Positions 1 through 64,000 of a stretch of 64,000 nucleotides of DNA are shown piece by piece. Under the pieces are notes generated by a model. That model was not told where the DNA came from and did not search any database. It saw nothing but the letters and a program-made list of their open reading frames with translations. The position numbers and the translations under genes were made by a program. This stretch comes from Buxus sempervirens (lineage: Eukaryota; Streptophyta; Magnoliopsida; Buxales; Buxaceae): assembly GCA_947561395.2 (NCBI GenBank), contig OX387190.1:19400858-19464857 (forward strand). Direction: 5' to 3'. Positions within the stretch are counted from its first letter, which is position 1; each line of letters begins with the position of its first letter.

Positions 1-2456
1 CCAGTGGGCCATGACAGCATTATTCCATGACATGATCCACAAGGAGATGGAGGTCTATGTGGATGATATGATTGCCAAATCATGTAAAGAAGAGGACCAC
101 TTGATCAATCTGAAGAAGGTGTTTGATCGACTTAGGAAGTACAGTCTACGGCTTAACCCAGCTAAATGCATCTTTGTGGGTACATCAGGGAAATTGCTGG
201 GATTTATAGTGAGCCGAAGAGGGATTGAGATAGACCCAGCTAAAGCCAGGGCCATAATTGAAATGCCGTCACCCAGAACGGAGAAGGAGGTTCGTGGTTT
301 TCTTAGAAGGATTCAGTACATAAGCCGGTTCATAGCACAGCTCACTGCTATCTGTTAACCAATTTTCAAGCTTCTGAGAAAGGATAACCCGACGGTCTGG
401 AATGATGATTGCCAACAGGCCTTTGACAAGATTAAGGAGTATTTACTGAATCCACCTGTGCTAGTGCTCCAGGAAGACCACTGATTCTGTACTTCGCAGT
501 GTTGGAAACATCGATGGGATGTGTCTTGGGGCAGCATGATGAGACTGGTAGAAAGGAAATGGCAATTTACTATCTGAGTAAAAAATTCACAGAATATGAA
601 GCCAAGTACTTACCGTTGGAAAAGACATGTTGCGTTCTAGTGTGGGCTACTCAAAGACTGAGACATTACTTCCTCAGTCATTCCACATTATTGATATCTC
701 GGATGGACCCTCTGAAATACTTATTTGAGAAGCCAGCACTAACTGGTAGAACTGCCAAGTGGCAGTTGTTACTTTCCAAGTTTGACCTCACGTACATCAC
801 TCAAAAGGTGATTAAGGGTCAAGCCATTGCTGATCACTTGGCTGCACATCCTTTACCAGAATATCAACCTTTGAAGACCAACTTTCCTGATGAAGCAATT
901 CTATTTACTGAAGAAGAGGAAAGTGAAAGATCTTGGCCGATGTTCTTCGATGGGGACGCCAACATGAAAGGAAATGGAATAGGGGCAGTTTTGGTCAAGC
1001 CAGATGGGTCCCATATCCCAATTGCAGTAAAGTTGAGATTCCAGTGCACAAATAATATTGCAGAGTATGAAGCGTGCATAATTGGGTTGCAAGCAGCCAT
1101 AGACCATGAAGTGGAGGAACTTGACGTATACGGAGATTCGAGTCTTATCATCTTCCAAACAACTGGTGAATGGAAAACCAAGGATCACAAATTGTCCCCT
1201 ATCACCAGTATTTGGAAGAAATAAGCACTAAATTTACTCAAATTTCCTTAAACTATATGCCAAGGGCCAAGAATCAGTTCGTAGATGCTCTAGCAACATT
1301 GGCTTCCATGGTCAGCATGCCAGAAGGGGTAGACATCAAGCCACTAAAAATTGAGGTCAGAGATGAGCCTGCATATTTTCTTGTTCTAGAGGGAGCACCA
1401 GAAGAGGAAGCACCATGGTTTCAAGACATAAAAAATTTCTTGAACGATCGGAGTTTGTCAGAAAATGTCACTTCGATTGAGAAAAGGACAATACAGAGAT
1501 TGGCCGGTCAATTCCTACTAAGTGGTAGACAGTTGTACAAGAGGTCACATAATGATATTCTGCTCAGGTGTGTTGCCAAGGCTAAGTCGGAAAGGTTGAT
1601 TGAGACTGTACATGGAGGAGTCTGTGGACCCCATATGAACGGACACATGCTTGTGAAGAAGATTCTGAGATTGGGATACTATTGGTCGACGATGGAGCAC
1701 GATTGCTATGTACATGTCAAGAGGTGTCATCAATGTCAAATATATGCAAATAACAAGCATACACCCCAAAGTGAGTTGCACAACATGACATCACCATGGC
1801 CCTTCTCCATATGGGGCATAGATGTCATTGGCATGATTTCCCCTAAGGCATCGAACGGGCACAGATTTATCCTAGTAGCGATTGACTATTTCACCAAGTG
1901 GGTGGAAGCAGCAAACAAGAATATAAAGAAAATCATTTAGAAAATGGTAGTGAGTTACAGAGATTGGCATGAAATGCTACCACTTGCTCTACATGCCTAC
2001 AGAAACTCAATCCGGACTTCAACTGGGGCAACCCCGTATTCCCTAGTCTATGGAATGGAAGCAGTTTTACCCGTGGAAGTTGAAATCCCATCACTGAGAG
2101 TGCTAATGAAAGCAGAATTGGAAGAAGCTGAATGGATATAGTCAAGATATGATCAACTCAATCTAATAGAAGAGAAGCGTTTGAAGGCACTTTGTCATGG
2201 CCAATTGTACCAGAAGAGAATGGCCAGGGCTTACAATAAGAGGGTGAAGCCCAGAACATTCCAGGAAGGGGATTTGGTTCTAAAGAAAATTCTACCATTT
2301 TTAGAAGACCCTCATGGTAAGTTCAAGCCAAATTGGGAGGGGCCTTATGTTTTCAAGAAGGTTCTGTCAGGGGGTGCACTCATCTTGACAGAAATGGATG
2401 GAAAAGATTTTCCTGAGCCAATTAACTCTGATGCAGTAAAAAGGTATTTTCCTTGA
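1..2456 (+). pseudogene. pol remnant of E0 (RT end, two RNase H domains, integrase)
   Basis: Read in order, this stretch shows the end of reverse transcriptase with the YVDD active-site box (near 57-70), the RT-linked RNase H (about 480-760), and a second RNase H starting near MFFDGDANMKGNG (about 940-1190). The integrase zinc-binding region follows (H...H...CHQC, about 1605-1745), then the catalytic core around WGIDVIGM and the C-terminal GPYVFKKV block near 2340. The second RNase H is a hallmark of the Tat lineage. The gene is dead: several breaks separate the pieces, and the integrase core is shorter than in the young copies. This is an enzyme fossil with no expected activity. Confidence 0.92.
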
Positions 2457-3666
2457 ATGAATATTACTAGGAAATGATCCGATGCCATTTTTCTTTATTT
2501 CCCTCAAATTTTAATCCTTAGTCTAGCCAAGTCGAGCCTGTTCGTTTCTTTCACAAACCTAAACTGGACTTACAGTCTTATACAGGGGCAAAACAAATTG
2601 GGGCAAAAATGAAAAAAAGAAAGCAAAAAAGCAAAGAATATTGGAAAATGAAAGCCAAAGGCAAAAAAGGGGAGAAAATGATACATTTTGGGGAAATGGG
2701 GCAAATTCATCATGACTGTAAGTCCGGTTGACCTATTTTCACATTTAGAGAATTTTGAGCCTATAATACCTTTTATTTCATAAACCGAGTCTAGCCTTTG
2801 TTTCATTCTATTTCTAAGCCCTCGGTGATCTTAGTATGTCCATTCAAATTTCAGAGTAAGATTGGTGATGACGGAATGCAGAAGCCGGCGCTAATGAAAA
2901 CCGTAACTACCACTAGGGGCAATATTGGCAAAAGAAAAAAAAACAAAAGCAAAAAAAAAATTCAATCAGAGGTTGAGTTGATCATTGATATCCAAGCTTG
3001 AAGTGAAATCAGCACGAGTACTAAGACTGAACAGATTGGGAATAACAGGGTCAAATGTGGAAGAAAAGCCATTTTGGGATGATTCTAAAGGTCACAGGAC
3101 AGACGGATTTGATCTCCCCCTATTTCTTGGATTACCCCTTTCATTATTCAACTTGATTTCAATTCTTTTTATTGTGTGTGATTAAGTGTTTTGGACAAAT
3201 TCAAAAAAATAATAAAATACAAAAAAGCAAAAAACTATATTCTGGTCAGTGATGAGAAATCAAATACTTTTCATAAAACCTTTGTTTTTACAAGCATCTG
3301 AGAATTCTGAGGCCAATAGTATAAAAACTTATTTTGGAATAAAATCCTATGTCTTTCCACTATTGGAGTTTGCTTTGATACAAAGGTATGAAAAAAATGC
3401 AATAAAGTAAGCTAATCCCTATCCCCTAGCTGCTCCTCAAGCTCCCGAATCTGAGCTGCCTGAGCTACAATAACTCCAGAAGCCCCCTCTGCATCCGGAT
3501 CGCTAAACAAGGATATAACCTCATCTGAAAGTGACTGCCTGATCCTCATGCCTCTAAGGTTGACTAAAGCATCCTGTGCTTCTGCCATAGCACTCGAATT
3601 TCAAAATAGCGAGCCTGCCTATGCTCCTCAAGTTGCTTCTCCATAGCAAGACGGCGAGATACCTGC
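2457..3666 (+). other. 3' non-coding region of E0 with an antisense ORF remnant
   Basis: This AT- and purine-rich stretch between pol and the LTR aligns with 50751-53104 of the young plus copy. Shared landmarks are the CCCTCGGTGATCTTAG segment near 2820 and the GACGGAATGCAGAAGCCGG segment near 2870. It holds no plus-strand gene that I can support. It is markedly shorter than the young copy's region. Confidence 0.75.
3415..3660 (-). pseudogene. remnant of the Tat antisense ORF (plant-mobile-domain-like)
   Basis: The minus strand resembles the C-terminal coiled-coil end of the 294-residue antisense protein at 51690-52574. Both share residues like LEEHRQAR and ALSDEV, and an Ala-rich, Glu-rich tail before the stop. 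Only the terminal third survives here. Its presence in the same place in an older copy shows that the antisense ORF is an ancestral part of this family and not a recent acquisition by one copy. Confidence 0.7.
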
Positions 3667-3768
3667 TGTAGACACCCCAAATTGCACAGTAAAAATGAAG
3701 AATAATTGGCAAAAATAATTATTTCCTTTGAAACCAGCACAAAATTTGAGACATGTGCATTTTTCCTT

Positions 3769-3910
3769 GTATCCGACAACTCAGGTCGGATACAAGCGTA
3801 TCCCTTTATATCCGATATAAGTTGTCGGATACAAGCAAGCCTTAATGTATCCGACATCATATGTCGGATACATATAGGCACTTGTGTATCCGACCTGATA
3901 TGTCAGATAC
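3769..3910 (+). repeat. array of four 25-bp dyads with 39-bp period (E0/E1 LTR)
   Basis: Four imperfect palindromes start at 3769, 3808, 3847 and 3886, exactly 39 bp apart. Each is 25 bp with outer stems of the form GTATCCGAC...GTCGGATAC around a variable centre. The 14-bp spacers are loosely alike, some with a GCCTTA-like core. The array lies about 170 bp upstream of the LTR TATA box. Confidence 0.92.
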
Positions 3911-4076
3911 ATGATTTTTGCTCAAAATTAGGATTTTCCGAGAGTCATCACTTTTTACCATCATATCCTTCATTAAAGGAGTGGAAATCTCGGAAATAGC
4001 CTTAGGGTTAAGGTTGGTGGGCTCTAGACATTAGTTTATGTCTACCATCCCACCAACCCTAACCCTAGCCTTTGCC

Positions 4077-4084
4077 TATAAATA
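4077..4084 (+). promoter_or_regulatory. LTR TATA box (E0/E1)
   Basis: TATAAATAGGAGGC lies in the context CCTATAAATAGGAG, which is conserved in the young LTRs of the same superfamily at 53493 and, reversed, at 39803. It is the likely RNA polymerase II core promoter and marks the U3/R boundary shortly downstream. Confidence 0.75.
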
Positions 4085-4212
4085 GGAGGCTCCTCCTTAA
4101 GCAAATGGCCATTAACTCTTGTGAACAACTTTTGCAAAGAACTTTTGCCATAAATGGGAGATCAAAGAACTCCGAGTGAAGAGGGGAACCGCTGCAGTCT
4201 TGCTTCCAGAAG

Positions 4213-4222
4213 CCCAGGTAAA
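4213..4222 (+). promoter_or_regulatory. candidate 5' splice site in LTR R/U5
   Basis: CCCAG|GTAAAC fits the plant donor consensus. The same position in the young LTRs reads TCAG|GTAAGC (53601-53610; reversed at 39691-39700). Paired with an acceptor just before gag, it could remove the long repeat-filled leader from gag mRNA. This is inference from sequence only. Confidence 0.45.
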
Positions 4223-6168
4223 CCTCAAACCTCTCTTTATTTTTCTGTTCTTACATTCTAGATCTAGATCTCTTCTTCTACCTTTCTGTAGAATAAGGCC
4301 TCTTCTATGTGTGTGAAAACCTTTCCCCTACTCAAAGTACCTCGAGACTCCCCCTAGCCGTAAAACGTGAAGGCGGGATCTAGGGGAAATGAGACTGGGG
4401 ATTGATCCTAGTGCTAGAACCTTGTTGGAATAAGCCTTTTGATTCTATGAAAACCGTTTCATATTCAAAGTACCCCAAGATTATCTTGAAGAACCATGTA
4501 TAAACCAGAAGAGAGAACTAAGGGAAACGATAATGGAACGGAACCCTATGTTGTTCTAGAACCCCTTTGATTGATATGAATACATGCTATATGTTGTTAT
4601 ATTGTTGAAGAATAGATTTTTACACATACACACATAGCACTTGTTTTGTCGGATTTGGCTTGTATTTTGGATCTATTGCCATCATTGTGGTAGATCTACA
4701 ATAAATAGCCCCAAAAAAATTCTGGGATGTTTCTTATTGATTTTCAACATGATTTCAAGCAAGTATTGAAGACCTCTAGGTCTAACCTCTCGGTTTTGGG
4801 CATTTTTGCTCACTTTTGGGGTTTTTGGCATTTCCTTTCCAATCAGAGAGGATGGTGAGCCAAACTTGTGCCCATTTCTTCCTAGAGGTTCTTCAATATC
4901 TTTCTAAAATGGTTTTGTTTTGTCTTACACGGATTCCACACACTTTATCACTGTTTGGAGTTGATTTTCTTTAAAAAGGTTTAATTTGACAGCAACTGTA
5001 CCCCAACTTCGGACACTCGTAACTTCATCGTCCGGATGAATTTTGGAGTGATTCCAGAGCCATGGGAAAGGTGAGGCTGTCTAGTTTATGCTTGTAAAAT
5101 TTCATGAATTTCTATCTATCGGATTTTTGACACCTCCCTGTCGAAGTTGATAGGTCAGTTCAGGTTTGAATACGGAACCTGTCACTTCGACTGTGTGTTC
5201 GTTTTAAGTCCAATTCGAGTGATTCTTGTTTCTGTGTGTTTCCTTTAGAAGTCGAGTTTCAAATCCAGTTAGTTTCATAATTGTTTAACTCCATTTGTGT
5301 TCTTGGTAACAGATTTACTCAGAGCTGCTCAACAGCACTTTTCTGGGTAAATCTGTGATCTTCGGGGCTTGTTCGGGAGGCCACCCAAGGCACATCCGAA
5401 TGAATTTTTGTATGAGGCTAGTTTCATTTGAAATATGGCCATACATACTTCATTCACACCAAATTTCATGAATTTATATGGAGCCGATTTTTCTAGATGA
5501 TTTTCCAAACTTGACCGCTTGTCACTTTTTACTATCTCCAGCAGCAATTTTAAAAGAAGCATAACTCCTAGGATTTCAACCGGATTTAATTGAAATTTTG
5601 CATGAGTCTCTTATTTACCATAATCTTTCAAATGAATTTGGTTTGACTCAATTTAAATTGGATTTGAATGATTTCAAGATAAATGGTTCTTGCTTTTACC
5701 GAATTTTCCGGATTTGACTCAACTTGGTTTTATACAACTTTTGCTTTGATTTTCATCTATTGGTGATATTCCAGAAATGATATTGACATAAAAGAGGATC
5801 TGGAATTCATTTGGATTTTCATGTGAAGATATCATACATTTGATTTATCCTTGTTCAAGGTTTTTAATGATTTTAGCAAGCTTTCTTATTTTTTTAGCAT
5901 GAACAACACTTGACAACCACCTTGTGTGGGTGAATGGGGGTGCCTAACACCTTCCTCCGTTCATAATCTAATCCCCTTACCCATCTTTGGATTTGATTTT
6001 CAAGTAGAGTTATTTTTACTCTAGAATTTACCTTATAGTTTTTTTTTTGCTTCTTTTGGTGTCCATTCTCACCCCAATAATCTGAATGGTGGCGACTCTC
6101 CCATTTTACGTTGAGCCCGTATGTTGACGGAGGGGAATCATCCCGGTGATTTTTCCATGTCTCACAAC

Positions 6169-6187
6169 TGGTGACTCTACTGGGGAC
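6169..6187 (+). promoter_or_regulatory. primer-binding site, tRNA-Arg type (E1)
   Basis: TGGTGACTCTACTGGGGAC starts two bases after the LTR end. It resembles the complement of the 3' end of plant tRNA-Arg (cf. TGGCGACTCCACTGGGGA at 28997), the primer known for Ogre/Tat elements, with a few differences consistent with age. Confidence 0.8.
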
Positions 6188-6429
6188 TTGTGGATTTAAG
6201 CCATTTTGTATATTTGCATGCTTTTTCTCTACTTTTGAATGCTTGCTATTTTTCTCACTTTATTTGTGCATATTGTGGTATTTCAAATCTGATTGGAATG
6301 CTTTGAAATTTGCCTGGATAAAAGCATGTATGTGTTGCTTGATGTTGTCTAGAAATGTGTCTAGAAGAAGCCTATGTTGAAACATGATTTGGATGTATTT
6401 TGTAACATGCTTTAATTGGAGCTTTTATG

Positions 6430-7130
6430 CCATGAGTTGAACACGAAATATGAAAGCATGAAATCTAGAGTTTAATGGATGTTTTGGGTGCCTTCTAGCA
6501 TGTTTTCCCTAAATTAAAACTCTTTTAGGTCATGTGATTAGTGGCTGTATTTTTAGGCTTTAAATTGGGTTCCAATACCATGTTGATCAAGAAAAATTGT
6601 GGGCATAAAATCTGGAAATTCAGTAGCTATTTTGGGGGTTTTCAGGCATGTTTTGCCCAACAAAACACTTCTTGTTCCATGTCAAGTAGTTGCTGTATTT
6701 CAGGCTTCAATTTGAGTAGGAATAATGCATCTTGAGCACAAAAAATGAAGGGTATAAAATCTGGAAATCTAGTGTAAATTTTGGGGGTTTTCAAGCATGT
6801 TTTCCCCAACAAAACACCTCTTAAACAATACATCTAGTTGCTGTATTTTTAGGCTTACCTTTAGTCATGAATAAGGCACTTTGAGCATGAAAATGAGAGC
6901 CTTAAAACCTAGAATTCAGTAGATGTTTTGAGGAGTTTTCAAGCATGTTTTCTCTGTTCAAATGCTCCTTATACAAAATGCGTAGGTGCTGTATTTTTAG
7001 GCCTTTAATTTGGGGTATAAATGACACACTTTGAGCATGAAAAAGAGCATGAAATCTGGAATTTTAGGGGATGCTTTTTGGTTTCAAGCATATTTGGCAT
7101 GGTTTAATGGTTTTTTGTACAAAATGATAA
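6430..7130 (+). repeat. degenerate tandem repeat of about 148 bp in the E1 leader
   Basis: The segment GCTGTATTTTTAGGC recurs near 6547, 6690, 6838 and 6987, giving a period of 143-149 bp. Each unit also carries versions of AAATCTGGAAAT, TTTTCAAGCATGTTTTCCC and TTTGAGCATGAAAA. The matching part of the plus-strand young copy (about 40560-41060) has the same units. No coding potential is evident. Confidence 0.8.
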
Positions 7131-7224
7131 CATGCTTGTATGCTACTTTTTGGGTATGTAATAATTGTGTGCATATTGAGTGGCTTTTACTACTTTGCTT
7201 GCTTGTGTTTTGCTTTCATTTCAT

Positions 7225-7640
7225 ATATAACTTGGCTTGAAATTGTATGCATGGCTACGAAAAAGAGTGGCAAGGGGCTGGGACGTTGTGAATGTACCTC
7301 AATTTTAAATGCACTTGAGCACTTTAAACACTTTGCACAGTCTACCCATTACCTATAGGAAGTTGAACCCGAATGTGTGTAGCTTGGCGCACTGAGGTCG
7401 ATACTTCGGAAAGTGAAAGTGAAAACATTTACCTTAGAATTCGAGTCAATGATGTGATGACAATGGGATCTGTGATTCGATTCCGGGCATCACTAAACTT
7501 GAGTTCTAAGTTGCCAATTAAGCCAAAACCCAAAAACCATACGCTTGAAGGTGGAGAAACACGTTTTCAGCTAAAAGTACACAATTGCGTTTGGGGAATT
7601 GGATGTAAATGTGGGAAGGCCGTTTGCATGTTCACAGCCC
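7225..7640 (+). other. conserved leader block of unknown function (E1)
   Basis: About 400 bp that match 41200-41620 of the young plus copy far better than the sequence on either side does. A 93-residue frame starts at 7373 in both copies (VAWRTEV...CKCGKAVCMF). However, about six of the ten or so differences within it change the residue, so protein-level selection is not evident. An RNA signal such as packaging or dimerisation is as likely as a small ORF. I recognise no protein family. Confidence 0.6.
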
Positions 7641-8056
7641 AAGGTATAATATGAATACCATATTGAAGGTAACATAAGGTGGCAAATTAAAGCCATGTAT
7701 TCTTTTTATTATCTTCATGTAAATTAAAAACCATGGTGTCCATATGGTTGGGAGGAAATTTTTCCCAAAAATGTTTATAGCCTAAGGTTGTTGTAACACA
7801 TAGGATGAGTTTCCAACTCAATTTAAAGGTCATCCTGCCTAAAGTCCATGTAGGAGGCAACCAAGTGTCCAAGATCATTGAATTAGTGTCTAGCTGTCAA
7901 AGGGGCAAGTACTCTCATGAATGTGCATATTGTGCAAGTATAGTGTCAAAGTCCAATTGGAGACTATTTTTGAAGGCCAAGTCAAGGTGAACATCAAGTG
8001 GGAATGAAAATAACATGATCTGGTGAAAAAATAAGTCAAAAAGGGCCATTTCGGCA

Positions 8057-8198
8057 TTAACCGACAACTCAGGTCGGTTAAACAAAGTCTTCTTCTTATC
8101 CGACATGTTCCATCAGTTACAAAGGCTTATGCATATATCCGATCATTTGTGTCGGATACAATAAGCCATAGCTTTAGCCGACATGTCATGTCGGATAC
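8057..8198 (+). repeat. second array of four 25-bp dyads, 39-bp period (E1 leader)
   Basis: Dyads start at 8057, 8096, 8135 and 8174, again exactly 39 bp apart with 14-bp spacers. Stems follow the LTR array of the same element (CCGAC...GTCGG), for example TTAACCGAC...GTCGGTTAA. The second unit has decayed pairing. The array sits about 320 bp ahead of the 76-bp tandem repeat. Confidence 0.92.
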
Positions 8199-8517
8199 AT
8201 TCAGAAAATGCACAAATTGGTTTTTTCATCCCAAATGTTTAGAATAAAATGCCTAAAACACTATGGATAATCCTTAGGCACCCCAAAAAAAATATAAAAA
8301 TGTTTCAAATAAATAAATAAATAAAAAATTAAAATAAAAAAAAATCTCACTGAGGGTTTAACCTAATGTTGAAATACAAATCTACATTTTACCCTCAAGA
8401 TTCATTAAGGTAAACTGAGGTGTCATATTTTTTGATACCAATTTAATTCAAACATGTTTCAATCAAGCTTTTGAACTTGAAAACTGAGAAAATTCAGCAA
8501 CTAAAAAGAAAAAAAAA

Positions 8518-9255
8518 ACCTTTGGTTGGATATTTTTTCCAATCAAATCAAAACATTTGTGGGACACTTGGAAGCCCTAGAATATTCCAATAAACCTTTG
8601 GTTGGTTACATTTGTGGGACACTTGGAAGCCCTAGAATATTCCAAGAAACCTTTGGTTGGTTATTTTTATCAATCAAATCAAAACATTTGTGGGACACTT
8701 GGAAGCCCTAGAATATTCCAAGAAACCTTTGGTTGGTTATTTTTACCAATCAAATCAAAACATTTGTGGGACACTTGGAAACCCTAGAATATTCCAAGAA
8801 ACCTTTGGTTGGTTATTTTTATCAATCAAATCAAAACATTTGTGGGACACTTGGAAGCCCTAGAATATTCCAAGAAACCTTTGATTGGTTATTTTTACCA
8901 ATCAAATCAAAACATTTGTGGGACACTTGGAAGCCCTAGAATATTCCAAGAAACCTTTGGTTGGTTATTTTTATCAATCAAATTAAAACATTTGTGGGAC
9001 ACTTGGAAGCCCTAGAATATTCCAAGAAACCTTTGGTTGGTTATTTTTACCAATCAAATCAAAAAATTTATGGGATACTTGGAAGCCCTAGAATATTCCA
9101 AGAAACTTTTGGTTGGTTATTTTTATCAATCAAATCAAAACATTTGTGGGACACTTGGAAGCCCTAGAATATTCCAAGAAATCTTTGGTTCGTTATTTTT
9201 TCCAATCAAATCAAAACATTTGTAGGCAACTTGGAAGCCCTAAAATATTCCAACA
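8518..9255 (+). repeat. 76-bp tandem repeat upstream of gag (E1)
   Basis: Nine to ten copies of a 76-bp unit contain GGTTGGTTATTTTTATC, AATCAAATCAAAACATTTG and CCCTAGAATATTCCAAG. Unit starts recur at 8657, 8733, 8809, 8885, 8961, 9037 and 9113. The frames that stay open across it are a by-product of a period that lacks stops and are not proteins. An AT-rich homopolymer tract (9255-9320) follows. Confidence 0.95.
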
Positions 9256-9401
9256 AAAAAAAAACAAAAACAAAAAAATAATAAAAAAAATAATAAATAA
9301 TAAAAAATAAAAACAAATAAATCTGGACTTGTGTTCACCTAACCTACTTGTCTACATTTATAGGGGTGTGACTCAAGTTAAATGGAAGCTAACATGTTTC
9401 T

Positions 9402-9421
9402 TTGCTTTTCCCTCTCCAGGT
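9402..9421 (+). promoter_or_regulatory. candidate 3' splice site before gag (E1)
   Basis: A pyrimidine tract ends in CTCTCCAG|GTACATT, 51 bp ahead of the gag start. The young copies keep a pyrimidine tract and CAG|GTACATT at the same place (43394 on plus, 63118 on minus). F has CCCAAG|GTACC (about 32614) and E2 CCCAG|GTACC (about 19684). A leader intron is the simplest reading, but it is unproven. Confidence 0.45.
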
Positions 9422-9470
9422 ACATTTACTTGCAATCATTGCTCCTGTAACCAAATCCAAAGCTTGCACC

Positions 9471-10580
9471 ATGAATACTGAAGAGAACCAAGCCCAAGCT
9501 ACTGTTCCTGCCCAGGACTTCGCTCAGCTACAAGAGCAAGTGGCTGGACTAGCCAAGATGCTGGGAGACTTACTGGCGGCTCAGGCCCAGGCCCAAAACC
9601 AAGCATCAACTTCCCATCAAGCACCACCACCTCAAGCCTACATTCCGCCTCCGGCTCAACCCATGCCTGAACCCATTTATGAGCCAGTCCCTGAACCTAT
9701 CTTGATCAGGGAAAACACTATGGAATCTAAAAAGGAGATGGAGAAAGAAAAAGCTAGGGAGGAAATGGAAAGGAAACTCTTGCACAAGATAGAGAGAATC
9801 CAGGAAGAACTTAAGGATGTAAAGGGGGGAAGCAGCTACGGAGGTACCACCTTCAATGACCTGTGCATGTACCCGGATGCATGCCTACCGGCCAAGTTCA
9901 AGTGCCCTGACTTCAGTAAATACGATGGCACGGGCTTCCCAATGAGCCACTTGAAACTGTACTGCGGGGCTTTGTGCCAGTTTGGCCGGGATGATGGCAT
10001 TCTGATCCAACTCTTCCAGAGGAGTTTGACAGGGTCAACCTTGAGGTGGTTTGCCACGGTGGACCACGGAAGGATCAAAAGATGGAAAGACTTGGCCGAT
10101 GCATTTCTGGATCAGTACAAGTTCAACTCGGAGATCGTGCCAGACCGGTACGACATGATGAGAATGAGCAAGGGAAAGGAGGAGTCCGTAAGGCAGTATG
10201 GTAAGAGATGGAGAGAGGCTGCCTCCCAGGTCAGGCTGCCTATGCTGGAACCTGAAATGATCTCAACGTTCGTGGGTACACTGGGGCAGCCCTTTTACAA
10301 CCATCTGGTGGGACAGATCACCACCAATTTCGCAGCCCTGGTACAGGTGGCAGACCGGATCGAGGAAGGGGTCAAGTTAAGAAGGCTCATTGACTACTTT
10401 ACTTTGACCTGGCAGTCTGATTCCTCCGCTTCCCTAGCACAGAAGAAGGGAACTGGGTTCAAGAAGAACGGAGCCAGGAAAGAAGGAGAAGTAAACCTGG
10501 TACAGGCTCCTCCCTCCAAGAAACCGCTCCATGTCAACATCTCTGCACCCCAGCCGGTCCAACAAGCCCAGCACTCGTAT
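9471..10580 (+). pseudogene. gag of E1
   Basis: The start is taken at MNTEENQAQA, which is conserved at 43460 and at 63051 (minus). A Gln/Pro-rich N-terminal part and a charged coiled-coil-like stretch (EKEKAREEMERK) precede the capsid-like Retrotrans_gag domain: KFKCPDFSKYDGTG, LIQLFQRSLTGS, RWFATVDHGRIKRWKDLA, and GTLGQPFYNHLVGQI. Gag would form the particle that packages element RNA. The gene belongs to a broken element and is a fossil. Confidence 0.88.
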
Positions 10581-10583
10581 TAG

Positions 10584-12936
10584 ACCCCACTCAATGTCAA
10601 TTTCTCCCCCTCCGTGCCTGCAAACCAAAGGAGGACTTTTACTAAGGAAGAGAGGGAGGCCTGGTTAGCAGCAAGAAGGAGGAAAGCTTTCACGCCTCTT
10701 CCAGTATCTCTTTCCCAATTGTTGCCAACCCTGCTGAAAGGGGAATATGTGACCTTGAAGGAGCCTAGCCCGAATGGCACAAAGGGGAAGAATTTCGATC
10801 CAGCGGTCACTTGTGACTTCCACATGGGTGCACCAGGGCACTATACAGATGCTTACTGGGTTCTGAAACACGCGGTCCAAGATTTGTTGGATCAGAAGGC
10901 CTTGGTTTTTAACACTGCTGCACCCGCCATGTCGGGAAATGATATCGGGCAAAATCCTCTGCCTTACCATAATGGGGCAGGCCCGTCCAATTCCATCACT
11001 GCCATATCTGCCAGGAGAAGGGCCTTTGACCCATCTCAACTTATAGCACCCGTGGGGACCTCAGTCAAGGTCCATTTTTTCCAAGAGAAAGAAGAAGAGG
11101 AGGTCAATGTAGTCTCCCAGAAAAATGATCATGCTGCTGAGGACATTAGCTCCTCTCTGAATCGGGTCTCTTCTCTTATGGCCCAAATAAACATTGCAAG
11201 GCCTTCCTTAGTCTTCAATTGCAGTCCACCCACCTGCTCTCCAGCCAAGCCACCAAAGGCTCCATTGGTCATCAACCTTGACCCCACCACTACATCCATC
11301 ACCTCTTCAGTTCCATCAGCCACATCTGGGTCCAAACTCCAACCCATAGTTGTAAACATTCCTGCTTCCTACAATGTCCCTAGACCAGCCCATACATCCT
11401 AGTCCAAACTCCAGCAGTTGGTGGTCAATGTCCCTAAACTGGCCTATTCTAAGGTAGCTGTACCATGGAATTACAGCGACGGCTACGATTCCGATGGTCA
11501 AGAACCAGAACCAGGAGGAGGTGAACCTTGTGACGAGGTCGAGAAAATGTGTGGAAGGAGTAGAGAAAGAAAAAGAGACAGAGGTGGAGAGAGAAAGAAA
11601 AGAAACAGAAGAAAAAAGAAAATTGAAGGGAAAAACAAAAGTGGGAGAAGACACCCCCCAGGGTGCAGAAAATGAGGCATCAGACCTCATAAAAATAATA
11701 AAAAAGAGTGAATTCAATCTTGTTGATCAACTGAACAAAGTCCCGGCCCAAATTTCAACACTGGGTCTTTTGCTGAATTCTGAAAAGCACAGGGACACAT
11801 TGTTAACGGTGCTACAGAGTGCACATGTATCCCAGACTATCGATCCAGATCAACTAGCCAAAATGGTTGGTCAAATCTTGTCACACAAAGTGATAAGTTT
11901 CTCCGAATGTGAGATAAGCCCAGGTGGGTGTTATCATGTTGACCCTTTGCACATCACAGTGCTTTGTAAAGGCAGTATGATCGCACGGGTATTAATTGAC
12001 AACGGGTCGGCGTTAAACACCTGCCCATTAATCACTTTTGTCCAGCTTGGTCTGGATAAGTCAAAGATTAAGCAGAATGGGAGGATAGTGAGGGCTTTTG
12101 ACAGCTCTAAGACACACTCCCTAGGGGAGATTGAACTGCCTGTCACAATTGGACCGAATATTTTCAACATCACATTTGAAGTGATGGATATTCCAGCAGC
12201 CTTCAACCTGCTCCTAGGGAGGCCGTGGATACATTCGGCTAGGGCAATACCATCTACGCTCCACCAAAGGGTGAAATACATAAGAGGGCAAAGGGTGATA
12301 ACAGTCCTAGCTGAGAACTTGGTGCCTCCCATTGTGTCACCTGACGTACCCTTAATAAATGTGGATTTGACTGTCGACAAGATTGAGTTTCACTCATTTC
12401 AGTTTGAGACGGTCAATTTCATACCTGGGGGGTGTGAGAGAAAAGAAAGGAAAGGAACTACTGCTGAGAAAATGGTGAAGAAAGTGATGGAAAAATACCA
12501 CTTTCACCCGGGGAAAGGCCTGGGAATCAATTTGCAGGGGATGGTGGAGCCAATCAGGGCCAAGAAGCTGATTCCCAAAGTAGGGTTGGGATTTAAACCC
12601 AGAGAATGGAGAAGAATGAAGCATGAAGAAGGAGAGAAAAGAAGTAAAGGAAAATTCCCCCACTTAAGGAAAAATTTTCCTAAACCCTCATATATAATCC
12701 AACTATCTCCTCCCATGGATCAGGCCAAGCCTCCATATCGCACTATCAACCCATACCAAAAGCCTTCTGTTCCAACCCTACAACCCTATAACCCATCTCC
12801 TATGCTTGGAACGTTGGGCGGGTCTGGGCCACAGCCCAAGCAGCAGGTGGACTTCTCCGAAGATGTCGGGGCGTTCTTTGCCATGGCTGAAGGCGAAAAG
12901 ACAGAAGCAGATAAGGAGCTACCATTCATTGACTGG
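10584..12936 (+). pseudogene. protease and G-patch region of E1
   Basis: Parts in order are a CHHC zinc-knuckle-like segment (CDFHMGAPGH), a long Pro/Ser-rich linker, a Lys/Glu-rich stretch, and the aspartic protease with VLIDNGSAL at about 11993-12018 and the LLGRPWIH flap-side motif. A G-patch follows (KYHFHPGKGLGINLQG, about 12490-12600). The region stops at the E2 insertion. Compared with the 891-residue open frame of the minus copy it carries a few breaks, so it is a fossil. Confidence 0.88.
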
Positions 12937-13413
12937 TGTAGACACCTGATTTTTGCACCCCCAAAATAAAGAAAAATGAAAAGTAAAACCCTGAGGGGGT
13001 CAAAAAGTTGACCTTCAAAATTCATCTCATTAAAAAGAGCATCTCGACACGGTTCTAACGCAACTGAATTTGCTGGAATCGGAGTCCGATGAGGAAAATA
13101 TAAGCTGGTCAACCCCAATTTAGCTGCCAAACTTGATCCCGATGAAAAGGTGATTCCGAGCCGGTTCTAATGACACTAAGTTTGCTGAAATCGGACACCG
13201 GACAAAGAAGTTATGGACAGTTGAAATTTCAGAAAAGCTGCCCATGCGGCAAAAAGGCAGTAAAAGATGGAACAAACCAATAAAATGAATGTGTTTATTA
13301 ATATTTTAATAAAGGGAATCTCGTTCTACAATAAAATAATCGGAAAAATCGAATGAAATCTTGCAAAAAATCAAATTGGATAAAGTTTTGAAATCCAAAC
13401 ATTTTAAAAACGT

Positions 13414-13599
13414 GCTGGTATTTGAAATACGGGCAGCCTTCTAGAAGAGGACGCGCGTCACTGTACGGCGGGACACGCATCCTGTACGGCTGATTCTGCA
13501 AGATTTGCGAATGTGCGTTTTTAGACCGTATTTGAAGTACGGGCAAGGATGCCCGTATTTAAAGTACGGACAAGGCATACCCGTATTTTAAATACGGGC
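13414..13599 (+). repeat. dyad array in the E2 LTR (21-bp units)
   Basis: Good palindromes of 21 bp start at 13524, 13551 and 13579 (period 27-28 bp), built as CCCGTATTT...AAATACGGG. A partial one lies at 13414. The array ends 16 bp before the TATA box. It occupies the same place as the 39-bp arrays of the E and F families but has a different stem and period. Further CCCGTA/TACGGG pairs are scattered at 14400-14510. Confidence 0.85.
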
Positions 13600-13614
13600 A
13601 CGCCCCTTTTTGCC

Positions 13615-13622
13615 TATAAATA
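13615..13622 (+). promoter_or_regulatory. LTR TATA box (E2)
   Basis: TGCCTATAAATAGAGAGG has the same CCTATAAATA core context as the E-family LTRs, and lies directly downstream of the dyad array. Confidence 0.7.
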
Positions 13623-15250
13623 GAGAGGTTCCCCCCTCATTTGAACAAGAGGAGAACCATAGGCCTCCGCCTCCTCTCTTCCTTGCTGATTACTATGGCC
13701 ACACTCTACCAAATTACCACCACCCCAATACCTAAATCTCCTTTAATACCCAAAATGCCCTTGTATGCCTAAAACTCTTCATTTCTTGCCTCCATGCATG
13801 AACTACCTTCCCCACCTCTTTCCATTTCGTCCTCATAAAATTTGGAGGACGCGGAAGCGCTGCCGAAATCTCTAGAGAGTCACTACATCACCAAATCAAA
13901 GGAGTACTAGTGTGGTAACTTTTATATCAACTTCTTTTTTTCAATATATATGAACCATTTCATTTAAGTTCTCTTTTATTTTTATTACTGTACTACTAAC
14001 TCATTGGCTTCACTGTTTGTTGGAGTATTCCCATGCAAATGAGCATTTTCTTGTGGGATAAGAGGAAGATGGAACCATAAAACTAACATAAAAAAAATAA
14101 TAATAACATGTCTTAGTTAATAGATTGAATTCATAAGTGCCTCTTTAAACCCTCCTATGTAATCCCCTCCCCACTACCAATTCCCTTTCTTTTGCTACAT
14201 TATTGGAAGATGACATGATCCAAAAAATGGGGCTTAGTCCCATTCTCAAGCACCAACAAAAGAGGACTTGAAGATGATGAAGGAGGCAAGTGTGCCATAT
14301 TAGAAGACACCAGAACTACCACCGAAGTTGCTGAAGACCTCAAAGAAGCCACGGAACTAATCCCAAGCAAAATCGGCAGCAAAAGTGCAAAATAAGCTGT
14401 GCCCGTAGACTCAGAGCGGTTTGGGCATGCCCATATTTGCTATACGGGCAAGCCAAACCGGACTTCATTCACGAGCCAGGATAGCCCGTATAACAAACAC
14501 GGGCTGGTGTAAATGTAATTTAAAAAACCTAATTTTTTGGCCCGGTTGGACTTGATCCAGCCTGAACTGGCTTGAACCGATCTTTTATACACTTTGGGCT
14601 ATTTTTAGCCCATTTGAGGACTTTGGGACTAGATAGGCCCAACAATACAACCCTGGGCCCACTTGTGGGGCCCACTTTTGACCGGCCCAAACCGGGCCCA
14701 TTTTCAATGAACGGGCTCAAGGCCACTTGACTCTGGCTAATGGGCCAAATCCAAGCCCATTAAGCCCAAATAAAAATGTAAATAAATAAAGCTTAATAAA
14801 TAACCAAAACGGGTTACCCAATAACCCTACTGGGCCCAAGGCCCAACCATGGCAGCCCACAGGTCTTCCAACGGGATCCGGGTCCGACCCACTTCATCTA
14901 AATAAATAAGAAAGATAAAATCAAAATAAAAGGAACCCACACCTTCAGAGGACCCCGCCAGACCTAATAAGGCAGCATGTTGGTCTAGGAAGGGTGAGAT
15001 TGACTCAAAAACCAAGGAGACCCGAGGGACCCGTCAAACCGACGGGGCGGGCCGGGGTGTCTTAGGGCTTCCCCGGACGTAACTGAGGACTTAGCTAGAT
15101 CTCTAATAAGCCGTAGACCAGACTTAGACCCGGTTAGGGCTAAACCATGTCTGCCTGCACTCTCAGACAGTGGCGACTCCGAATGTCCCGAGGCACGCGC
15201 GAAAAGTGCGCCCGATGTGCGATCTAGGCCAGGTTTAGGTACGCACAGCT

Positions 15251-15269
15251 TAGCGACTCCGCTGGGGAC
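15251..15269 (+). promoter_or_regulatory. primer-binding site, tRNA-Arg type (E2)
   Basis: TAGCGACTCCGCTGGGGAC lies three bases after the LTR end. It is one base from the expected TGGCGACTCCGCTGGGGAC, the complement of a tRNA-Arg 3' end. Confidence 0.75.
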
Positions 15270-16558
15270 CCCTCGACCCAACTGGACCCTGGTTAACAAA
15301 TGAGTCAACTAGGTGGATATAGGCTTACTTAGGAAGTACTTTTTGTCCAACCTTAGTGAAGTACTGAACACTTGCAATTGCATAATATGGGGGTCCTGAC
15401 AAACGGACGCGATAATTGCCTAAGGTAAGCCGGAGTTTTGAGTGGGATCCCTGAGTCCTCTCAACTTACATGGGGATCCTCCCATATATTGCATTGCCAG
15501 TTGTTCTATACTTTACTATAAATATGGCATTAAGGAACCCTCTGTTGGCCCTTATCCGAGAATTACCCGAACAGACACAGCACTTGACCCCACTGTACAT
15601 ACAAGCACTTCACTACACCGTGAATGAATTTAACTGCGTGGGGTGACATGCACGAGGGAGTCTGCATGAATGATCCGAACTAAATGATGTCTGCATATGC
15701 TCTTCTTTACCAAGACCTAGATCTCTCTAGCAGCCACCCTTCTTTAATCGAGAAACTTACTTTTGGGATGGTATTAGCCCTACGCTCCCGTGGCTTGCCG
15801 GGGAAAGCAGGGTAAACCCATCTCCCCATGTTTCTAGACTCTTTAAGCGCCATTGGTTTCTTACCATGGTACGCAAGGGGTCTAGTACTTGGCTTAGACC
15901 CTTGAAGGCAGGTGCCTTGGGCTGGGTATCCTTCCCCACCTATTACTTCTGATAAACCCTGATGTGAGCATGAACAGGAATGAACAAATATGAGTCAAAT
16001 CAATCTGGGGCATTAACCCCCGCTGTTGTTTGTCTTAACCCTAATTTAAGGAAATTAACCTGATTTAATCCGTGCGTCCAAGTCGGCCTTGGTTCAGATG
16101 AAAGCCGGCTAGATCAGATAGAAATGGGTCAGAACAAGGGGCAGAAAAACCCTAGAGATAGGATTTCAGCCCACCTGTTGAGTAATGAATTTGTACCCTC
16201 CTTTTGGGTTCTCAACAACCCTAAAGGTGATTCTCTTTGCAGATTTATTTTTTGTAAATTTCGCCCTCGATGGCAAGTTGTAAATATTGTTTTTAGTCCG
16301 ACATTAGGGGCAGATGAAAAGAGCAGATGAAAGATCAGATGAAAGAACAAATGAAAGAAAAGACCGGCTAAGACCTGAATGTGCATTTAAAGGACATAAC
16401 CCTTAAAATCACATAACTTGAGTGCTTAATTCTCATGATTGCATAAATTGCTTAGGCATTGATTTAATTTTTGCATATCCTATTGCATGCCTTAGACTAA
16501 TTTAGAGTTTTTGGTGGAAAACCCTAAATTGACTTGGAATTTATATCGGATAGTCGGC
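15270..16558 (+). other. E2 leader, homologous to the F leader
   Basis: This non-coding stretch shares ordered landmarks with 29015-30150 of family F: a GATAATYGCCTAAGG segment (about 15409), GTGGGGTGACAYGCACGAGGG (about 15637), TCTAGCAGCC (about 15726), GGGATGGTATTAGC (about 15764) and CTCCCGTGGCTTGCC (about 15785). E2 and F are therefore related elements whose early leaders are conserved although their later leaders are unrelated repeats. Confidence 0.7.
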
Positions 16559-17992
16559 ATGGCATCTTCATCCTCGACTGAGAGAGTTCGCTTCCCCAGG
16601 ATAGAGAAGTGTGCCTTTGATACCCCTTGGATCCGTTCTTGGACAAGGCAATTGCAAGGAAATGAGCAAATTAAATGGGAACGGGATTACCACATGGTAC
16701 AAACTCTGTCCCTGTTAAATGTGCCCATTAATTGGGACATGATTCAAGTAGCCTTGCCTTTTTGGGATCCCCAGCTTTCCTTCTTCATATTTGGGACTAA
16801 TGAGTTGACTCCTACAGTTGAGGAATTTGAACTATTCCTCCGGTTCCGTGACCATGGAGAACCAGACAGGCCAAACCTCAAAGATAGCTACAAGAATGAA
16901 GCTTGTACTTTCTTTGGCCTACCCAGAGGAGAATTCCAAACTTTAGGAGGTGACCAAGCATTCACGCGGGTCTCTAAAACCTTCCTCGCTGAAAAGATAA
17001 GGGACAAAAAGTAGGAAAGACCCCGTGTTTGGTGGGACACCTTCACCCTCGTGGTTCTGTCACAGGTCTTCTTTCCTACTGGAGGAGACACCATTAATTT
17101 GGCCCTCATGGAAATTATAGACCAACTCCAAGTGAAATTCCGAATTGCGCCGCTGATTCTTGCTCAGCTATACCATGCCTTGACCATGACCAAGAATGGA
17201 ACTAGGAGGTTTCAGGGATGCGCTCCTCTCCTACACATTTGGCTTCAAGATCACCTGATGGTTGCTGAACCTGTCAGCCCACATTATGGGTACGTCCATG
17301 ACAATGTCACCTTGATGGCCCGAAGAGAGATTAGACCAGACTTACCATCCAGAGAGGACTGGTTTGACCACTTTCTCCAACTAAGGGGAAAAATTGATAT
17401 AAGATGGGGAGGCACATTTGACCAAGCATATACCCCTGTCATAGCTTTCAGGAAAAGACATTGCCTAGCCTTGATAGGCTTAACTCATGCCATGCCATAC
17501 TATCCGATTCGAATTCTGAGACAGTTTGGGAAGTCTCAAGGAATACCGATCAAGGATGAGGCGGAAGGATTAACTGGCCCACTTACATGGGAATTGAAGA
17601 AAAAATTGGTGAAGGAATGGCAACACGTGCACATACTCCAAGAGGACATTTTCACTGCATCCGACGTTCGTGATTACAAACAATGGATTGCTCGAGAAAC
17701 TGGCCTTGACAGCCCACGTCTTCTCCATATCGTCACCTCTGACGATATCCCAGTTCTGCCCCCTGACACATACAGGGATAGGGTGGCTAAATTGCGGGAA
17801 TCTCATTCTCGGATCCACCGTGCATACGTGGATTCCGAGCATAAAAACAAACAGGCCAATGAGGCCCTTCAGCAGCAACTTGACACCATGCGCAGACGCG
17901 CAAAAGAGGACCGACGTCTGTGGAATAAACTTCTGCGTGCCTTGAGAAGGCGAGACGTGTCCTCTCGTTATGATAATGACCAACCTAGCTAG
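16559..17992 (+). pseudogene. Ogre-type ORF1, plant-mobile-domain-like (DUF7745-like), in E2
   Basis: The likely start is MASSSSTERVRFPRIEKC at 16559. The product resembles the plant mobile domain / aminotransferase-like group often annotated in plant genomes. Visible landmarks are FWDPQLSFFIFGTNELTPTVEEFELFL, FFPTGGDTINLALMEIID, the LIGLTHAMPYYPIRILRQF block, and a basic, coiled-coil-like C terminus (QANEALQQQLDTMRRRAKEDRR). It is homologous to the antisense protein at 51690-52574 (compare LAGLKHAMLYLPLRVLRQF). The role in the element is unknown. The gene carries about one break. A host-gene origin is possible, but its position between the primer site and gag shows that it travels with the element. 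Confidence 0.75.
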
Positions 17993-18158
17993 ACTCTGGG
18001 TTTGTTGTTTTTGTTAACTTGATCATGTAAATGCTTGTTCTAAATTTTGGCATTGTACTTCTCTTTTCATGAATTGTTAGATTTTGTGAAGTCAATTAAG
18101 ACATCCTTGAATTCCCTTTCAAGCTATCTGGCTCTAAGCTATCAACGCCCAAACTTTC

Positions 18159-18636
18159 GGGCAATCTGAATAAAGAACTCCCAAATTTTTTAAATCTGTT
18201 CTGAATAAAGAACACCCAATCATCAATTTCAATTTTAAGTCTTTAAATTCATGGGTTCTGAATAAAGAACACCTAATCATCAACTCATGGGTTCTGAATA
18301 AAGAACACCCAATCATCAACTCATGGGTTCTGAATAAAGAACACCCAATCTTCAGAAATTATCAATTTCAATCTTTAAGGGTTCGAAATAAAGAACACCC
18401 AATTCAAAATCATCAGGCGATCTAAGTAAAGAACTCGCCAAATTGTTTAAATCTTTAAATTAAAAGGGTTCTTGCAACCAACTCAAAAATTTTCAGGCAA
18501 TCTGAATAAAGAACTTGCCAAAAGAATCTTTAAACCCAGGGGTTCTGAATAAAGAACACCCCATCAATTCTCAAACTTTCAGATTTCAAGTTTAAGTCTT
18601 AAAACCCCAGGGTTCTGATTAAAGAACACCCAATCC
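18159..18636 (+). repeat. array of about ten mini-hairpins with an AATAAAG core (E2 leader)
   Basis: About ten short palindromes share an inner TCTGAATAAAGAA, while their outer stems differ and stay paired: GGGTT...ACACCC (most), GGCGA...TCGCC (near 18416), GGCAA...TTGCC (near 18496) and GGGGT...ACCCC (near 18539). Part of the array has a 36-bp period (18245-18350). Confidence 0.85.
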
Positions 18637-18685
18637 CTTGAGCTTAGATCACACCCGTCTGATTTAAAAGATCATGCGGTCAGCC

Positions 18686-19115
18686 TATGGGGCACTGATG
18701 CCACTGGTGTTTAAACCAGAAAATTGGCAGAGGATCGTCCTGGCATAGCATACCCCGTTGAGAAGCGCCAAAGTCAAAGGGAAATAAGCCAACGACTAGC
18801 AAAGGTACGCTCGGGTATCCCTAGCCAAACTCTTGGGGCACTGATGCCACTGGTGTTTATACCAGAAATTTGGCAGATGATCGTCCTGGCATAGCATACT
18901 CCGTTGTGTGGCACCAAAAGTCAAGCAACTAAGCTAACGACTAAGGTACGCTCGGGTATCCCTAGCCGAACTCTTGGGGCGCTGAAGCCACTGGCAATTA
19001 AGTCAGAAAATTGGTGGAAGATCGTCCTGGCATAGCCTTCCCCGTTGTGAGGCGTCAAAATCAAAGGCAATTAAGCCAACGACTAGCTAAGACACGCCCA
19101 GGAACTACTAGCCGA
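18686..19115 (+). repeat. three-copy tandem repeat of about 145 bp (E2 leader)
   Basis: Units start near 18689, 18835 and 18976 with GGGGCACTGATGCCACTGG. Each goes on through ATCGTCCTGGCATAGC, CCAACGACTAGC and GGTATCCCTAGCC. A short fourth remnant runs to about 19190. No coding potential is evident. Confidence 0.88.
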
Positions 19116-19239
19116 AGTTAGGTGCTAAAACCATCAGGGATTAATCTGAAAATTGGTTAAGGTACACCTGGATGTTGCTGTTTAGCTCATCCCCTACATA
19201 GTCCAACCTCGTGATACTGAGCTCAAACCAACCTAAAAT

Positions 19240-19545
19240 AGGGTTCCCTTTCCCGGCCGTTTGGCTAAAACAGATCAGTTTAAACCGGGTTCTCTCCCCC
19301 AACCATTTGGTTAAAACAGATCAATTTAGGGTTCCCTTTCCCGGCCGTTTGGCTAAAACAGACCAGTTTAAACCGGGTTCTCTCCCCCAACCATTTGGTT
19401 AAAACAGATCAATTTAGGGTTCCCTCTCCCAACCATTTGGCTAAAACAGACCAGTCTAAATCGGGTTCTCTTCCCCAACCGTTTGGTTAAAACAGACCAG
19501 TCTAATTTGGGTTCTCTCTCCCAGCCATTCGGCTAAAATAGATCC
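19240..19545 (+). repeat. tandem repeat of about 44-bp units with hairpin cores (E2 leader)
   Basis: Seven to eight units alternate between GGGTTCCCTTTCCCGGCC and GGGTTCTCTCCCCCAACC types, each ending TAAAACAGAYCAR. Inner stems change in pairs: AACC(ATTT)GGTT, AGCC(ATTC)GGCT, GCC(GTTT)GGC. Confidence 0.85.
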
Positions 19546-19659
19546 AGCTTAAGAATCCTTATCATTCTCAAAATAATTCAAATAAATTAATCCTTGATCC
19601 TTCTTTGCAGTTAGAATACATCAATAATCATGCCTTATGTCTTCATTATAAGTTGCACT

Positions 19660-19845
19660 GATATCCGTTGGTTGCCCTTCCCAGGTACCAAAATTGCTTC
19701 TCGAAGCCCTTACCTGTTGAGATCTAGGAAAAGACTTGAGATGGAGCAGATTGATATCCGCTGGTTGCCCTTCCCAGGTACCAAAATTGCTTCTCGAAGC
19801 CCTTACCTGTTGAGATCTAGGAAAAGACTTGAGATGGAGCAGCCC
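19660..19845 (+). repeat. 93-bp tandem duplication at the E2 gag entry
   Basis: 19660-19752 and 19753-19845 are nearly identical. Each holds TTGCCCTTCCCAG|GTACC, the candidate 3' splice site that precedes gag in all the Tat families here, and the frame GTKIASRSPYLLRSRKR. The duplication therefore doubles the acceptor. Confidence 0.9.
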
Positions 19846-21192
19846 ATAGAACAGCCCTCTTCAGGACAAGATCAGGCAGAAACAAGCCAGAATCAGACAG
19901 TAGTAGACCTGCAATAGAGGATTGACAGCATGGGAACCATAATACAGGAGTTAATGGCAGAAATAAGGGAATTAAGGATGCCTCCTCCCATTGCTCAACA
20001 GCAGCCAATTCAGACAGAAGTTCCACCACCATACCCTGTGTACCCAGCTCCGTTGGTACCACCTCCACCTCCGCAAGCTGTGCCTCTCCCACAAACTATT
20101 GCACCTGCCCAACTGGGGCAAGAAGAGGAAGATTGGTACAGAACACAGCAGGCCCAATTTGATGAAAAGATGGCAGCCACTAAGGCAGAGGTAGAAGCTT
20201 TGCGCGAAGAACTGAAAAGCCTGCAACCCAGTGCAGTCCCTATAGAAGCTACCTTAGACAACCTCTGTTTCTTTTCCGATGTTCAACTTCCACCAAAATT
20301 CAAGTGTCCTGACTTGCATCAATTTGATGGCACCGGGTGCCCGTTAAATCATCTAAGGTCATACTCTGGAGATATGTGTCAATATGCCAAAGATGAAAAA
20401 ATTATGATACAGTTCTTTCAGAGGTCGCTGACAGGAGCAGCATACAAATGGTTTTTGAGTTTGGATAAAACTAAGATCAAGAGTTGAAATGATTTAGCTA
20501 CCAAGTTCATCCAGCAATACCGGTTGAACAGTCAGATAGTTCAGACCAGGGCAGAATTACAGAGGCTCTCCAAGAAGAATCAAGAGTCAGTACAAGAATA
20601 TGCCAAAAGATGGAAAGAATTGGCGATCCTAGTCCAACCCCCACTACTTGAACAGGAGATGACCTCCTTGTTCATCGCATCAATTGGACAGCCATTCTTT
20701 TCCCTGCTACTGGGGCAAAGTACTTCTAACTTCAATGATTTGATTCTAATGGCAGACAGAATTGAAGATGCAGTCAGAGCTAACAAAATAGATGGAAGTG
20801 GCCATGGTCCGATGCAGAGGAGGCCTGCAACTTGACAGACTGGCAGAAATCAAGGGCAAGAGCCTAGGAGACAGGAAACCCAGGCAATCAACTATGTACA
20901 ACCAACACAGCCCTATCACATTGCCCAGAGGAATGGAAGTCAGGGCAGCCTATGAGAAGGACCAGAGAAGAGGCAGAGGCAAGAATGAAGAGGGTTTTTA
21001 CCCCACTACCTTATGCTCCCGCAGAACTGTTGGCTACGCTGCTGAAGAAGGGGTACCTTCAAATCAAGCCTCCCAACCCCAGAATGATCAACTCCCGAAA
21101 TTATAATGCAGCAGAGAGATGCGAGTATCATTCTGGAGCTCCCGGGCATTCAACAAATCGATGCTGGGACTTGAGGCATGACATACAGGATC
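19830..21192 (+). pseudogene. gag of E2
   Basis: A Pro/Gln-rich N-terminal part (TEVPPPYPVYPAPLVPPPPP) and a short coiled coil precede the Retrotrans_gag domain: LPPKFKCPDLHQFDGTGCP, IMIQFFQRSLTGAAYKWF and IGQPFFSLLLGQ. A zinc-knuckle-like CEYHSGAPGHSTNRC lies near the end. It is clearly related to the F gag at 32671-34248 and more distantly to the E gag. It is broken several times and interrupted by the copia element at 21193. Confidence 0.85.
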
Positions 21193-22491
21193 TGTGAAAG
21201 AGTAGGAGACTACTCTACAGGTCCTCGATCTACAACAATTTTGATCTTAACAATACGGAAACATACACACAGTATTTATACGAGGAAACCTGAATCCAGA
21301 TCCTGGAAAAACCTCGAGTCTATATGAGGCGACTAACCCTTAGAATCTCCACTATTAAATGAAAAGCAATTACAAAGGAAAAAAACACTTAACCTTTACA
21401 ATTGAAATCACTCAACAACAATCCACAGCTCGAATCCACGAACTGTAACACAACTTGAATCCACAAGCTGCAATTCACAATCAATCCAGATCGTAACAAT
21501 CACCTCAGAGCCCACTGAGATGATCCAATGCAATAGGAATCCACCTATGCATCCATCAAGCTCGAATCCACGAATTGTAACACAACTTGAATCCGCAAGC
21601 TGCAATTCACGATCAATCCAGATCGTAACAATCACCTCAGAGCCCACTGAGATGATCCAATGCAATAGGAATCCACCTATGCATCCATCAAGCTCGATCA
21701 CCAATCCAGGAGATCATACGATCATGTGAAGTTCCGAAATGAAGAAGAATCCTCAAACTTCAATTCCAGGAGATCTCTCTCAGATCTCCCCCTCACTCGA
21801 TCACCGACTCTCTAAAGATGAATTGATTGAATCTCGAACACCTCAAGATCCAAATCAAATTGATCAAAAGAAAAAGTCCTTTCTAAAAAATACAGCTCGT
21901 TTATTTAAAGAAGAAAAACTCAGATCGCATCGAACGCTGGTGGCGTCGCCTTGTGATCGGGGTAAACGGCTGGAAGCAAACTCAAGTCCCACTCAAATCC
22001 AAATTGACCCAGTTAAGGGCGCGCTGCCAGTACGCTGCTAGCAGGAGGGAACGCGGCATGTGCACAACTGATTTTTAGATTCTTCAATCTTGCTCTGCGC
22101 TACCAGCGGCGTGTCAGCGTCGTCTTACGACGCAGGTGCGCTTTCTTTACTTTCAAAGCACTGTATGACTCATGCGCTGTCAGCGGCGTATCAGCGTTGC
22201 CTTACGACGCAGGTGCGCGCTCTTTATTTTCAATGCGCTATTTCACTTATGCGCTACCAGCGGAGTGGTAGCGGCGTTGTTCCGCGCAAGTGCCTTTACG
22301 AAATATTCTTTATTTAAAAAACCTTACATTTCCTTGAGCTACCAGCGAAGTGGTAGCTGTGTGGTAGCATCACCTTCCTCTTTACTAAATTCATAGAACT
22401 TTCATTTTGATTCTGCACATCTTGAAGATTATTAGAAGATATAATTTGTCAAACATTTGCCATATAAGGAGTGTGAGTTTTCACACTTACA
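21193..22491 (-). repeat. 3' LTR of the copia element
   Basis: On the minus strand the LTR starts TGTAAGTGTGAAAACTCAC right after the PPT, and ends CTACTCTTTCACA at 21193. It is about 1.3 kb. It contains a 132-bp tandem duplication (21427-21558 and 21559-21690) and a GC-rich patch (22085-22360) with several GCTACCA...TGGTAGC-type palindromes. Confidence 0.8.
21427..21690. repeat. 132-bp tandem duplication in the copia LTR
   Basis: Two near-identical copies begin AGCTCGAATCCACGAA at 21427 and 21559. A few bases of a third start at 21691. Confidence 0.9.
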
Positions 22492-22507
22492 ATCTCCCCC
22501 TTGGCAA
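22492..22507 (-). promoter_or_regulatory. polypurine tract of the copia element
   Basis: The minus strand reads TGCCAAGGGGGAGATT immediately before the LTR start. This is the plus-strand primer position, and it resembles known SIRE-type PPTs. Similar GGGGGAGAT runs occur at about 22672 and 22745. Confidence 0.75.
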
Positions 22508-22732
22508 ATGCCTGACAACAAACTTAAAACAGTGCTTAATATCAAATTCAGATAATATTGATTTCCATTTAAAAATTCAAAACACAATGATAAGGGAGAA
22601 CTCAGAATTTCATTCATTTCCAAAAAAATACACATTGTTCAGAAGATATATATACATTCAACCAAAAAATCTCCCCCTTAAACCAACTTCCAGAAAACAC
22701 AAAAACCACAAAACAAACAAAACTTGTGATCA

Positions 22733-24052
22733 TCAACCAGAAGACTCCCCCTTTCTGGGAGATGGTTTTGGTTCCCAAGTTCTTGAATAATGCCTGTACG
22801 CATCTTGGGACCGGGAGTGCAGCCAACACAACTTGTGATCCATCTCCAACTGGGTTCTTCGAATGCTACCCAGAAAATGATCAGCTTCATTTTGCATGCG
22901 TTGCTGCGCAGCAACATCCCTTTGCACCTCTCCACATGTAAAATCTACATCCTTTGCAAGCTTATCCAGCTTCTCTTGGGTCTCGGATTTGAACATGCTC
23001 ATCATCAGCATGTGAGCCCTTACTTCAGAATTGAAAGCCTCCTGGGAGGCTTGCATGGAATTAAACTTGTCCATGATTTCCATAACATCAGAACTGGACA
23101 AGGAGGATTGAGAAGAAGAAGGCTCCGAAGAAGCCAACCGAAAGGGATTCGCTCTTTTACTTCTGGTAAGGGTGGAGGCATCAATGGGAGGTTTGGGGTG
23201 AAGGATCAATTCAACAGGATCAGGTAGGATCCCTTGGTGAATGCACAAGTAAGTGATGAAAAGCCCAAAGGGAAGAGCAGAAGTCTTGGATTTCAAATTC
23301 CTAGACTGGATGATCTGATTGAAGATGATGGAAGGGAGACAGACGCTCTCTCTGTTCCATAGAGCATGAACGAGTCTTGCTCGAGAGTGAGAAATCTCAG
23401 AATGATGATCAGAGGGAACAAGAGAAGCACAAATGAACAGATTCAAGATCCTGAGAAGATCTTGGAGAGAGCCATAAGGAAGATAGTTTGGCTTATTTTT
23501 TATGGAGGTGGGAGCACCCTGAACAATAAAAGAAGAAATTATTGACTCCATGGGAGGATCAGAGTGAGAGGCTAGAAAGTCAAAGGAAGGAGATTCAACA
23601 ATGGGCAGTTCCAGAAGAGAGGAGATAAGTTCTTTCGAGAAGTCGAAAGAGATGCCCCGGACATAGGCTTTGACGAAGCCTTGATTTGCAAGATGAAGAT
23701 GGTGGAGGTTCGAATAGAACTCTCGCACCAGGTCTTGATAAGCAAAACCATTTATCAAAGCAAATTTCTTCCATCCATTGTCCGAAAACAAGGAGAAGAG
23801 CGGAGTGTCAGAGAAGGAGTCAAGCTTAATGGCCCTTTCCAAGAGGAGTGGCTGTGCTTGAAGAAATCATTATAATCAAACAAACCATTTCCAATGAATG
23901 GTTCAGATGAAGGTGATGGGGATGGGAGTCTCACCGGTGGAGAAGAGATAACTGGAGAGGTTCTCACTGGTGGAGAAGATGTAGCAGGAGTGGTTCTCAC
24001 CGGAGGAGAAGAGGTGGAAGGAGAATCAGTCCTAGGCTTTTTCTTGGGAGGC
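22733..24052 (-). pseudogene. extra ORF downstream of copia pol (env-like position)
   Basis: It begins MPPKKKPRTDSPSTSSP, a basic Ser/Pro-rich N terminus with PPVRT repeats. A globular part follows with the pattern GWKKFALINGFAYQDLVREFY and FVKAYVRGISFDFSKELISSLL, seen in plant proteins labelled 'putative plant transposon protein'. The C terminus is coiled-coil-like (SQEAFNSEVRAHMLMM...ETQEKLDKLAKDVDFTCGEVQRDV). I see no clear signal peptide or membrane span, so 'envelope' refers only to its place in the element. About one break. Function unknown. Confidence 0.65.
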
Positions 24053-24159
24053 ATGATGAAAATACAGGAGTAAAAAAATAGAAGAGAGAGAACAAACAAA
24101 CAGAAACAAGCAACACACGACGAAGCCCTAATGGCAGAACAATCTATCAAACCCTAACT

Positions 24160-25305
24160 TAAAAGAACGAGAGAAGAACACTGCAACTGGAAGAAACAAG
24201 ATGAAGACAGTAAAAAATTTTTTTACCTGAACAGTTGACAAGGTGAAGGAAGGGAAGAACAAAAGCAACGAAGCACCACGACGCGAGGAGCGAGGTGAAT
24301 CGCAGACAAAGACAAAAAGACAGAGGTAAAAAGTGAAACAGATTTCCCCTTGTTATAGGCAAAAAGATTTTGCTGCCAACGTGCATCCAGCGACGCTTAA
24401 CATGGCAGGTGCCAAAGCACGAAAGAAAGGAGAGTGCTACCAGCACGCTTCTAGTGACGTAGAAGGTGCACATGCAAAATCAAGAAAAAATACAATCACA
24501 AGGCAAAAATTTATAAAATGAGTTTGAACTATTCTTCATGAAAAATTCATACGTCTAAACACAAAGCTAAGATTTTAACTGAACTAAAAATCATCCAGAT
24601 AATCAACTTTTATTCAATCCAAGAAGTAATCATCACAAAACTGATTTTGAAGAACCTATCAAGGTTAATTCAGATGTGATACATTTCATATCTATGGCAA
24701 AAATTTCCTTCATGGTTTCTCATACTATAAATTTTCTTCAAGATATTGAGCACACATGCATATCAATGAATCAATGCTTGTGTAGTGTGTGAAATACATT
24801 TTTGACTTTTACACTTTATACATATGGAAGGCTATTTTAGTGTAATCATACTTGGAAAGTATAGACATACCCCAAACTTCATTTTGGTGGCTTTCGCACA
24901 TCAGAGATAGGTAGCCTTTTCTGATCTCTTTTTCTTGTCTTTTTGTAGAAGGCATTGACCCTTAAAAAACCTGAGTTTACAGTTCATTCCAAGAATATAC
25001 CTTCTTTCTCTATTTCTTTTTGAGAATTACAGTGGCTTTCACTCTAATCTCTATGGCAGCCATTTCCAAAACTTTTCTTTTCATAAAGGTGATAGCCTAT
25101 AGATCCCAAGCTTCAACACACAATAAACTTCAATACACAAAGGTGTTTAAGACAAAATTGATAGTTGATTACAAGACATTTCTATCAATATGCATAGACT
25201 CAAGCTTCCTGAATTAAGATTTTAGTATCAAGAACACATAAGTTCATTTTGAACAGACATGTAAATCATTTTACATCTAAATTAACTCAAAACAGAACCT
25301 GATTT
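24160..25305 (-). other. non-coding stretch between copia pol and the extra ORF
   Basis: About 1.1 kb, AT-rich, with no supported gene on either strand. It is an ordinary inter-ORF region of a SIRE-type element, although 24370-24480 repeats GCTACCAGC-like motifs that are also found in the LTR. Confidence 0.5.
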
Positions 25306-25524
25306 TCAGTTTTGAGAGCATACTCCTAGGGATTTCCTAAGAGTTTCAAATCTGTTCTGATCTAAAGGTTTAGTGAAAATATCAGCCAACTGTTTTTCAG
25401 TAGATATATATTCAATCATAACAGTTTTGTCTTCAATTAACTCTCTTATAAAGTGATGCATGATGTCTATATGTTTAGTCCTTGAGTGTTGAACAGGATT
25501 TTTGGAAATATTTATGGCACTTTG
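25306..25524 (-). pseudogene. C-terminal end of copia RNase H
   Basis: The minus-strand protein SAINISKNPVQHSRTKHID followed by EYISTEKQLADIFTKPLD is the well-known end of Ty1/copia RNase H, including the SKHID-like and LADIFTKPL signatures. The upstream part of pol is missing because family-F LTR sequence begins at 25525. Confidence 0.9.
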
Positions 25525-26208
25525 TGTACGCACCCGATTTCGGTTGCACGACGAGGCGCACGCAAAACGGAGCGTGCCTTGGGATTTGTTTGGAGTCGCC
25601 ACTGCCTGATGGGGTGCAGGCAGACACCTGGGTGCCTAAGTTCTTCTACTAAGGCTTGGTCTGCGGCTTGAGATTCTAAGTAGGTTCTCGGTTGCGGTCT
25701 GGGGAAGTCCATAGACACCCCAGTCCACCCCGTCAAGTAACGGGTCCCATAACTTTCCCTGGTTTGAGTCAACTCAGTTGGTCTCTCACTCACCCGATGC
25801 CTAATCCAACATTCAATTTTGGTTAAGTCTGGCGGGACCGCCAAAGTGGTGTGGGTCCCTTTACTTGATTTTATCTTCTTATTATTGAATGAAGTGAGTC
25901 TGATTGGGTGGGTCTCGTTGGAAGGCCCACGGATCCCTTAGTAGGCTTGGTTGAGCCCACGTGTCCCTTTGTGGGCCTCAGTCTAGCCTGAGAGGCCCTT
26001 TGGGCTTTGGTTCAAATGAATTGATTTTACTTTAAGGTTTAAGTTGGATTATTTAAATGGATTTCATGCCAAAAGTGGGCCGAGGCTGTTTGTGGGCCCC
26101 TGAGTGGGCCTCGGCCTGGTTGCCAAGTGTTTTGAGTTTATTTGGGTTAATCTTTGCCAAAATGGGCCAGGATTTGGGCTTGGGGCCCTTTACCTGGGTG
26201 TAAGCACC
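25525..26208 (-). repeat. partial family-F LTR, minus orientation
   Basis: This is the reverse complement of the last ~680 bp of the F LTR (about 28320-28993). It starts at the exact LTR terminus, TGTACGCACCCG = revcomp of CGGGTGCGTACA. The plus-strand F LTR begins at 26209. The simplest reading is that a plus-strand F element inserted into the LTR of an older minus-strand F element. Confidence 0.85.
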
Positions 26209-26748
26209 TTATTTTTTCACCCCTGGAAGTGCTGAAAATGAAAACCCTAGCAGAAAAGTCAAACCCTGAGGGGTCGAAAGTTGACCTTTTAATCAGATAA
26301 AATTTGGCCACATCGCCTTACCCCATTGGATAGAGAATCCCGACACGAGTCCAACGCAACTGAGTTTGCTGAAATTGAGGTCCGGATGAGGGTTCTGCGG
26401 GCAGTCAAACTTAAGAGAAAGCCAAAAATTGACTTTTCCTCGAAATCCGTGCCAAGTTCTTAGTCCTATGCCATTGGATAGAGGACTCCGATGCGAGTCT
26501 AACACAATTGAGTTTGCTCAAATCGGAGTTCGGATGAGAGAGATATGAGCTGTCAAAGTTTCCGGACAGCAAAGCCAGAAACTGCACACGTGGCGCAAGA
26601 ACTGCGCACGTGGCAGCCAACGCAGCAAAATATCTCAGGGACTAAATCTTAATTATAAAAAATTCGTACGGGCGACCGTAGATATCAAAAAGGGTCAAAT
26701 CGGTCAAATCGGTCGAGTCGAAGGGCAAATCTGTAATTTTTTCGATTT

Positions 26749-26954
26749 GTATCCGGTCACATATACCGGATACACTGCCTATCCTTCATGGCCGGACTTG
26801 AAGACCGGATACATGAAGATATTCGCGCGACATTCGCGCCACTTGGCCGACAGATTCGCGGCGGCATTTAATTTCCAAATGATTGTGTTTGTATCCGGAC
26901 TTGAAGACCGGATACAAAGTAGCCTTAGTGTATCCGGCCTGAGTTGCCGGATAC
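26749..26954 (+). repeat. dyad array upstream of the F TATA box
   Basis: 25-bp dyads start at 26749 and 26788 (39 bp apart), and at 26891 and 26930 (39 bp apart). Three have stems GTATCCGG...CCGGATAC; the second has a weaker left arm. About 78 bp of other sequence separates the two pairs. The last dyad ends 12 bp before the TATA box. The same pattern returns in the truncated 3' LTR at 37751, 37790 and 37903. Confidence 0.9.
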
Positions 26955-26965
26955 ATTATTTTTTC

Positions 26966-26973
26966 TATAAAAA
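26966..26973 (+). promoter_or_regulatory. LTR TATA box (F)
   Basis: TTTTCTATAAAAAGC directly follows the dyad array and is the best TATA match in the F LTR. Confidence 0.65.
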
Positions 26974-27824
26974 GCAAACCAGCAGCTCATTTCGGGGGTT
27001 GGCATTTTTTTGCTGCTTCCACCTCTCCTCCCTCAGACCACCTGCCCCGAAATCTCCTCTTCCAGCCCCTCTTAGGCTCCTTAAACCCTTCAACCTTAGA
27101 TCAAGGCCCTCCTACCCCCTCCTTCCTTCTTCTTCTCCATCTTCATCCCACCAAGAAGGAGCCAAGCTGTTGCCGCTGTGGGAAGGTGCTGCTCTAGCCG
27201 GTGTTTGTGCTTCAAGAAGAAGACTACGCACTTCAAAGGGGTCTCAAAACCCCAAGGTATTGCCCCTCAACATGTTTCATTATACATATATAAAAATAAG
27301 AATGTTTGAGCATGCATAAAATGTGTTACCATGTCTCCATTTTATGTGCAGGGGGAGGGTGTTCCCCTTTATTTATGCATCTCTTGTACCCCCCATGTAA
27401 CCCCCTCATTCCCTTCTTTGAATGGTCTTATTCGAATGATCTTGCATGCGTGCTAAGCATGAAGTAATGATTTAATGCATGAGTGTAGATTAGAGTATCT
27501 AGGTCATGTATGCCATGCATGTCTCTTGGAAAGCATGTTCCCCCATACCCCTTTTTGCTATATCCCCTAGTTAAAGTCATGGACAGCATGATATGGTCGT
27601 CTCTTTAGCACATGCACGCATGCATGCCTTCACACACCATTGGAATCATAGGTCCCCCCTCCTTGCTTTGTTGTAAGAATCTCAAAAGAAATCGAAACGA
27701 GGTGATTCCTCATCTCCCGAACCAACGTGGGCTCACGCAGGAGCCCACATGATCACTGGAACATCCCAAGAGGCTTAGAAACCCAATCCCATAGCCAAAA
27801 TCCGAAAAAAGGGGTTCTGTGTGT

Positions 27825-27927
27825 TGATCCGGTAACTCAGGCCGGATCAACATAAGCCTGTGTGTAGCCGGTAACAGATACCGGAGACACAGTGACCTGT
27901 GTGTAACCGGTATCTCAGGCCGGCTAC
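27825..27927 (+). repeat. second dyad array in the F LTR (three units)
   Basis: 25-bp dyads start at 27825, 27864 and 27903, again exactly 39 bp apart. Stems are TGATCCGG...CCGGATCA, GTAGCCGGTA...TACCGGAGAC and GTAACCGG...CCGGCTAC. The first loop, TAACTCAGG, resembles the first dyad loop of the E-family leader arrays. Confidence 0.9.
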
Positions 27928-28996
27928 ACTGCCAGAATGTGGTTTTTGCCATTTTGTGATTTTGTGCAATATTTTGAATTGTTTGATCGAATCCGGGCGA
28001 ACCAGTAGGATTTCTGGCTCACACGGAAACCCAAGGTGGGCCATGGACCGACTCGGTCCAAATTGATTCCCGGTGGGCCTTCCAACGGGGCCCACCAAGC
28101 CCGACTAATTTACTCATGCTTAACTAAGAGAAATAAGAGATTTGAGTGGGCCGGACCACTTGAGGCCCACCCAAGCCCTATTTGGGCCATGCATGCTTAA
28201 AGTAGATTGTGGTTTGGCCGAGACCACGGGCAGGGCCTGTCGGGCCCACTAAGCTCATTAAACCAAGGTTAGGGTGTCAAAACCCTAATTCAAGAAGTCT
28301 TGGGTTTTTCAAAGCCCAAGCCCAGGTAAAGGGCCCCAAGCCCAATACCTGGCCCACTTTGGTGAATTTTAATAAAAGATAAATTAAATCATTTGGCAAC
28401 CAGGGTGAGGCCCACTCAAGGGCCCACAAACAGTCCCGGCCCACTTGTGCATAGAGATCATTTAAATAATCATACTGGAATTTAAATAAAATCAATTCAC
28501 TTGAACCAAAGCCCAAAGGGCCTCTCAGGCTAGACTGTGGCCCACAAGGGACACGTGGGCTCCACCAAGCCCACCAAGGAATCCACGGGCCTTCCAACGG
28601 GGCCCGCCCATGCAGACTCATCTCACTTTGAGCTAAAGAAGATAAAATCAAGTAAAGGGACCCACACCACTTTGGCGGTCCCGCCAGACTTAACTAAATT
28701 GAATGCTGGATTAGGAATCGGGTGAGCGAGAGACCGACTGAATTGACTCAAACCAGGGAATCCTATGGGACCCGTCACTTGACGGGGTGGACTGGGGTGT
28801 CTACGGACTTCCCCAGACCGCAACCGAGCCCCTACTTAGAATCTCAAAGCCACAGACCAAAAGCCTTAATAGAAGAAATTAGGCACCCAGGTGTCTGCCT
28901 GCACCCCGTCAGGCAGTGGCGACTCCAAACAAACCCTGAGGCACGCATCGTTTTGTGTGCGCCTTGTCGTGCGACCGAAATCGGGTGCGCACAGCC

Positions 28997-29014
28997 TGGC
29001 GACTCCACTGGGGA
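28997..29014 (+). promoter_or_regulatory. primer-binding site, tRNA-Arg (F)
   Basis: TGGCGACTCCACTGGGGA is three bases after the LTR end, a perfect-looking complement of the plant tRNA-Arg 3' end (...TCCCCAGTGGAGTCG plus CCA). Confidence 0.88.
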
Positions 29015-30829
29015 ATTTCTCAACCCAATAGAACCCATGGTTAGAATGAGTCAACCCAAGAGGGATTTTAGTCGATTTTTAGGGTTTTACTACCTCGCTT
29101 AGTAAGACGTGGAAATACACGCAACTGCGTATTATGGGGAATCCTGTCACAAGGACATGATAATCGCCTAAGGAAAGTGGGATTTAAGCGGTCCCCTGTG
29201 ACCCCCCACTTACCTGGGGACTCCCCTGGAACCTCGTGTTGCGTGCCAATTCCGCACCTTGCTATACGAGACGGTAAAATTCCTTTGTCAACAAAATCCA
29301 GTCAAATCTCACCCGGTTAGACACCGCACTCAGCCCAACTGCACATACGGGCACACCACCACACCATGGATGGATTTATTTTCCAATTTTGTGTTAAACT
29401 GCGTGGGGTGACACGCACGAGGGAGGGTGCGTGAATGATCCGACCCTGAATGATTGAGTGAATGCGGATATTGCATCTTCTTCTCCAAAACCTAGATCTA
29501 TCTAGCAGCCTACCCTTCTGATTCCTATGAACTGATCTTTGGGATGGTATTAGCACCTACGCTCCCGTGGCTTGCCGAGGAAAGCAGGGTAAACCCATCC
29601 CCCCAATTTTCTGGAGTCCATTAGCACCACTGGTTTCTTGCCGTGGCACGCGAGGATCTAGTACTGGTCCAGACCCTTGTAGGCGTATGTCTCGGGCTGG
29701 GTATCCTTCCGCACCTAACGCTTCTGAATGAACCGTGTTTTGGTATTGTGAGATAGTGTGAATGATGAAGTAAGAAAAAAATCAAAATAAAATCCAGAGT
29801 CCATCAGGGGCAGCGACCCCCACTGCTTGCATCAAATGGAGTAAACCCTAGATTATGGGCTGCCTTAGCCCTAATTTAGGAAGCTAACCTAACTTTGATC
29901 AGGGGAACCACCCCAGATCCATGCATGGAGTCCTGCAAGCCGTGGGCCTTGACCCATTGAGTCCGCTGGAAGCACACTGAGTCCGGGTCGGCCTTTTGAG
30001 CAGATGAAAGTCGGCTAGATCAAGCAATCAGATGAAAGCAGGCCAGATCAGAGTAGGGGCACCAAACCCTAGATTTAGGAATTTGGCCGATCCGCCTTGA
30101 AGTAAACTTGTACCCTTCCTTTTGGCTCCCAACAGCCTTAAGGATGAATTCTTTGCAGATTTTTGAGAATATCATGTAAATTTTGCCCTCGCTGGTAATT
30201 TGTAAATTTTGTTGGTCTGACATATGGAAATCAAAGGCAGATGAAAGAAAAGCTGACTGGGACTCAGCTCTGCTTCCATACACAAGTGTGTCTAGAAGTC
30301 GTGCCCCACAGAGCACCAACCTTTCTTAGGATTGTGCACACACCCTTTTTGGTGTAATTTTCATACTCGTTTTTTGATACCGGATTTTTGAATGGTAATA
30401 TCATTTGGCCTTGGTTTTAATTTTGTGCAAGCATCTTCATGCATCAAGTGCACACACTTCGATATCATTTGCACAAACATTTTGATTAAATCATTTCCAA
30501 GGGAAAGAATGCAAAATTTTCCAAAATCAAAGCTACACCGGGACTTGCTCCAATTCCCTGTGCCTCAATCAGCTTCAGCTTAATCAGAAAAATCATTGAA
30601 ATAAATGGGCTGTGACCTAGCCCAAAATAACAAGTCAAGAAAAATCAAGGATGAGTCTAACCCTTGTTGAGGACCATCAGCCAAATTGAAAAAGAAAAAA
30701 TGATGAAAAGAAAATAAAGAAGAAATTCCAAATCCAAGTAAAGACCAAATGTGTCAAAATGTAAAATCTCAATCAAGGCCATTTTGTGCTTCTGCAACCC
30801 TAGGAAATCATTTCGTGTTTCCCAAAAAC
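29015..30829 (+). other. first part of the F leader
   Basis: Non-coding. Up to about 30150 it follows the E2 leader landmark by landmark (GATAATCGCCTAAGG, TGACACGCACGAGGGAGG, CTAGCAGCC, CTCCCGTGGCTTGCC). From 30150 to 30830 it is AT-rich with nothing recognisable. There is no ORF1 like the one E2 carries. Confidence 0.65.
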
Positions 30830-31060
30830 AGGAACTCTTCCCAAACCGGGACTTCTTCCCAAACTGGGACTTCTTCCCAAACAGGGACTTTCCCCAAAAT
30901 CAGGAACTTCTACCCAAGACAGGGACTTCTTCCCAAACAAGGACTTTCCCCAAAATCAGGAACTTCTGCCCAAGACAGGGGCTTCTTCCCAAACCGGGAC
31001 TACCCCCAAAAAATCAGGGACTCTTCCCCTCGCCTCTGAATGGCAAAATCTTAGTCGAAG
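30830..31060 (+). repeat. short array of GGGA...TCCC mini-hairpins (F leader)
   Basis: About ten units such as GGGACTTCTTCCC, GGGACTTTCCCC and GGAACTCTTCCC are each a small palindrome, separated by AAAC or AAAATCA linkers. It leads into the larger array that follows. Confidence 0.75.
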
Positions 31061-31080
31061 CCATTTCGCGCTTCCGCTAA

Positions 31081-32310
31081 TTTGAAGCCATTTCGTGCTT
31101 CCACCAAAATTGAAACCATTTCGTGTTTCCTAAATCCGAAGCCATTTCGTGCTTCCCCCAAATTGAAACCATTTCGTGTTTCCAAAATGAAACCATTTCG
31201 TGTTTCCTAAATCCGAAGTCATTTTGTGCTTCCTCTAAACTGAAACCATTTCGTGTTTCCCAATTGAAGCCACTTCGTGCTTCCCCAAATTTGAAACCAT
31301 TTCGCGTTTCCAAATCCAAAGCCATTTCGTGCTGCCCCAAATTTGAAACCACTTTGTGTTTCCAAAATCTTAGTCGAAGCCATTTCGCGCTTCCGTTAAT
31401 TTGAAGCCATTTCGTGCTTCCACTAATCTGAAACCATTTCGTGTTTCCAAATTGAAACCATTTCGTGTTTCCTAAATCCAAAGCCATTTCATGCTTCCCC
31501 CAAATTGAAACCACTTTGTGTTTCCCAAAATCTTAGTCGAAGCCATTTCGTGCTTCCACCAAAAGTGAAACCATTTCGTGTTTCCCAAAATCTTAATTTG
31601 AAGCCATTTCGTGCTTCCACTAATCTGAAACCATTTCGTGTTTCCAAATTGAAACCATTTCGTGCTTCCTGAATCCGAAGTCATTTCGTGCTTCCTCTAA
31701 ATTGAAACCATTTCGTGTTTCCAAATCTGAAGCCATTTCGTGCTTCCTCCTAATCTGAAACCATTTCGTGTTTCCAAATTGAAACCATTTCGTGTTTCCT
31801 GAATCCGAAGCCATTTCGTGCTTCCCCCAAATTTAAACCGTTTCGTGTTTCCAAAATTGAAACCATTTCGTGTTTCCTAAATCCGAAGTCATTTCGTGCT
31901 TCCTCTAAATTGAAACCATTTCGTGTTTCTAAATCCGAAGCCATTTCGTGCTTCCCCCAATTTGAAACCATTTCGTGTTTTCATATCGTAGTAGGAACCA
32001 TTTCGTGTTTCTGCTGCTCCCGAAGCCATTTCGTGTTTCCCAAATCCGAAGCCATTTCGTGCTCCCCCCAATTTAAAACCATATCATAGTAGGAACCATT
32101 TCGTGTCTCTGCTGCTCCCGAAGCCATTTCGTGCTTCCCCAAAATCTGAAGCCACTTCGTGTTTCCAAATTGAAGCCATTTCGAGCTTCCACTACTCTGA
32201 AACCATTTTGCGTTTCCAAAATCCAAATCAAAGCCATTTCGCGCTTCCCCAAATCTCAGTAGGAGTCATTTCGTACTTCTGCTGCTTTGGAAATCATTTT
32301 GCATTTCTCC
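31081..32310 (+). repeat. array of about 45 mini-hairpins with two matched stem types (F leader)
   Basis: Some 45 units of 19 bp take the form GAAGCCATTTCGTGCTTCC or GAAACCATTTCGTGTTTCC. GAAGC is nearly always matched with GCTTC, and GAAAC with GTTTC; rarer units such as GAAAT...ATTTC also match. Linkers of 5-20 bp (AAATCCG, CCCAAATT and similar) vary. Confidence 0.93.
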
Positions 32311-32670
32311 AAATTCGGTAGGAATCACTTACCCCGCAAGAATCAACTCTTGAGGTTCCTGGAGATCAAACACAGGGACTGTCCCATGGACATGTACCCA
32401 TTCTTGGAAATCAACTCTTGCAGTTTCCAAAATTTGCGGAAATCAATTCTCGCAGTTCCTAAAATCAAAACAGGGACTCTTCCTTTACCTCCGAATTGGC
32501 GGTTAAAAAGGAGAATGAATAATGGAAAATCATCACAGTCAATCTGCACAGACATGCATTATATTTCGTTATAATGTGCATTCTTTATACTAACTTGTCT
32601 ATTTTCAACCCAAGGTACCAAGATTGCGTTTCGCAGTCCATACCTCCTACGTTCAAGAAGAAGATTACGG

Positions 32671-34248
32671 ATGGATCCTGCTGAAGGACTTGAGCAAGCG
32701 CCACCTCTCCCGCCTCATGGGCAGGAGGACTTGGAAGGCCACCCTGTGATCGCTGGCCTTAATCAGCAGATAGCCAACATGACCAACATGATGACTGCCA
32801 TGATGCAGCAAATGGAGAGAATGCAAGCGCCACAGCAGCTTGTACAGCCACCACCAGTGGTACCTCCGCCACAACAGCCAACACCTCCGGCGCAACAGCC
32901 ACAACTAGAGCAGCCACCACCAGGGCTCCCACAGTTGAACCTACAGCCGCCGGAACCACAGATCCCGCATCGTTTGGCAACTCAACCAGAGCAGCCCTTA
33001 CAGATTCCGGCACCCCTGGCCGTACCACCACAGCAGGTAATGCCACAAGGGATGGGGCACGAAGAAGAAGAGTGGTACCGAGCACGGGAAGCACCAGGTA
33101 TCTCAGTCCAGGTGCAAGCGGATGTGCAAATGCTGAAAGAACAGATGCGGATTGTGAACCAAGGTCCTATACCAAAGGAAGCCTCATTGGACAGACTCGG
33201 GTTCTTCCCTAATCTACAACTTCCGCCAAAGTTTAGGTGCCCAGACTTTGTGAAATTTGACGGAAGTGGGTGCCCATTGTCTCACCTTAGGGCATACTTC
33301 GGGGATATGTGCCAGTACGCCTATGATGAGAGAATCATGATCCAATTCTTTCAACGCTCCCTGATAGGCTCAGTGCAGAAATGGTTCACCAGTCTGGACA
33401 GGAACCAGATAAAAACTTGGGATGACCTGGCCAGCATATTCCTTGAACACTTCAAGTTCAACACGGAGGTCTTGCCCACACAGATGGAATTACAAAAGAT
33501 GACCAAAAAGGGGACTGAATCCATGCGTGAGTATGCAAAGAGATGACGAGAAATGGCCGGAATGGTTCAACCACCCATGTTGGAAAAAGAAATGGTGACA
33601 CTATTCATCTCAACACTGGGGCAGCCGTACTACACTTTGCTGCTGGGGCAGTTTGCTGCGAGTTTTGCTGATCTGGTAGTGGTAGCAGACAGAATAGAAG
33701 ATGGAGTGAAGTTTGGCAGAGTGGCTGGCTTTGCAACTGAGCAGAGAAGGACCCCTGTCAGTGGAAGGGGCATGGATAGAAAGAAAGAGGACGAAGCCGT
33801 CAACTACGTCCAACAGAATCGGCCTATCCACTTCTCAACACCCGACAGGAGGGAGAATCAGAATAGTGGTCCGGGGGCACAATCCACAGGTCGGCCGAGG
33901 TGGACCAAGGAGGAATTCCAAGCGAGGTTGAGCAGGGTGTTCACACCCCTACCTTATCCCCTGTCAGAATTACTGCCAACCCTATTGAAGAAAGGGTACT
34001 TACAGAAGAAGCAGCCAACTCAGAAACCGTCCAACAGTCGCTCCTATAACCCCAATGAGTATTACGACTGCCACATGGGAGCCCCTGGACATCATACCAA
34101 TCGCTGCTGGGAATTGAAACATGATGTACAGGACTTGATTGACAACAAGCGTATCTCAGTCGATCCCCCAGTATCAACTCCTCCCTCGGCCATTTTCACG
34201 GATCCTCTTCCTAACCACAATCAGGCTTCTTCAAGTGGCACCAGCTGA
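32671..34248 (+). pseudogene. gag of F
   Basis: It starts MDPAEGLEQAPPLPPHGQ. An N-terminal region with Met/Gln-rich helix (MTNMMTAMMQQMERM) and a long Pro/Gln linker leads into Retrotrans_gag: LPPKFRCPDFVKFDGSGCP, IMIQFFQRSLIGSVQKWF, TLGQPYYTLLLGQF. A CHHC knuckle, CHMGAPGHHTNRC, lies near the C-terminal end. It is closest to E2 gag. About one break interrupts it, and it is the only recognisable gene in F. Confidence 0.88.
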
Positions 34249-37196
34249 ACATGTTGGTAAGACTGCAAGGCAGAGAGCAATCCCGAAATCCAAAATCATC
34301 AAGTCTACCTTGACTAGGATAAGTTGAACTTTGCTTTTTACACCAAGTATCCCTGGTAGGAGTGTCTGTTTGTAAATATTTTAAATGCGTTTTACTGTCA
34401 TGCAAGCTTTTGTAAAGAACCTTTTGAAAAACACAAAAAGAAAAGAAAGCCTCTTTTTGAAAAAAAATACAAGTGAGTGGTCGGTGATGACATTGCTCTG
34501 AGACCACACTTCTTTTGGCAATGACCATGATCATGGAAAAATGCCAAGTTGCTCAAAGGTGTCTTCAGCTGGGTGCAGTACACTGTCCCATGAGAACCTT
34601 GGCTGAGCTAAAGGCAATTCCTTCCTGATCCAGACCATAATTTTCTTCCTAAAAACCTACCTTTGCAATAGGGCAGGGCGATCCTTGAGAGAAAAGAAAG
34701 AAAGAAAGTGAAAGTGCAAGAACCAGTTAAGGGCCGAGGCCAGCTTTAATATCATGTCTCTAAGAAAGGATGAGAGGCCATCCTTCATGCATCCTTGAAT
34801 TTTAAGATCCGCTAGTCAAAACACTTTGGGCTTGATCGTATTATTCAAATACCCGTGTTGTGTCTAGCCACCCCACACTGGGGCAAAGCTACAAAAGAAA
34901 ATGAAAAGGATAAATAGATTCTTGAATGAGTTTGCATGAGCATTCCGAGTTGTCACAACTTCTGCAAAAGGATGAAAGGCCATCCTTGCTTTAATTCCCC
35001 AGTTTTCAAAATCATATCTCTAGACAAACCATTTGAGCCTAATCTTCTTTCTACTAACCCACTGAGTCATGAGCCCTAAATCTGGCACTGGGTAAAGAAG
35101 AGAAGACCTGAATGAGCAGAACAAAGAAGAGGAAAAGAAAGTAGAAAACACACTGGGACTTGCTAACCAAAGCAAAAAGCTAAGATAATCCCAGAGCAAA
35201 GGAAAAGAAAGGCAAAAATGCCAGAGAAAAAAAAAACGAAGGTCACAAAAGACCTCACAAAGAAAAATGAAGGAAAGCGAAAAGGTATTGGCAAAGCCCA
35301 AGCAGTCAAGAAAAGGGTGGAACATGACTCGACCCATTTGCAAAGAATTTTTGAGCCATAATCCCTTTCTTTCATGAACCAAAAACCTCAGCCTTCATTT
35401 CATCCCATCAAAAGTCCTTTCTGATTGCAGAAAATGTGACAATGGGATTCATGCAGATCTATGATGAAGGAATCTATAAAGAATAACGAGCTTTGGCAAG
35501 ACGCAAACCTGAAAATGAAATGATAAGAATTTGAGCCTTATATCCCTTCATTTCTCAGATTTAAAAACAAGCCAATGTTTCGTCCTAATATAAAGACCTC
35601 TCGAATCTATGGGACATGATGCACAAGTCAGCCAAAACCCGTAAACCAGGACTAGCACTAACCCAAGGGAAAAGAAAAAGGGAAAAACTTCAATTGCAAA
35701 ATCCCAAAACCACCCTGAAAAATTGGGTCAAGGTGAGAGAAAAACAAAAAACTGGGAAAGGGGAAACACTCCTTGAAACACCCCTCATCTTTTGAACCTC
35801 TTGTGGCACAAATCGAGAATCTCATGGGATTGCGTGTCGAGCACACCGTCCCGAAACACCTCGAGCTAACAAGGCAATTCACCATGACCGTTGGTCTCGC
35901 CTCTCTTTTAAAATCACTTGTGCAAGATTGCCAAAAAAAAAAAAACTTTTGAAAGTGGAGTCATGTCAGTCATTTGCACTATCACACACATTAAAAGCAA
36001 GTAAGCCGTGGATGCTTACCTTTGTTCAAATTTCAGATACCTCACTGCTTTGTGAGAATTTTGTAGACCCAGGTGAGACAAAAGAATCAAAAAGAGGTCC
36101 GGAAACACCTTGAAGTCAAGAGCAGAAGAAAGGCAGAGCGGTGGAAAGCCAATGCAGTAATGCACCAACAGGGGAATGGCGAAGACTTTCTCTGTCCCTA
36201 GACTAATTCTTTTCCCCAGTGGAACGTCCAAGAAACCTGAAGCTGTATGTCAGGACCATGCCCAGTCTGAAGAGGCTGGTTTTGCAAAAGAAAGACAAAT
36301 GCAAGAAGGCTTCCGCAAATCCCCAGTGGAACGGTCCTTTCAAAATAAGCCCCAATGTTTGCCTAAATGATGATCTCCTCCTCAGAACAGGGAGGGCCTC
36401 CACCCAGAAAGACAAGAGCCGGGAGGCCGATCAACTCACGCCCGACAAGAAGGAGCTGAGTCATGCAAAAAAGTGAGATGGCAGGGACTCCCACCAATCC
36501 CCAGTGGAGTTACTTCGAACTGGGAAGCCCCTACCTTATTGAAACGGGGACTGGCAGAAGCACCCTCCCCTCTGGAAAAGCAAAAAGAGACAAAGAACCT
36601 CTCAAGAAAAAGAAGACAAAAAAAGAAGAAATCTTCGGGCAAGATGGCCCCATTTGTAAATTTTTCATTTCCCACTTTTGTAAATAGAGTAGGACAGGTG
36701 TGTGAGCTCCCTTGAGGCACCGAGCAGCGCTGAGAGCACCTCCTCGCCAAGAGCATCTCCTCCTTCTTCGTTCCTTCCAATCCCTAATCCAAACCCTTAA
36801 AAAAGAAAAAAAAACTGCCCTAGAGAGGTCCCAAGTCTAAAAGCTGAAATAAGAAATCATGTCCCGAATCCCAAGTCAGAAGTCTGAAAACACCTACAAG
36901 CTTTAATGGAACAAACAAGGGAAAGAGAAAACTGTTGAGTGACTTGCATCAACGTCAAAACGGGTTGATGAGCTTAAGTCCAACCCCATCCTTTTTAATC
37001 TGAATCACAATCAGAAGTTGCTACCAGAAGCCCGAAGTGGGTGAGCAAACTTCGAAATCTTAGTGGAAATAATTTCATGTTTCCACTGCTTTGAAAATCA
37101 AAAGGATTTAAGCTCGTCAATCATGACGACAGAAATGCAGGGCGCAAAAACAAGGTTCTTCTTTTTCTTTGCCGTCCATCCCCAAGGTGACTCCGG
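34249..37196 (+). other. F region between gag and the 3' LTR, no pol seen
   Basis: About 2.9 kb, purine-rich on the plus strand (many GAAAAG and AAAGGA runs). I find no RT, RNase H or integrase motif in any frame; the 100-residue frames are low-complexity. The phrases 'GATGAGAGGCCATCC' and 'GATGAAAGGCCATCC' near 34767 and 34971 suggest internal duplication. Three tRNA-like motifs are listed separately. Confidence 0.6.
36212..36510 (+). other. three copies of a tRNA-Arg 3'-end-like motif (anti-PBS)
   Basis: TTCCCCAGTGGAACG (36212), ATCCCCAGTGGAACG (36319) and AATCCCCAGTGGAGT (36496) each contain CCCCAGTGGA. The third is complementary to 13 bases of the element's own primer site (28997-29014). 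No cloverleaf surrounds them. Confidence 0.6.
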
Positions 37197-37210
37197 CAAA
37201 GAGGGACTGC
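37197..37210 (+). promoter_or_regulatory. polypurine tract of F
   Basis: CAAAGAGGGACTGC directly precedes the 3' LTR TGTAAGCACC. It is almost the same as CAAAGAGGGGCAGT in the E family (53091-53104). Confidence 0.8.
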
Positions 37211-37927
37211 TGTAAGCACCTTATTTTTGCACCCCTGGAAGTGCTGAAAATGAAAACCCTAGCAAAAAAGTCAAACCCTGAGGGGTTGAAAGTTGACCTT
37301 TTAATCAGATAAAATTTGGCCACATCGCCTTACCCCATTGGATAGAGAATCTCGACACGAGTCCAACGCAACTGAGTTTGCTGAAATCGAAGTCCGGATG
37401 AGGGTTCTGCGGGCAGTCAAACTTAAGAGAAGGCCAAAAATTGACTTTTCCTAGAAATCCGGGCCAAGTGCTTAGCCCTATGCCATTGGATAGAGGACTC
37501 CGATGCGAGTCTAACACAATATAGTTTGCTCAAATCGGAGTTCGGATGAGAGAGATATGAGCTGTCAAAGTTTCCGGACAGCAAAGCCAGAAACTGCACA
37601 CGTGGCGCAAGAACTGCGCACGTGGCAGCCAACGCAGCAAAATATCTCAGGGACTAAATCTTAATTATAAAAAATTCGTACGGGCTACCGTAGATATCAA
37701 AAAGGGTCAAATCGGTCGAATCGGTCGAGTCGAAGGGCAAATCTGTAATTTTTTCGATTTGTATCCGGTCACATATACCGGATACACTGCCTATCCTTCA
37801 TGGCCGGACTTGAAGACCGGATACATGAAGATATTCACGCGACATTTGCGCCACTTGGCCGACAGATTCGCGGCGGCATTTAATTTCCAAATGATTGTGT
37901 TTGTATCCGGACTTGAAGACCGGATAC
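37211..37927 (+). repeat. 5' part of the F 3' LTR, cut by E-
   Basis: It matches 26209-26925 with about 2.5% difference by eye. It ends exactly at the last base of a 25-bp dyad (37903-37927), where the minus-strand E LTR begins. The remainder would be expected to the right of the window. Confidence 0.92.
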
Positions 37928-40198
37928 TGTGAGACATGGGAAAAAATCACCGGTGTGATCATCCCTCCGTCAACACACGGGCTCAACGCAAAAGTGGGAG
38001 AGTCGCCACCATTCATGATTTTGGGGTGAGAATGGACACCAAAGATTCAAAAGTATGCAAAAATAGCCAAAAGACAAATTCTAGGGTAAAAATAACCCTA
38101 CTTGAAAATAAAATCCAGAGATGGGTAAGGGGATTAGATTATGAACGGGGGAAGGTATTAGGCACCCCCATTCATCCACACGAAGTGGTTGCCAAGTGTA
38201 TATTCATGCAAAAAACAAAGTAAGAAAGCTTGCTAAAAATCATGAGAAACCTTGAAAAAGGAACAATGTATGATATTTTCACATGAAGATCCAAATGGAT
38301 TTTAGATCTTCTCTTATGTCAATATCACTTCTGGAGTATTTCAAAAGATGGAAATCAAAGTAGAGGTTGCATAAAACCAAGTTAAATCAAATCCGGAAAA
38401 TTCGGTAAAAAGTATGCCATTTGCCTTAAAATCATTCAAATCCAATTCTGAATTGAACCAAACCAAATCCATTTGAAAGATTAGGGTAAATAAGAGTCTC
38501 ATGCAAAATTTCACTTCATTCCGATGAAAAATCTAGGAGTTATGCTCCTTTGAAATTGCTGCTGGGGATTTTTAAAAGTGGTAAGTGGGCAACTTTTGAA
38601 AATTGTCTAGAAAAATCCACTACATAGAAATCCACGAAATTTGGTGTGATTGAAGTCTGTATGGCCATCTTTCAACAGAAACTAGCCTCATACAAAAATC
38701 CCTTCGGATGTGCCTTGGGTGGTCTCCCGAACAGGCCCCGAAGATCACAGATTTACCCAGAAAAATGCAAATGAGCAGTTCTGAGTAAATCGGCTACCAA
38801 TAATTCAAATGGAATCCAAAAATTATGAAACCAACTGGATTTGAAAATAGACTCATAAAGGAGTACCCAGAAATAAAAATCACTCAAATCGGACTTAAAA
38901 CGAACACATGGCGGTCCATCGAAGTGACAAGTTCTGTACTTGGACCTGAACTGTCCACTTAACTTCGACAGAGAAGTGTCAAACATCGGCTAGATAGAAA
39001 TTCATGAAATTTGGTGGACATAAACTAGACAGCCTCACCTTTCCCATGGTTCTGAAATCACCCCAAAATTCATCCGGATGATGAAGTTATGGGCGTCCGA
39101 AGTAAGGGTACAGGTGCTGTCAAGCTAAGCCACTTTTGAAGAAAATCAAATCCGAAAATTGACAAAAAGTGTGTGATTCGTGTGAGATGAATCCAAAACC
39201 TTTGAAAAACATTTAAAAACACTCCAGAATTTGATTGAGGTCATTTATTTGAGTTTTATCACAATAAATGCAATAAACCCCAAATATGAGCCTATCCCGC
39301 CAAAATAGTGATATGTGTGCAAGAGTGAAAAAAACCAAGCAAGATCCATACACATGCATATAGATTCAACAAAATAGGTTCTAGCATAGCCTAGGGTTCC
39401 GTTCCATTATCGTTTCCCTCTGTTCTCTTTAAGATAATCAAGGGTACTTTGAATATGGAACGGTTTTCAATCAATCAAAAGCCTTACGCTACATAGGTTC
39501 TGGCACTAGGGGCAATCCCCAGTCTCGTTTCTCCTAGATCCGCCTTCACGTTTTACGGCTAGGGGAGTCTTGAGATACTTTGAGCCGGGGAAGGATTTCC
39601 ACACATACAAACAAGGCTTTACACTACAGAAAGGTAGAAGAAGAGATCTAGATCTAGGAATGTAAAGACAAAAAATAAAAAGAAAAGTTGAGGCTTACCT
39701 GAGTGCTGGAGGTGATTCCACAGCGGTTTTCTTCTTCTCTTGGAGTTCTTCTTTGCGAGAATTCAAAACAAGAGTTGTGTGCCATTTGCTCAAGGAGGCT
39801 CCTATTTATAGGCAAGGGCTAAGGTCATTGGTAGACACAAATTAATGTCTAGAACCCCTCCAACCTAAACCCTAAGGTTATTTCCGCGATTTCCCCTCAT
39901 TTAATGAGGGACATGATGGTAAAAGTGAAAAGCTCTCGGAAAACCCTAATCTTGAGCAAACTTAAGGTATCCGGTATATCAGACCGGATAACAAAGGGCC
40001 TTAAGGTATCCGGTACAAGGGACCGGATACGCTAAGGCTCACACGTATCCGGTACGACTATCCGGATACGGGGAGGAGCACTTGTATCCGGATTGAGTAT
40101 CCGGATACAGGATAAATTTTATTTTCTTCAAATTCTGTGCTGGCTTTCCAGGAGATAATGATTTTTGATGATTGTTTGTGCAATTTGGGGTGTCTACA
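37928..40198 (-). repeat. 3' LTR of E- (minus orientation)
   Basis: On the plus strand it starts TGTGAGACATGGG and ends GGGGTGTCTACA, 2.27 kb. Spot comparison with the LTR at 53105-55376 gives a difference of about 1-2%, so it is young. Reversed landmarks are the TATA box at 39803-39810 and a donor-like AGGCTTACCTGA at 39691. Confidence 0.92.
39967..40108 (-). repeat. array of four 25-bp dyads, 39-bp period (E- LTR)
   Basis: Dyads start at 39967, 40006, 40045 and 40084, exactly 39 bp apart, with stems TATCCGG...CCGGATA. This is the reversed counterpart of 53195-53336. Confidence 0.93.
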
Positions 40199-40281
40199 AC
40201 TGCCCCTCTTTGTGGGAGCTGCGAAGCAGTGAGCTGCAAAGAGTAGACAAGCCCAAATTGCACTCCCTTGAGCATGATTTG

Positions 40282-40316
40282 CCATCATGTCCCTCATTAA
40301 ATGAGGGACATGATGG
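40282..40316. repeat. 35-bp near-perfect palindrome at the E-/E+ junction
   Basis: Two 17-base arms, CCATCATGTCCCTCATT and its reverse complement, flank a single central A. The arm sequence comes from the LTR (53385 on plus; 39901 reversed), where only the inner CCTCATT...AATGAG is palindromic. On the left lies minus-strand 3' region; on the right, plus-strand leader. Confidence 0.92.
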
Positions 40317-41199
40317 ATTGTGGATTTAAGCCTATTTGTGTATATTCATGCTTTTTCTTTACTTTGGAATGCTTGCTATTTTGTTTACTTTATTGGTGTA
40401 TATTGGTGTATTCTAAGTCTGATTGGGATGCTTTTAAATTTTACATTGATAAAGGCATGTGTCTATGGTTGGATTATGCTTATGTTTATGGCCTTACCTT
40501 GTTGGGCATGCCTACTTGTTTTTTTTTTTTTTGGTATACCTTGTTTTAGGAGGTTTTAGTACCATGTTTTGAGCATGAAAATAAAAAAAAAAAATCCAGC
40601 AACTCAATGTATATTTTTGGGGTTCCCAAGCATGTTTTCCTTCAATTCAAACCTTTAGTGTGCCATATGTTAGGTATTAAATTTTTAGGCTTTGATTTGG
40701 GTATGAATGAAGCATGTTGAGCACCAAAAATGAAGGACATAAAATCTGTAAATCCAGTAGCCAATTCGGGCTTTGTCAAGCATGTTTTCCTCAACAAAAT
40801 ACCTCTTGTACAATACATTTAGGTGCTATATTTTTAGGCATGGATTTGGGCATAAAACAATGTCATTTGAGCACAAAAAAAAATGAAGAACAAAAAATCT
40901 GGAAATTTCAGTGTATACTTGGGGGTTTTCAAGCATGCTTAAATCATCAAAACCTTTCTTGTACCATGTCAAGTAGTGCTAAAATTTTAGGCTCCAATTC
41001 GGGTAGAAATGGTACACTTTGAGCATGAAATCTGGAATTATAGGAATGCTTTTGGGTTTCAAGCATGCTTGCATGATTTAATTGTTGTTTGTACAAATAA
41101 CATGTTTTGTATACCACTTTTTGGGCATGTAATATTTTTGAGCATATTTGGTGCTTGCTTGCTTGTATTTAGATTCATTATTTTGTCATATATGCCTTG

Positions 41200-41620
41200 G
41201 CTTGAAATTGAATGCATGGGTACGAAAAAGAGTGGCAAGGGGCTGGGACGTTGTGAAAGTTACCACAATTTAAAATTGCACTTGAGCACTTGAAACAATT
41301 TGCACAGCCTACCCTTTTACCTATTAAGAAGTTGAACCATGAATGTGTGTAGCTTGGCGCACCGAGGTCGTGACTTCGGAAAGCGAAAGTGAAAACATTT
41401 ACCTTAGAATTTGGGTCAATGATGTGATGACAATGGGTTCTGTGATTCGATTCCGGGCATCACTAGACTTGAGTTCTAAGTTGCCAATTAAGCCAAAACC
41501 CAAAAACCATACGCTTGAAGGTGGAGAAACACGTTTTCGGCTAAAAGCACACAATTGCGTTTGGGGAATTGGGTGTAAATGTGGGAAGGCCGTTTGCATG
41601 TTTTACAGGCCAAGGTATAA
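41200..41620 (+). other. conserved leader block (E+ copy)
   Basis: Partner of 7225-7640; over the 270 bp of the small frame I count about eleven differences. It includes GGCAAGGGGCTGGGACG, AGCTTGGCGCAC, TGATTCGATTCCGGGC and GGAGAAACACGTTTTC. The sequence before and after it has diverged much more between the two copies. Confidence 0.6.
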
Positions 41621-41821
41621 TGTGAATACCATATTGAATGAAGGTAATACAAGGTGGCAAGGTAAAGCCATTTTCTTTTCCTAAATTTAGGGAATATTGC
41701 AAGTATGATGTCCAAGCCCAATTTGGGGCAAGTTTTGAAGGTCAAATTAAGGTAAACATCAATTGGGAATGAAAAAAATCAAATCTGGTGAAAAAATGAG
41801 TCAAAAAGGGCCATTTCGGCA

Positions 41822-41963
41822 ATAACCGGTAACTCAGGCCGGTTAATAACAGTTCTGTTCATATCCGGTATATATATCCGGATACAAAGGCATATGCATC
41901 TATCCGGTTAGGATGACCGGATACCATAAGGCATATCCTTATCCGGTATATTATACCGGATAC
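41822..41963 (+). repeat. array of four 25-bp dyads, 39-bp period (E+ leader)
   Basis: Dyads start at 41822, 41861, 41900 and 41939, exactly 39 bp apart. Stems are AACCGG...CCGGTT and TATCCGG...CCGGATA. The matching units in E1 (8057-8198) have CCGAC...GTCGG, so both arms changed together. Confidence 0.93.
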
Positions 41964-42289
41964 GTTCAAAAAATGCACAAATTGGATGTTCAGCCCAAAT
42001 TTTCAGAATAAAATGCCTAAAACACTGTGGATAATCCTTAGGCACCCCGAAAAGAACATAAGAAATGTTCCCAAAAATACAAAGAAAAAAAAATATATAA
42101 AAAAAGAAAAGAAAAACAAAAAAAGAATAAAATAAAATATTCTTTCAGGATTTAACCTAAGTTTGAAAATCAAAGAGGAAACCAATGTGTCATATTTTTG
42201 ACACCAACTCAACTCAAACATATGTCAATCCAGCTTTAGAACTTGAAAATCTTCTAAAATGCATCAGATTTCAAATCAAAAAAAAAAAA

Positions 42290-43255
42290 TGAAAACTTTG
42301 GTTGGTTATTTTTATCAATCAAATCAAAAAAAAAAAAAGTGGGACACTTGGCAGCCCTAGAATATTCCATGAAAACCTTGGTTGGTTATTTTTATCAATC
42401 AAATCAAAAAAAATGAAAACCTTGGTTGGTTATTTTTATCAATCAAATCAAAAAAAAAGTGGGACACTTGGAAGCCCTAGAATATTCCATGAAAACCTTG
42501 GTTGGTTATTTTTATCAATCAAATCAAAAAAAAAAAAAATGAAAACCTTGGTTGGTTATTTTTATCAATCAAATCAAAAAAAAACTGGGACACTTGGAAG
42601 CCCTAGAATATTCCATGAAAACCTTGGTTGGTTATTTTTATCAATCAAATCAAAAAAAAAAAATGAAAACCTTGGTTGGTTATTTTTATCAATCAAATCA
42701 AAAAAAGTGGGACACTTGGAAGCCCTAGAATATTCCAAGACACCTTTGGTTGGTTATTTTTATCAATCAAATCAAAACATTTGTGGGATACTTGGATAGA
42801 ATATTCCAAGACACCTTTGATTGGTTATTTTTATCAATCAAATCAAAACATTTGTGGGATACTTGGATAGAATATTCCAAGACACCTTTGGTTGGTTATT
42901 TTTATCAATCAAATCAAAACATTTGTGGGATACTTGGATAGAATATTCCAAGACACCTTTGGTTGGTTATTTTTATCAATCAAATCAAAACATTTGTGGG
43001 ATACTTGGATAGAATATTCCAAGACACCTTTGGTTGGTTATTTTTATCAATCAAATCAAAAAAAAATTGGGACCCTTGGAAGCCCTAGAATATTCCATGA
43101 AAACCTTGTTTGGTTATTTTTATCAATCAAATTAAAAAAAAAATTGGGACCCTTGGAAGCCCTAGAATATTCCATAAAAACCTTGGTTGGTTATTTTTAT
43201 CAATCAAATCAAAAAAAAATTATGGGACCCTTGGAAGCCCTAGAATATTCCAACA
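42290..43255 (+). repeat. 71-76-bp tandem repeats upstream of gag (E+)
   Basis: Units share GGTTGGTTATTTTTATC, AATCAAATCAAAA and TAGAATATTCCA. Five units around 42740-43060 form a homogeneous 71-bp subarray (starts 42750, 42821, 42892 and so on). Others vary in A-tract length. The minus copy has the same array at 63260-64000. Confidence 0.95.
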
Positions 43256-43459
43256 CAAAATCAAAACAAAAAAAAAAACAAAAAAACAAAAAAAAATCCG
43301 GATTGGTGTTCACCTAACCTACTGGTTTACATATATAGGGGTGTGACTCAAGTTAAATGGAAGCTAACATGTTCTATTCATTTTTTTTATCAGGTACATT
43401 CAACCCAGGTGCACTTATTTGCAGTCATTGCTCCCGTGACCAGATCCAAAGCAAGAGCC

Positions 43460-44488
43460 ATGAATACTGAAGAGAACCAAGCCCAAGCTACCGTCCCCGC
43501 TCAGGACTTTACTCAATTGCAGGAGCAAGTGGCCGGTCTGGCCAAAATGCTGGGGGACTTACTGGCGGCGTAGGCCCAACAGGCCCAAGCCCAAAACCAG
43601 GCCTCTACCTCCCATCAGGCACCACCACCTCAGGCCTACATACCGCCTCCGGCTCAGCCCATGCCTGAGCCCATTTCTGAACCAGTCCCTGAGCCCATTC
43701 TGATAAGGGAAAATACAGTAGAGTCTGAGAAAGAGCTGGAAAAAGAAAAGGCTAGGGATGAGATGGAAAAGAAAATGCTGCTGAGGATAGAAAGAATCCA
43801 GGCAGAGCTGAAAGAGGTGAAGGGGGGAGGCAGCCATGCAGGCACCACCTTCGAGGACCTGTGCATGTACCCGGACGTCTGTCTACCGGCTAAGTTCAGG
43901 TGCCCGGATTTTGACAAGTTTGATGGCACGGGCTGCCCATTAAGCCATCTGAAACTATACTGTGGGGCCCTGTGCCAGTTTGGCCGGGACGATGGAATAC
44001 TGATCCAGCTCTTCCAGAGGAGTCTGACCGGGTCAGCCCTTCGGTGGTTCGCTACAGTGGACCATGGAAGGATTAGAAGGTGGAAGGACTTGGCCGATGC
44101 TTTCCTGGACCAGTACAAGTTCAACTCTGAGATCGTGCCGGACCGGTACGACATGATGAGGATGACCAAGGGGAAGGATGAACCGGTACGGCAGTACGCC
44201 AAGAGATGGAGAGAGGCCGCCTCCCAGGTCAGGCCACCTATGCAAGAGCCGGAGATGATCTCCACATTTATGGGCACACTGGGGCAGCCCTTTTACAACC
44301 ATCTGGTGGGCCAGATCACCACCAACTTTGCAGCCCTGGTACAGGTAGCGGACCAGATCGAGGAAGGGGTCAGGTCAGGACGGCTGATAGACTACTCTAC
44401 TCTAACTGGGCAGTCTGATTCCTCGGCCTCCATGGCCCAAAAGAAAGGGGCCGGATTTAAAAAGACAGGGGCCCGAAAGGAGGGGTAG
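43460..44488 (+). pseudogene. gag of E+
   Basis: The start is MNTEENQAQA at 43460. A Gln/Pro-rich segment, a charged helix (EKELEKEKARDEMEKK) and the Retrotrans_gag domain follow (FRCPDFDKFDGTGCP, LIQLFQRSLTGSALRWF, RQYAKRWREAASQV, GTLGQPFYNHLVGQI). Nearly identical to the open gag of E- at 62023-63051; this copy has about one extra break. Confidence 0.88.
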
Positions 44489-47163
44489 GTGAACCTAGTC
44501 CAGGCTCCTCCAGCCAAGAAGCCACTTCACGTCAACATCTCGGCACCCCAACAGGCCCAACAGGCCCAGCAGTCGTACCAGACCCCGCTGAATGTCAACT
44601 TCTCTCCCTCTGTGCCAGCTAACACAAGGAGGACTTTTTCTAAGGAGGAGCGGGATGCCTGGTTCACAGCAAGAAAGAACCGGGTTTTCACCCCTCTACC
44701 CATATCTCTATCCCAACTACTGCCAACCCTGCTGAAAGGGGAATACTTGACTCTGAAGGAGCCTAACCCAAATCCCCTGAAAGGGAGAAATTTTGACACA
44801 TCGGTCACCTGTGACTTCCACATGGGTGCACCGGGGCACTCTACTGATACCTGCTGGGTATTGAAGCATGCAGTCCAGGATTTGTTGGACCAGAAGGCCT
44901 TGGTGTTCAACACTGCTGCACCCGCCCCGTCGGGAAATGATATTGGGCAGAACCCTCTGCCGTACCACAATGGGGCAGGCCCATCCAACTCCATCACTGC
45001 CATATCCACCACCAGAAGGGCCTTTGACCCATCACAGCTTATAGCACCAGTAGGGACTACAGTCCAGGTCCGATTTTTCCCAGAGGAGGACGAAGAGGAG
45101 ATCAACATGGTCTCCCAAAAAAATAATCTTGCTGCTGAGGACATAAGCTCCTCCTTAAACCGGGTCTCTTCTCTGATGGCCCAGATAAATACTGCAAGGC
45201 CTCCATTGGTCTTCAATTGCAGTCCACCCACTTATTCCCCATCCAAGCCGTCTAAGGCTCCATTGGTCATCAATCTTGACCCCACCACTACTTCCATCAC
45301 TTCTTCTGTCCCCACAAATTCCAAACTTCAACCCTTGGTTGTAAATGTGCAGCCAGCCCATGCTATCCCTAAACCGGCCCATACATCCCGGTCCAGACTC
45401 CAGCCATTAGTGGTAAACATCCCTAAACTAGCCTATTCTGAGGCCGCTGTACCATGGAATTACAGCGAGGGAATCACGGCTACGGTTCCAGTGGTCAAAG
45501 ACCAGAACCAGGAGGAGGTGAACCTCATGACGAGGTCAGGGAGATGTGCAGGGGGTGAAGAGAAAGAAAAAGAGACAGAAGTAGAGAAAGAAAAAAAAGA
45601 AAATGAAGAAAAAAGAAAACAGAAAGGAAAAAATAAAGTGGGAGAAGACACCCCCCAGGGTGCAGAAAATGAGGCAGCCGACCTCATAAAAATAATAAAA
45701 AAGAGTGAATTTAATCTTGTGGATCAGCTAAACAAGGTCCCGGCCCAGATTTCAATACTGGGCCTTTTGCTGAATTCTGAAAAGCATAGGGATGCATTGT
45801 TAAGGGTGCTACAGAGTGCACACGTATCCCAGACCATTGATCCAGACCAGCTTGGTAAAATGGTTGGTCAAATCTTGTCACATAATGTGATAAGTTTCTC
45901 AGAGGGTGAGATCAGCCCAGGTGGGTGTTATCATGTGGACCCTTTGCACATCACTGTGTTTTGTAAGGGCTGCATGGTTGCACGGGTTTTAATTGACAAC
46001 GGGTCAGCGTTAAACGTTTGCCCGTTAATCACTTTTACCAAGCTGGGTCTGGACCAGTCAAGGATCAAAAGAAATGGGCGGATAGTGAGGGCTTTTGATA
46101 GCTCCAAGACCCACTCCCTAGGGGAGATTGAACTGCCGATCACAATTGGGCCGAATATCTTTAACATCACATTTGAAGTGATGGATATACCCGCAGCATT
46201 CAATCTGCTCCTAGGAAGGCCGTGGATACATTCGGCTAGGGCAATACCATCCACGCTCCACCAGAGGGTGAAATACATAAGAGGGCAAAAGGTGATAACA
46301 GTCCTAGCTGAAAACTTGGTGCCGCCCATTGTGTCACCCGATGTACCCTTAATCAATGTGGACTTGACTGTGGACAAGATTGCATTCCACTCATTCCAAT
46401 TTGAGGCGGTCAATTTCATACCTGGGGGTGTGATAAAAAGAATGAAAAGGGGACCACTGCAGAAAAAATGGTCAAGAAAGTGATGGAGAAATACCACTTT
46501 CACCCAGGGAAAGGCCTGGGGATCAATCTGCAGGGTATGGTGGAGCCAATCACGGCTAAGAAACTAGTCCCAAGGGTAGGGTTGGGCTTCAAGCCCAGAG
46601 GTTGGAGGAGAATGAAGCATGAAGAAGGGGAGAGCAGAAGCAAAGGAAAACTCTCGCATCTGAAGGTGAACTTCCCAAAACCCTCCTATATAATCCAAAT
46701 TTCTCCTCCTATGGACCAATCAAAACCTCCCTACTACAATGTCAACCCATTTCAAAAGCCCGTTGTTTCGGCCCTACAACCCTATAACCCATCTCTAATA
46801 CTGGAAGCAGCAGATGGGCCTGGATCACAGCCCGAGCAGCAGAGGGACTTTTCTGAAGATGTTGGTGCATTCTTCGCCATGACTGAAGGCGAAAAGACAG
46901 GGGCAGACATGGAACTGCCATTCATTGATTGGGCCGCAGTAAAGATTCCAGACAAGGTCATTTCTGGATTGGGCCCCGCAGCAGAAAAGGGCAGTACCCA
47001 CCCGGTGATGATGGCATCGGATTCTGGGTTTGAAGAGCAGGCTTTCCCTATTTCCCCTGCTCCCCAAAATTTTGTACTGAACAATTGGGAGGAAACTCCC
47101 CTTACTTTTGAAGCAGCGTCTGTGTGGCAAACTGACGCGGCTTCCAAAAAAAAACTCCAATAG
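44489..47163 (+). pseudogene. protease and G-patch region of E+
   Basis: Layout is as in E-: knuckle-like CDFHMGAPGHSTDTC, Pro/Ser-rich linker, Lys/Glu-rich stretch, protease VLIDNGSALNVC (about 45990-46020), LLGRPWIH, G-patch HPGKGLGINLQG (about 46500-46540), and an acidic tail. A small number of breaks distinguish it from the open minus-strand version. Confidence 0.88.
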
Positions 47164-50100
47164 TGGAATGCCATTTCCCTGAAGGTTCTAATGGGCCTTT
47201 GTCTTCAGGGGAATTATGTTTAGAAGGCCCACAAAAAACCCAAAAAGATTTTTCTATTTTTTCTAGGAAATTTAATTTTTTCAAAAAGGTACAAACCACT
47301 TATGAACCATATAATCAGACCGAATTGGACCAGGTTGAATATGACTTCGACCTTGAGCTCGACTTTGATCTCATGGGGGTCGAAGAAGAGACCGAGGTCG
47401 AAGAAGAAAACGTTCCAAAAGAAATTGAATACCAATTAGAACGTCATGAAAAGGGGGTCCAACCTAATATTGAGGAGACCATATCCATAAATCTTGGGAC
47501 CGACGAGGACCCAAAAATTGTGAAAATCGGGTCATGCTTGTCTGATGTGCAGAAAAATGAAATGTCACAATTCTTGGCAGACTACAAAGATGTGTTTGCT
47601 TTGTCATATCGGGACATGCCGGGGTTGGACACTGACATGGTGGTGCACAAGTTGCCAATTTTGCCAGGGGTTAAGCCGATTAAGCAGAAGCTGAGAAGAT
47701 TGAAACCTGAGTGGACCTTGAAGGTCAAGGACGAAGTGGTCAAACAATTCCAAGCCGGATTTTTGGCAGTCTCTACGTACCCTGAGTGGCTCGCAAACAT
47801 AGTGTCAGTACCAAAGAAGGACGGGAAAGTCCGAATGTGCGTGGACTATAGAGACTTAAACAGGGCAAGCCCAAAGGACGATTTTCCGCTTCCACACATC
47901 GACATTCTAGTCGATAATACTGCGATACATAGCCTGTTCTCTTTTATGGATGGGTTCTCAGGATATAATCAGATCAAAATGGCTAAGGAAGATCAAGAGA
48001 AAACAGCATTTATCACACCTTGGGGCACATTCCACTACACGGTCATGCCGTTTGGGCTTAAGAACGCTGGGGCAACATACCAGCGGGCAATGACTGCACT
48101 ATTCCATGACATGATCCACAAGGAGATGGAGGTCTATGTGGACGATATGATTGCCAAATCATGCAAAGAGGAGGACCACTTGATCAATCTGAAGAAAGTG
48201 TTTGATCGGCTCAGGAAGTACAGTCTACGGCTTAACCCGGCTAAATGCGTCTTTGGGGCTACATCAGGGAAGTTACTGGGGTTTATAGTGAGCCGAAGAG
48301 GAATTGAAATTGACCCGGCTAAAGCCAAGGCCATAATTGAAATGCCAGCACCCAGAACCGAGAAGGAGGTCAGGGGCTTTCTTGGAAGGATTCAATACAT
48401 AAGCCGGTTCATAGCACAGCTCACTGCTATCTGTGAACCAATTTTCAAACTTCTAAGGAAGGATAACCCGACGGTCTGGAATGAGGACTGCCAGCAGGCG
48501 TTTGACAAAATAAAGAGGTATTTGCTGAACCCGCCTGTGCTAGTGCCACCAACTCCAGGAAGACCGCTGATCCTGTACTTGTCAGTGTTGGAAACGTCGA
48601 TGGGATGTGTCTTGGGGCAGCATGATGAGACTGGTAGAAAAGAAAGGGCAATTTACTATCTGAGTAAAAAATTCACAGAATATGAAGCTAAGTACTCATC
48701 ATTGGAGAAGACTTGTTGTGCTCTAGTGTGGGCCACTCAGAGGCTAAGGCATTATTTCCTTAGTCACTCCACACTATTGATATCCCGGATGGACCCGCTG
48801 AAATATTTATTTGAGAAACCGGCATTAACTGGCAGGACGGCAAAGTGGCAACTGCTACTGTCCGAGTTTGACCTCACATACATCACCCAGAAGGCGATCA
48901 AGGGTCAAGCCATAGCTGATCACCTGGCTGCACATCCTCTGCCAGAATATCAACCCTTGAATACCAACTTCCCAGATGAGGCAATTCTGTACACTGAAGA
49001 GGAGGACAGTGAGAGTTCTTGGCAGATGTTCTTCGATGGGGCCGCCAACATGAATGGGAACGGAATAGGGGCAGTCTTGGTTAAACCAGATGGTTCACAC
49101 ATCCCAATTACAGTAAAGCTGAGATTCCAGTGCACCAATAACATAGCAGAATATGAGGCATGCATAAATGGATTGCAAGCAGCCATGGATCATGGAGTAG
49201 AGGAACTTGACGTATACGGGGATTCGAGTCTTATCATCTTCCAAACAACTGGTGAGTGGAAAACAAAGGATCACAAATTGATCCCCTATCACCAGTATTT
49301 GGAAGAAATAAGCACAAATTTCACTCGAATTTCCTTCAACTATATGCCAAGGGCCAAGAATCAGTTTGCGGATGCTCTAGCAACCTTGGCTTCAATGGTC
49401 AGCATACCAGAAGGAGTAGACATCAGACCGCTGAAAATTGAGGTTAGAGATGAACCGGCTTATTGTCTCGTTCTAGAGGGAGCACCAGAGGAAGAAACAC
49501 CATGGTTTCAAGATATCAAGAATTTCTTGAATAATCGGAGTCTGCCAGAGAATGCCACTGCTACTGAGAAGAGGACAATACAGAGATTGGCTGGTCAATT
49601 TCTGCTAAGTGGTGGACATGTGTACAAGAGGTCACATAACGACATTCTGCTCAGATGTGTTGCCAAGGCTGAATCGGAAAGGCTGATTGAGACTGTACAT
49701 GGAGGAGTCTGTGGGCCCCATATGAGTGGGCACATGCTGGCTAAGAAGATCCTGAGGCTGGGATACTACTGGACGACCATGGAGCACGATTGCTGTATAC
49801 ATGTCAGGAGGTGCCACCAATGCCAGATATATGCAGATAACAAGCATGCACCCCCAGGTGAGCTGCACAACATGACATCACCCTGGCCCTTCTCTATGTG
49901 GGGCATAGATGTCATTGGCATGATCTACCCTAAAGCATCGAACGGACACAGATTCATCTTGGTGGCAATTGATTATTTCACTAAGTGGGTAGAAGCAGCA
50001 TCATATGCGAATATCACAAGCAACCATGTTATTAAATTTTTGAAGCACAATATCATTTGTCGCTATGGACTGCCAAATGCCATAGTATCAGACAATGCTT

Positions 50101-50750
50101 CAAATATTAAGAACAAGGACATGAAGAAAATGTGTGAGCAGTTTCAGATCACCCATCATAAGTCAGCTCCGTACAGGCCAAAGATGAATGGGGCAGTGGA
50201 AGCAGCAAACAAGAACATAAAGAAAATCATTCAGAAGATGGTAGTCAGCTACAAGGATTGGCATGAAATGCTGCCACTTGCTCTACATGCCTACAGAACC
50301 TCGATCCGGACTTCAACTGGGGCAACCCCGTACTCCCTAGTCTATGGGATGGAAGCAGTCTTGCCCGTGGAAGTAGAGATCCCCTCACTCCGAGTGCTCA
50401 TGGAAGCAGAACTAGAAGAAGCCGAATGGGTCCAATCAAGACATGATCAACTTAACCTGATAGAAGAAAAGCGGTTGAAAGCACTTTGCCATGGACAGTT
50501 GTACCAGAAGAGAATGGCCCGGGCTTACAATAAGAAAGTGAGGCCCAGAACTTTCCAAGAAGGAAACTTAGTGCTAAAGAAAATCTTACCATTTTTGGAA
50601 CACCCTCGTGGTAAGTTCAAGCCCAATTGGGAAGGCCCATATGTCATCAAGAAAGTCCTATCAGGGGGTGCACTCATCTTAGCAGAAATGGATGGGTCAG
50701 ATTTTCCTGAGCCCATTAACTCTGATGCGGTAAAAAGGTATTTCCCTTGA
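47163..50750 (+). CDS. Tat-type pol core of E+ (RT, RNase H, second RNase H, integrase)
   Basis: Open frame of 1195 residues. An acidic N-terminal part (DLELDFDLMGVEEETEVEEE) precedes RT (KKDGKVRMCVDYRDLNRASP near 220; YVDD at 325-328). RT-linked RNase H follows (about 455-545), then a second RNase H (MFFDGAANMNGNG, about 622-745). Integrase has a zinc part (H...H...CHQC, about 843-885), catalytic D near 914, D near 977, E near 1013 (DD35E), and a C-terminal GPYVIKKV. No chromodomain. The enzyme copies element RNA into DNA and inserts it. A TTTTTCTATTTTTTCTAG acceptor-like site at about 47249-47266 fits the pro-RT intron known in Ogre elements. Activity is not claimed; the element lacks a plus-strand 5' LTR here. 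Confidence 0.9.
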   Translation: MECHFPEGSNGPLSSGELCLEGPQKTQKDFSIFSRKFNFFKKVQTTYEPYNQTELDQVEYDFDLELDFDLMGVEEETEVEEENVPKEIEYQLERHEKGVQPNIEETISINLGTDEDPKIVKIGSCLSDVQKNEMSQFLADYKDVFALSYRDMPGLDTDMVVHKLPILPGVKPIKQKLRRLKPEWTLKVKDEVVKQFQAGFLAVSTYPEWLANIVSVPKKDGKVRMCVDYRDLNRASPKDDFPLPHIDILVDNTAIHSLFSFMDGFSGYNQIKMAKEDQEKTAFITPWGTFHYTVMPFGLKNAGATYQRAMTALFHDMIHKEMEVYVDDMIAKSCKEEDHLINLKKVFDRLRKYSLRLNPAKCVFGATSGKLLGFIVSRRGIEIDPAKAKAIIEMPAPRTEKEVRGFLGRIQYISRFIAQLTAICEPIFKLLRKDNPTVWNEDCQQAFDKIKRYLLNPPVLVPPTPGRPLILYLSVLETSMGCVLGQHDETGRKERAIYYLSKKFTEYEAKYSSLEKTCCALVWATQRLRHYFLSHSTLLISRMDPLKYLFEKPALTGRTAKWQLLLSEFDLTYITQKAIKGQAIADHLAAHPLPEYQPLNTNFPDEAILYTEEEDSESSWQMFFDGAANMNGNGIGAVLVKPDGSHIPITVKLRFQCTNNIAEYEACINGLQAAMDHGVEELDVYGDSSLIIFQTTGEWKTKDHKLIPYHQYLEEISTNFTRISFNYMPRAKNQFADALATLASMVSIPEGVDIRPLKIEVRDEPAYCLVLEGAPEEETPWFQDIKNFLNNRSLPENATATEKRTIQRLAGQFLLSGGHVYKRSHNDILLRCVAKAESERLIETVHGGVCGPHMSGHMLAKKILRLGYYWTTMEHDCCIHVRRCHQCQIYADNKHAPPGELHNMTSPWPFSMWGIDVIGMIYPKASNGHRFILVAIDYFTKWVEAASYANITSNHVIKFLKHNIICRYGLPNAIVSDNASNIKNKDMKKMCEQFQITHHKSAPYRPKMNGAVEAANKNIKKIIQKMVVSYKDWHEMLPLALHAYRTSIRTSTGATPYSLVYGMEAVLPVEVEIPSLRVLMEAELEEAEWVQSRHDQLNLIEEKRLKALCHGQLYQKRMARAYNKKVRPRTFQEGNLVLKKILPFLEHPRGKFKPNWEGPYVIKKVLSGGALILAEMDGSDFPEPINSDAVKRYFP

Positions 50751-53104
50751 GCGAATATTCCTAGGAAGTGATCCGAGGCCATTTTTCTTTATTTCCTTCA
50801 AAAATTTTAATCCCTAGTCGAGCCAAGTTGAGCCGGTTCGTTTCTTTGATAAACCCAAACCGGATTTACAGTCTTAAATTGGGGCAAAACAAATTGGGGC
50901 AAAGTAAGGAAAGAAAAAGAAAAAGAGAGGAAAAGCAATGGAAATGGCAAATGAAAGCCAAGTGTGAAAAAAGATGCAAAAAAATGCAATTTGGGGAAAA
51001 ATGGGTAAATTTATCATGACTGTAAATCCGGTTGACCTATATCCACACTTGGAAAATTTTGGGCCTTTAATACCCTTTCTTTCATAAACTGAGCCTAGCC
51101 TTTGTTTCGTCCTATTTTTAAGCCCTCGGTGATCTTAGCTTGTTCATTCAAATATCAGAGTAAGATGGGTGATGACGGAATTCAGAAGCCGGCCCTAGTG
51201 AAAACCGTAACTGGCGCTAGGGGCAATATTGGCAAAAGGGCAAAAAGAAAAAAAATGAGAAAAATGAAAGAAAATCAGAGGTTGAGTTGATCATGGAAAT
51301 CTGAGCCTTAAGCAAAGTTGGCATGAGCAGAATGGGGCAGTTTTGGCAGTTGGGGATGACTCTAAAGGTCCTAAGATGGACGGTTCTGATCCCTCAGTAT
51401 TTTCTGGACTACCCTTCTCATTATTTAACCTGGTTTTAATTCCTTTAATTATAGGTGATTAAGTGCATGGACCAAATTTCAAAAAAATACAAAAAAATAT
51501 AAAAAGGAAAAATTATACCTTGGCCAATGATGAGAAATCAAATACTTTTCATAAAACCTTTGTTTTTACAAGCATCTGAGCATTCTGAGGCCAATAATAT
51601 AAAAACTTTATTTTGAATTAAATCCTTTGTATTTCCACTATTGGAGTTCAATTTTGTACAAAGGTATGAAAAATGTGCAGGAAATAAAGCTAGTCTCCTA
51701 GCCGCTCCTCAAGCTCCCGAATCCGAGCTGCCTGAGCTGCAATAACTCCTGAAGCCCCCTCTGCAGCGGGATCACTCAGGAAGGAACTGACCTCATCTGA
51801 AAGGGCCTGCTTAATCCTCATACTCCTAAGGCTGGCCAAAGTAGCCTGGTACTTCTGCCGGATCATACGGACCTCGAAGCAACGGGCCTGCCTCTGCTCC
51901 TCCAGCTTCTCTTCCACGACAATACGGCGGGAGATCTGCTCCTTAAGCTGCCTCTCCAGATAAGCGCCCTGTATCCTGAGCTCCTGGGCCTCCCGTACCC
52001 ATATCTGCTGAAGCCGCTTATGAGAAGCCCGTTCAGACTCTAGAATGTCCTCATAAGTGGGAGCCAAGACTACTGGAGGATCTTCGGGTACCAGGGCCTG
52101 AGTCTGTACCTGTTCCTTGATCCAGAAGAAATAATCCTTCACATGGGCTTCTGAGAAGACTGGATCATGCATAAAGCGGACATAAGACCACTCCTTCATC
52201 AACCAGGCATTCAGCTTCATAGAAAGGGGCCCAAGACGATCCTCATATCCACATGGGATGATAATCCCCTGGGTCGCACGGAACTGACGAAGGACCCGCA
52301 GAGGAAGATACAGCATTGCATGCTTCAAGCCCGCTAGGATCAGAAAGTTGCGGTCACGGAAGCTAATCACTGTCTCTGCATTAGGCTGATAAGTACCAGG
52401 CCATCTCACCTGATCATCCTGAAGCGAGCCCAAGAAAGTGAACCAGCCCTGTTTGCCCCCTGGAATATCGGGGCACCCCCTGTTGCTCATCAAGAGAGGG
52501 ACTTTTAGACTCGGGAAGAAGTGTCGATTGATCTCTTCAATCTGGCTCAACTGATCAAGTAGCCAAAGCTGCAAAGGAAGGGAGATATGTCAGCACATTG
52601 TAATAAAAAAAAAAAGAAGCAGAAAAGGCAAAAAGAATGCCAAAAAGGCAAGAAAAAAAAAAAAAGAAGAAAAAAACAAGAAAAAAAGAAAAAAGCAAAC
52701 TTGTGCTATAATTCTTACTATTTTCTCAAAAATCCTATTTTTGTCTTGAAATCCACCTCACAGCCACGAGAGCTCTGTGGAATTTGGGACAACTTTGGGA
52801 AATGTGCCTGGTCAAAAGGATGATATCCACTCAATTTTCAACTTGGTTTAATAAAAAATCAGTTTTTCAAAAATCCTATTTTTGGGCTTAAAAACCACTT
52901 CACAGCCACAAAGGGCTCAGTGGAATTTAAGAACTCTTGGAGAGATGCCCCCTTAAAGTGAGGGCTTTTTGGCAAATCTCCACTCAAAAATGGTTTTCTA
53001 CAGAAATTGAATTGAACCGAGCAAATCATGCTCAAGGGAGTGCAATTTGGGCTTGTCTACTCTTTGCAGCTCACTGCTTCGCAGCTCCCACAAAGAGGGG
53101 CAGT
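50751..53104 (+). other. 3' region of E+ between pol and the LTR
   Basis: It holds a purine-rich tract (50885-51010), the CCCTCGGTGATCTTAG landmark (51123), the antisense ORF (51690-52574), an A-rich low-complexity run (52600-52700), and two related ~120-bp units (about 52735 and 52870) with TTTTTCAAAAATCC...TTCACAGCCAC. It ends in the PPT CAAAGAGGGGCAGT (53091-53104). Confidence 0.75.
51690..52574 (-). CDS. antisense ORF of the Tat element, plant-mobile-domain-like
   Basis: An open frame of 294 residues on the strand opposite to pol. The N-terminal two thirds resemble the plant-mobile-domain / DUF7745-like proteins: CPDIPGGKQGWFTFLG, VISFRDRNFLILAGLKHAM, LYLPLRVLRQFRATQGI and KDYFFWIKEQ. 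The C-terminal third is a long Arg/Glu/Gln-rich coiled coil (LERQLKEQISRRIVVEEKLEEQRQAR...AARIRELEERLGD). Antisense ORFs between pol and the 3' LTR are known in Tat-lineage elements. Their role is unknown. It is homologous to the sense ORF1 of E2 (16559-17992), and a remnant exists in E0. The start is uncertain: the family usually has more sequence before this point, so an upstream exon is possible. Confidence 0.72.
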   Translation of the reverse strand: MQLWLLDQLSQIEEINRHFFPSLKVPLLMSNRGCPDIPGGKQGWFTFLGSLQDDQVRWPGTYQPNAETVISFRDRNFLILAGLKHAMLYLPLRVLRQFRATQGIIIPCGYEDRLGPLSMKLNAWLMKEWSYVRFMHDPVFSEAHVKDYFFWIKEQVQTQALVPEDPPVVLAPTYEDILESERASHKRLQQIWVREAQELRIQGAYLERQLKEQISRRIVVEEKLEEQRQARCFEVRMIRQKYQATLASLRSMRIKQALSDEVSSFLSDPAAEGASGVIAAQAARIRELEERLGD

Positions 53105-53194
53105 TGTAGACACCCCAAATTGCACAAACAATCATCAAAAATCATTATCTCCTGGAAAGCCAGCACAAAATTTGAAGAAAATAAAATTTATCCT

Positions 53195-53336
53195 GTATCC
53201 GGATACTCAATCCGGATACAAGTGCTCCTCCCCGTATCCGGATAGTCGTACCGGATACGTGTGAGCCTTAGCGTATCCGGTACCTTGTACCGGATACCTT
53301 AAGGCCCTTTGTTATCTGGTCTGATATACCGGATAC
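53195..53336 (+). repeat. array of four 25-bp dyads, 39-bp period (E+ LTR)
   Basis: Dyads start at 53195, 53234, 53273 and 53312, exactly 39 bp apart. Stems are GTATCCGG...CCGGATAC. The 14-bp spacers differ but include GAGCCTTAGC and TTAAGGCCC. The array ends about 157 bp before the TATA box. Confidence 0.93.
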
Positions 53337-53492
53337 CTTAAGTTTGCTCAAAATTAGGGTTTTCCGAGAGCTTTTCACTTTTACCATCATGTCCCTCATT
53401 AAATGAGAGGAAATCGCGGAAATAACCTTAGGGTTTAGGTTGGAGGGGTTCTAGACATTAATTTGTGTCTACCAATGACCTTAGCCCTTGCC

Positions 53493-53500
53493 TATAAATA
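53493..53500 (+). promoter_or_regulatory. LTR TATA box (E+)
   Basis: GCCTATAAATAGGAGCC has the same context as at 4077. It probably starts transcription toward 55376 and on into the minus-strand element. Confidence 0.75.
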
Positions 53501-55376
53501 GGAGCCTCCTTGAGCAAATGGCACACAACTCTTGTTTTGAATTCTCGCAAAGAAGAACTCCAAGAGAAGAAGAAAACCGCTGTGGAATCGCCTCCAGCAC
53601 TCAGGTAAGCCTCAACTTTTCTTTTTATTTTTTGTCTTTACATTCCTAGATCTAGATCTCTTCTTCTACCTTTCTGTAGTGTAAAGCCTTGTTTGTATGT
53701 GTGGAAATCCTTCCCCGGCTCAAAGTATCTCAAGACTCCCCTAGCCGTAAAACGTGAAGGCGGATCTAGGAGAAACGAGACTAGGGATTGACCCTAGTGC
53801 CAGAACCTATGTAGCGTAAGGCTTTTGATTGATTGAAAACCGTTCCATATTCAAAGTACCCTTGATTATCTTAAAGAGAACAGAGGGAAACGATAATGGA
53901 ACGGAACCCTAGGCTATGCTAGAACCTATTTTGTTGAATCTATATGCATGTGTATGGATCTTGCTTGGTTTTTTTCACTTTTGCACACATATCACTATTT
54001 TGGCGGGATAGGCTCATATTTGGGGTTTATTGCATTTATTGTGATAAAACTCAAATAAATGACCTCAATCAAATTCTGGAGTGTTTTTAAATGTTTTTCA
54101 AAGGTTTTGGATTCATCTCACACGAATCACACACTTTTTGTTAATTTTCGGATTTGATTTTCTTCAAAAGTGGCTTAGCTTGACAGCACCTATACCCTTA
54201 CTTCGGACGCCCATAACTTCATCATCCGGATGAATTTTGGGGTGATTCCAGAACCATGGGAAAGGTGAGGCTGTCTAGTTTATGTCCACCAAATTTCATG
54301 AATTTCTATCTAGCCGATTTTTGACACTTCTCTGTCGAAGTTAAGTGGACAGTTCAGGTCCAAGTACAGAACTTGTCACTTCGACGGACCGCCATGTGTT
54401 TGTTTTAAGTCCGATTCGAGTGATTTTTATTTCTGGGTACTCCTTTATGAGTCTATTTTCAAATCCAGTTGGTTTCATAATTTTTGGATTCCATTTGAAT
54501 TATTGGTAGCCGATTTACTCAGAACTGCTCATTTGCATTTTTCTGGGTAAATCTGTGATCTTCGGGGCCTGTTCGGGAGACCACCCAAGGCACATCCGAA
54601 GGGATTTTTGTATGAGGCTAGTTTCTGTTGAAAGATGGCCATACAGACTTCAATCACACCAAATTTCGTGGATTTCTATGTAGTGGATTTTTCTAGACAA
54701 TTTTCAAAAGTTGCCCACTTACCACTTTTAAAAATCCCCAGCAGCAATTTCAAAGGAGCATAACTCCTAGATTTTTCATCGGAATGAAGTGAAATTTTGC
54801 ATGAGACTCTTATTTACCCTAATCTTTCAAATGGATTTGGTTTGGTTCAATTCAGAATTGGATTTGAATGATTTTAAGGCAAATGGCATACTTTTTACCG
54901 AATTTTCCGGATTTGATTTAACTTGGTTTTATGCAACCTCTACTTTGATTTCCATCTTTTGAAATACTCCAGAAGTGATATTGACATAAGAGAATATCTA
55001 AAATCCATTTGGATCTTCATGTGAAAATATCATACATTGTTCCTTTTTCAAGGTTTCTCATGATTTTTAGCAAGCTTTCTTACTTTGTTTTTTGCATGAA
55101 TATACACTTGGCAACCACTTCGTGTGGATGAATGGGGGTGCCTAATACCTTCCCCCGTTCATAATCTAATCCCCTTACCCATCTTTGGATTTTATTTTCA
55201 AGTAGGGTTATTTTTATCCTAGAATTTGTCTTTTGGCTATTTTTGCGTACTTTTGTATCTTTGGTGTCCATTCTCACCCCAAAATCATGAATGGTGGCGA
55301 CTCTCCCACTTTTTGCGTTGAGCCCGTGTGTTGACGGAGGGATGATCACTCCGGTGATTTTTTCCCATGTCTCACA

Positions 55377-55757
55377 ATCACCGAGGGCTTAAAAATAGGA
55401 CGAAACAAAGGCTAGGCTCAGTTTATGAAAGAAAGGGTATTAAAGGCCCAAAATTTTACAAGTGTGGATATAGGTCAACCGGATTTACAGTCATGATAAA
55501 TTTACTCATTTTTCCCCAAATTGCATTTTTTTGCATCTTTTTTCACACTTGGCTTTCATTTGCCATTTCCATTGCTTTTCCTCTCTTTTTCTTTTTCTTT
55601 CCTTACTTTGCCCCAATTTGTTTTGCCCCAATTTAAGACTGTAAATCCGGTTTGGGTTTATCAAAGAAACGAACCGGCTCAACTTGGCTAGACTAGGGAT
55701 TAAAATTTTTGAAGGAAATAAAGAAAAATGGCCTCGGATCATTTCCTAGAAATATTC
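55377..55757 (-). other. start of the E- 3' region
   Basis: Reverse complement of about 50754-51135. It runs from the pol stop to a point where the plus-strand LTR abuts it. The antisense-ORF part of this region is not present on this side. Confidence 0.8.
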
Positions 55758-55759
55758 AC

Positions 55760-58700
55760 TCAAGGAAAATACCTTTTTACCGCATCAGAGTTAATGGGCT
55801 CAGGAAGATCTGACCCATCCATTTCTGCTAAGATGAGTGCACCCCCTGACAGTACTTTCTTGACGACATATGGGCATTCCCAATTGGGCTTGAACTTACC
55901 ACGAGGATCTTCCAAAAATGGTAGAATTTTCTTTAGCACTAAGTTTCCTTCTTGGAAAGTTCTGGGCCTCACCTTCTTATTGTAAGCCCGGGCCATTCTC
56001 TTCTGGTACAACTGTCCATGGCAAAGCGCTTTCAACCGCTTTTCTTCTATCAGGTTAAGTTGATCATGTCTCGACTGGACCCATTCGGCTTCTTCTAGTT
56101 CTGCTTCCATGAGCACTCGGAGTGAGGGGATCTCTACTTCCACGGGCAAGACTGCTTCCATCCCATAGACTAGGGAGTACGGGGTTGCCCCAGTTGAAGT
56201 CCGGATCGAGGTTCTGTAGGCATGTAGAGCAAGTGGTAGCATTTCATGCCAATCTTTGTAACTCACTACCATCTTCTGAATGATTTTCTTTATATTCTTG
56301 TTTGCTGCTTCCACTGCCCCATTCATCTTTGGCATGTACGGAGCTGACTTATGATGGGTGATCTGAAACTGCTCACACATTTTCTTCATGTCCTTGTTCT
56401 TAATATTTGAAGCATTGTCTGATACTATGGCATTTGGCAGTCCATAGCGACAAATGATATTGTGCTTCAAAAATTTAATAACATGGTTGCTTGTGATATT
56501 CGCATATGATGCTGCTTCTACCCACTTAGTGAAATAATCAATTGCCACCAAGATGAATCTGTGTCCGTTCGATGCTTTAGGGGAGATCATGCCAATGACA
56601 TCTATGCCCCACATAGAGAAGGGCCAGGGTGATGTCATGTTGTGCAGCTCACCTGGGGGTGCATGCTTGTTATCTGCATATATCTGGCATTGGTGGCACC
56701 TCCTGACATGTATACAGCAATCGTGCTCCATGGTCGTCCAGTAGTATCCTAGCCTCATGATCTTCTTAGCCAGCATGTGCCCACTCATATGGGGCCCACA
56801 GACTCCTCCATGTACAGTCTCAATCAGCCTTTCCGATTCAGCCTTGGCAACACATCTGAGCAGAATGTCGTTATGTGACCTCTTGTACACATGTCCACCA
56901 CTTAGCAGAAATTGACCAGCCAATCTCTGTATTGTCCTCTTCTCAGTAGCAGTGGCATTCTCTGGCAGACTCCGATTATTCAAGAAATTCTTGATATCTT
57001 GAAACCATGGTGTTTCTTCCTCTGGTGCTCCCTCTAGAACGAGACAATAAGCCGGTTCATCTCTAACCTCAATTTCCAGCGGTCTGATGTCTACTCCTTC
57101 TGGTATGCTGACCATTGAAGCCAAGGTTGCTAGAGCATCCGCAAACTGATTCTTGGCCCTTGGCATATAGTTGAAGGAAATTCGAGTGAAATTTGTGCTT
57201 ATTTCTTCCAAATACTGGTGATAGGGGATCAATTTGTGATCCTTTGTTTTCCACTCACCAGTTGTTTGGAAGATGATAAGACTCGAATCCCCGTATACGT
57301 CAAGTTCCTCTACTCCATGATCCATGGCTGCTTGCAATCCATTTATGCATGCCTCATATTCTGCTATGTTATTGGTGCACTGGAATCTCAGCTTTACTGC
57401 AATTGGGATGTGTGAACCATCTGGTTTAACCAAGACTGCCCCTATTCCGTTCCCATTCATGTTGGCGGCCCCATCGAAGAACATCTGCCAAGAACTCTCA
57501 CTGTCCTCCTCTTCAGTGTACAGAATTGCCTCATCTGGGAAGTTGGTCTTCAAGGGTTGATATTCTGGCAGAGGATGTGCAGCCAGGTGATCAGCTATGG
57601 CTTGACCCTTGATCGCCTTCTGGGTGATGTATGTGAGGTCAAACTCGGACAGTAGCAGTTGCCACTTTGCCGTCCTGCCAGTTAATGCCGGTTTCTCAAA
57701 TAAATACTTCAGCGGGTCCATCCGGGATATCAATAGTGTGGAGTGACTAAGGAAATAATGCCTTAGCCTCTGAGTGGCCCACACTAGAGCACAACAAGTC
57801 TTCTCCAATGATGAGTACTTAGCTTCATATTCTGTGAATTTTTTACTCAGATAGTAAATTGCCCTTTCTTTTCTACCAGTCTCATCATGCTGCCCCAAGA
57901 CACATCCCATCGACGTTTCCAACACTGACAAGTACAGGATCAGCGGTCTTCCTGGAGTTGGTGGCACTAGCACAGGTGGGTTCAGCAAATACCTCTTTAT
58001 TGTGTCAAACACCTGCTGGCAGTCCTCATTCCAGACCGTCGGGTTATCCTTCCTTAGAAGTTTGAAAATTGGTTCACAGATAGCAGTGAGCTGTGCTATG
58101 AACCGGCTTATGTATTGAATCCTTCCAAGAAAGCCCCTGACCTCCTTCTCGGTTCTGGGTGCTGGCATTTCAATTATGGCCTTGGCTTTAGCCGGGTCAA
58201 TTTCAATTCCTCTTCGGCTCACTATAAACCCAAGCAACTTTCCTGATGTAGCCCCAAAGACGCACTTAGCTGGGTTAAGCCGTAGACTGTACTTCCTGAG
58301 CCGATCAAACACTTTCTTCAGGTTGATCAAGTGGTCCTCCTCTTTGCAGGATTTGGCAATCATATCGTCCACATAGACCTCCATCTCCTTATGGATCATG
58401 TCATGAAATAGTGCAGTCATGGCCCGCTGGTATGTTGCCCCAGCGTTTTTAAGCCCAAACGGCATGACTGTATAGTGGAATGTGCCCCAAGGTGTGATAA
58501 ATGCTGTTTTTTCTTGATCTTCCTTAGCCATCTTGATCTGATTATATCCTGAGAAACCATCCATGAAGGAAAACAGGCTATATACCGCAGTATTATCGAC
58601 CAGAATGTCGATGTGTGGAAGCGGAAAATCGTCCTTTGGGCTTGCCCTGTTTAAGTCTCTATAATCCACGCACATTCGGACCTTCCCGTCCTTCTTTGGT

Positions 58701-59347
58701 ACCGGCACTATGTTTGCGAGCCACTCACGGTACGTAGAGACTGCCAAAAATCCGGCTTGGAATTGTTTGACCACTTCGTCCTTGACCTTCAAGGTCCACT
58801 CAGGTTTCAATCTTCTCAGCTTCTGCTTAATCGGCTTAACCCCTGGCAAAATTGGCAACTTGTGCACCACCATGTCAGTGTCCAACCCCGGCATGTCCCG
58901 ATATGACCAAGAAAACACATCTTTGTAGTCTGCCAAGAATTGTGACATTTCATTTTTCTGCACATCAGACAAGCATGACCCGATTTTCACAATTTTTTGG
59001 TCCTCTTCGGTCCCAAGATTTATGGATATGGTCTCCTCAATATTATGTTGGACCCCCTTTTCATGACGTTCTAATTGGTATTCAATTTCTTTTGGAACGT
59101 CTTCTTCTTCGACCTCGGTCTCTTCTTCGACCCCCATGAGATCAAAGTCGAGCTCAAGGTCGAAGTCATATTCAACCTGGTCCAATTCGGTCTGATTATA
59201 TGGTTCATAAGTGGTTTGTACCTTTTTGAAAAAATTAAATTTCCTAGAAAAAATAGAAAAATCTTTTTGGGTTTTTTGTGAGCCTTCTAAACATAATTCC
59301 CCTGAAGACGAAGGCCCATTAGAACCTTCAGGGAAATGGCATTCCAC
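55760..59347 (-). CDS. Tat-type pol core of E- (RT, RNase H, second RNase H, integrase)
   Basis: Open frame of 1195 residues with the same domain order as at 47163-50750: RT with YVDD at 325-328, two RNase H domains, integrase with H...H...CHQC, DD35E spacing and GPY-type C terminus; no chromodomain. About 25 residues differ from the plus copy. It overlaps the end of the protease-region frame by one base, in another frame. In Ogre elements this boundary is bridged by splicing, and the CTAG acceptor-like site (about 59244) is kept. The sequence looks whole; activity is unknown. Confidence 0.92.
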   Translation of the reverse strand: MECHFPEGSNGPSSSGELCLEGSQKTQKDFSIFSRKFNFFKKVQTTYEPYNQTELDQVEYDFDLELDFDLMGVEEETEVEEEDVPKEIEYQLERHEKGVQHNIEETISINLGTEEDQKIVKIGSCLSDVQKNEMSQFLADYKDVFSWSYRDMPGLDTDMVVHKLPILPGVKPIKQKLRRLKPEWTLKVKDEVVKQFQAGFLAVSTYREWLANIVPVPKKDGKVRMCVDYRDLNRASPKDDFPLPHIDILVDNTAVYSLFSFMDGFSGYNQIKMAKEDQEKTAFITPWGTFHYTVMPFGLKNAGATYQRAMTALFHDMIHKEMEVYVDDMIAKSCKEEDHLINLKKVFDRLRKYSLRLNPAKCVFGATSGKLLGFIVSRRGIEIDPAKAKAIIEMPAPRTEKEVRGFLGRIQYISRFIAQLTAICEPIFKLLRKDNPTVWNEDCQQVFDTIKRYLLNPPVLVPPTPGRPLILYLSVLETSMGCVLGQHDETGRKERAIYYLSKKFTEYEAKYSSLEKTCCALVWATQRLRHYFLSHSTLLISRMDPLKYLFEKPALTGRTAKWQLLLSEFDLTYITQKAIKGQAIADHLAAHPLPEYQPLKTNFPDEAILYTEEEDSESSWQMFFDGAANMNGNGIGAVLVKPDGSHIPIAVKLRFQCTNNIAEYEACINGLQAAMDHGVEELDVYGDSSLIIFQTTGEWKTKDHKLIPYHQYLEEISTNFTRISFNYMPRAKNQFADALATLASMVSIPEGVDIRPLEIEVRDEPAYCLVLEGAPEEETPWFQDIKNFLNNRSLPENATATEKRTIQRLAGQFLLSGGHVYKRSHNDILLRCVAKAESERLIETVHGGVCGPHMSGHMLAKKIMRLGYYWTTMEHDCCIHVRRCHQCQIYADNKHAPPGELHNMTSPWPFSMWGIDVIGMISPKASNGHRFILVAIDYFTKWVEAASYANITSNHVIKFLKHNIICRYGLPNAIVSDNASNIKNKDMKKMCEQFQITHHKSAPYMPKMNGAVEAANKNIKKIIQKMVVSYKDWHEMLPLALHAYRTSIRTSTGATPYSLVYGMEAVLPVEVEIPSLRVLMEAELEEAEWVQSRHDQLNLIEEKRLKALCHGQLYQKRMARAYNKKVRPRTFQEGNLVLKKILPFLEDPRGKFKPNWECPYVVKKVLSGGALILAEMDGSDLPEPINSDAVKRYFP

Positions 59348-62022
59348 TATTGGAGTTTTTTTTTGGAAGCCGCGTCAGTTTGCCACACAGACGCTGCTTC
59401 AAAAGTAAGGGGAGTTTCCTCCCAATTGTTCAGTACAAAATTTTGGGGAGCAGGGGAAATAGGGAAAGCCTGCTCTTCAAACCCAGAATCCGATGCCATC
59501 ATCACCGGGTGGGTACTGCCCTTTTCTGCTGCGGGGCCCAATCCAGAAATGACCTTGTCTGGAATCTTTACTGCGGCCCAATCAATGAATGGCAGTTCCA
59601 TGTCTGCCCCTGTCTTTTCGCCTTCAGTCATGGCGAAGAATGCACCAACATCTTCAGAAAAGTCCCTCTGCTGCTCGGGCTGTGATCCAGGCCCATCTGC
59701 TGCTCCCAGTATTGGAGATGGGTTATAGGGTTGTAGGGCCGAAACAACGGGCTTTTGAAATGGGTTGACATTGTAGTAGGGAGGTTTTGATTGGTCCATA
59801 GGAGGAGAAATTTGGATTATATAGGAGGGTTTTGGGAAGTTCACCCTCAGATGGGGGAGTTTTCCTCTGCTTCTGCTCTCTCCTTCTTCGTGCTTCATTC
59901 TCCTCCAACCTCTGGGCTTGAAGCCCAACCCTACCCTTGGGACTAGTTTCTTAGCCGTGATTGGCTCCACCATACCCTGCAGATTGATCCCCAGGCCTTT
60001 CCCTGGGTGAAAGTGGTATTTCTCCATCACTTTCTTGACCATCCTTTCTGCAGTGGTCCCCTTTTCCTTCTTTTTCTCACACCCCCCAGGTATGTAATTT
60101 ACCGCCTCAAATTGAAATGAGTGGAATGCAATCTTGTCGACAGTCAAGTCCACATTGATTAATAGTACATCAGGTGACACAATGGGCGGCACCAAGTTTT
60201 TGGCTAGGACTGTTATCACCCTTTGCCCTCTTATGTATTTCACCCTCTGGTGGAGCGTGGATGGTATTGCCCTAGCCGAATGTATCCACGGCCTTCCTAG
60301 GAGCAGATTGAAGGCTGCGGGTATATCCATCACCTCAAATGTGATGTTAAAGATATTCGGCCCAATTGTGACCGGCAGTTCAATCTCCCCTAGGGAGTGG
60401 GTCTTGGAGCTATCAAAAGCCCTCACTATCCGCCCATTTCTTTTGATCCTTGACTGGTCCAGACCCAGCTTGGTAAAAGTGATTAACGGGCAAACGTTTA
60501 ATGCCGACCCGTTGTCAATTAAAACCCGTGCAACCATGGAGCCCTTACAAAGCACAGTGATGTGCAAAGGGTCCACATGATAACACCCACCTGGGCTGAT
60601 CTCACCCTCTGAGAAACTTATCACATTATGTGACAAGATTTGACCAACCATTTTACCAAGCTGGTCTGGATCAATGGTCTGGGATACGTGTGCACTCTGT
60701 AGCACCCTTAACAATGCATCCCTATGCTTTTCAGAATTCAGCAAAAGGCCCAGTATTGAAATCTGGGCCGGGACCTTGTTTAGCTGATCCACAAGATTAA
60801 ATTCACTCTTTTTTATTATTTTTATGAGGTCGGCTGCCTCATTTTCTGCACCCTGGGGGGTGTCTTCTCCCACTTTATTTTTTCCTTTCTGTTTTCTTTT
60901 TTCTTCATTTTCTTTTTTTTCTTTCTCTACTTCTGTCTCTTTTTCTTTCTCTTCACCCCCTGCACATCTCCCTGACCTCGTCATGAGGTTCACCTCCTCC
61001 TGGTTCTGGTCTTTGACCACTGGAACCGTAGCCGTGATTCCCTCGCTGTAATTCCACGGTACAGCGGCCTCAGAATAGGCTAGTTTAGGGATGTTTACCA
61101 CTAATGGCTGGAGTCTGGACCGGGATGTATGGGCCGGTTTAGGGATAGCATGGGCTGGCTGCACATTTACAACCAAGGGTTGAAGTTTGGAATTTGTGGG
61201 GACAGAAGAAGTGATGGAAGCAGTGGTGGGGTCAAGATTGATGACCAATGGAGCCTTAGACGGCTTGGATGGGGAATAAGTGGGTGGACTGCAATTGAAG
61301 ACCAATGGAGGCCTTGCAGTATTTATCTGGGCCATCAGAGAAGAGACCCGGTTTAAGGAGGAGCTTATGTCCTCAGTAGCAAGATTATTTTTTTGGGAGA
61401 CCATGTTGATCTCCTCTTCGTCCTCCTCTGGGAAAAATCGGACCTGGACTGTAGTCCCTACTGGTGCTATAAGCTGTGATGGGTCAAAGGCCCTTCTGGT
61501 GGTGGATATGGCAGTGATGGAGTTGGATGGGCCTGCCCCATTGTGGTACGGCAGAGGGTTCTGCCCAATATCATTTCCCGACGGGGCGGGTGCAGCAGTG
61601 TTGAACACCAAGGCCTTCTGGTCCAACAAATCCTGGACTGCATGCTTCAATACCCAGCAGGTATCAGTAGAGTGCCCCGGTGCACCCATGTGGAAGTCAC
61701 AGGTGACCGATGTGTCAAAATTTCTCCGTTTCAGGGGATTTGGGTTAGGCTCCTTCAGAGTCAAGTATTCCCCTTTCAGCAGGGTTGGCAGTAGTTGGGA
61801 CAGAGATATGGGTAGAGGGGTGAAAACCCGGTTCTTTCTTGCTGTGAACCAGGCATCCCGCTCCTCCTTAGAAAAAGTCCTCCTTGTGTTAGCTGGCACA
61901 GAGGGAGAGAAGTTGACATTCAGCGGGGTCTGGTACGACTGCTGGGCCTGTTGGGCCTTTTGGGGTGCCGAGATGTTGACGTGAAGTGGCTTCTTGGCTG
62001 GAGGAGCCTGGACTAGGTTCAC
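59347..62022 (-). CDS. protease and G-patch region of E-
   Basis: An open stretch of 891 residues. A CHHC knuckle-like CDFHMGAPGHSTDTC (near residue 110) is followed by a Ser/Pro-rich linker with three short repeats of the type KLQPLVVNV, a Lys/Glu stretch (KEKETEVEKEKKENEEKRK), then the aspartic protease VLIDNGSALNVC (near 505) and LLGRPWIH. The G-patch (KYHFHPGKGLGINLQG, near 670) is a likely RNA-binding module known in some plant retroelement proteases. An acidic tail ends it. It directly follows gag in the same frame. The protease would cut the polyprotein during particle maturation. Confidence 0.9.
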   Translation of the reverse strand: MNLVQAPPAKKPLHVNISAPQKAQQAQQSYQTPLNVNFSPSVPANTRRTFSKEERDAWFTARKNRVFTPLPISLSQLLPTLLKGEYLTLKEPNPNPLKRRNFDTSVTCDFHMGAPGHSTDTCWVLKHAVQDLLDQKALVFNTAAPAPSGNDIGQNPLPYHNGAGPSNSITAISTTRRAFDPSQLIAPVGTTVQVRFFPEEDEEEINMVSQKNNLATEDISSSLNRVSSLMAQINTARPPLVFNCSPPTYSPSKPSKAPLVINLDPTTASITSSVPTNSKLQPLVVNVQPAHAIPKPAHTSRSRLQPLVVNIPKLAYSEAAVPWNYSEGITATVPVVKDQNQEEVNLMTRSGRCAGGEEKEKETEVEKEKKENEEKRKQKGKNKVGEDTPQGAENEAADLIKIIKKSEFNLVDQLNKVPAQISILGLLLNSEKHRDALLRVLQSAHVSQTIDPDQLGKMVGQILSHNVISFSEGEISPGGCYHVDPLHITVLCKGSMVARVLIDNGSALNVCPLITFTKLGLDQSRIKRNGRIVRAFDSSKTHSLGEIELPVTIGPNIFNITFEVMDIPAAFNLLLGRPWIHSARAIPSTLHQRVKYIRGQRVITVLAKNLVPPIVSPDVLLINVDLTVDKIAFHSFQFEAVNYIPGGCEKKKEKGTTAERMVKKVMEKYHFHPGKGLGINLQGMVEPITAKKLVPRVGLGFKPRGWRRMKHEEGESRSRGKLPHLRVNFPKPSYIIQISPPMDQSKPPYYNVNPFQKPVVSALQPYNPSPILGAADGPGSQPEQQRDFSEDVGAFFAMTEGEKTGADMELPFIDWAAVKIPDKVISGLGPAAEKGSTHPVMMASDSGFEEQAFPISPAPQNFVLNNWEETPLTFEAASVWQTDAASKKKLQ

Positions 62023-63051
62023 CTACCCCTCCTTTCGGGCCCCTGTCTTTTTAAATCCGGCCCCTTTCTTTTGGGCCATGGAGGCCGAGGAATCAGACTG
62101 CCCAGTTAGAGTAGAGTAGTCTATCAGCCGTCCTGACCTGACCCCTTCCTCGATCTGGTCCGCTACCTGTACCAGGGCTGCAAAGTTGGTGGTGATCTGG
62201 CCCACCAGATGGTTGTAAAAGGGCTGCCCCAGTGTGCCCATAAATGTGGAGATCATCTCCGGCTCTTGCATAGGTGGCTTGACCTGGGAGGCGGCCTCTC
62301 TCCATCTCTTGGCGTACTGCCGTACCGGTTCATCCTTCCCCTTGGTCATCCTCATCATGTCGTACCGGTCCGGCACGATCTCAGAGTTGAACTTGTACTG
62401 GTCCAGGAAAGCATCGGCCAAGTCCTTCCACCTTCTAATCCTTCCATGGTCCACTGTAGCGAACCACCGAAGGGCTGACCCGGTCAGACTCCTCTGGAAG
62501 AGCTGGATCAGTATTCCATCGTCCCGGCCAAACTGGCACAGGGCCCCACAGTATAGTTTCAGATGGCTTAATGGGCAGCCCGTGCCATCAAACTTGTCAA
62601 AATCCGGGCACCTGAACTTAGCCGGTAGACAGACGTCCGGGTACATGCACAGGTCCTCGAAGGTGGTGCCTGCATGGCTGCCTCCCCCCTTCACCTCTTT
62701 CAGCTCTGCCTGGATTCTTTCTATCCTCAGCAGCATTTTCTTTTCCATCTCATCCCTAGCCTTTTCTTTTTCCAGCTCTTTCTCAGACTCTACTGTATTT
62801 TCCCTTATCAGAATGGGCTCAGGGACTGGTTCAGAAATGGGCTCAGGCATGGGCTGAGCCGGAGGCGGTATGTAGGCCTGAGGTGGTGGTGCCTGATGGG
62901 AGGTAGAGGCCTGGTTTTGGGCTTGGGCCTGTTGGGCCTGCGCCGCCAGTAAGTCCCCCAGCATTTTGGCCAGACCGGCCACTTGCTCCTGCAATTGAGT
63001 AAAGTCCTGAGCGGGGACGGTAGCTTGGGCTTGGTTCTCTTCAGTATTCAT
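62023..63051 (-). CDS. gag of E-
   Basis: The start is set at MNTEENQAQATVPAQDFTQL (63051), which is conserved in all three E copies and follows the candidate 3' splice site (63118). Residues 1-60 are Gln/Ala-rich, then comes a Pro-rich run (APPPQAYIPPPAQPMPEPI), a charged helix, and Retrotrans_gag (FRCPDFDKFDGTGCP to GTLGQPFYNHLVGQ). The product would be the structural particle protein. About 343 residues, ordinary for a Tat gag without its knuckle, which lies in the next segment. Confidence 0.88.
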   Translation of the reverse strand: MNTEENQAQATVPAQDFTQLQEQVAGLAKMLGDLLAAQAQQAQAQNQASTSHQAPPPQAYIPPPAQPMPEPISEPVPEPILIRENTVESEKELEKEKARDEMEKKMLLRIERIQAELKEVKGGGSHAGTTFEDLCMYPDVCLPAKFRCPDFDKFDGTGCPLSHLKLYCGALCQFGRDDGILIQLFQRSLTGSALRWFATVDHGRIRRWKDLADAFLDQYKFNSEIVPDRYDMMRMTKGKDEPVRQYAKRWREAASQVKPPMQEPEMISTFMGTLGQPFYNHLVGQITTNFAALVQVADQIEEGVRSGRLIDYSTLTGQSDSSASMAQKKGAGFKKTGARKEG

Positions 63052-63259
63052 GGCTCTTGCTTTGGATCTGGTCACGGGAGCAATGACTGCAAATAAGTGC
63101 ACCTGGGTTAAATGTACCTGAGGAAAAAATGAATAGAACATGTTAGCTTCCATTTAACTTGAGTCACACCCCTATACATGTAAACCAGTAGGTTAGGTGA
63201 ACACCAATCCAGATTTTTCTTTTTCTTTTTTTCTTTTGTTTTTGTTTTTGTTTTTTTTT

Positions 63260-64000
63260 TTTTTTTTTTGATTTTGGAATATTCTAGGGCTTCCAAGGGT
63301 CCCAATTTTTTTTTTTTGATTCGATTGATAAAAATAACCAACCAAGGTTTTCATGGAATATTCTAGGGCTTCCAAGGGTCCCAATTTTTTTTGATTTGAT
63401 TGATAAAAATAACCAAACAAGGTTTTCATGGAATATTCAAGGGCTTCCAAGGGTCCCAATTTTTTTTTGATTTGATTGATAAAAATAACCAACCAAAGGT
63501 GTCTTGAAATATTCTAGGGCTTCCAAGTATCCCACAAATGTTTTGATTTGATTGATAAAAATAACCAACCAAAGGTGTCTTGGAATATTCTAGGGCTTCC
63601 AAGTATCCCACAAATGTTTTGATTTGATTGATAAAAATAACCAACCAAAGGTTTTCATGGAATATTCTAGGGCTTCCAAGGGTCCCAATTTTTTGATTTT
63701 TTTTTTTTTGATTTGATTGATAAAAATAACCAACCAAGGTTTTCATGGAATATTCTAGGGCTTCCAAGGGTCCCAATTTTTTGATTTTTTTTGATTTGAT
63801 TGATAAAAATAACCAACCAAGGTTTTCATGGAATATTCTAGGGCTTCCAAGGGTCCCAATTTTTTGATTTTTTTTTATTTGATTGATAAAAATAACCAAC
63901 CAAGGTTTTCATGGAATATTCTAGGGCTTCCAAGGGTCCCAATTTTTTGATTTTTTTTGATTTGATTGATAAAAATAACCAACCAAGGTTTTCATTTTTT
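63260..64000 (-). repeat. tandem repeats upstream of gag (E-)
   Basis: About ten units of 70-80 bp are the reverse complement of the array at 42290-43255: GATTGATAAAAATAACCAACC, TGGAATATTCTAGGGC, TTCCAAGGGTCCCAA. They continue past the window edge. Two units near 63530-63600 keep the E1-like TATCCCACAAATGTTTTG form. Confidence 0.93.

Follow-up and report, generated by a model that had tools for sequence, protein, structure and literature searches.

Tat retrotransposons in a 64,000-nucleotide stretch of Buxus sempervirens DNA (the window) carry arrays of 25-bp dyads at two locations, the arms of these dyads are kept while the spacers between them diverge, and between two subfamilies, A and E, every arm has switched. 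Common to all arrays is a CCG-N11-CGG core, without a common 39-bp step. On sequence comparison, we consider it about evenly balanced that a dimeric DNA-binding protein, plausibly encoded by the elements themselves, would recognize the dyads by their sequence and has changed its specificity.

Dyad arrays of the Tat elements

The elements are Ty3/gypsy retrotransposons of the Tat lineage (Ogre/Retand), groups that occur in angiosperms (PMC6317226). They display LTR ends, PBS-like and PPT-like sequences and a gag domain, and the pol ORF of element E encodes RVT_1 (225-385), RT_RNaseH (474-578), RVT_3 (633-751) and rve (918-1015) domains, that is, it has between RNase H and integrase the second (archaeal-type) RNase H by which Tat elements are recognized (PMC6317226). 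As can be seen in Table 1, arrays are found twice each in A, B, D and E, once in U3 upstream of the TATA box and once downstream of it, in the LTR or the leader. Other leader repeats in the window resemble ordinary minisatellites.

Table 1. Features of the Tat elements and their dyad arrays (positions in the window)
Feature	Position	Strand	Basis
LTR of element A2, TGTAGACACC...TCTCACA	3667..6166	+	sequence; homology to E LTR
PBS-like TGGTGACTCTACTGGGGA after A2 LTR	6169	+	sequence
A U3 array: 4 dyads, period 39, half-site GTATCCGAC; TATA at 4077	3769..3910	+	
A leader array: 4 dyads, period 39, half-site type CCGAC	8057..8198	+	
Element B LTR, inserted in A2; then PBS-like sequence	12937..15247	+	sequence; homology to D LTR end
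B U3 array: 3 dyads CCGTA-N7-TACGG at 13526/13553/13581, steps 27 and 28 bp	13526..13597	+	
B post-TATA array: 4 units at 14403/14431/14458/14486, 27/28-bp steps	14403..14502	+	
B extra ORF, plant mobile domain (PMD)/DUF7745, between LTR and gag	16496..17992	+ (sense)	Pfam
5' LTR of element D; then PBS-like TGGCGACTCCACTGGGG	26199..28993	+	
D U3 array: dyads 26749, 26788, 26891, 26930 (steps 39, 103, 39), half-site GTATCCGG; TATA at 26966	26749..26954	+	
D second array, within LTR, downstream of TATA: 3 dyads, period 39	27825..27927	+	
Truncated D U3 array copy in second D LTR: units 37761, 37800, 37903	37761..37927	+	
F U3 array: 4 dyads, near-copy of E array; LTR 40198->37928	39967..40108	-	
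E leader array: 4 dyads, period 39, half-site type CCGG	41822..41963	+	
E pol ORF: RT, RNase H, second RNase H (RVT_3), integrase	47136..50750	+	
E extra ORF P0001, homologue of B PMD/DUF7745 ORF	51690..52589	- (antisense)	
3' LTR of E; purine-rich PPT-like tract before it	53105..55376	+	
E U3 array: 4 dyads, period 39, half-site GTATCCGG; TATA at 53493	53195..53336	+	

The CCG-N11-CGG core occurs 36 times in the window, against 2.54 expected from shuffles. When the gap was scanned from 0 to 40, N11 (36) was followed by N37 (28), every other gap giving at most 16; we read the N37 and N24 (16) counts as core halves paired with those of a neighboring dyad. Regular runs of the core form eight arrays, versus a mean of 0.49 and a maximum of 3 in 100 block shuffles. 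The longer pattern GTATCCGR-N9-YCGGATAC, with up to 3 mismatches, gave 29 matches against 0.17 in shuffles, among them two weak D copies outside the arrays (26558 and 37570). A dyad scan free of any fixed sequence, run without a shuffled control, returned 39 as the most frequent spacing, with one tie, for 13 of the 18 arm distances tried.

A, D, E and F together with the D copy have 60 arms, counting near-copies, and every one has C at position 5 and G at position 7; position 6 is T in three of them, and position 8 is G in 44 and A in 16, all 16 being A-subfamily arms. Three half-site types stand side by side in the window: GTAT-CCG-GT in D, E and F, GTAT-CCG-AC in A, and CCG-TA in B. The flanks of the B arrays (CCGTA..TACGG) are unlike those of A, D, E and F, but the core is kept, with units 14431 and 14458 one core base off each. 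A further degenerate unit of the B U3 array lies at 13416, and a TATA box follows this array directly at 13615.

All 27 of the 25-bp units in an earlier sequence-only reading of the same DNA are where it placed them, and of the 12 position pairs in a unit, between 5 and 11 are complementary. The period of exactly 39 bp that it described holds for 20 adjacent steps in A, D, E and F and is broken twice, by a 103-bp gap in the D U3 array and by another in the copy of that array; as a spacing kept between subfamilies it applies to the same four elements and fails in B, where the arrays step by 27/28 bp, and we therefore dropped spacing as the invariant. Six of the seven arrays listed were recovered by the search for core runs, the two arrays of B had been missed, and so had the three units of the truncated second D LTR, which ends exactly where a dyad ends. 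Four units per array are indeed present in A, E and F, D having 2+2 and 3 and the B U3 array 3, and the placing in U3 and leader needs amending for the second D array, which sits outside the post-PBS leader. The F array, counted as a separate case, belongs to a reverse-oriented LTR that is a 99% copy of 53021-55376 and therefore offers no independent evidence.

An in-place switch of arms between A and E

The A and E arrays align without gaps over both locations, giving 8 orthologous dyads with no indels in their spacing. Arm position 8 differs in 16/16 arms, always symmetrically, and position 9 in 14/16, versus only 5/96 differences at positions 2-7. Centers (23/56) and spacers (31/84) differ at about 40% of positions, and sequence outside the arrays at 84/481. 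The identity of centers plus spacers is 0.43-0.76 between orthologous A and E units, 0.29-0.48 within A and 0.19-0.52 within E, whereas that of the arms shows the reverse trend, with 0.72 between orthologues, 0.78-0.92 within A and 0.82-0.88 within E. This separation is clear in the leader and overlaps in U3, where one orthologous spacer pair (0.43) falls below the top values within A (0.48) and within E (0.52). Spacers and centers mostly track orthology, and arms track subfamily, a switch seen in one subfamily pair, with B as a further divergent case. That all arms of one subfamily changed alike points to a putative site-reading protein whose preference changed with them, and the earlier suggestion of a selected structure is supported. 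Conservation of CpG was not significantly different inside and outside the dyads (13/19 versus 3/9 shared, p 0.11), and we set it aside.

Competing explanations

RNA hairpins and dimeric-protein sites had been put forward side by side; the latter fit better, because the arm sequence itself is kept per subfamily and was switched in all 16 arms, and because centers are variable and arm positions 1-8 have no excess of G-U. Hairpins in the genomic RNA, for packaging, translation control or dsRNA feeding small RNAs, seem unlikely to us, although the five arrays folded (A and E leader, A and E U3, and D downstream; D U3, F and B were left out) gave z of -7.2 to -13.0 versus shuffles, and covariation between paired arms exceeds that in shuffles (both sides changed in 20 cells versus 6.9; score 0.263 versus 0.132). 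A DNA palindrome would yield such folding and covariation too, pair types are no more numerous than in shuffles (9 versus 7.8; 116/500), and none of the five folds is free of pairing between different units. The mismatches in 23 units cut both ways: at the variable position 9, G-U (5) outnumbers A-C (1), but positions 1-8 show 2 G-U, 7 A-C and 11 other, small numbers whose lack of G-U bias argues weakly against hairpins, and it was these mismatch types that lowered hairpins from first choice despite strong folds and covariation. Moreover, hairpins need pairing alone, yet each subfamily has one arm sequence. That the arrays are a functionless minisatellite, homogenized by unequal exchange or gene conversion, we find very improbable. 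Tandem arrays between pol and the 3' LTR exist in about half of recently active Retand elements (PMC11963269), and the minisatellite-like leader repeats mentioned above would be in keeping with such an origin. However, units are not more alike within an array than between orthologues (clearly so in the leader, with partly overlapping values in U3), spacers that follow orthology and arms that follow subfamily cannot be explained by repeat homogenization, and the A/E spacing is free of indels over both arrays. Most improbable of all is that CCGG became CCGA by decay of methylated cytosine at plant CCG sites, without selection. With E taken as the starting state, every change at position 8 is G>A or C>T, and the three arms with T at position 6 agree with this, but the equivalent outer C at position 5 and the G at position 7 are intact in 60/60 arms, and 10 of the 14 changes at position 9 are T>C or A>G, unlike deamination if the E state is older.

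A host transcription factor is a possible, if doubtful, reader of the arrays: the dyads would be dimer sites with CCG half-sites in a Tat LTR enhancer, the subfamilies having swapped paralogous host factors. The U3 arrays of A, D, E and B lie upstream of TATA, the usual place of host enhancers, and D and E, whose gag proteins are 45-47% identical over the aligned part, share the half-site GTATCCGG, as a conserved host factor would favor. The stress-response boxes of Tnt1 and ONSEN are repeated protein-binding sites in plant LTR U3 regions, like the arrays here, where binding is putative, and they serve host factors. We know of no other case in which the dyads of two arrays switched in place and in concert. 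In our judgment, a host enhancer would not usually have another such array far downstream that switched jointly with the first, and the coexistence of three half-site types in one window also speaks against it.

A candidate binder and related systems

In the explanation that we favor, a dimeric DNA-binding protein, the arrays would be duplex-DNA sites through which it acts on the promoter (U3) of the element that carries them and on the transcribed 5' region. Each dyad would form one dimer site composed of the core and a subfamily-specific flank. The protein would occupy the dyads, may be element-encoded, and would act by activating the element or countering its silencing. That a DNA-binding protein of any origin reads the arrays is probable; whether the element encodes it is close to an even call; and the PMD/DUF7745-type extra ORF in particular is a tentative candidate. 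This ORF, antisense after pol in E and sense before gag in B, would have a C terminus that we read as coiled-coil-like in P0001, which would suit a dimer.

A PMD extra ORF is present in 57% of Ogre elements and a Transposase_28 ORF in 23% of Retand elements. Pfam identifies the B ORF, which is broken by one in-frame stop, as PMD/DUF7745, and the E ORF is its homologue (32% over 250 aa, E 7e-36), with a TTTGCAG acceptor-like site at 52569 behind a pyrimidine tract. P0001 itself had no Pfam match at E<=0.01, and 0/1669 protein database candidates were homologues at E<=0.001. The structure predicted for the B ORF with P0001 has a mean pLDDT of 41, with only one C-terminal helix resolved, and P0002 had two matches among PDB sequences, at E 0.12 and 0.56, neither of which we used. 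Over 54 codons, the antisense ORF fragment of A1 differs from that of E by 16 nonsynonymous and 9 synonymous codon changes, no sign of strong constraint on this part, though A1 is a cut fragment. A pattern scan of viral contigs picked out 16, of which 15 had no dyad above the threshold used and one had two isolated weak dyads, hence no array; relatives of pol were confirmed in 0/4 candidate stretches in viral contigs and 0/10 in genome contigs.

Antisense extra ORFs are known from other Tat elements, including Grande GENE23, RIRE2 and Retand TRP28. Some of the products are nuclear or predicted to bind DNA, and the proposal is that they regulate in the nucleus or by binding DNA; their function and targets are called unknown, and the passages describing them name no cis target (PMC7264820, PMC11963269). 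TRP28 is the usual Retand domain, in contrast to the PMD/DUF7745-like ORF here (PMC7264820, PMC11963269). The plant mobile domain proteins MAIN and MAIL1, which share the Pfam domain with the B ORF, are linked to the DOWN promoter motif, possibly by direct binding, and to transposon silencing, but are host proteins (PMC7156037, PMC9899485). If our explanation is true, a biochemical role would become likely for these related host proteins, which affect gene expression and silencing, and the arrays offer a concrete candidate DNA ligand, with a built-in control, for Tat antisense extra ORFs.

VANDALs are Mutator-like DNA transposons, as opposed to the elements here, which have LTRs and reverse transcriptase. 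As in the VANC/VANDAL system of Arabidopsis, short motifs are arrayed in tandem in noncoding parts of the transposons and differ between related families; there, the element itself encodes the binder, which evolves together with its target, and the VANC21 motif is YAGTATTAY, versus 25-bp dyads with exact steps and putative binding here (PMC5735166, PMC10398659). VANC-like sequence-specific self-recognition would, if the parallel is true, have arisen in LTR retrotransposons too. Specifically, it is conceivable, though we lean against it, that a plant mobile domain protein encoded by a Tat element recognizes dimer sites in the U3 and leader of that element and so maintains expression, protein and sites changing together. 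One genome would then hold at least three private codes (CCG-GT, CCG-AC and CCG-TA). D has E-type sites, yet neither pol nor PMD gave a match in it; this counts against our explanation, since D would need service in trans, and as a non-autonomous element it would borrow the E protein. Because it is mainly two symmetric positions that set the A half-site apart from that of E, specificity can be probed with simple swaps.

Dyad arrays and the elements that carry them

All 27 of the 25-bp palindromes (dyads) listed in the sequence-only reading are present as it described them, and the 39-bp spacing that it had claimed also emerges, at 13 of 18 arm distances, from a dyad scan in which no sequence is assumed. 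A weight matrix built from 30 units, three of them in the second LTR of element D, recovers all 30 in a scan of the window and adds two weak D sites, at 26558 and 37570, which barely exceed the threshold; 20 block shuffles give a mean of 0.6 matches above threshold and at most 2. The common core of the dyads is CCG-N11-CGG, of which there are 36 exact copies versus a mean of 2.54 (largest, 6) in 100 shuffles: 27 in the 30 units (those at 3886, 8096, and 53312 lack an exact core), 5 in arrays of element B, and 4 elsewhere. A search for at least three core copies, with no more than one core mismatch, at a regular spacing of 20-60 bp (tolerance, one base) returns eight runs, six from the original list and two in B, compared with a mean of 0.49 and at most 3 in 100 shuffles. 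The D arrays upstream of the TATA box (U3 arrays) are absent from these runs because of a 103-bp gap. Dyad centers are variable, except that AACTCAGG occupies the center of the first unit in the A U3 array and in the A, D, and E arrays downstream of TATA (3769-3793, 8057-8081, 27825-27849, and 41822-41846).

Most of the window is a nest of Ty3/gypsy retrotransposons, as revealed by self-comparison and junction reading, and from these matches we infer both the element assignments and the order of insertion. E, which has no 5′ LTR, displays a pol in the order RT, RNase H, second RNase H, and integrase; the second RNase H ahead of integrase fits angiosperm Tat elements of the Ogre or Retand kind (PMC6317226).

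Retrotransposons of the window, with positions of their parts
Element	Placement	Parts	Remarks
A1	Older body	1-3666	Antisense ORF cut
A2	Inserted into A1	LTR 3667-6166, then leader; gag from 9393	Cut at 12936
B	Inserted in A2	LTR 12937-15247; sense extra ORF 16496-17992; gag near 20188	
D		LTR 26199-28993; gag 32575; second LTR 37211-37927	Second LTR cut
F	Minus strand	Body 64000 to 55377; 3′ LTR 40198 to 37928	
E		Leader from about 40318; gag; pol 47136-50750; antisense ORF 51690-52589; 3′ LTR 53105-55376	

The F LTR starts precisely where a dyad of the D LTR stops (37927-37928), which may reflect insertion at the dyad or a recombination junction. A perfect 35-bp palindrome with one central base (40282-40318) sits at the boundary between the E leader and the side with the F LTR, at the place of the missing 5′ LTR of E. 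A minus-strand ORF 3′ of the B gag (22733-23866) matches Pfam Transposase_32 (E 1.5e-28).

Concerted change of the arms between A and E

The A and E arrays align without gaps in both U3 and leader, which allows eight orthologous dyads to be compared. Within the arms, 5 of 96 bases differ at positions 2-7 and 5 of 16 at position 1, versus 14 of 16 at position 9 and all 16 at position 8, although the 16 arms may not represent 16 independent events. The change at position 8, read from E to A, is the same in every dyad (G>A in the left arm, C>T in the right). Centers differ at 23 of 56 bases, spacers at 31 of 84, and the aligned sequence beyond the arrays at 84 of 481. For units 1-3, centers and spacers give identities of 0.43-0.76 between A and the E unit in the same place, 0.29-0.48 within A, and 0.19-0.52 within E, an orthology signal that is clear in the leader, with overlapping values in U3. 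The order is opposite for the arms (0.72 between orthologs, 0.78-0.92 within A, 0.82-0.88 within E). Since centers and spacers follow place and arms follow subfamily, the units stayed put while their arms changed together. Such a concerted switch, seen in one pair of subfamilies, is what a changed specificity of a shared putative binder would predict.

Element B has the same architecture, with a U3 array just 5′ of TATA and a second array 3′ of it, but its own arms (CCGTA..TACGG) and step (27/28 bp). In gag, A and E have 85% identity; over the stretches that align, D and B reach 43-47% with A or E and 51% between themselves, so the two-array layout is an old one in this clade. These identities, together with the 69% alignment of B and D in the LTR end and beyond, suggest an informal tree ((A,E),(B,D)), on which GTATCCGG and the 39-bp step, common to D and E, are likely ancestral and the states of A and B derived.

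DNA or RNA, and a candidate binder

RNA folding of five arrays gives strong folds throughout (z, −7.2 to −13.0), and by most measures the covariation of arm pairs exceeds that in shuffled and slid controls, although the number of pair types does not (9 versus 7.8; 116/500). RNA is not singled out by this, since strong folding and covariation are also expected of a DNA dyad. Among 23 non-redundant units (the 30 minus three D and four F copies), mismatches at arm positions 1-8 comprise 2 G-U, 7 A-C, and 11 others, and variable position 9 shows 5 G-U versus 1 A-C, giving 7 versus 8 over positions 1-9 and no clear G-U excess. On this basis, and because centers are variable and arm sequence is fixed per subfamily, we prefer a DNA-binding dimer as the probable partner of the arrays.

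The antisense ORF of E, 299 aa between stops, is separated by 0.6-0.8 kb from the U3 array in the 3′ LTR of the same element. It has no Pfam match at E ≤ 0.01 but matches the B sense ORF (32% over 250 aa, E 7e-36), a frame that Pfam identifies as plant mobile domain (PMD)/DUF7745 and that a single in-frame stop interrupts. Of Ogre elements, 57% reportedly carry a PMD ORF (PMC6317226), and some products of Tat antisense ORFs, of unknown function, localize to the nucleus or have predicted DNA-binding ability (PMC7264820; PMC11963269). The PMD host proteins MAIN and MAIL1 have been tied to a promoter motif, direct recognition being left open (PMC7156037; PMC9899485), and VANC offers a precedent for co-evolution between element-encoded proteins and tandem motifs in noncoding sequence (PMC5735166; PMC10398659). 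Homology and these parallels, while not proof, make the PMD ORF a candidate dyad binder. Against this, D carries dyad sites but yielded no match to the ORF or to pol, and a segment of 54 codons from the antisense ORF shows no strong constraint. On the minus strand (52605-52569), a pyrimidine tract and an acceptor-like TTTGCAG precede the E ORF and suggest an intron; no exon upstream of this site was identified.

In the open-licence literature, searched by title, abstract, and passage, we found no account of such arrays; the palindromes in Jedlicka et al. (PMC6911290) are considered as insertion targets, a separate subject. We would class the arrays with a known kind, transposon-borne target arrays, the LTR retrotransposon carrier and the putative dimer geometry being new.

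Spacer motif and other repeats

GCCT or AGGC, a motif picked after inspection, occurs in 10 of 16 within-array spacers, versus a mean of 0.95 and a maximum of 6 in 5000 shuffles; the 16, partly orthologous between A and E, exclude the F spacers, those of the second D copy, and the one at the 103-bp gap of D. In 7 of the 10 the motif occupies an identical register halfway from one dyad to the next, on one strand or the other, which at most hints at a third site.

The D leader contains a long array (31056-32314) of 18-bp dyads, GAA(A/G)C-CATTTCGT-G(T/C)TTC, many at steps of 24-28 bp. Arm pairs in 30 matched units are A-T (14), G-C (13), G-T (2), and A-C (1), a pairing that two repeat types inherited whole could also explain. 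Tandem repeats of 71-83 bp 5′ of gag in A (8553-9257), E (42271-43253), and F (63275-63995) hold another 25-bp dyad, CTTGGAA-N11-TTCCAAG, again with an 11-bp gap; CTTGGAA-N11-TTCCAA has 10 copies in A, 2 in E, and 1 in F. Further short tandem arrays lie in the leaders of D (30826-31011) and B (19239-19552).
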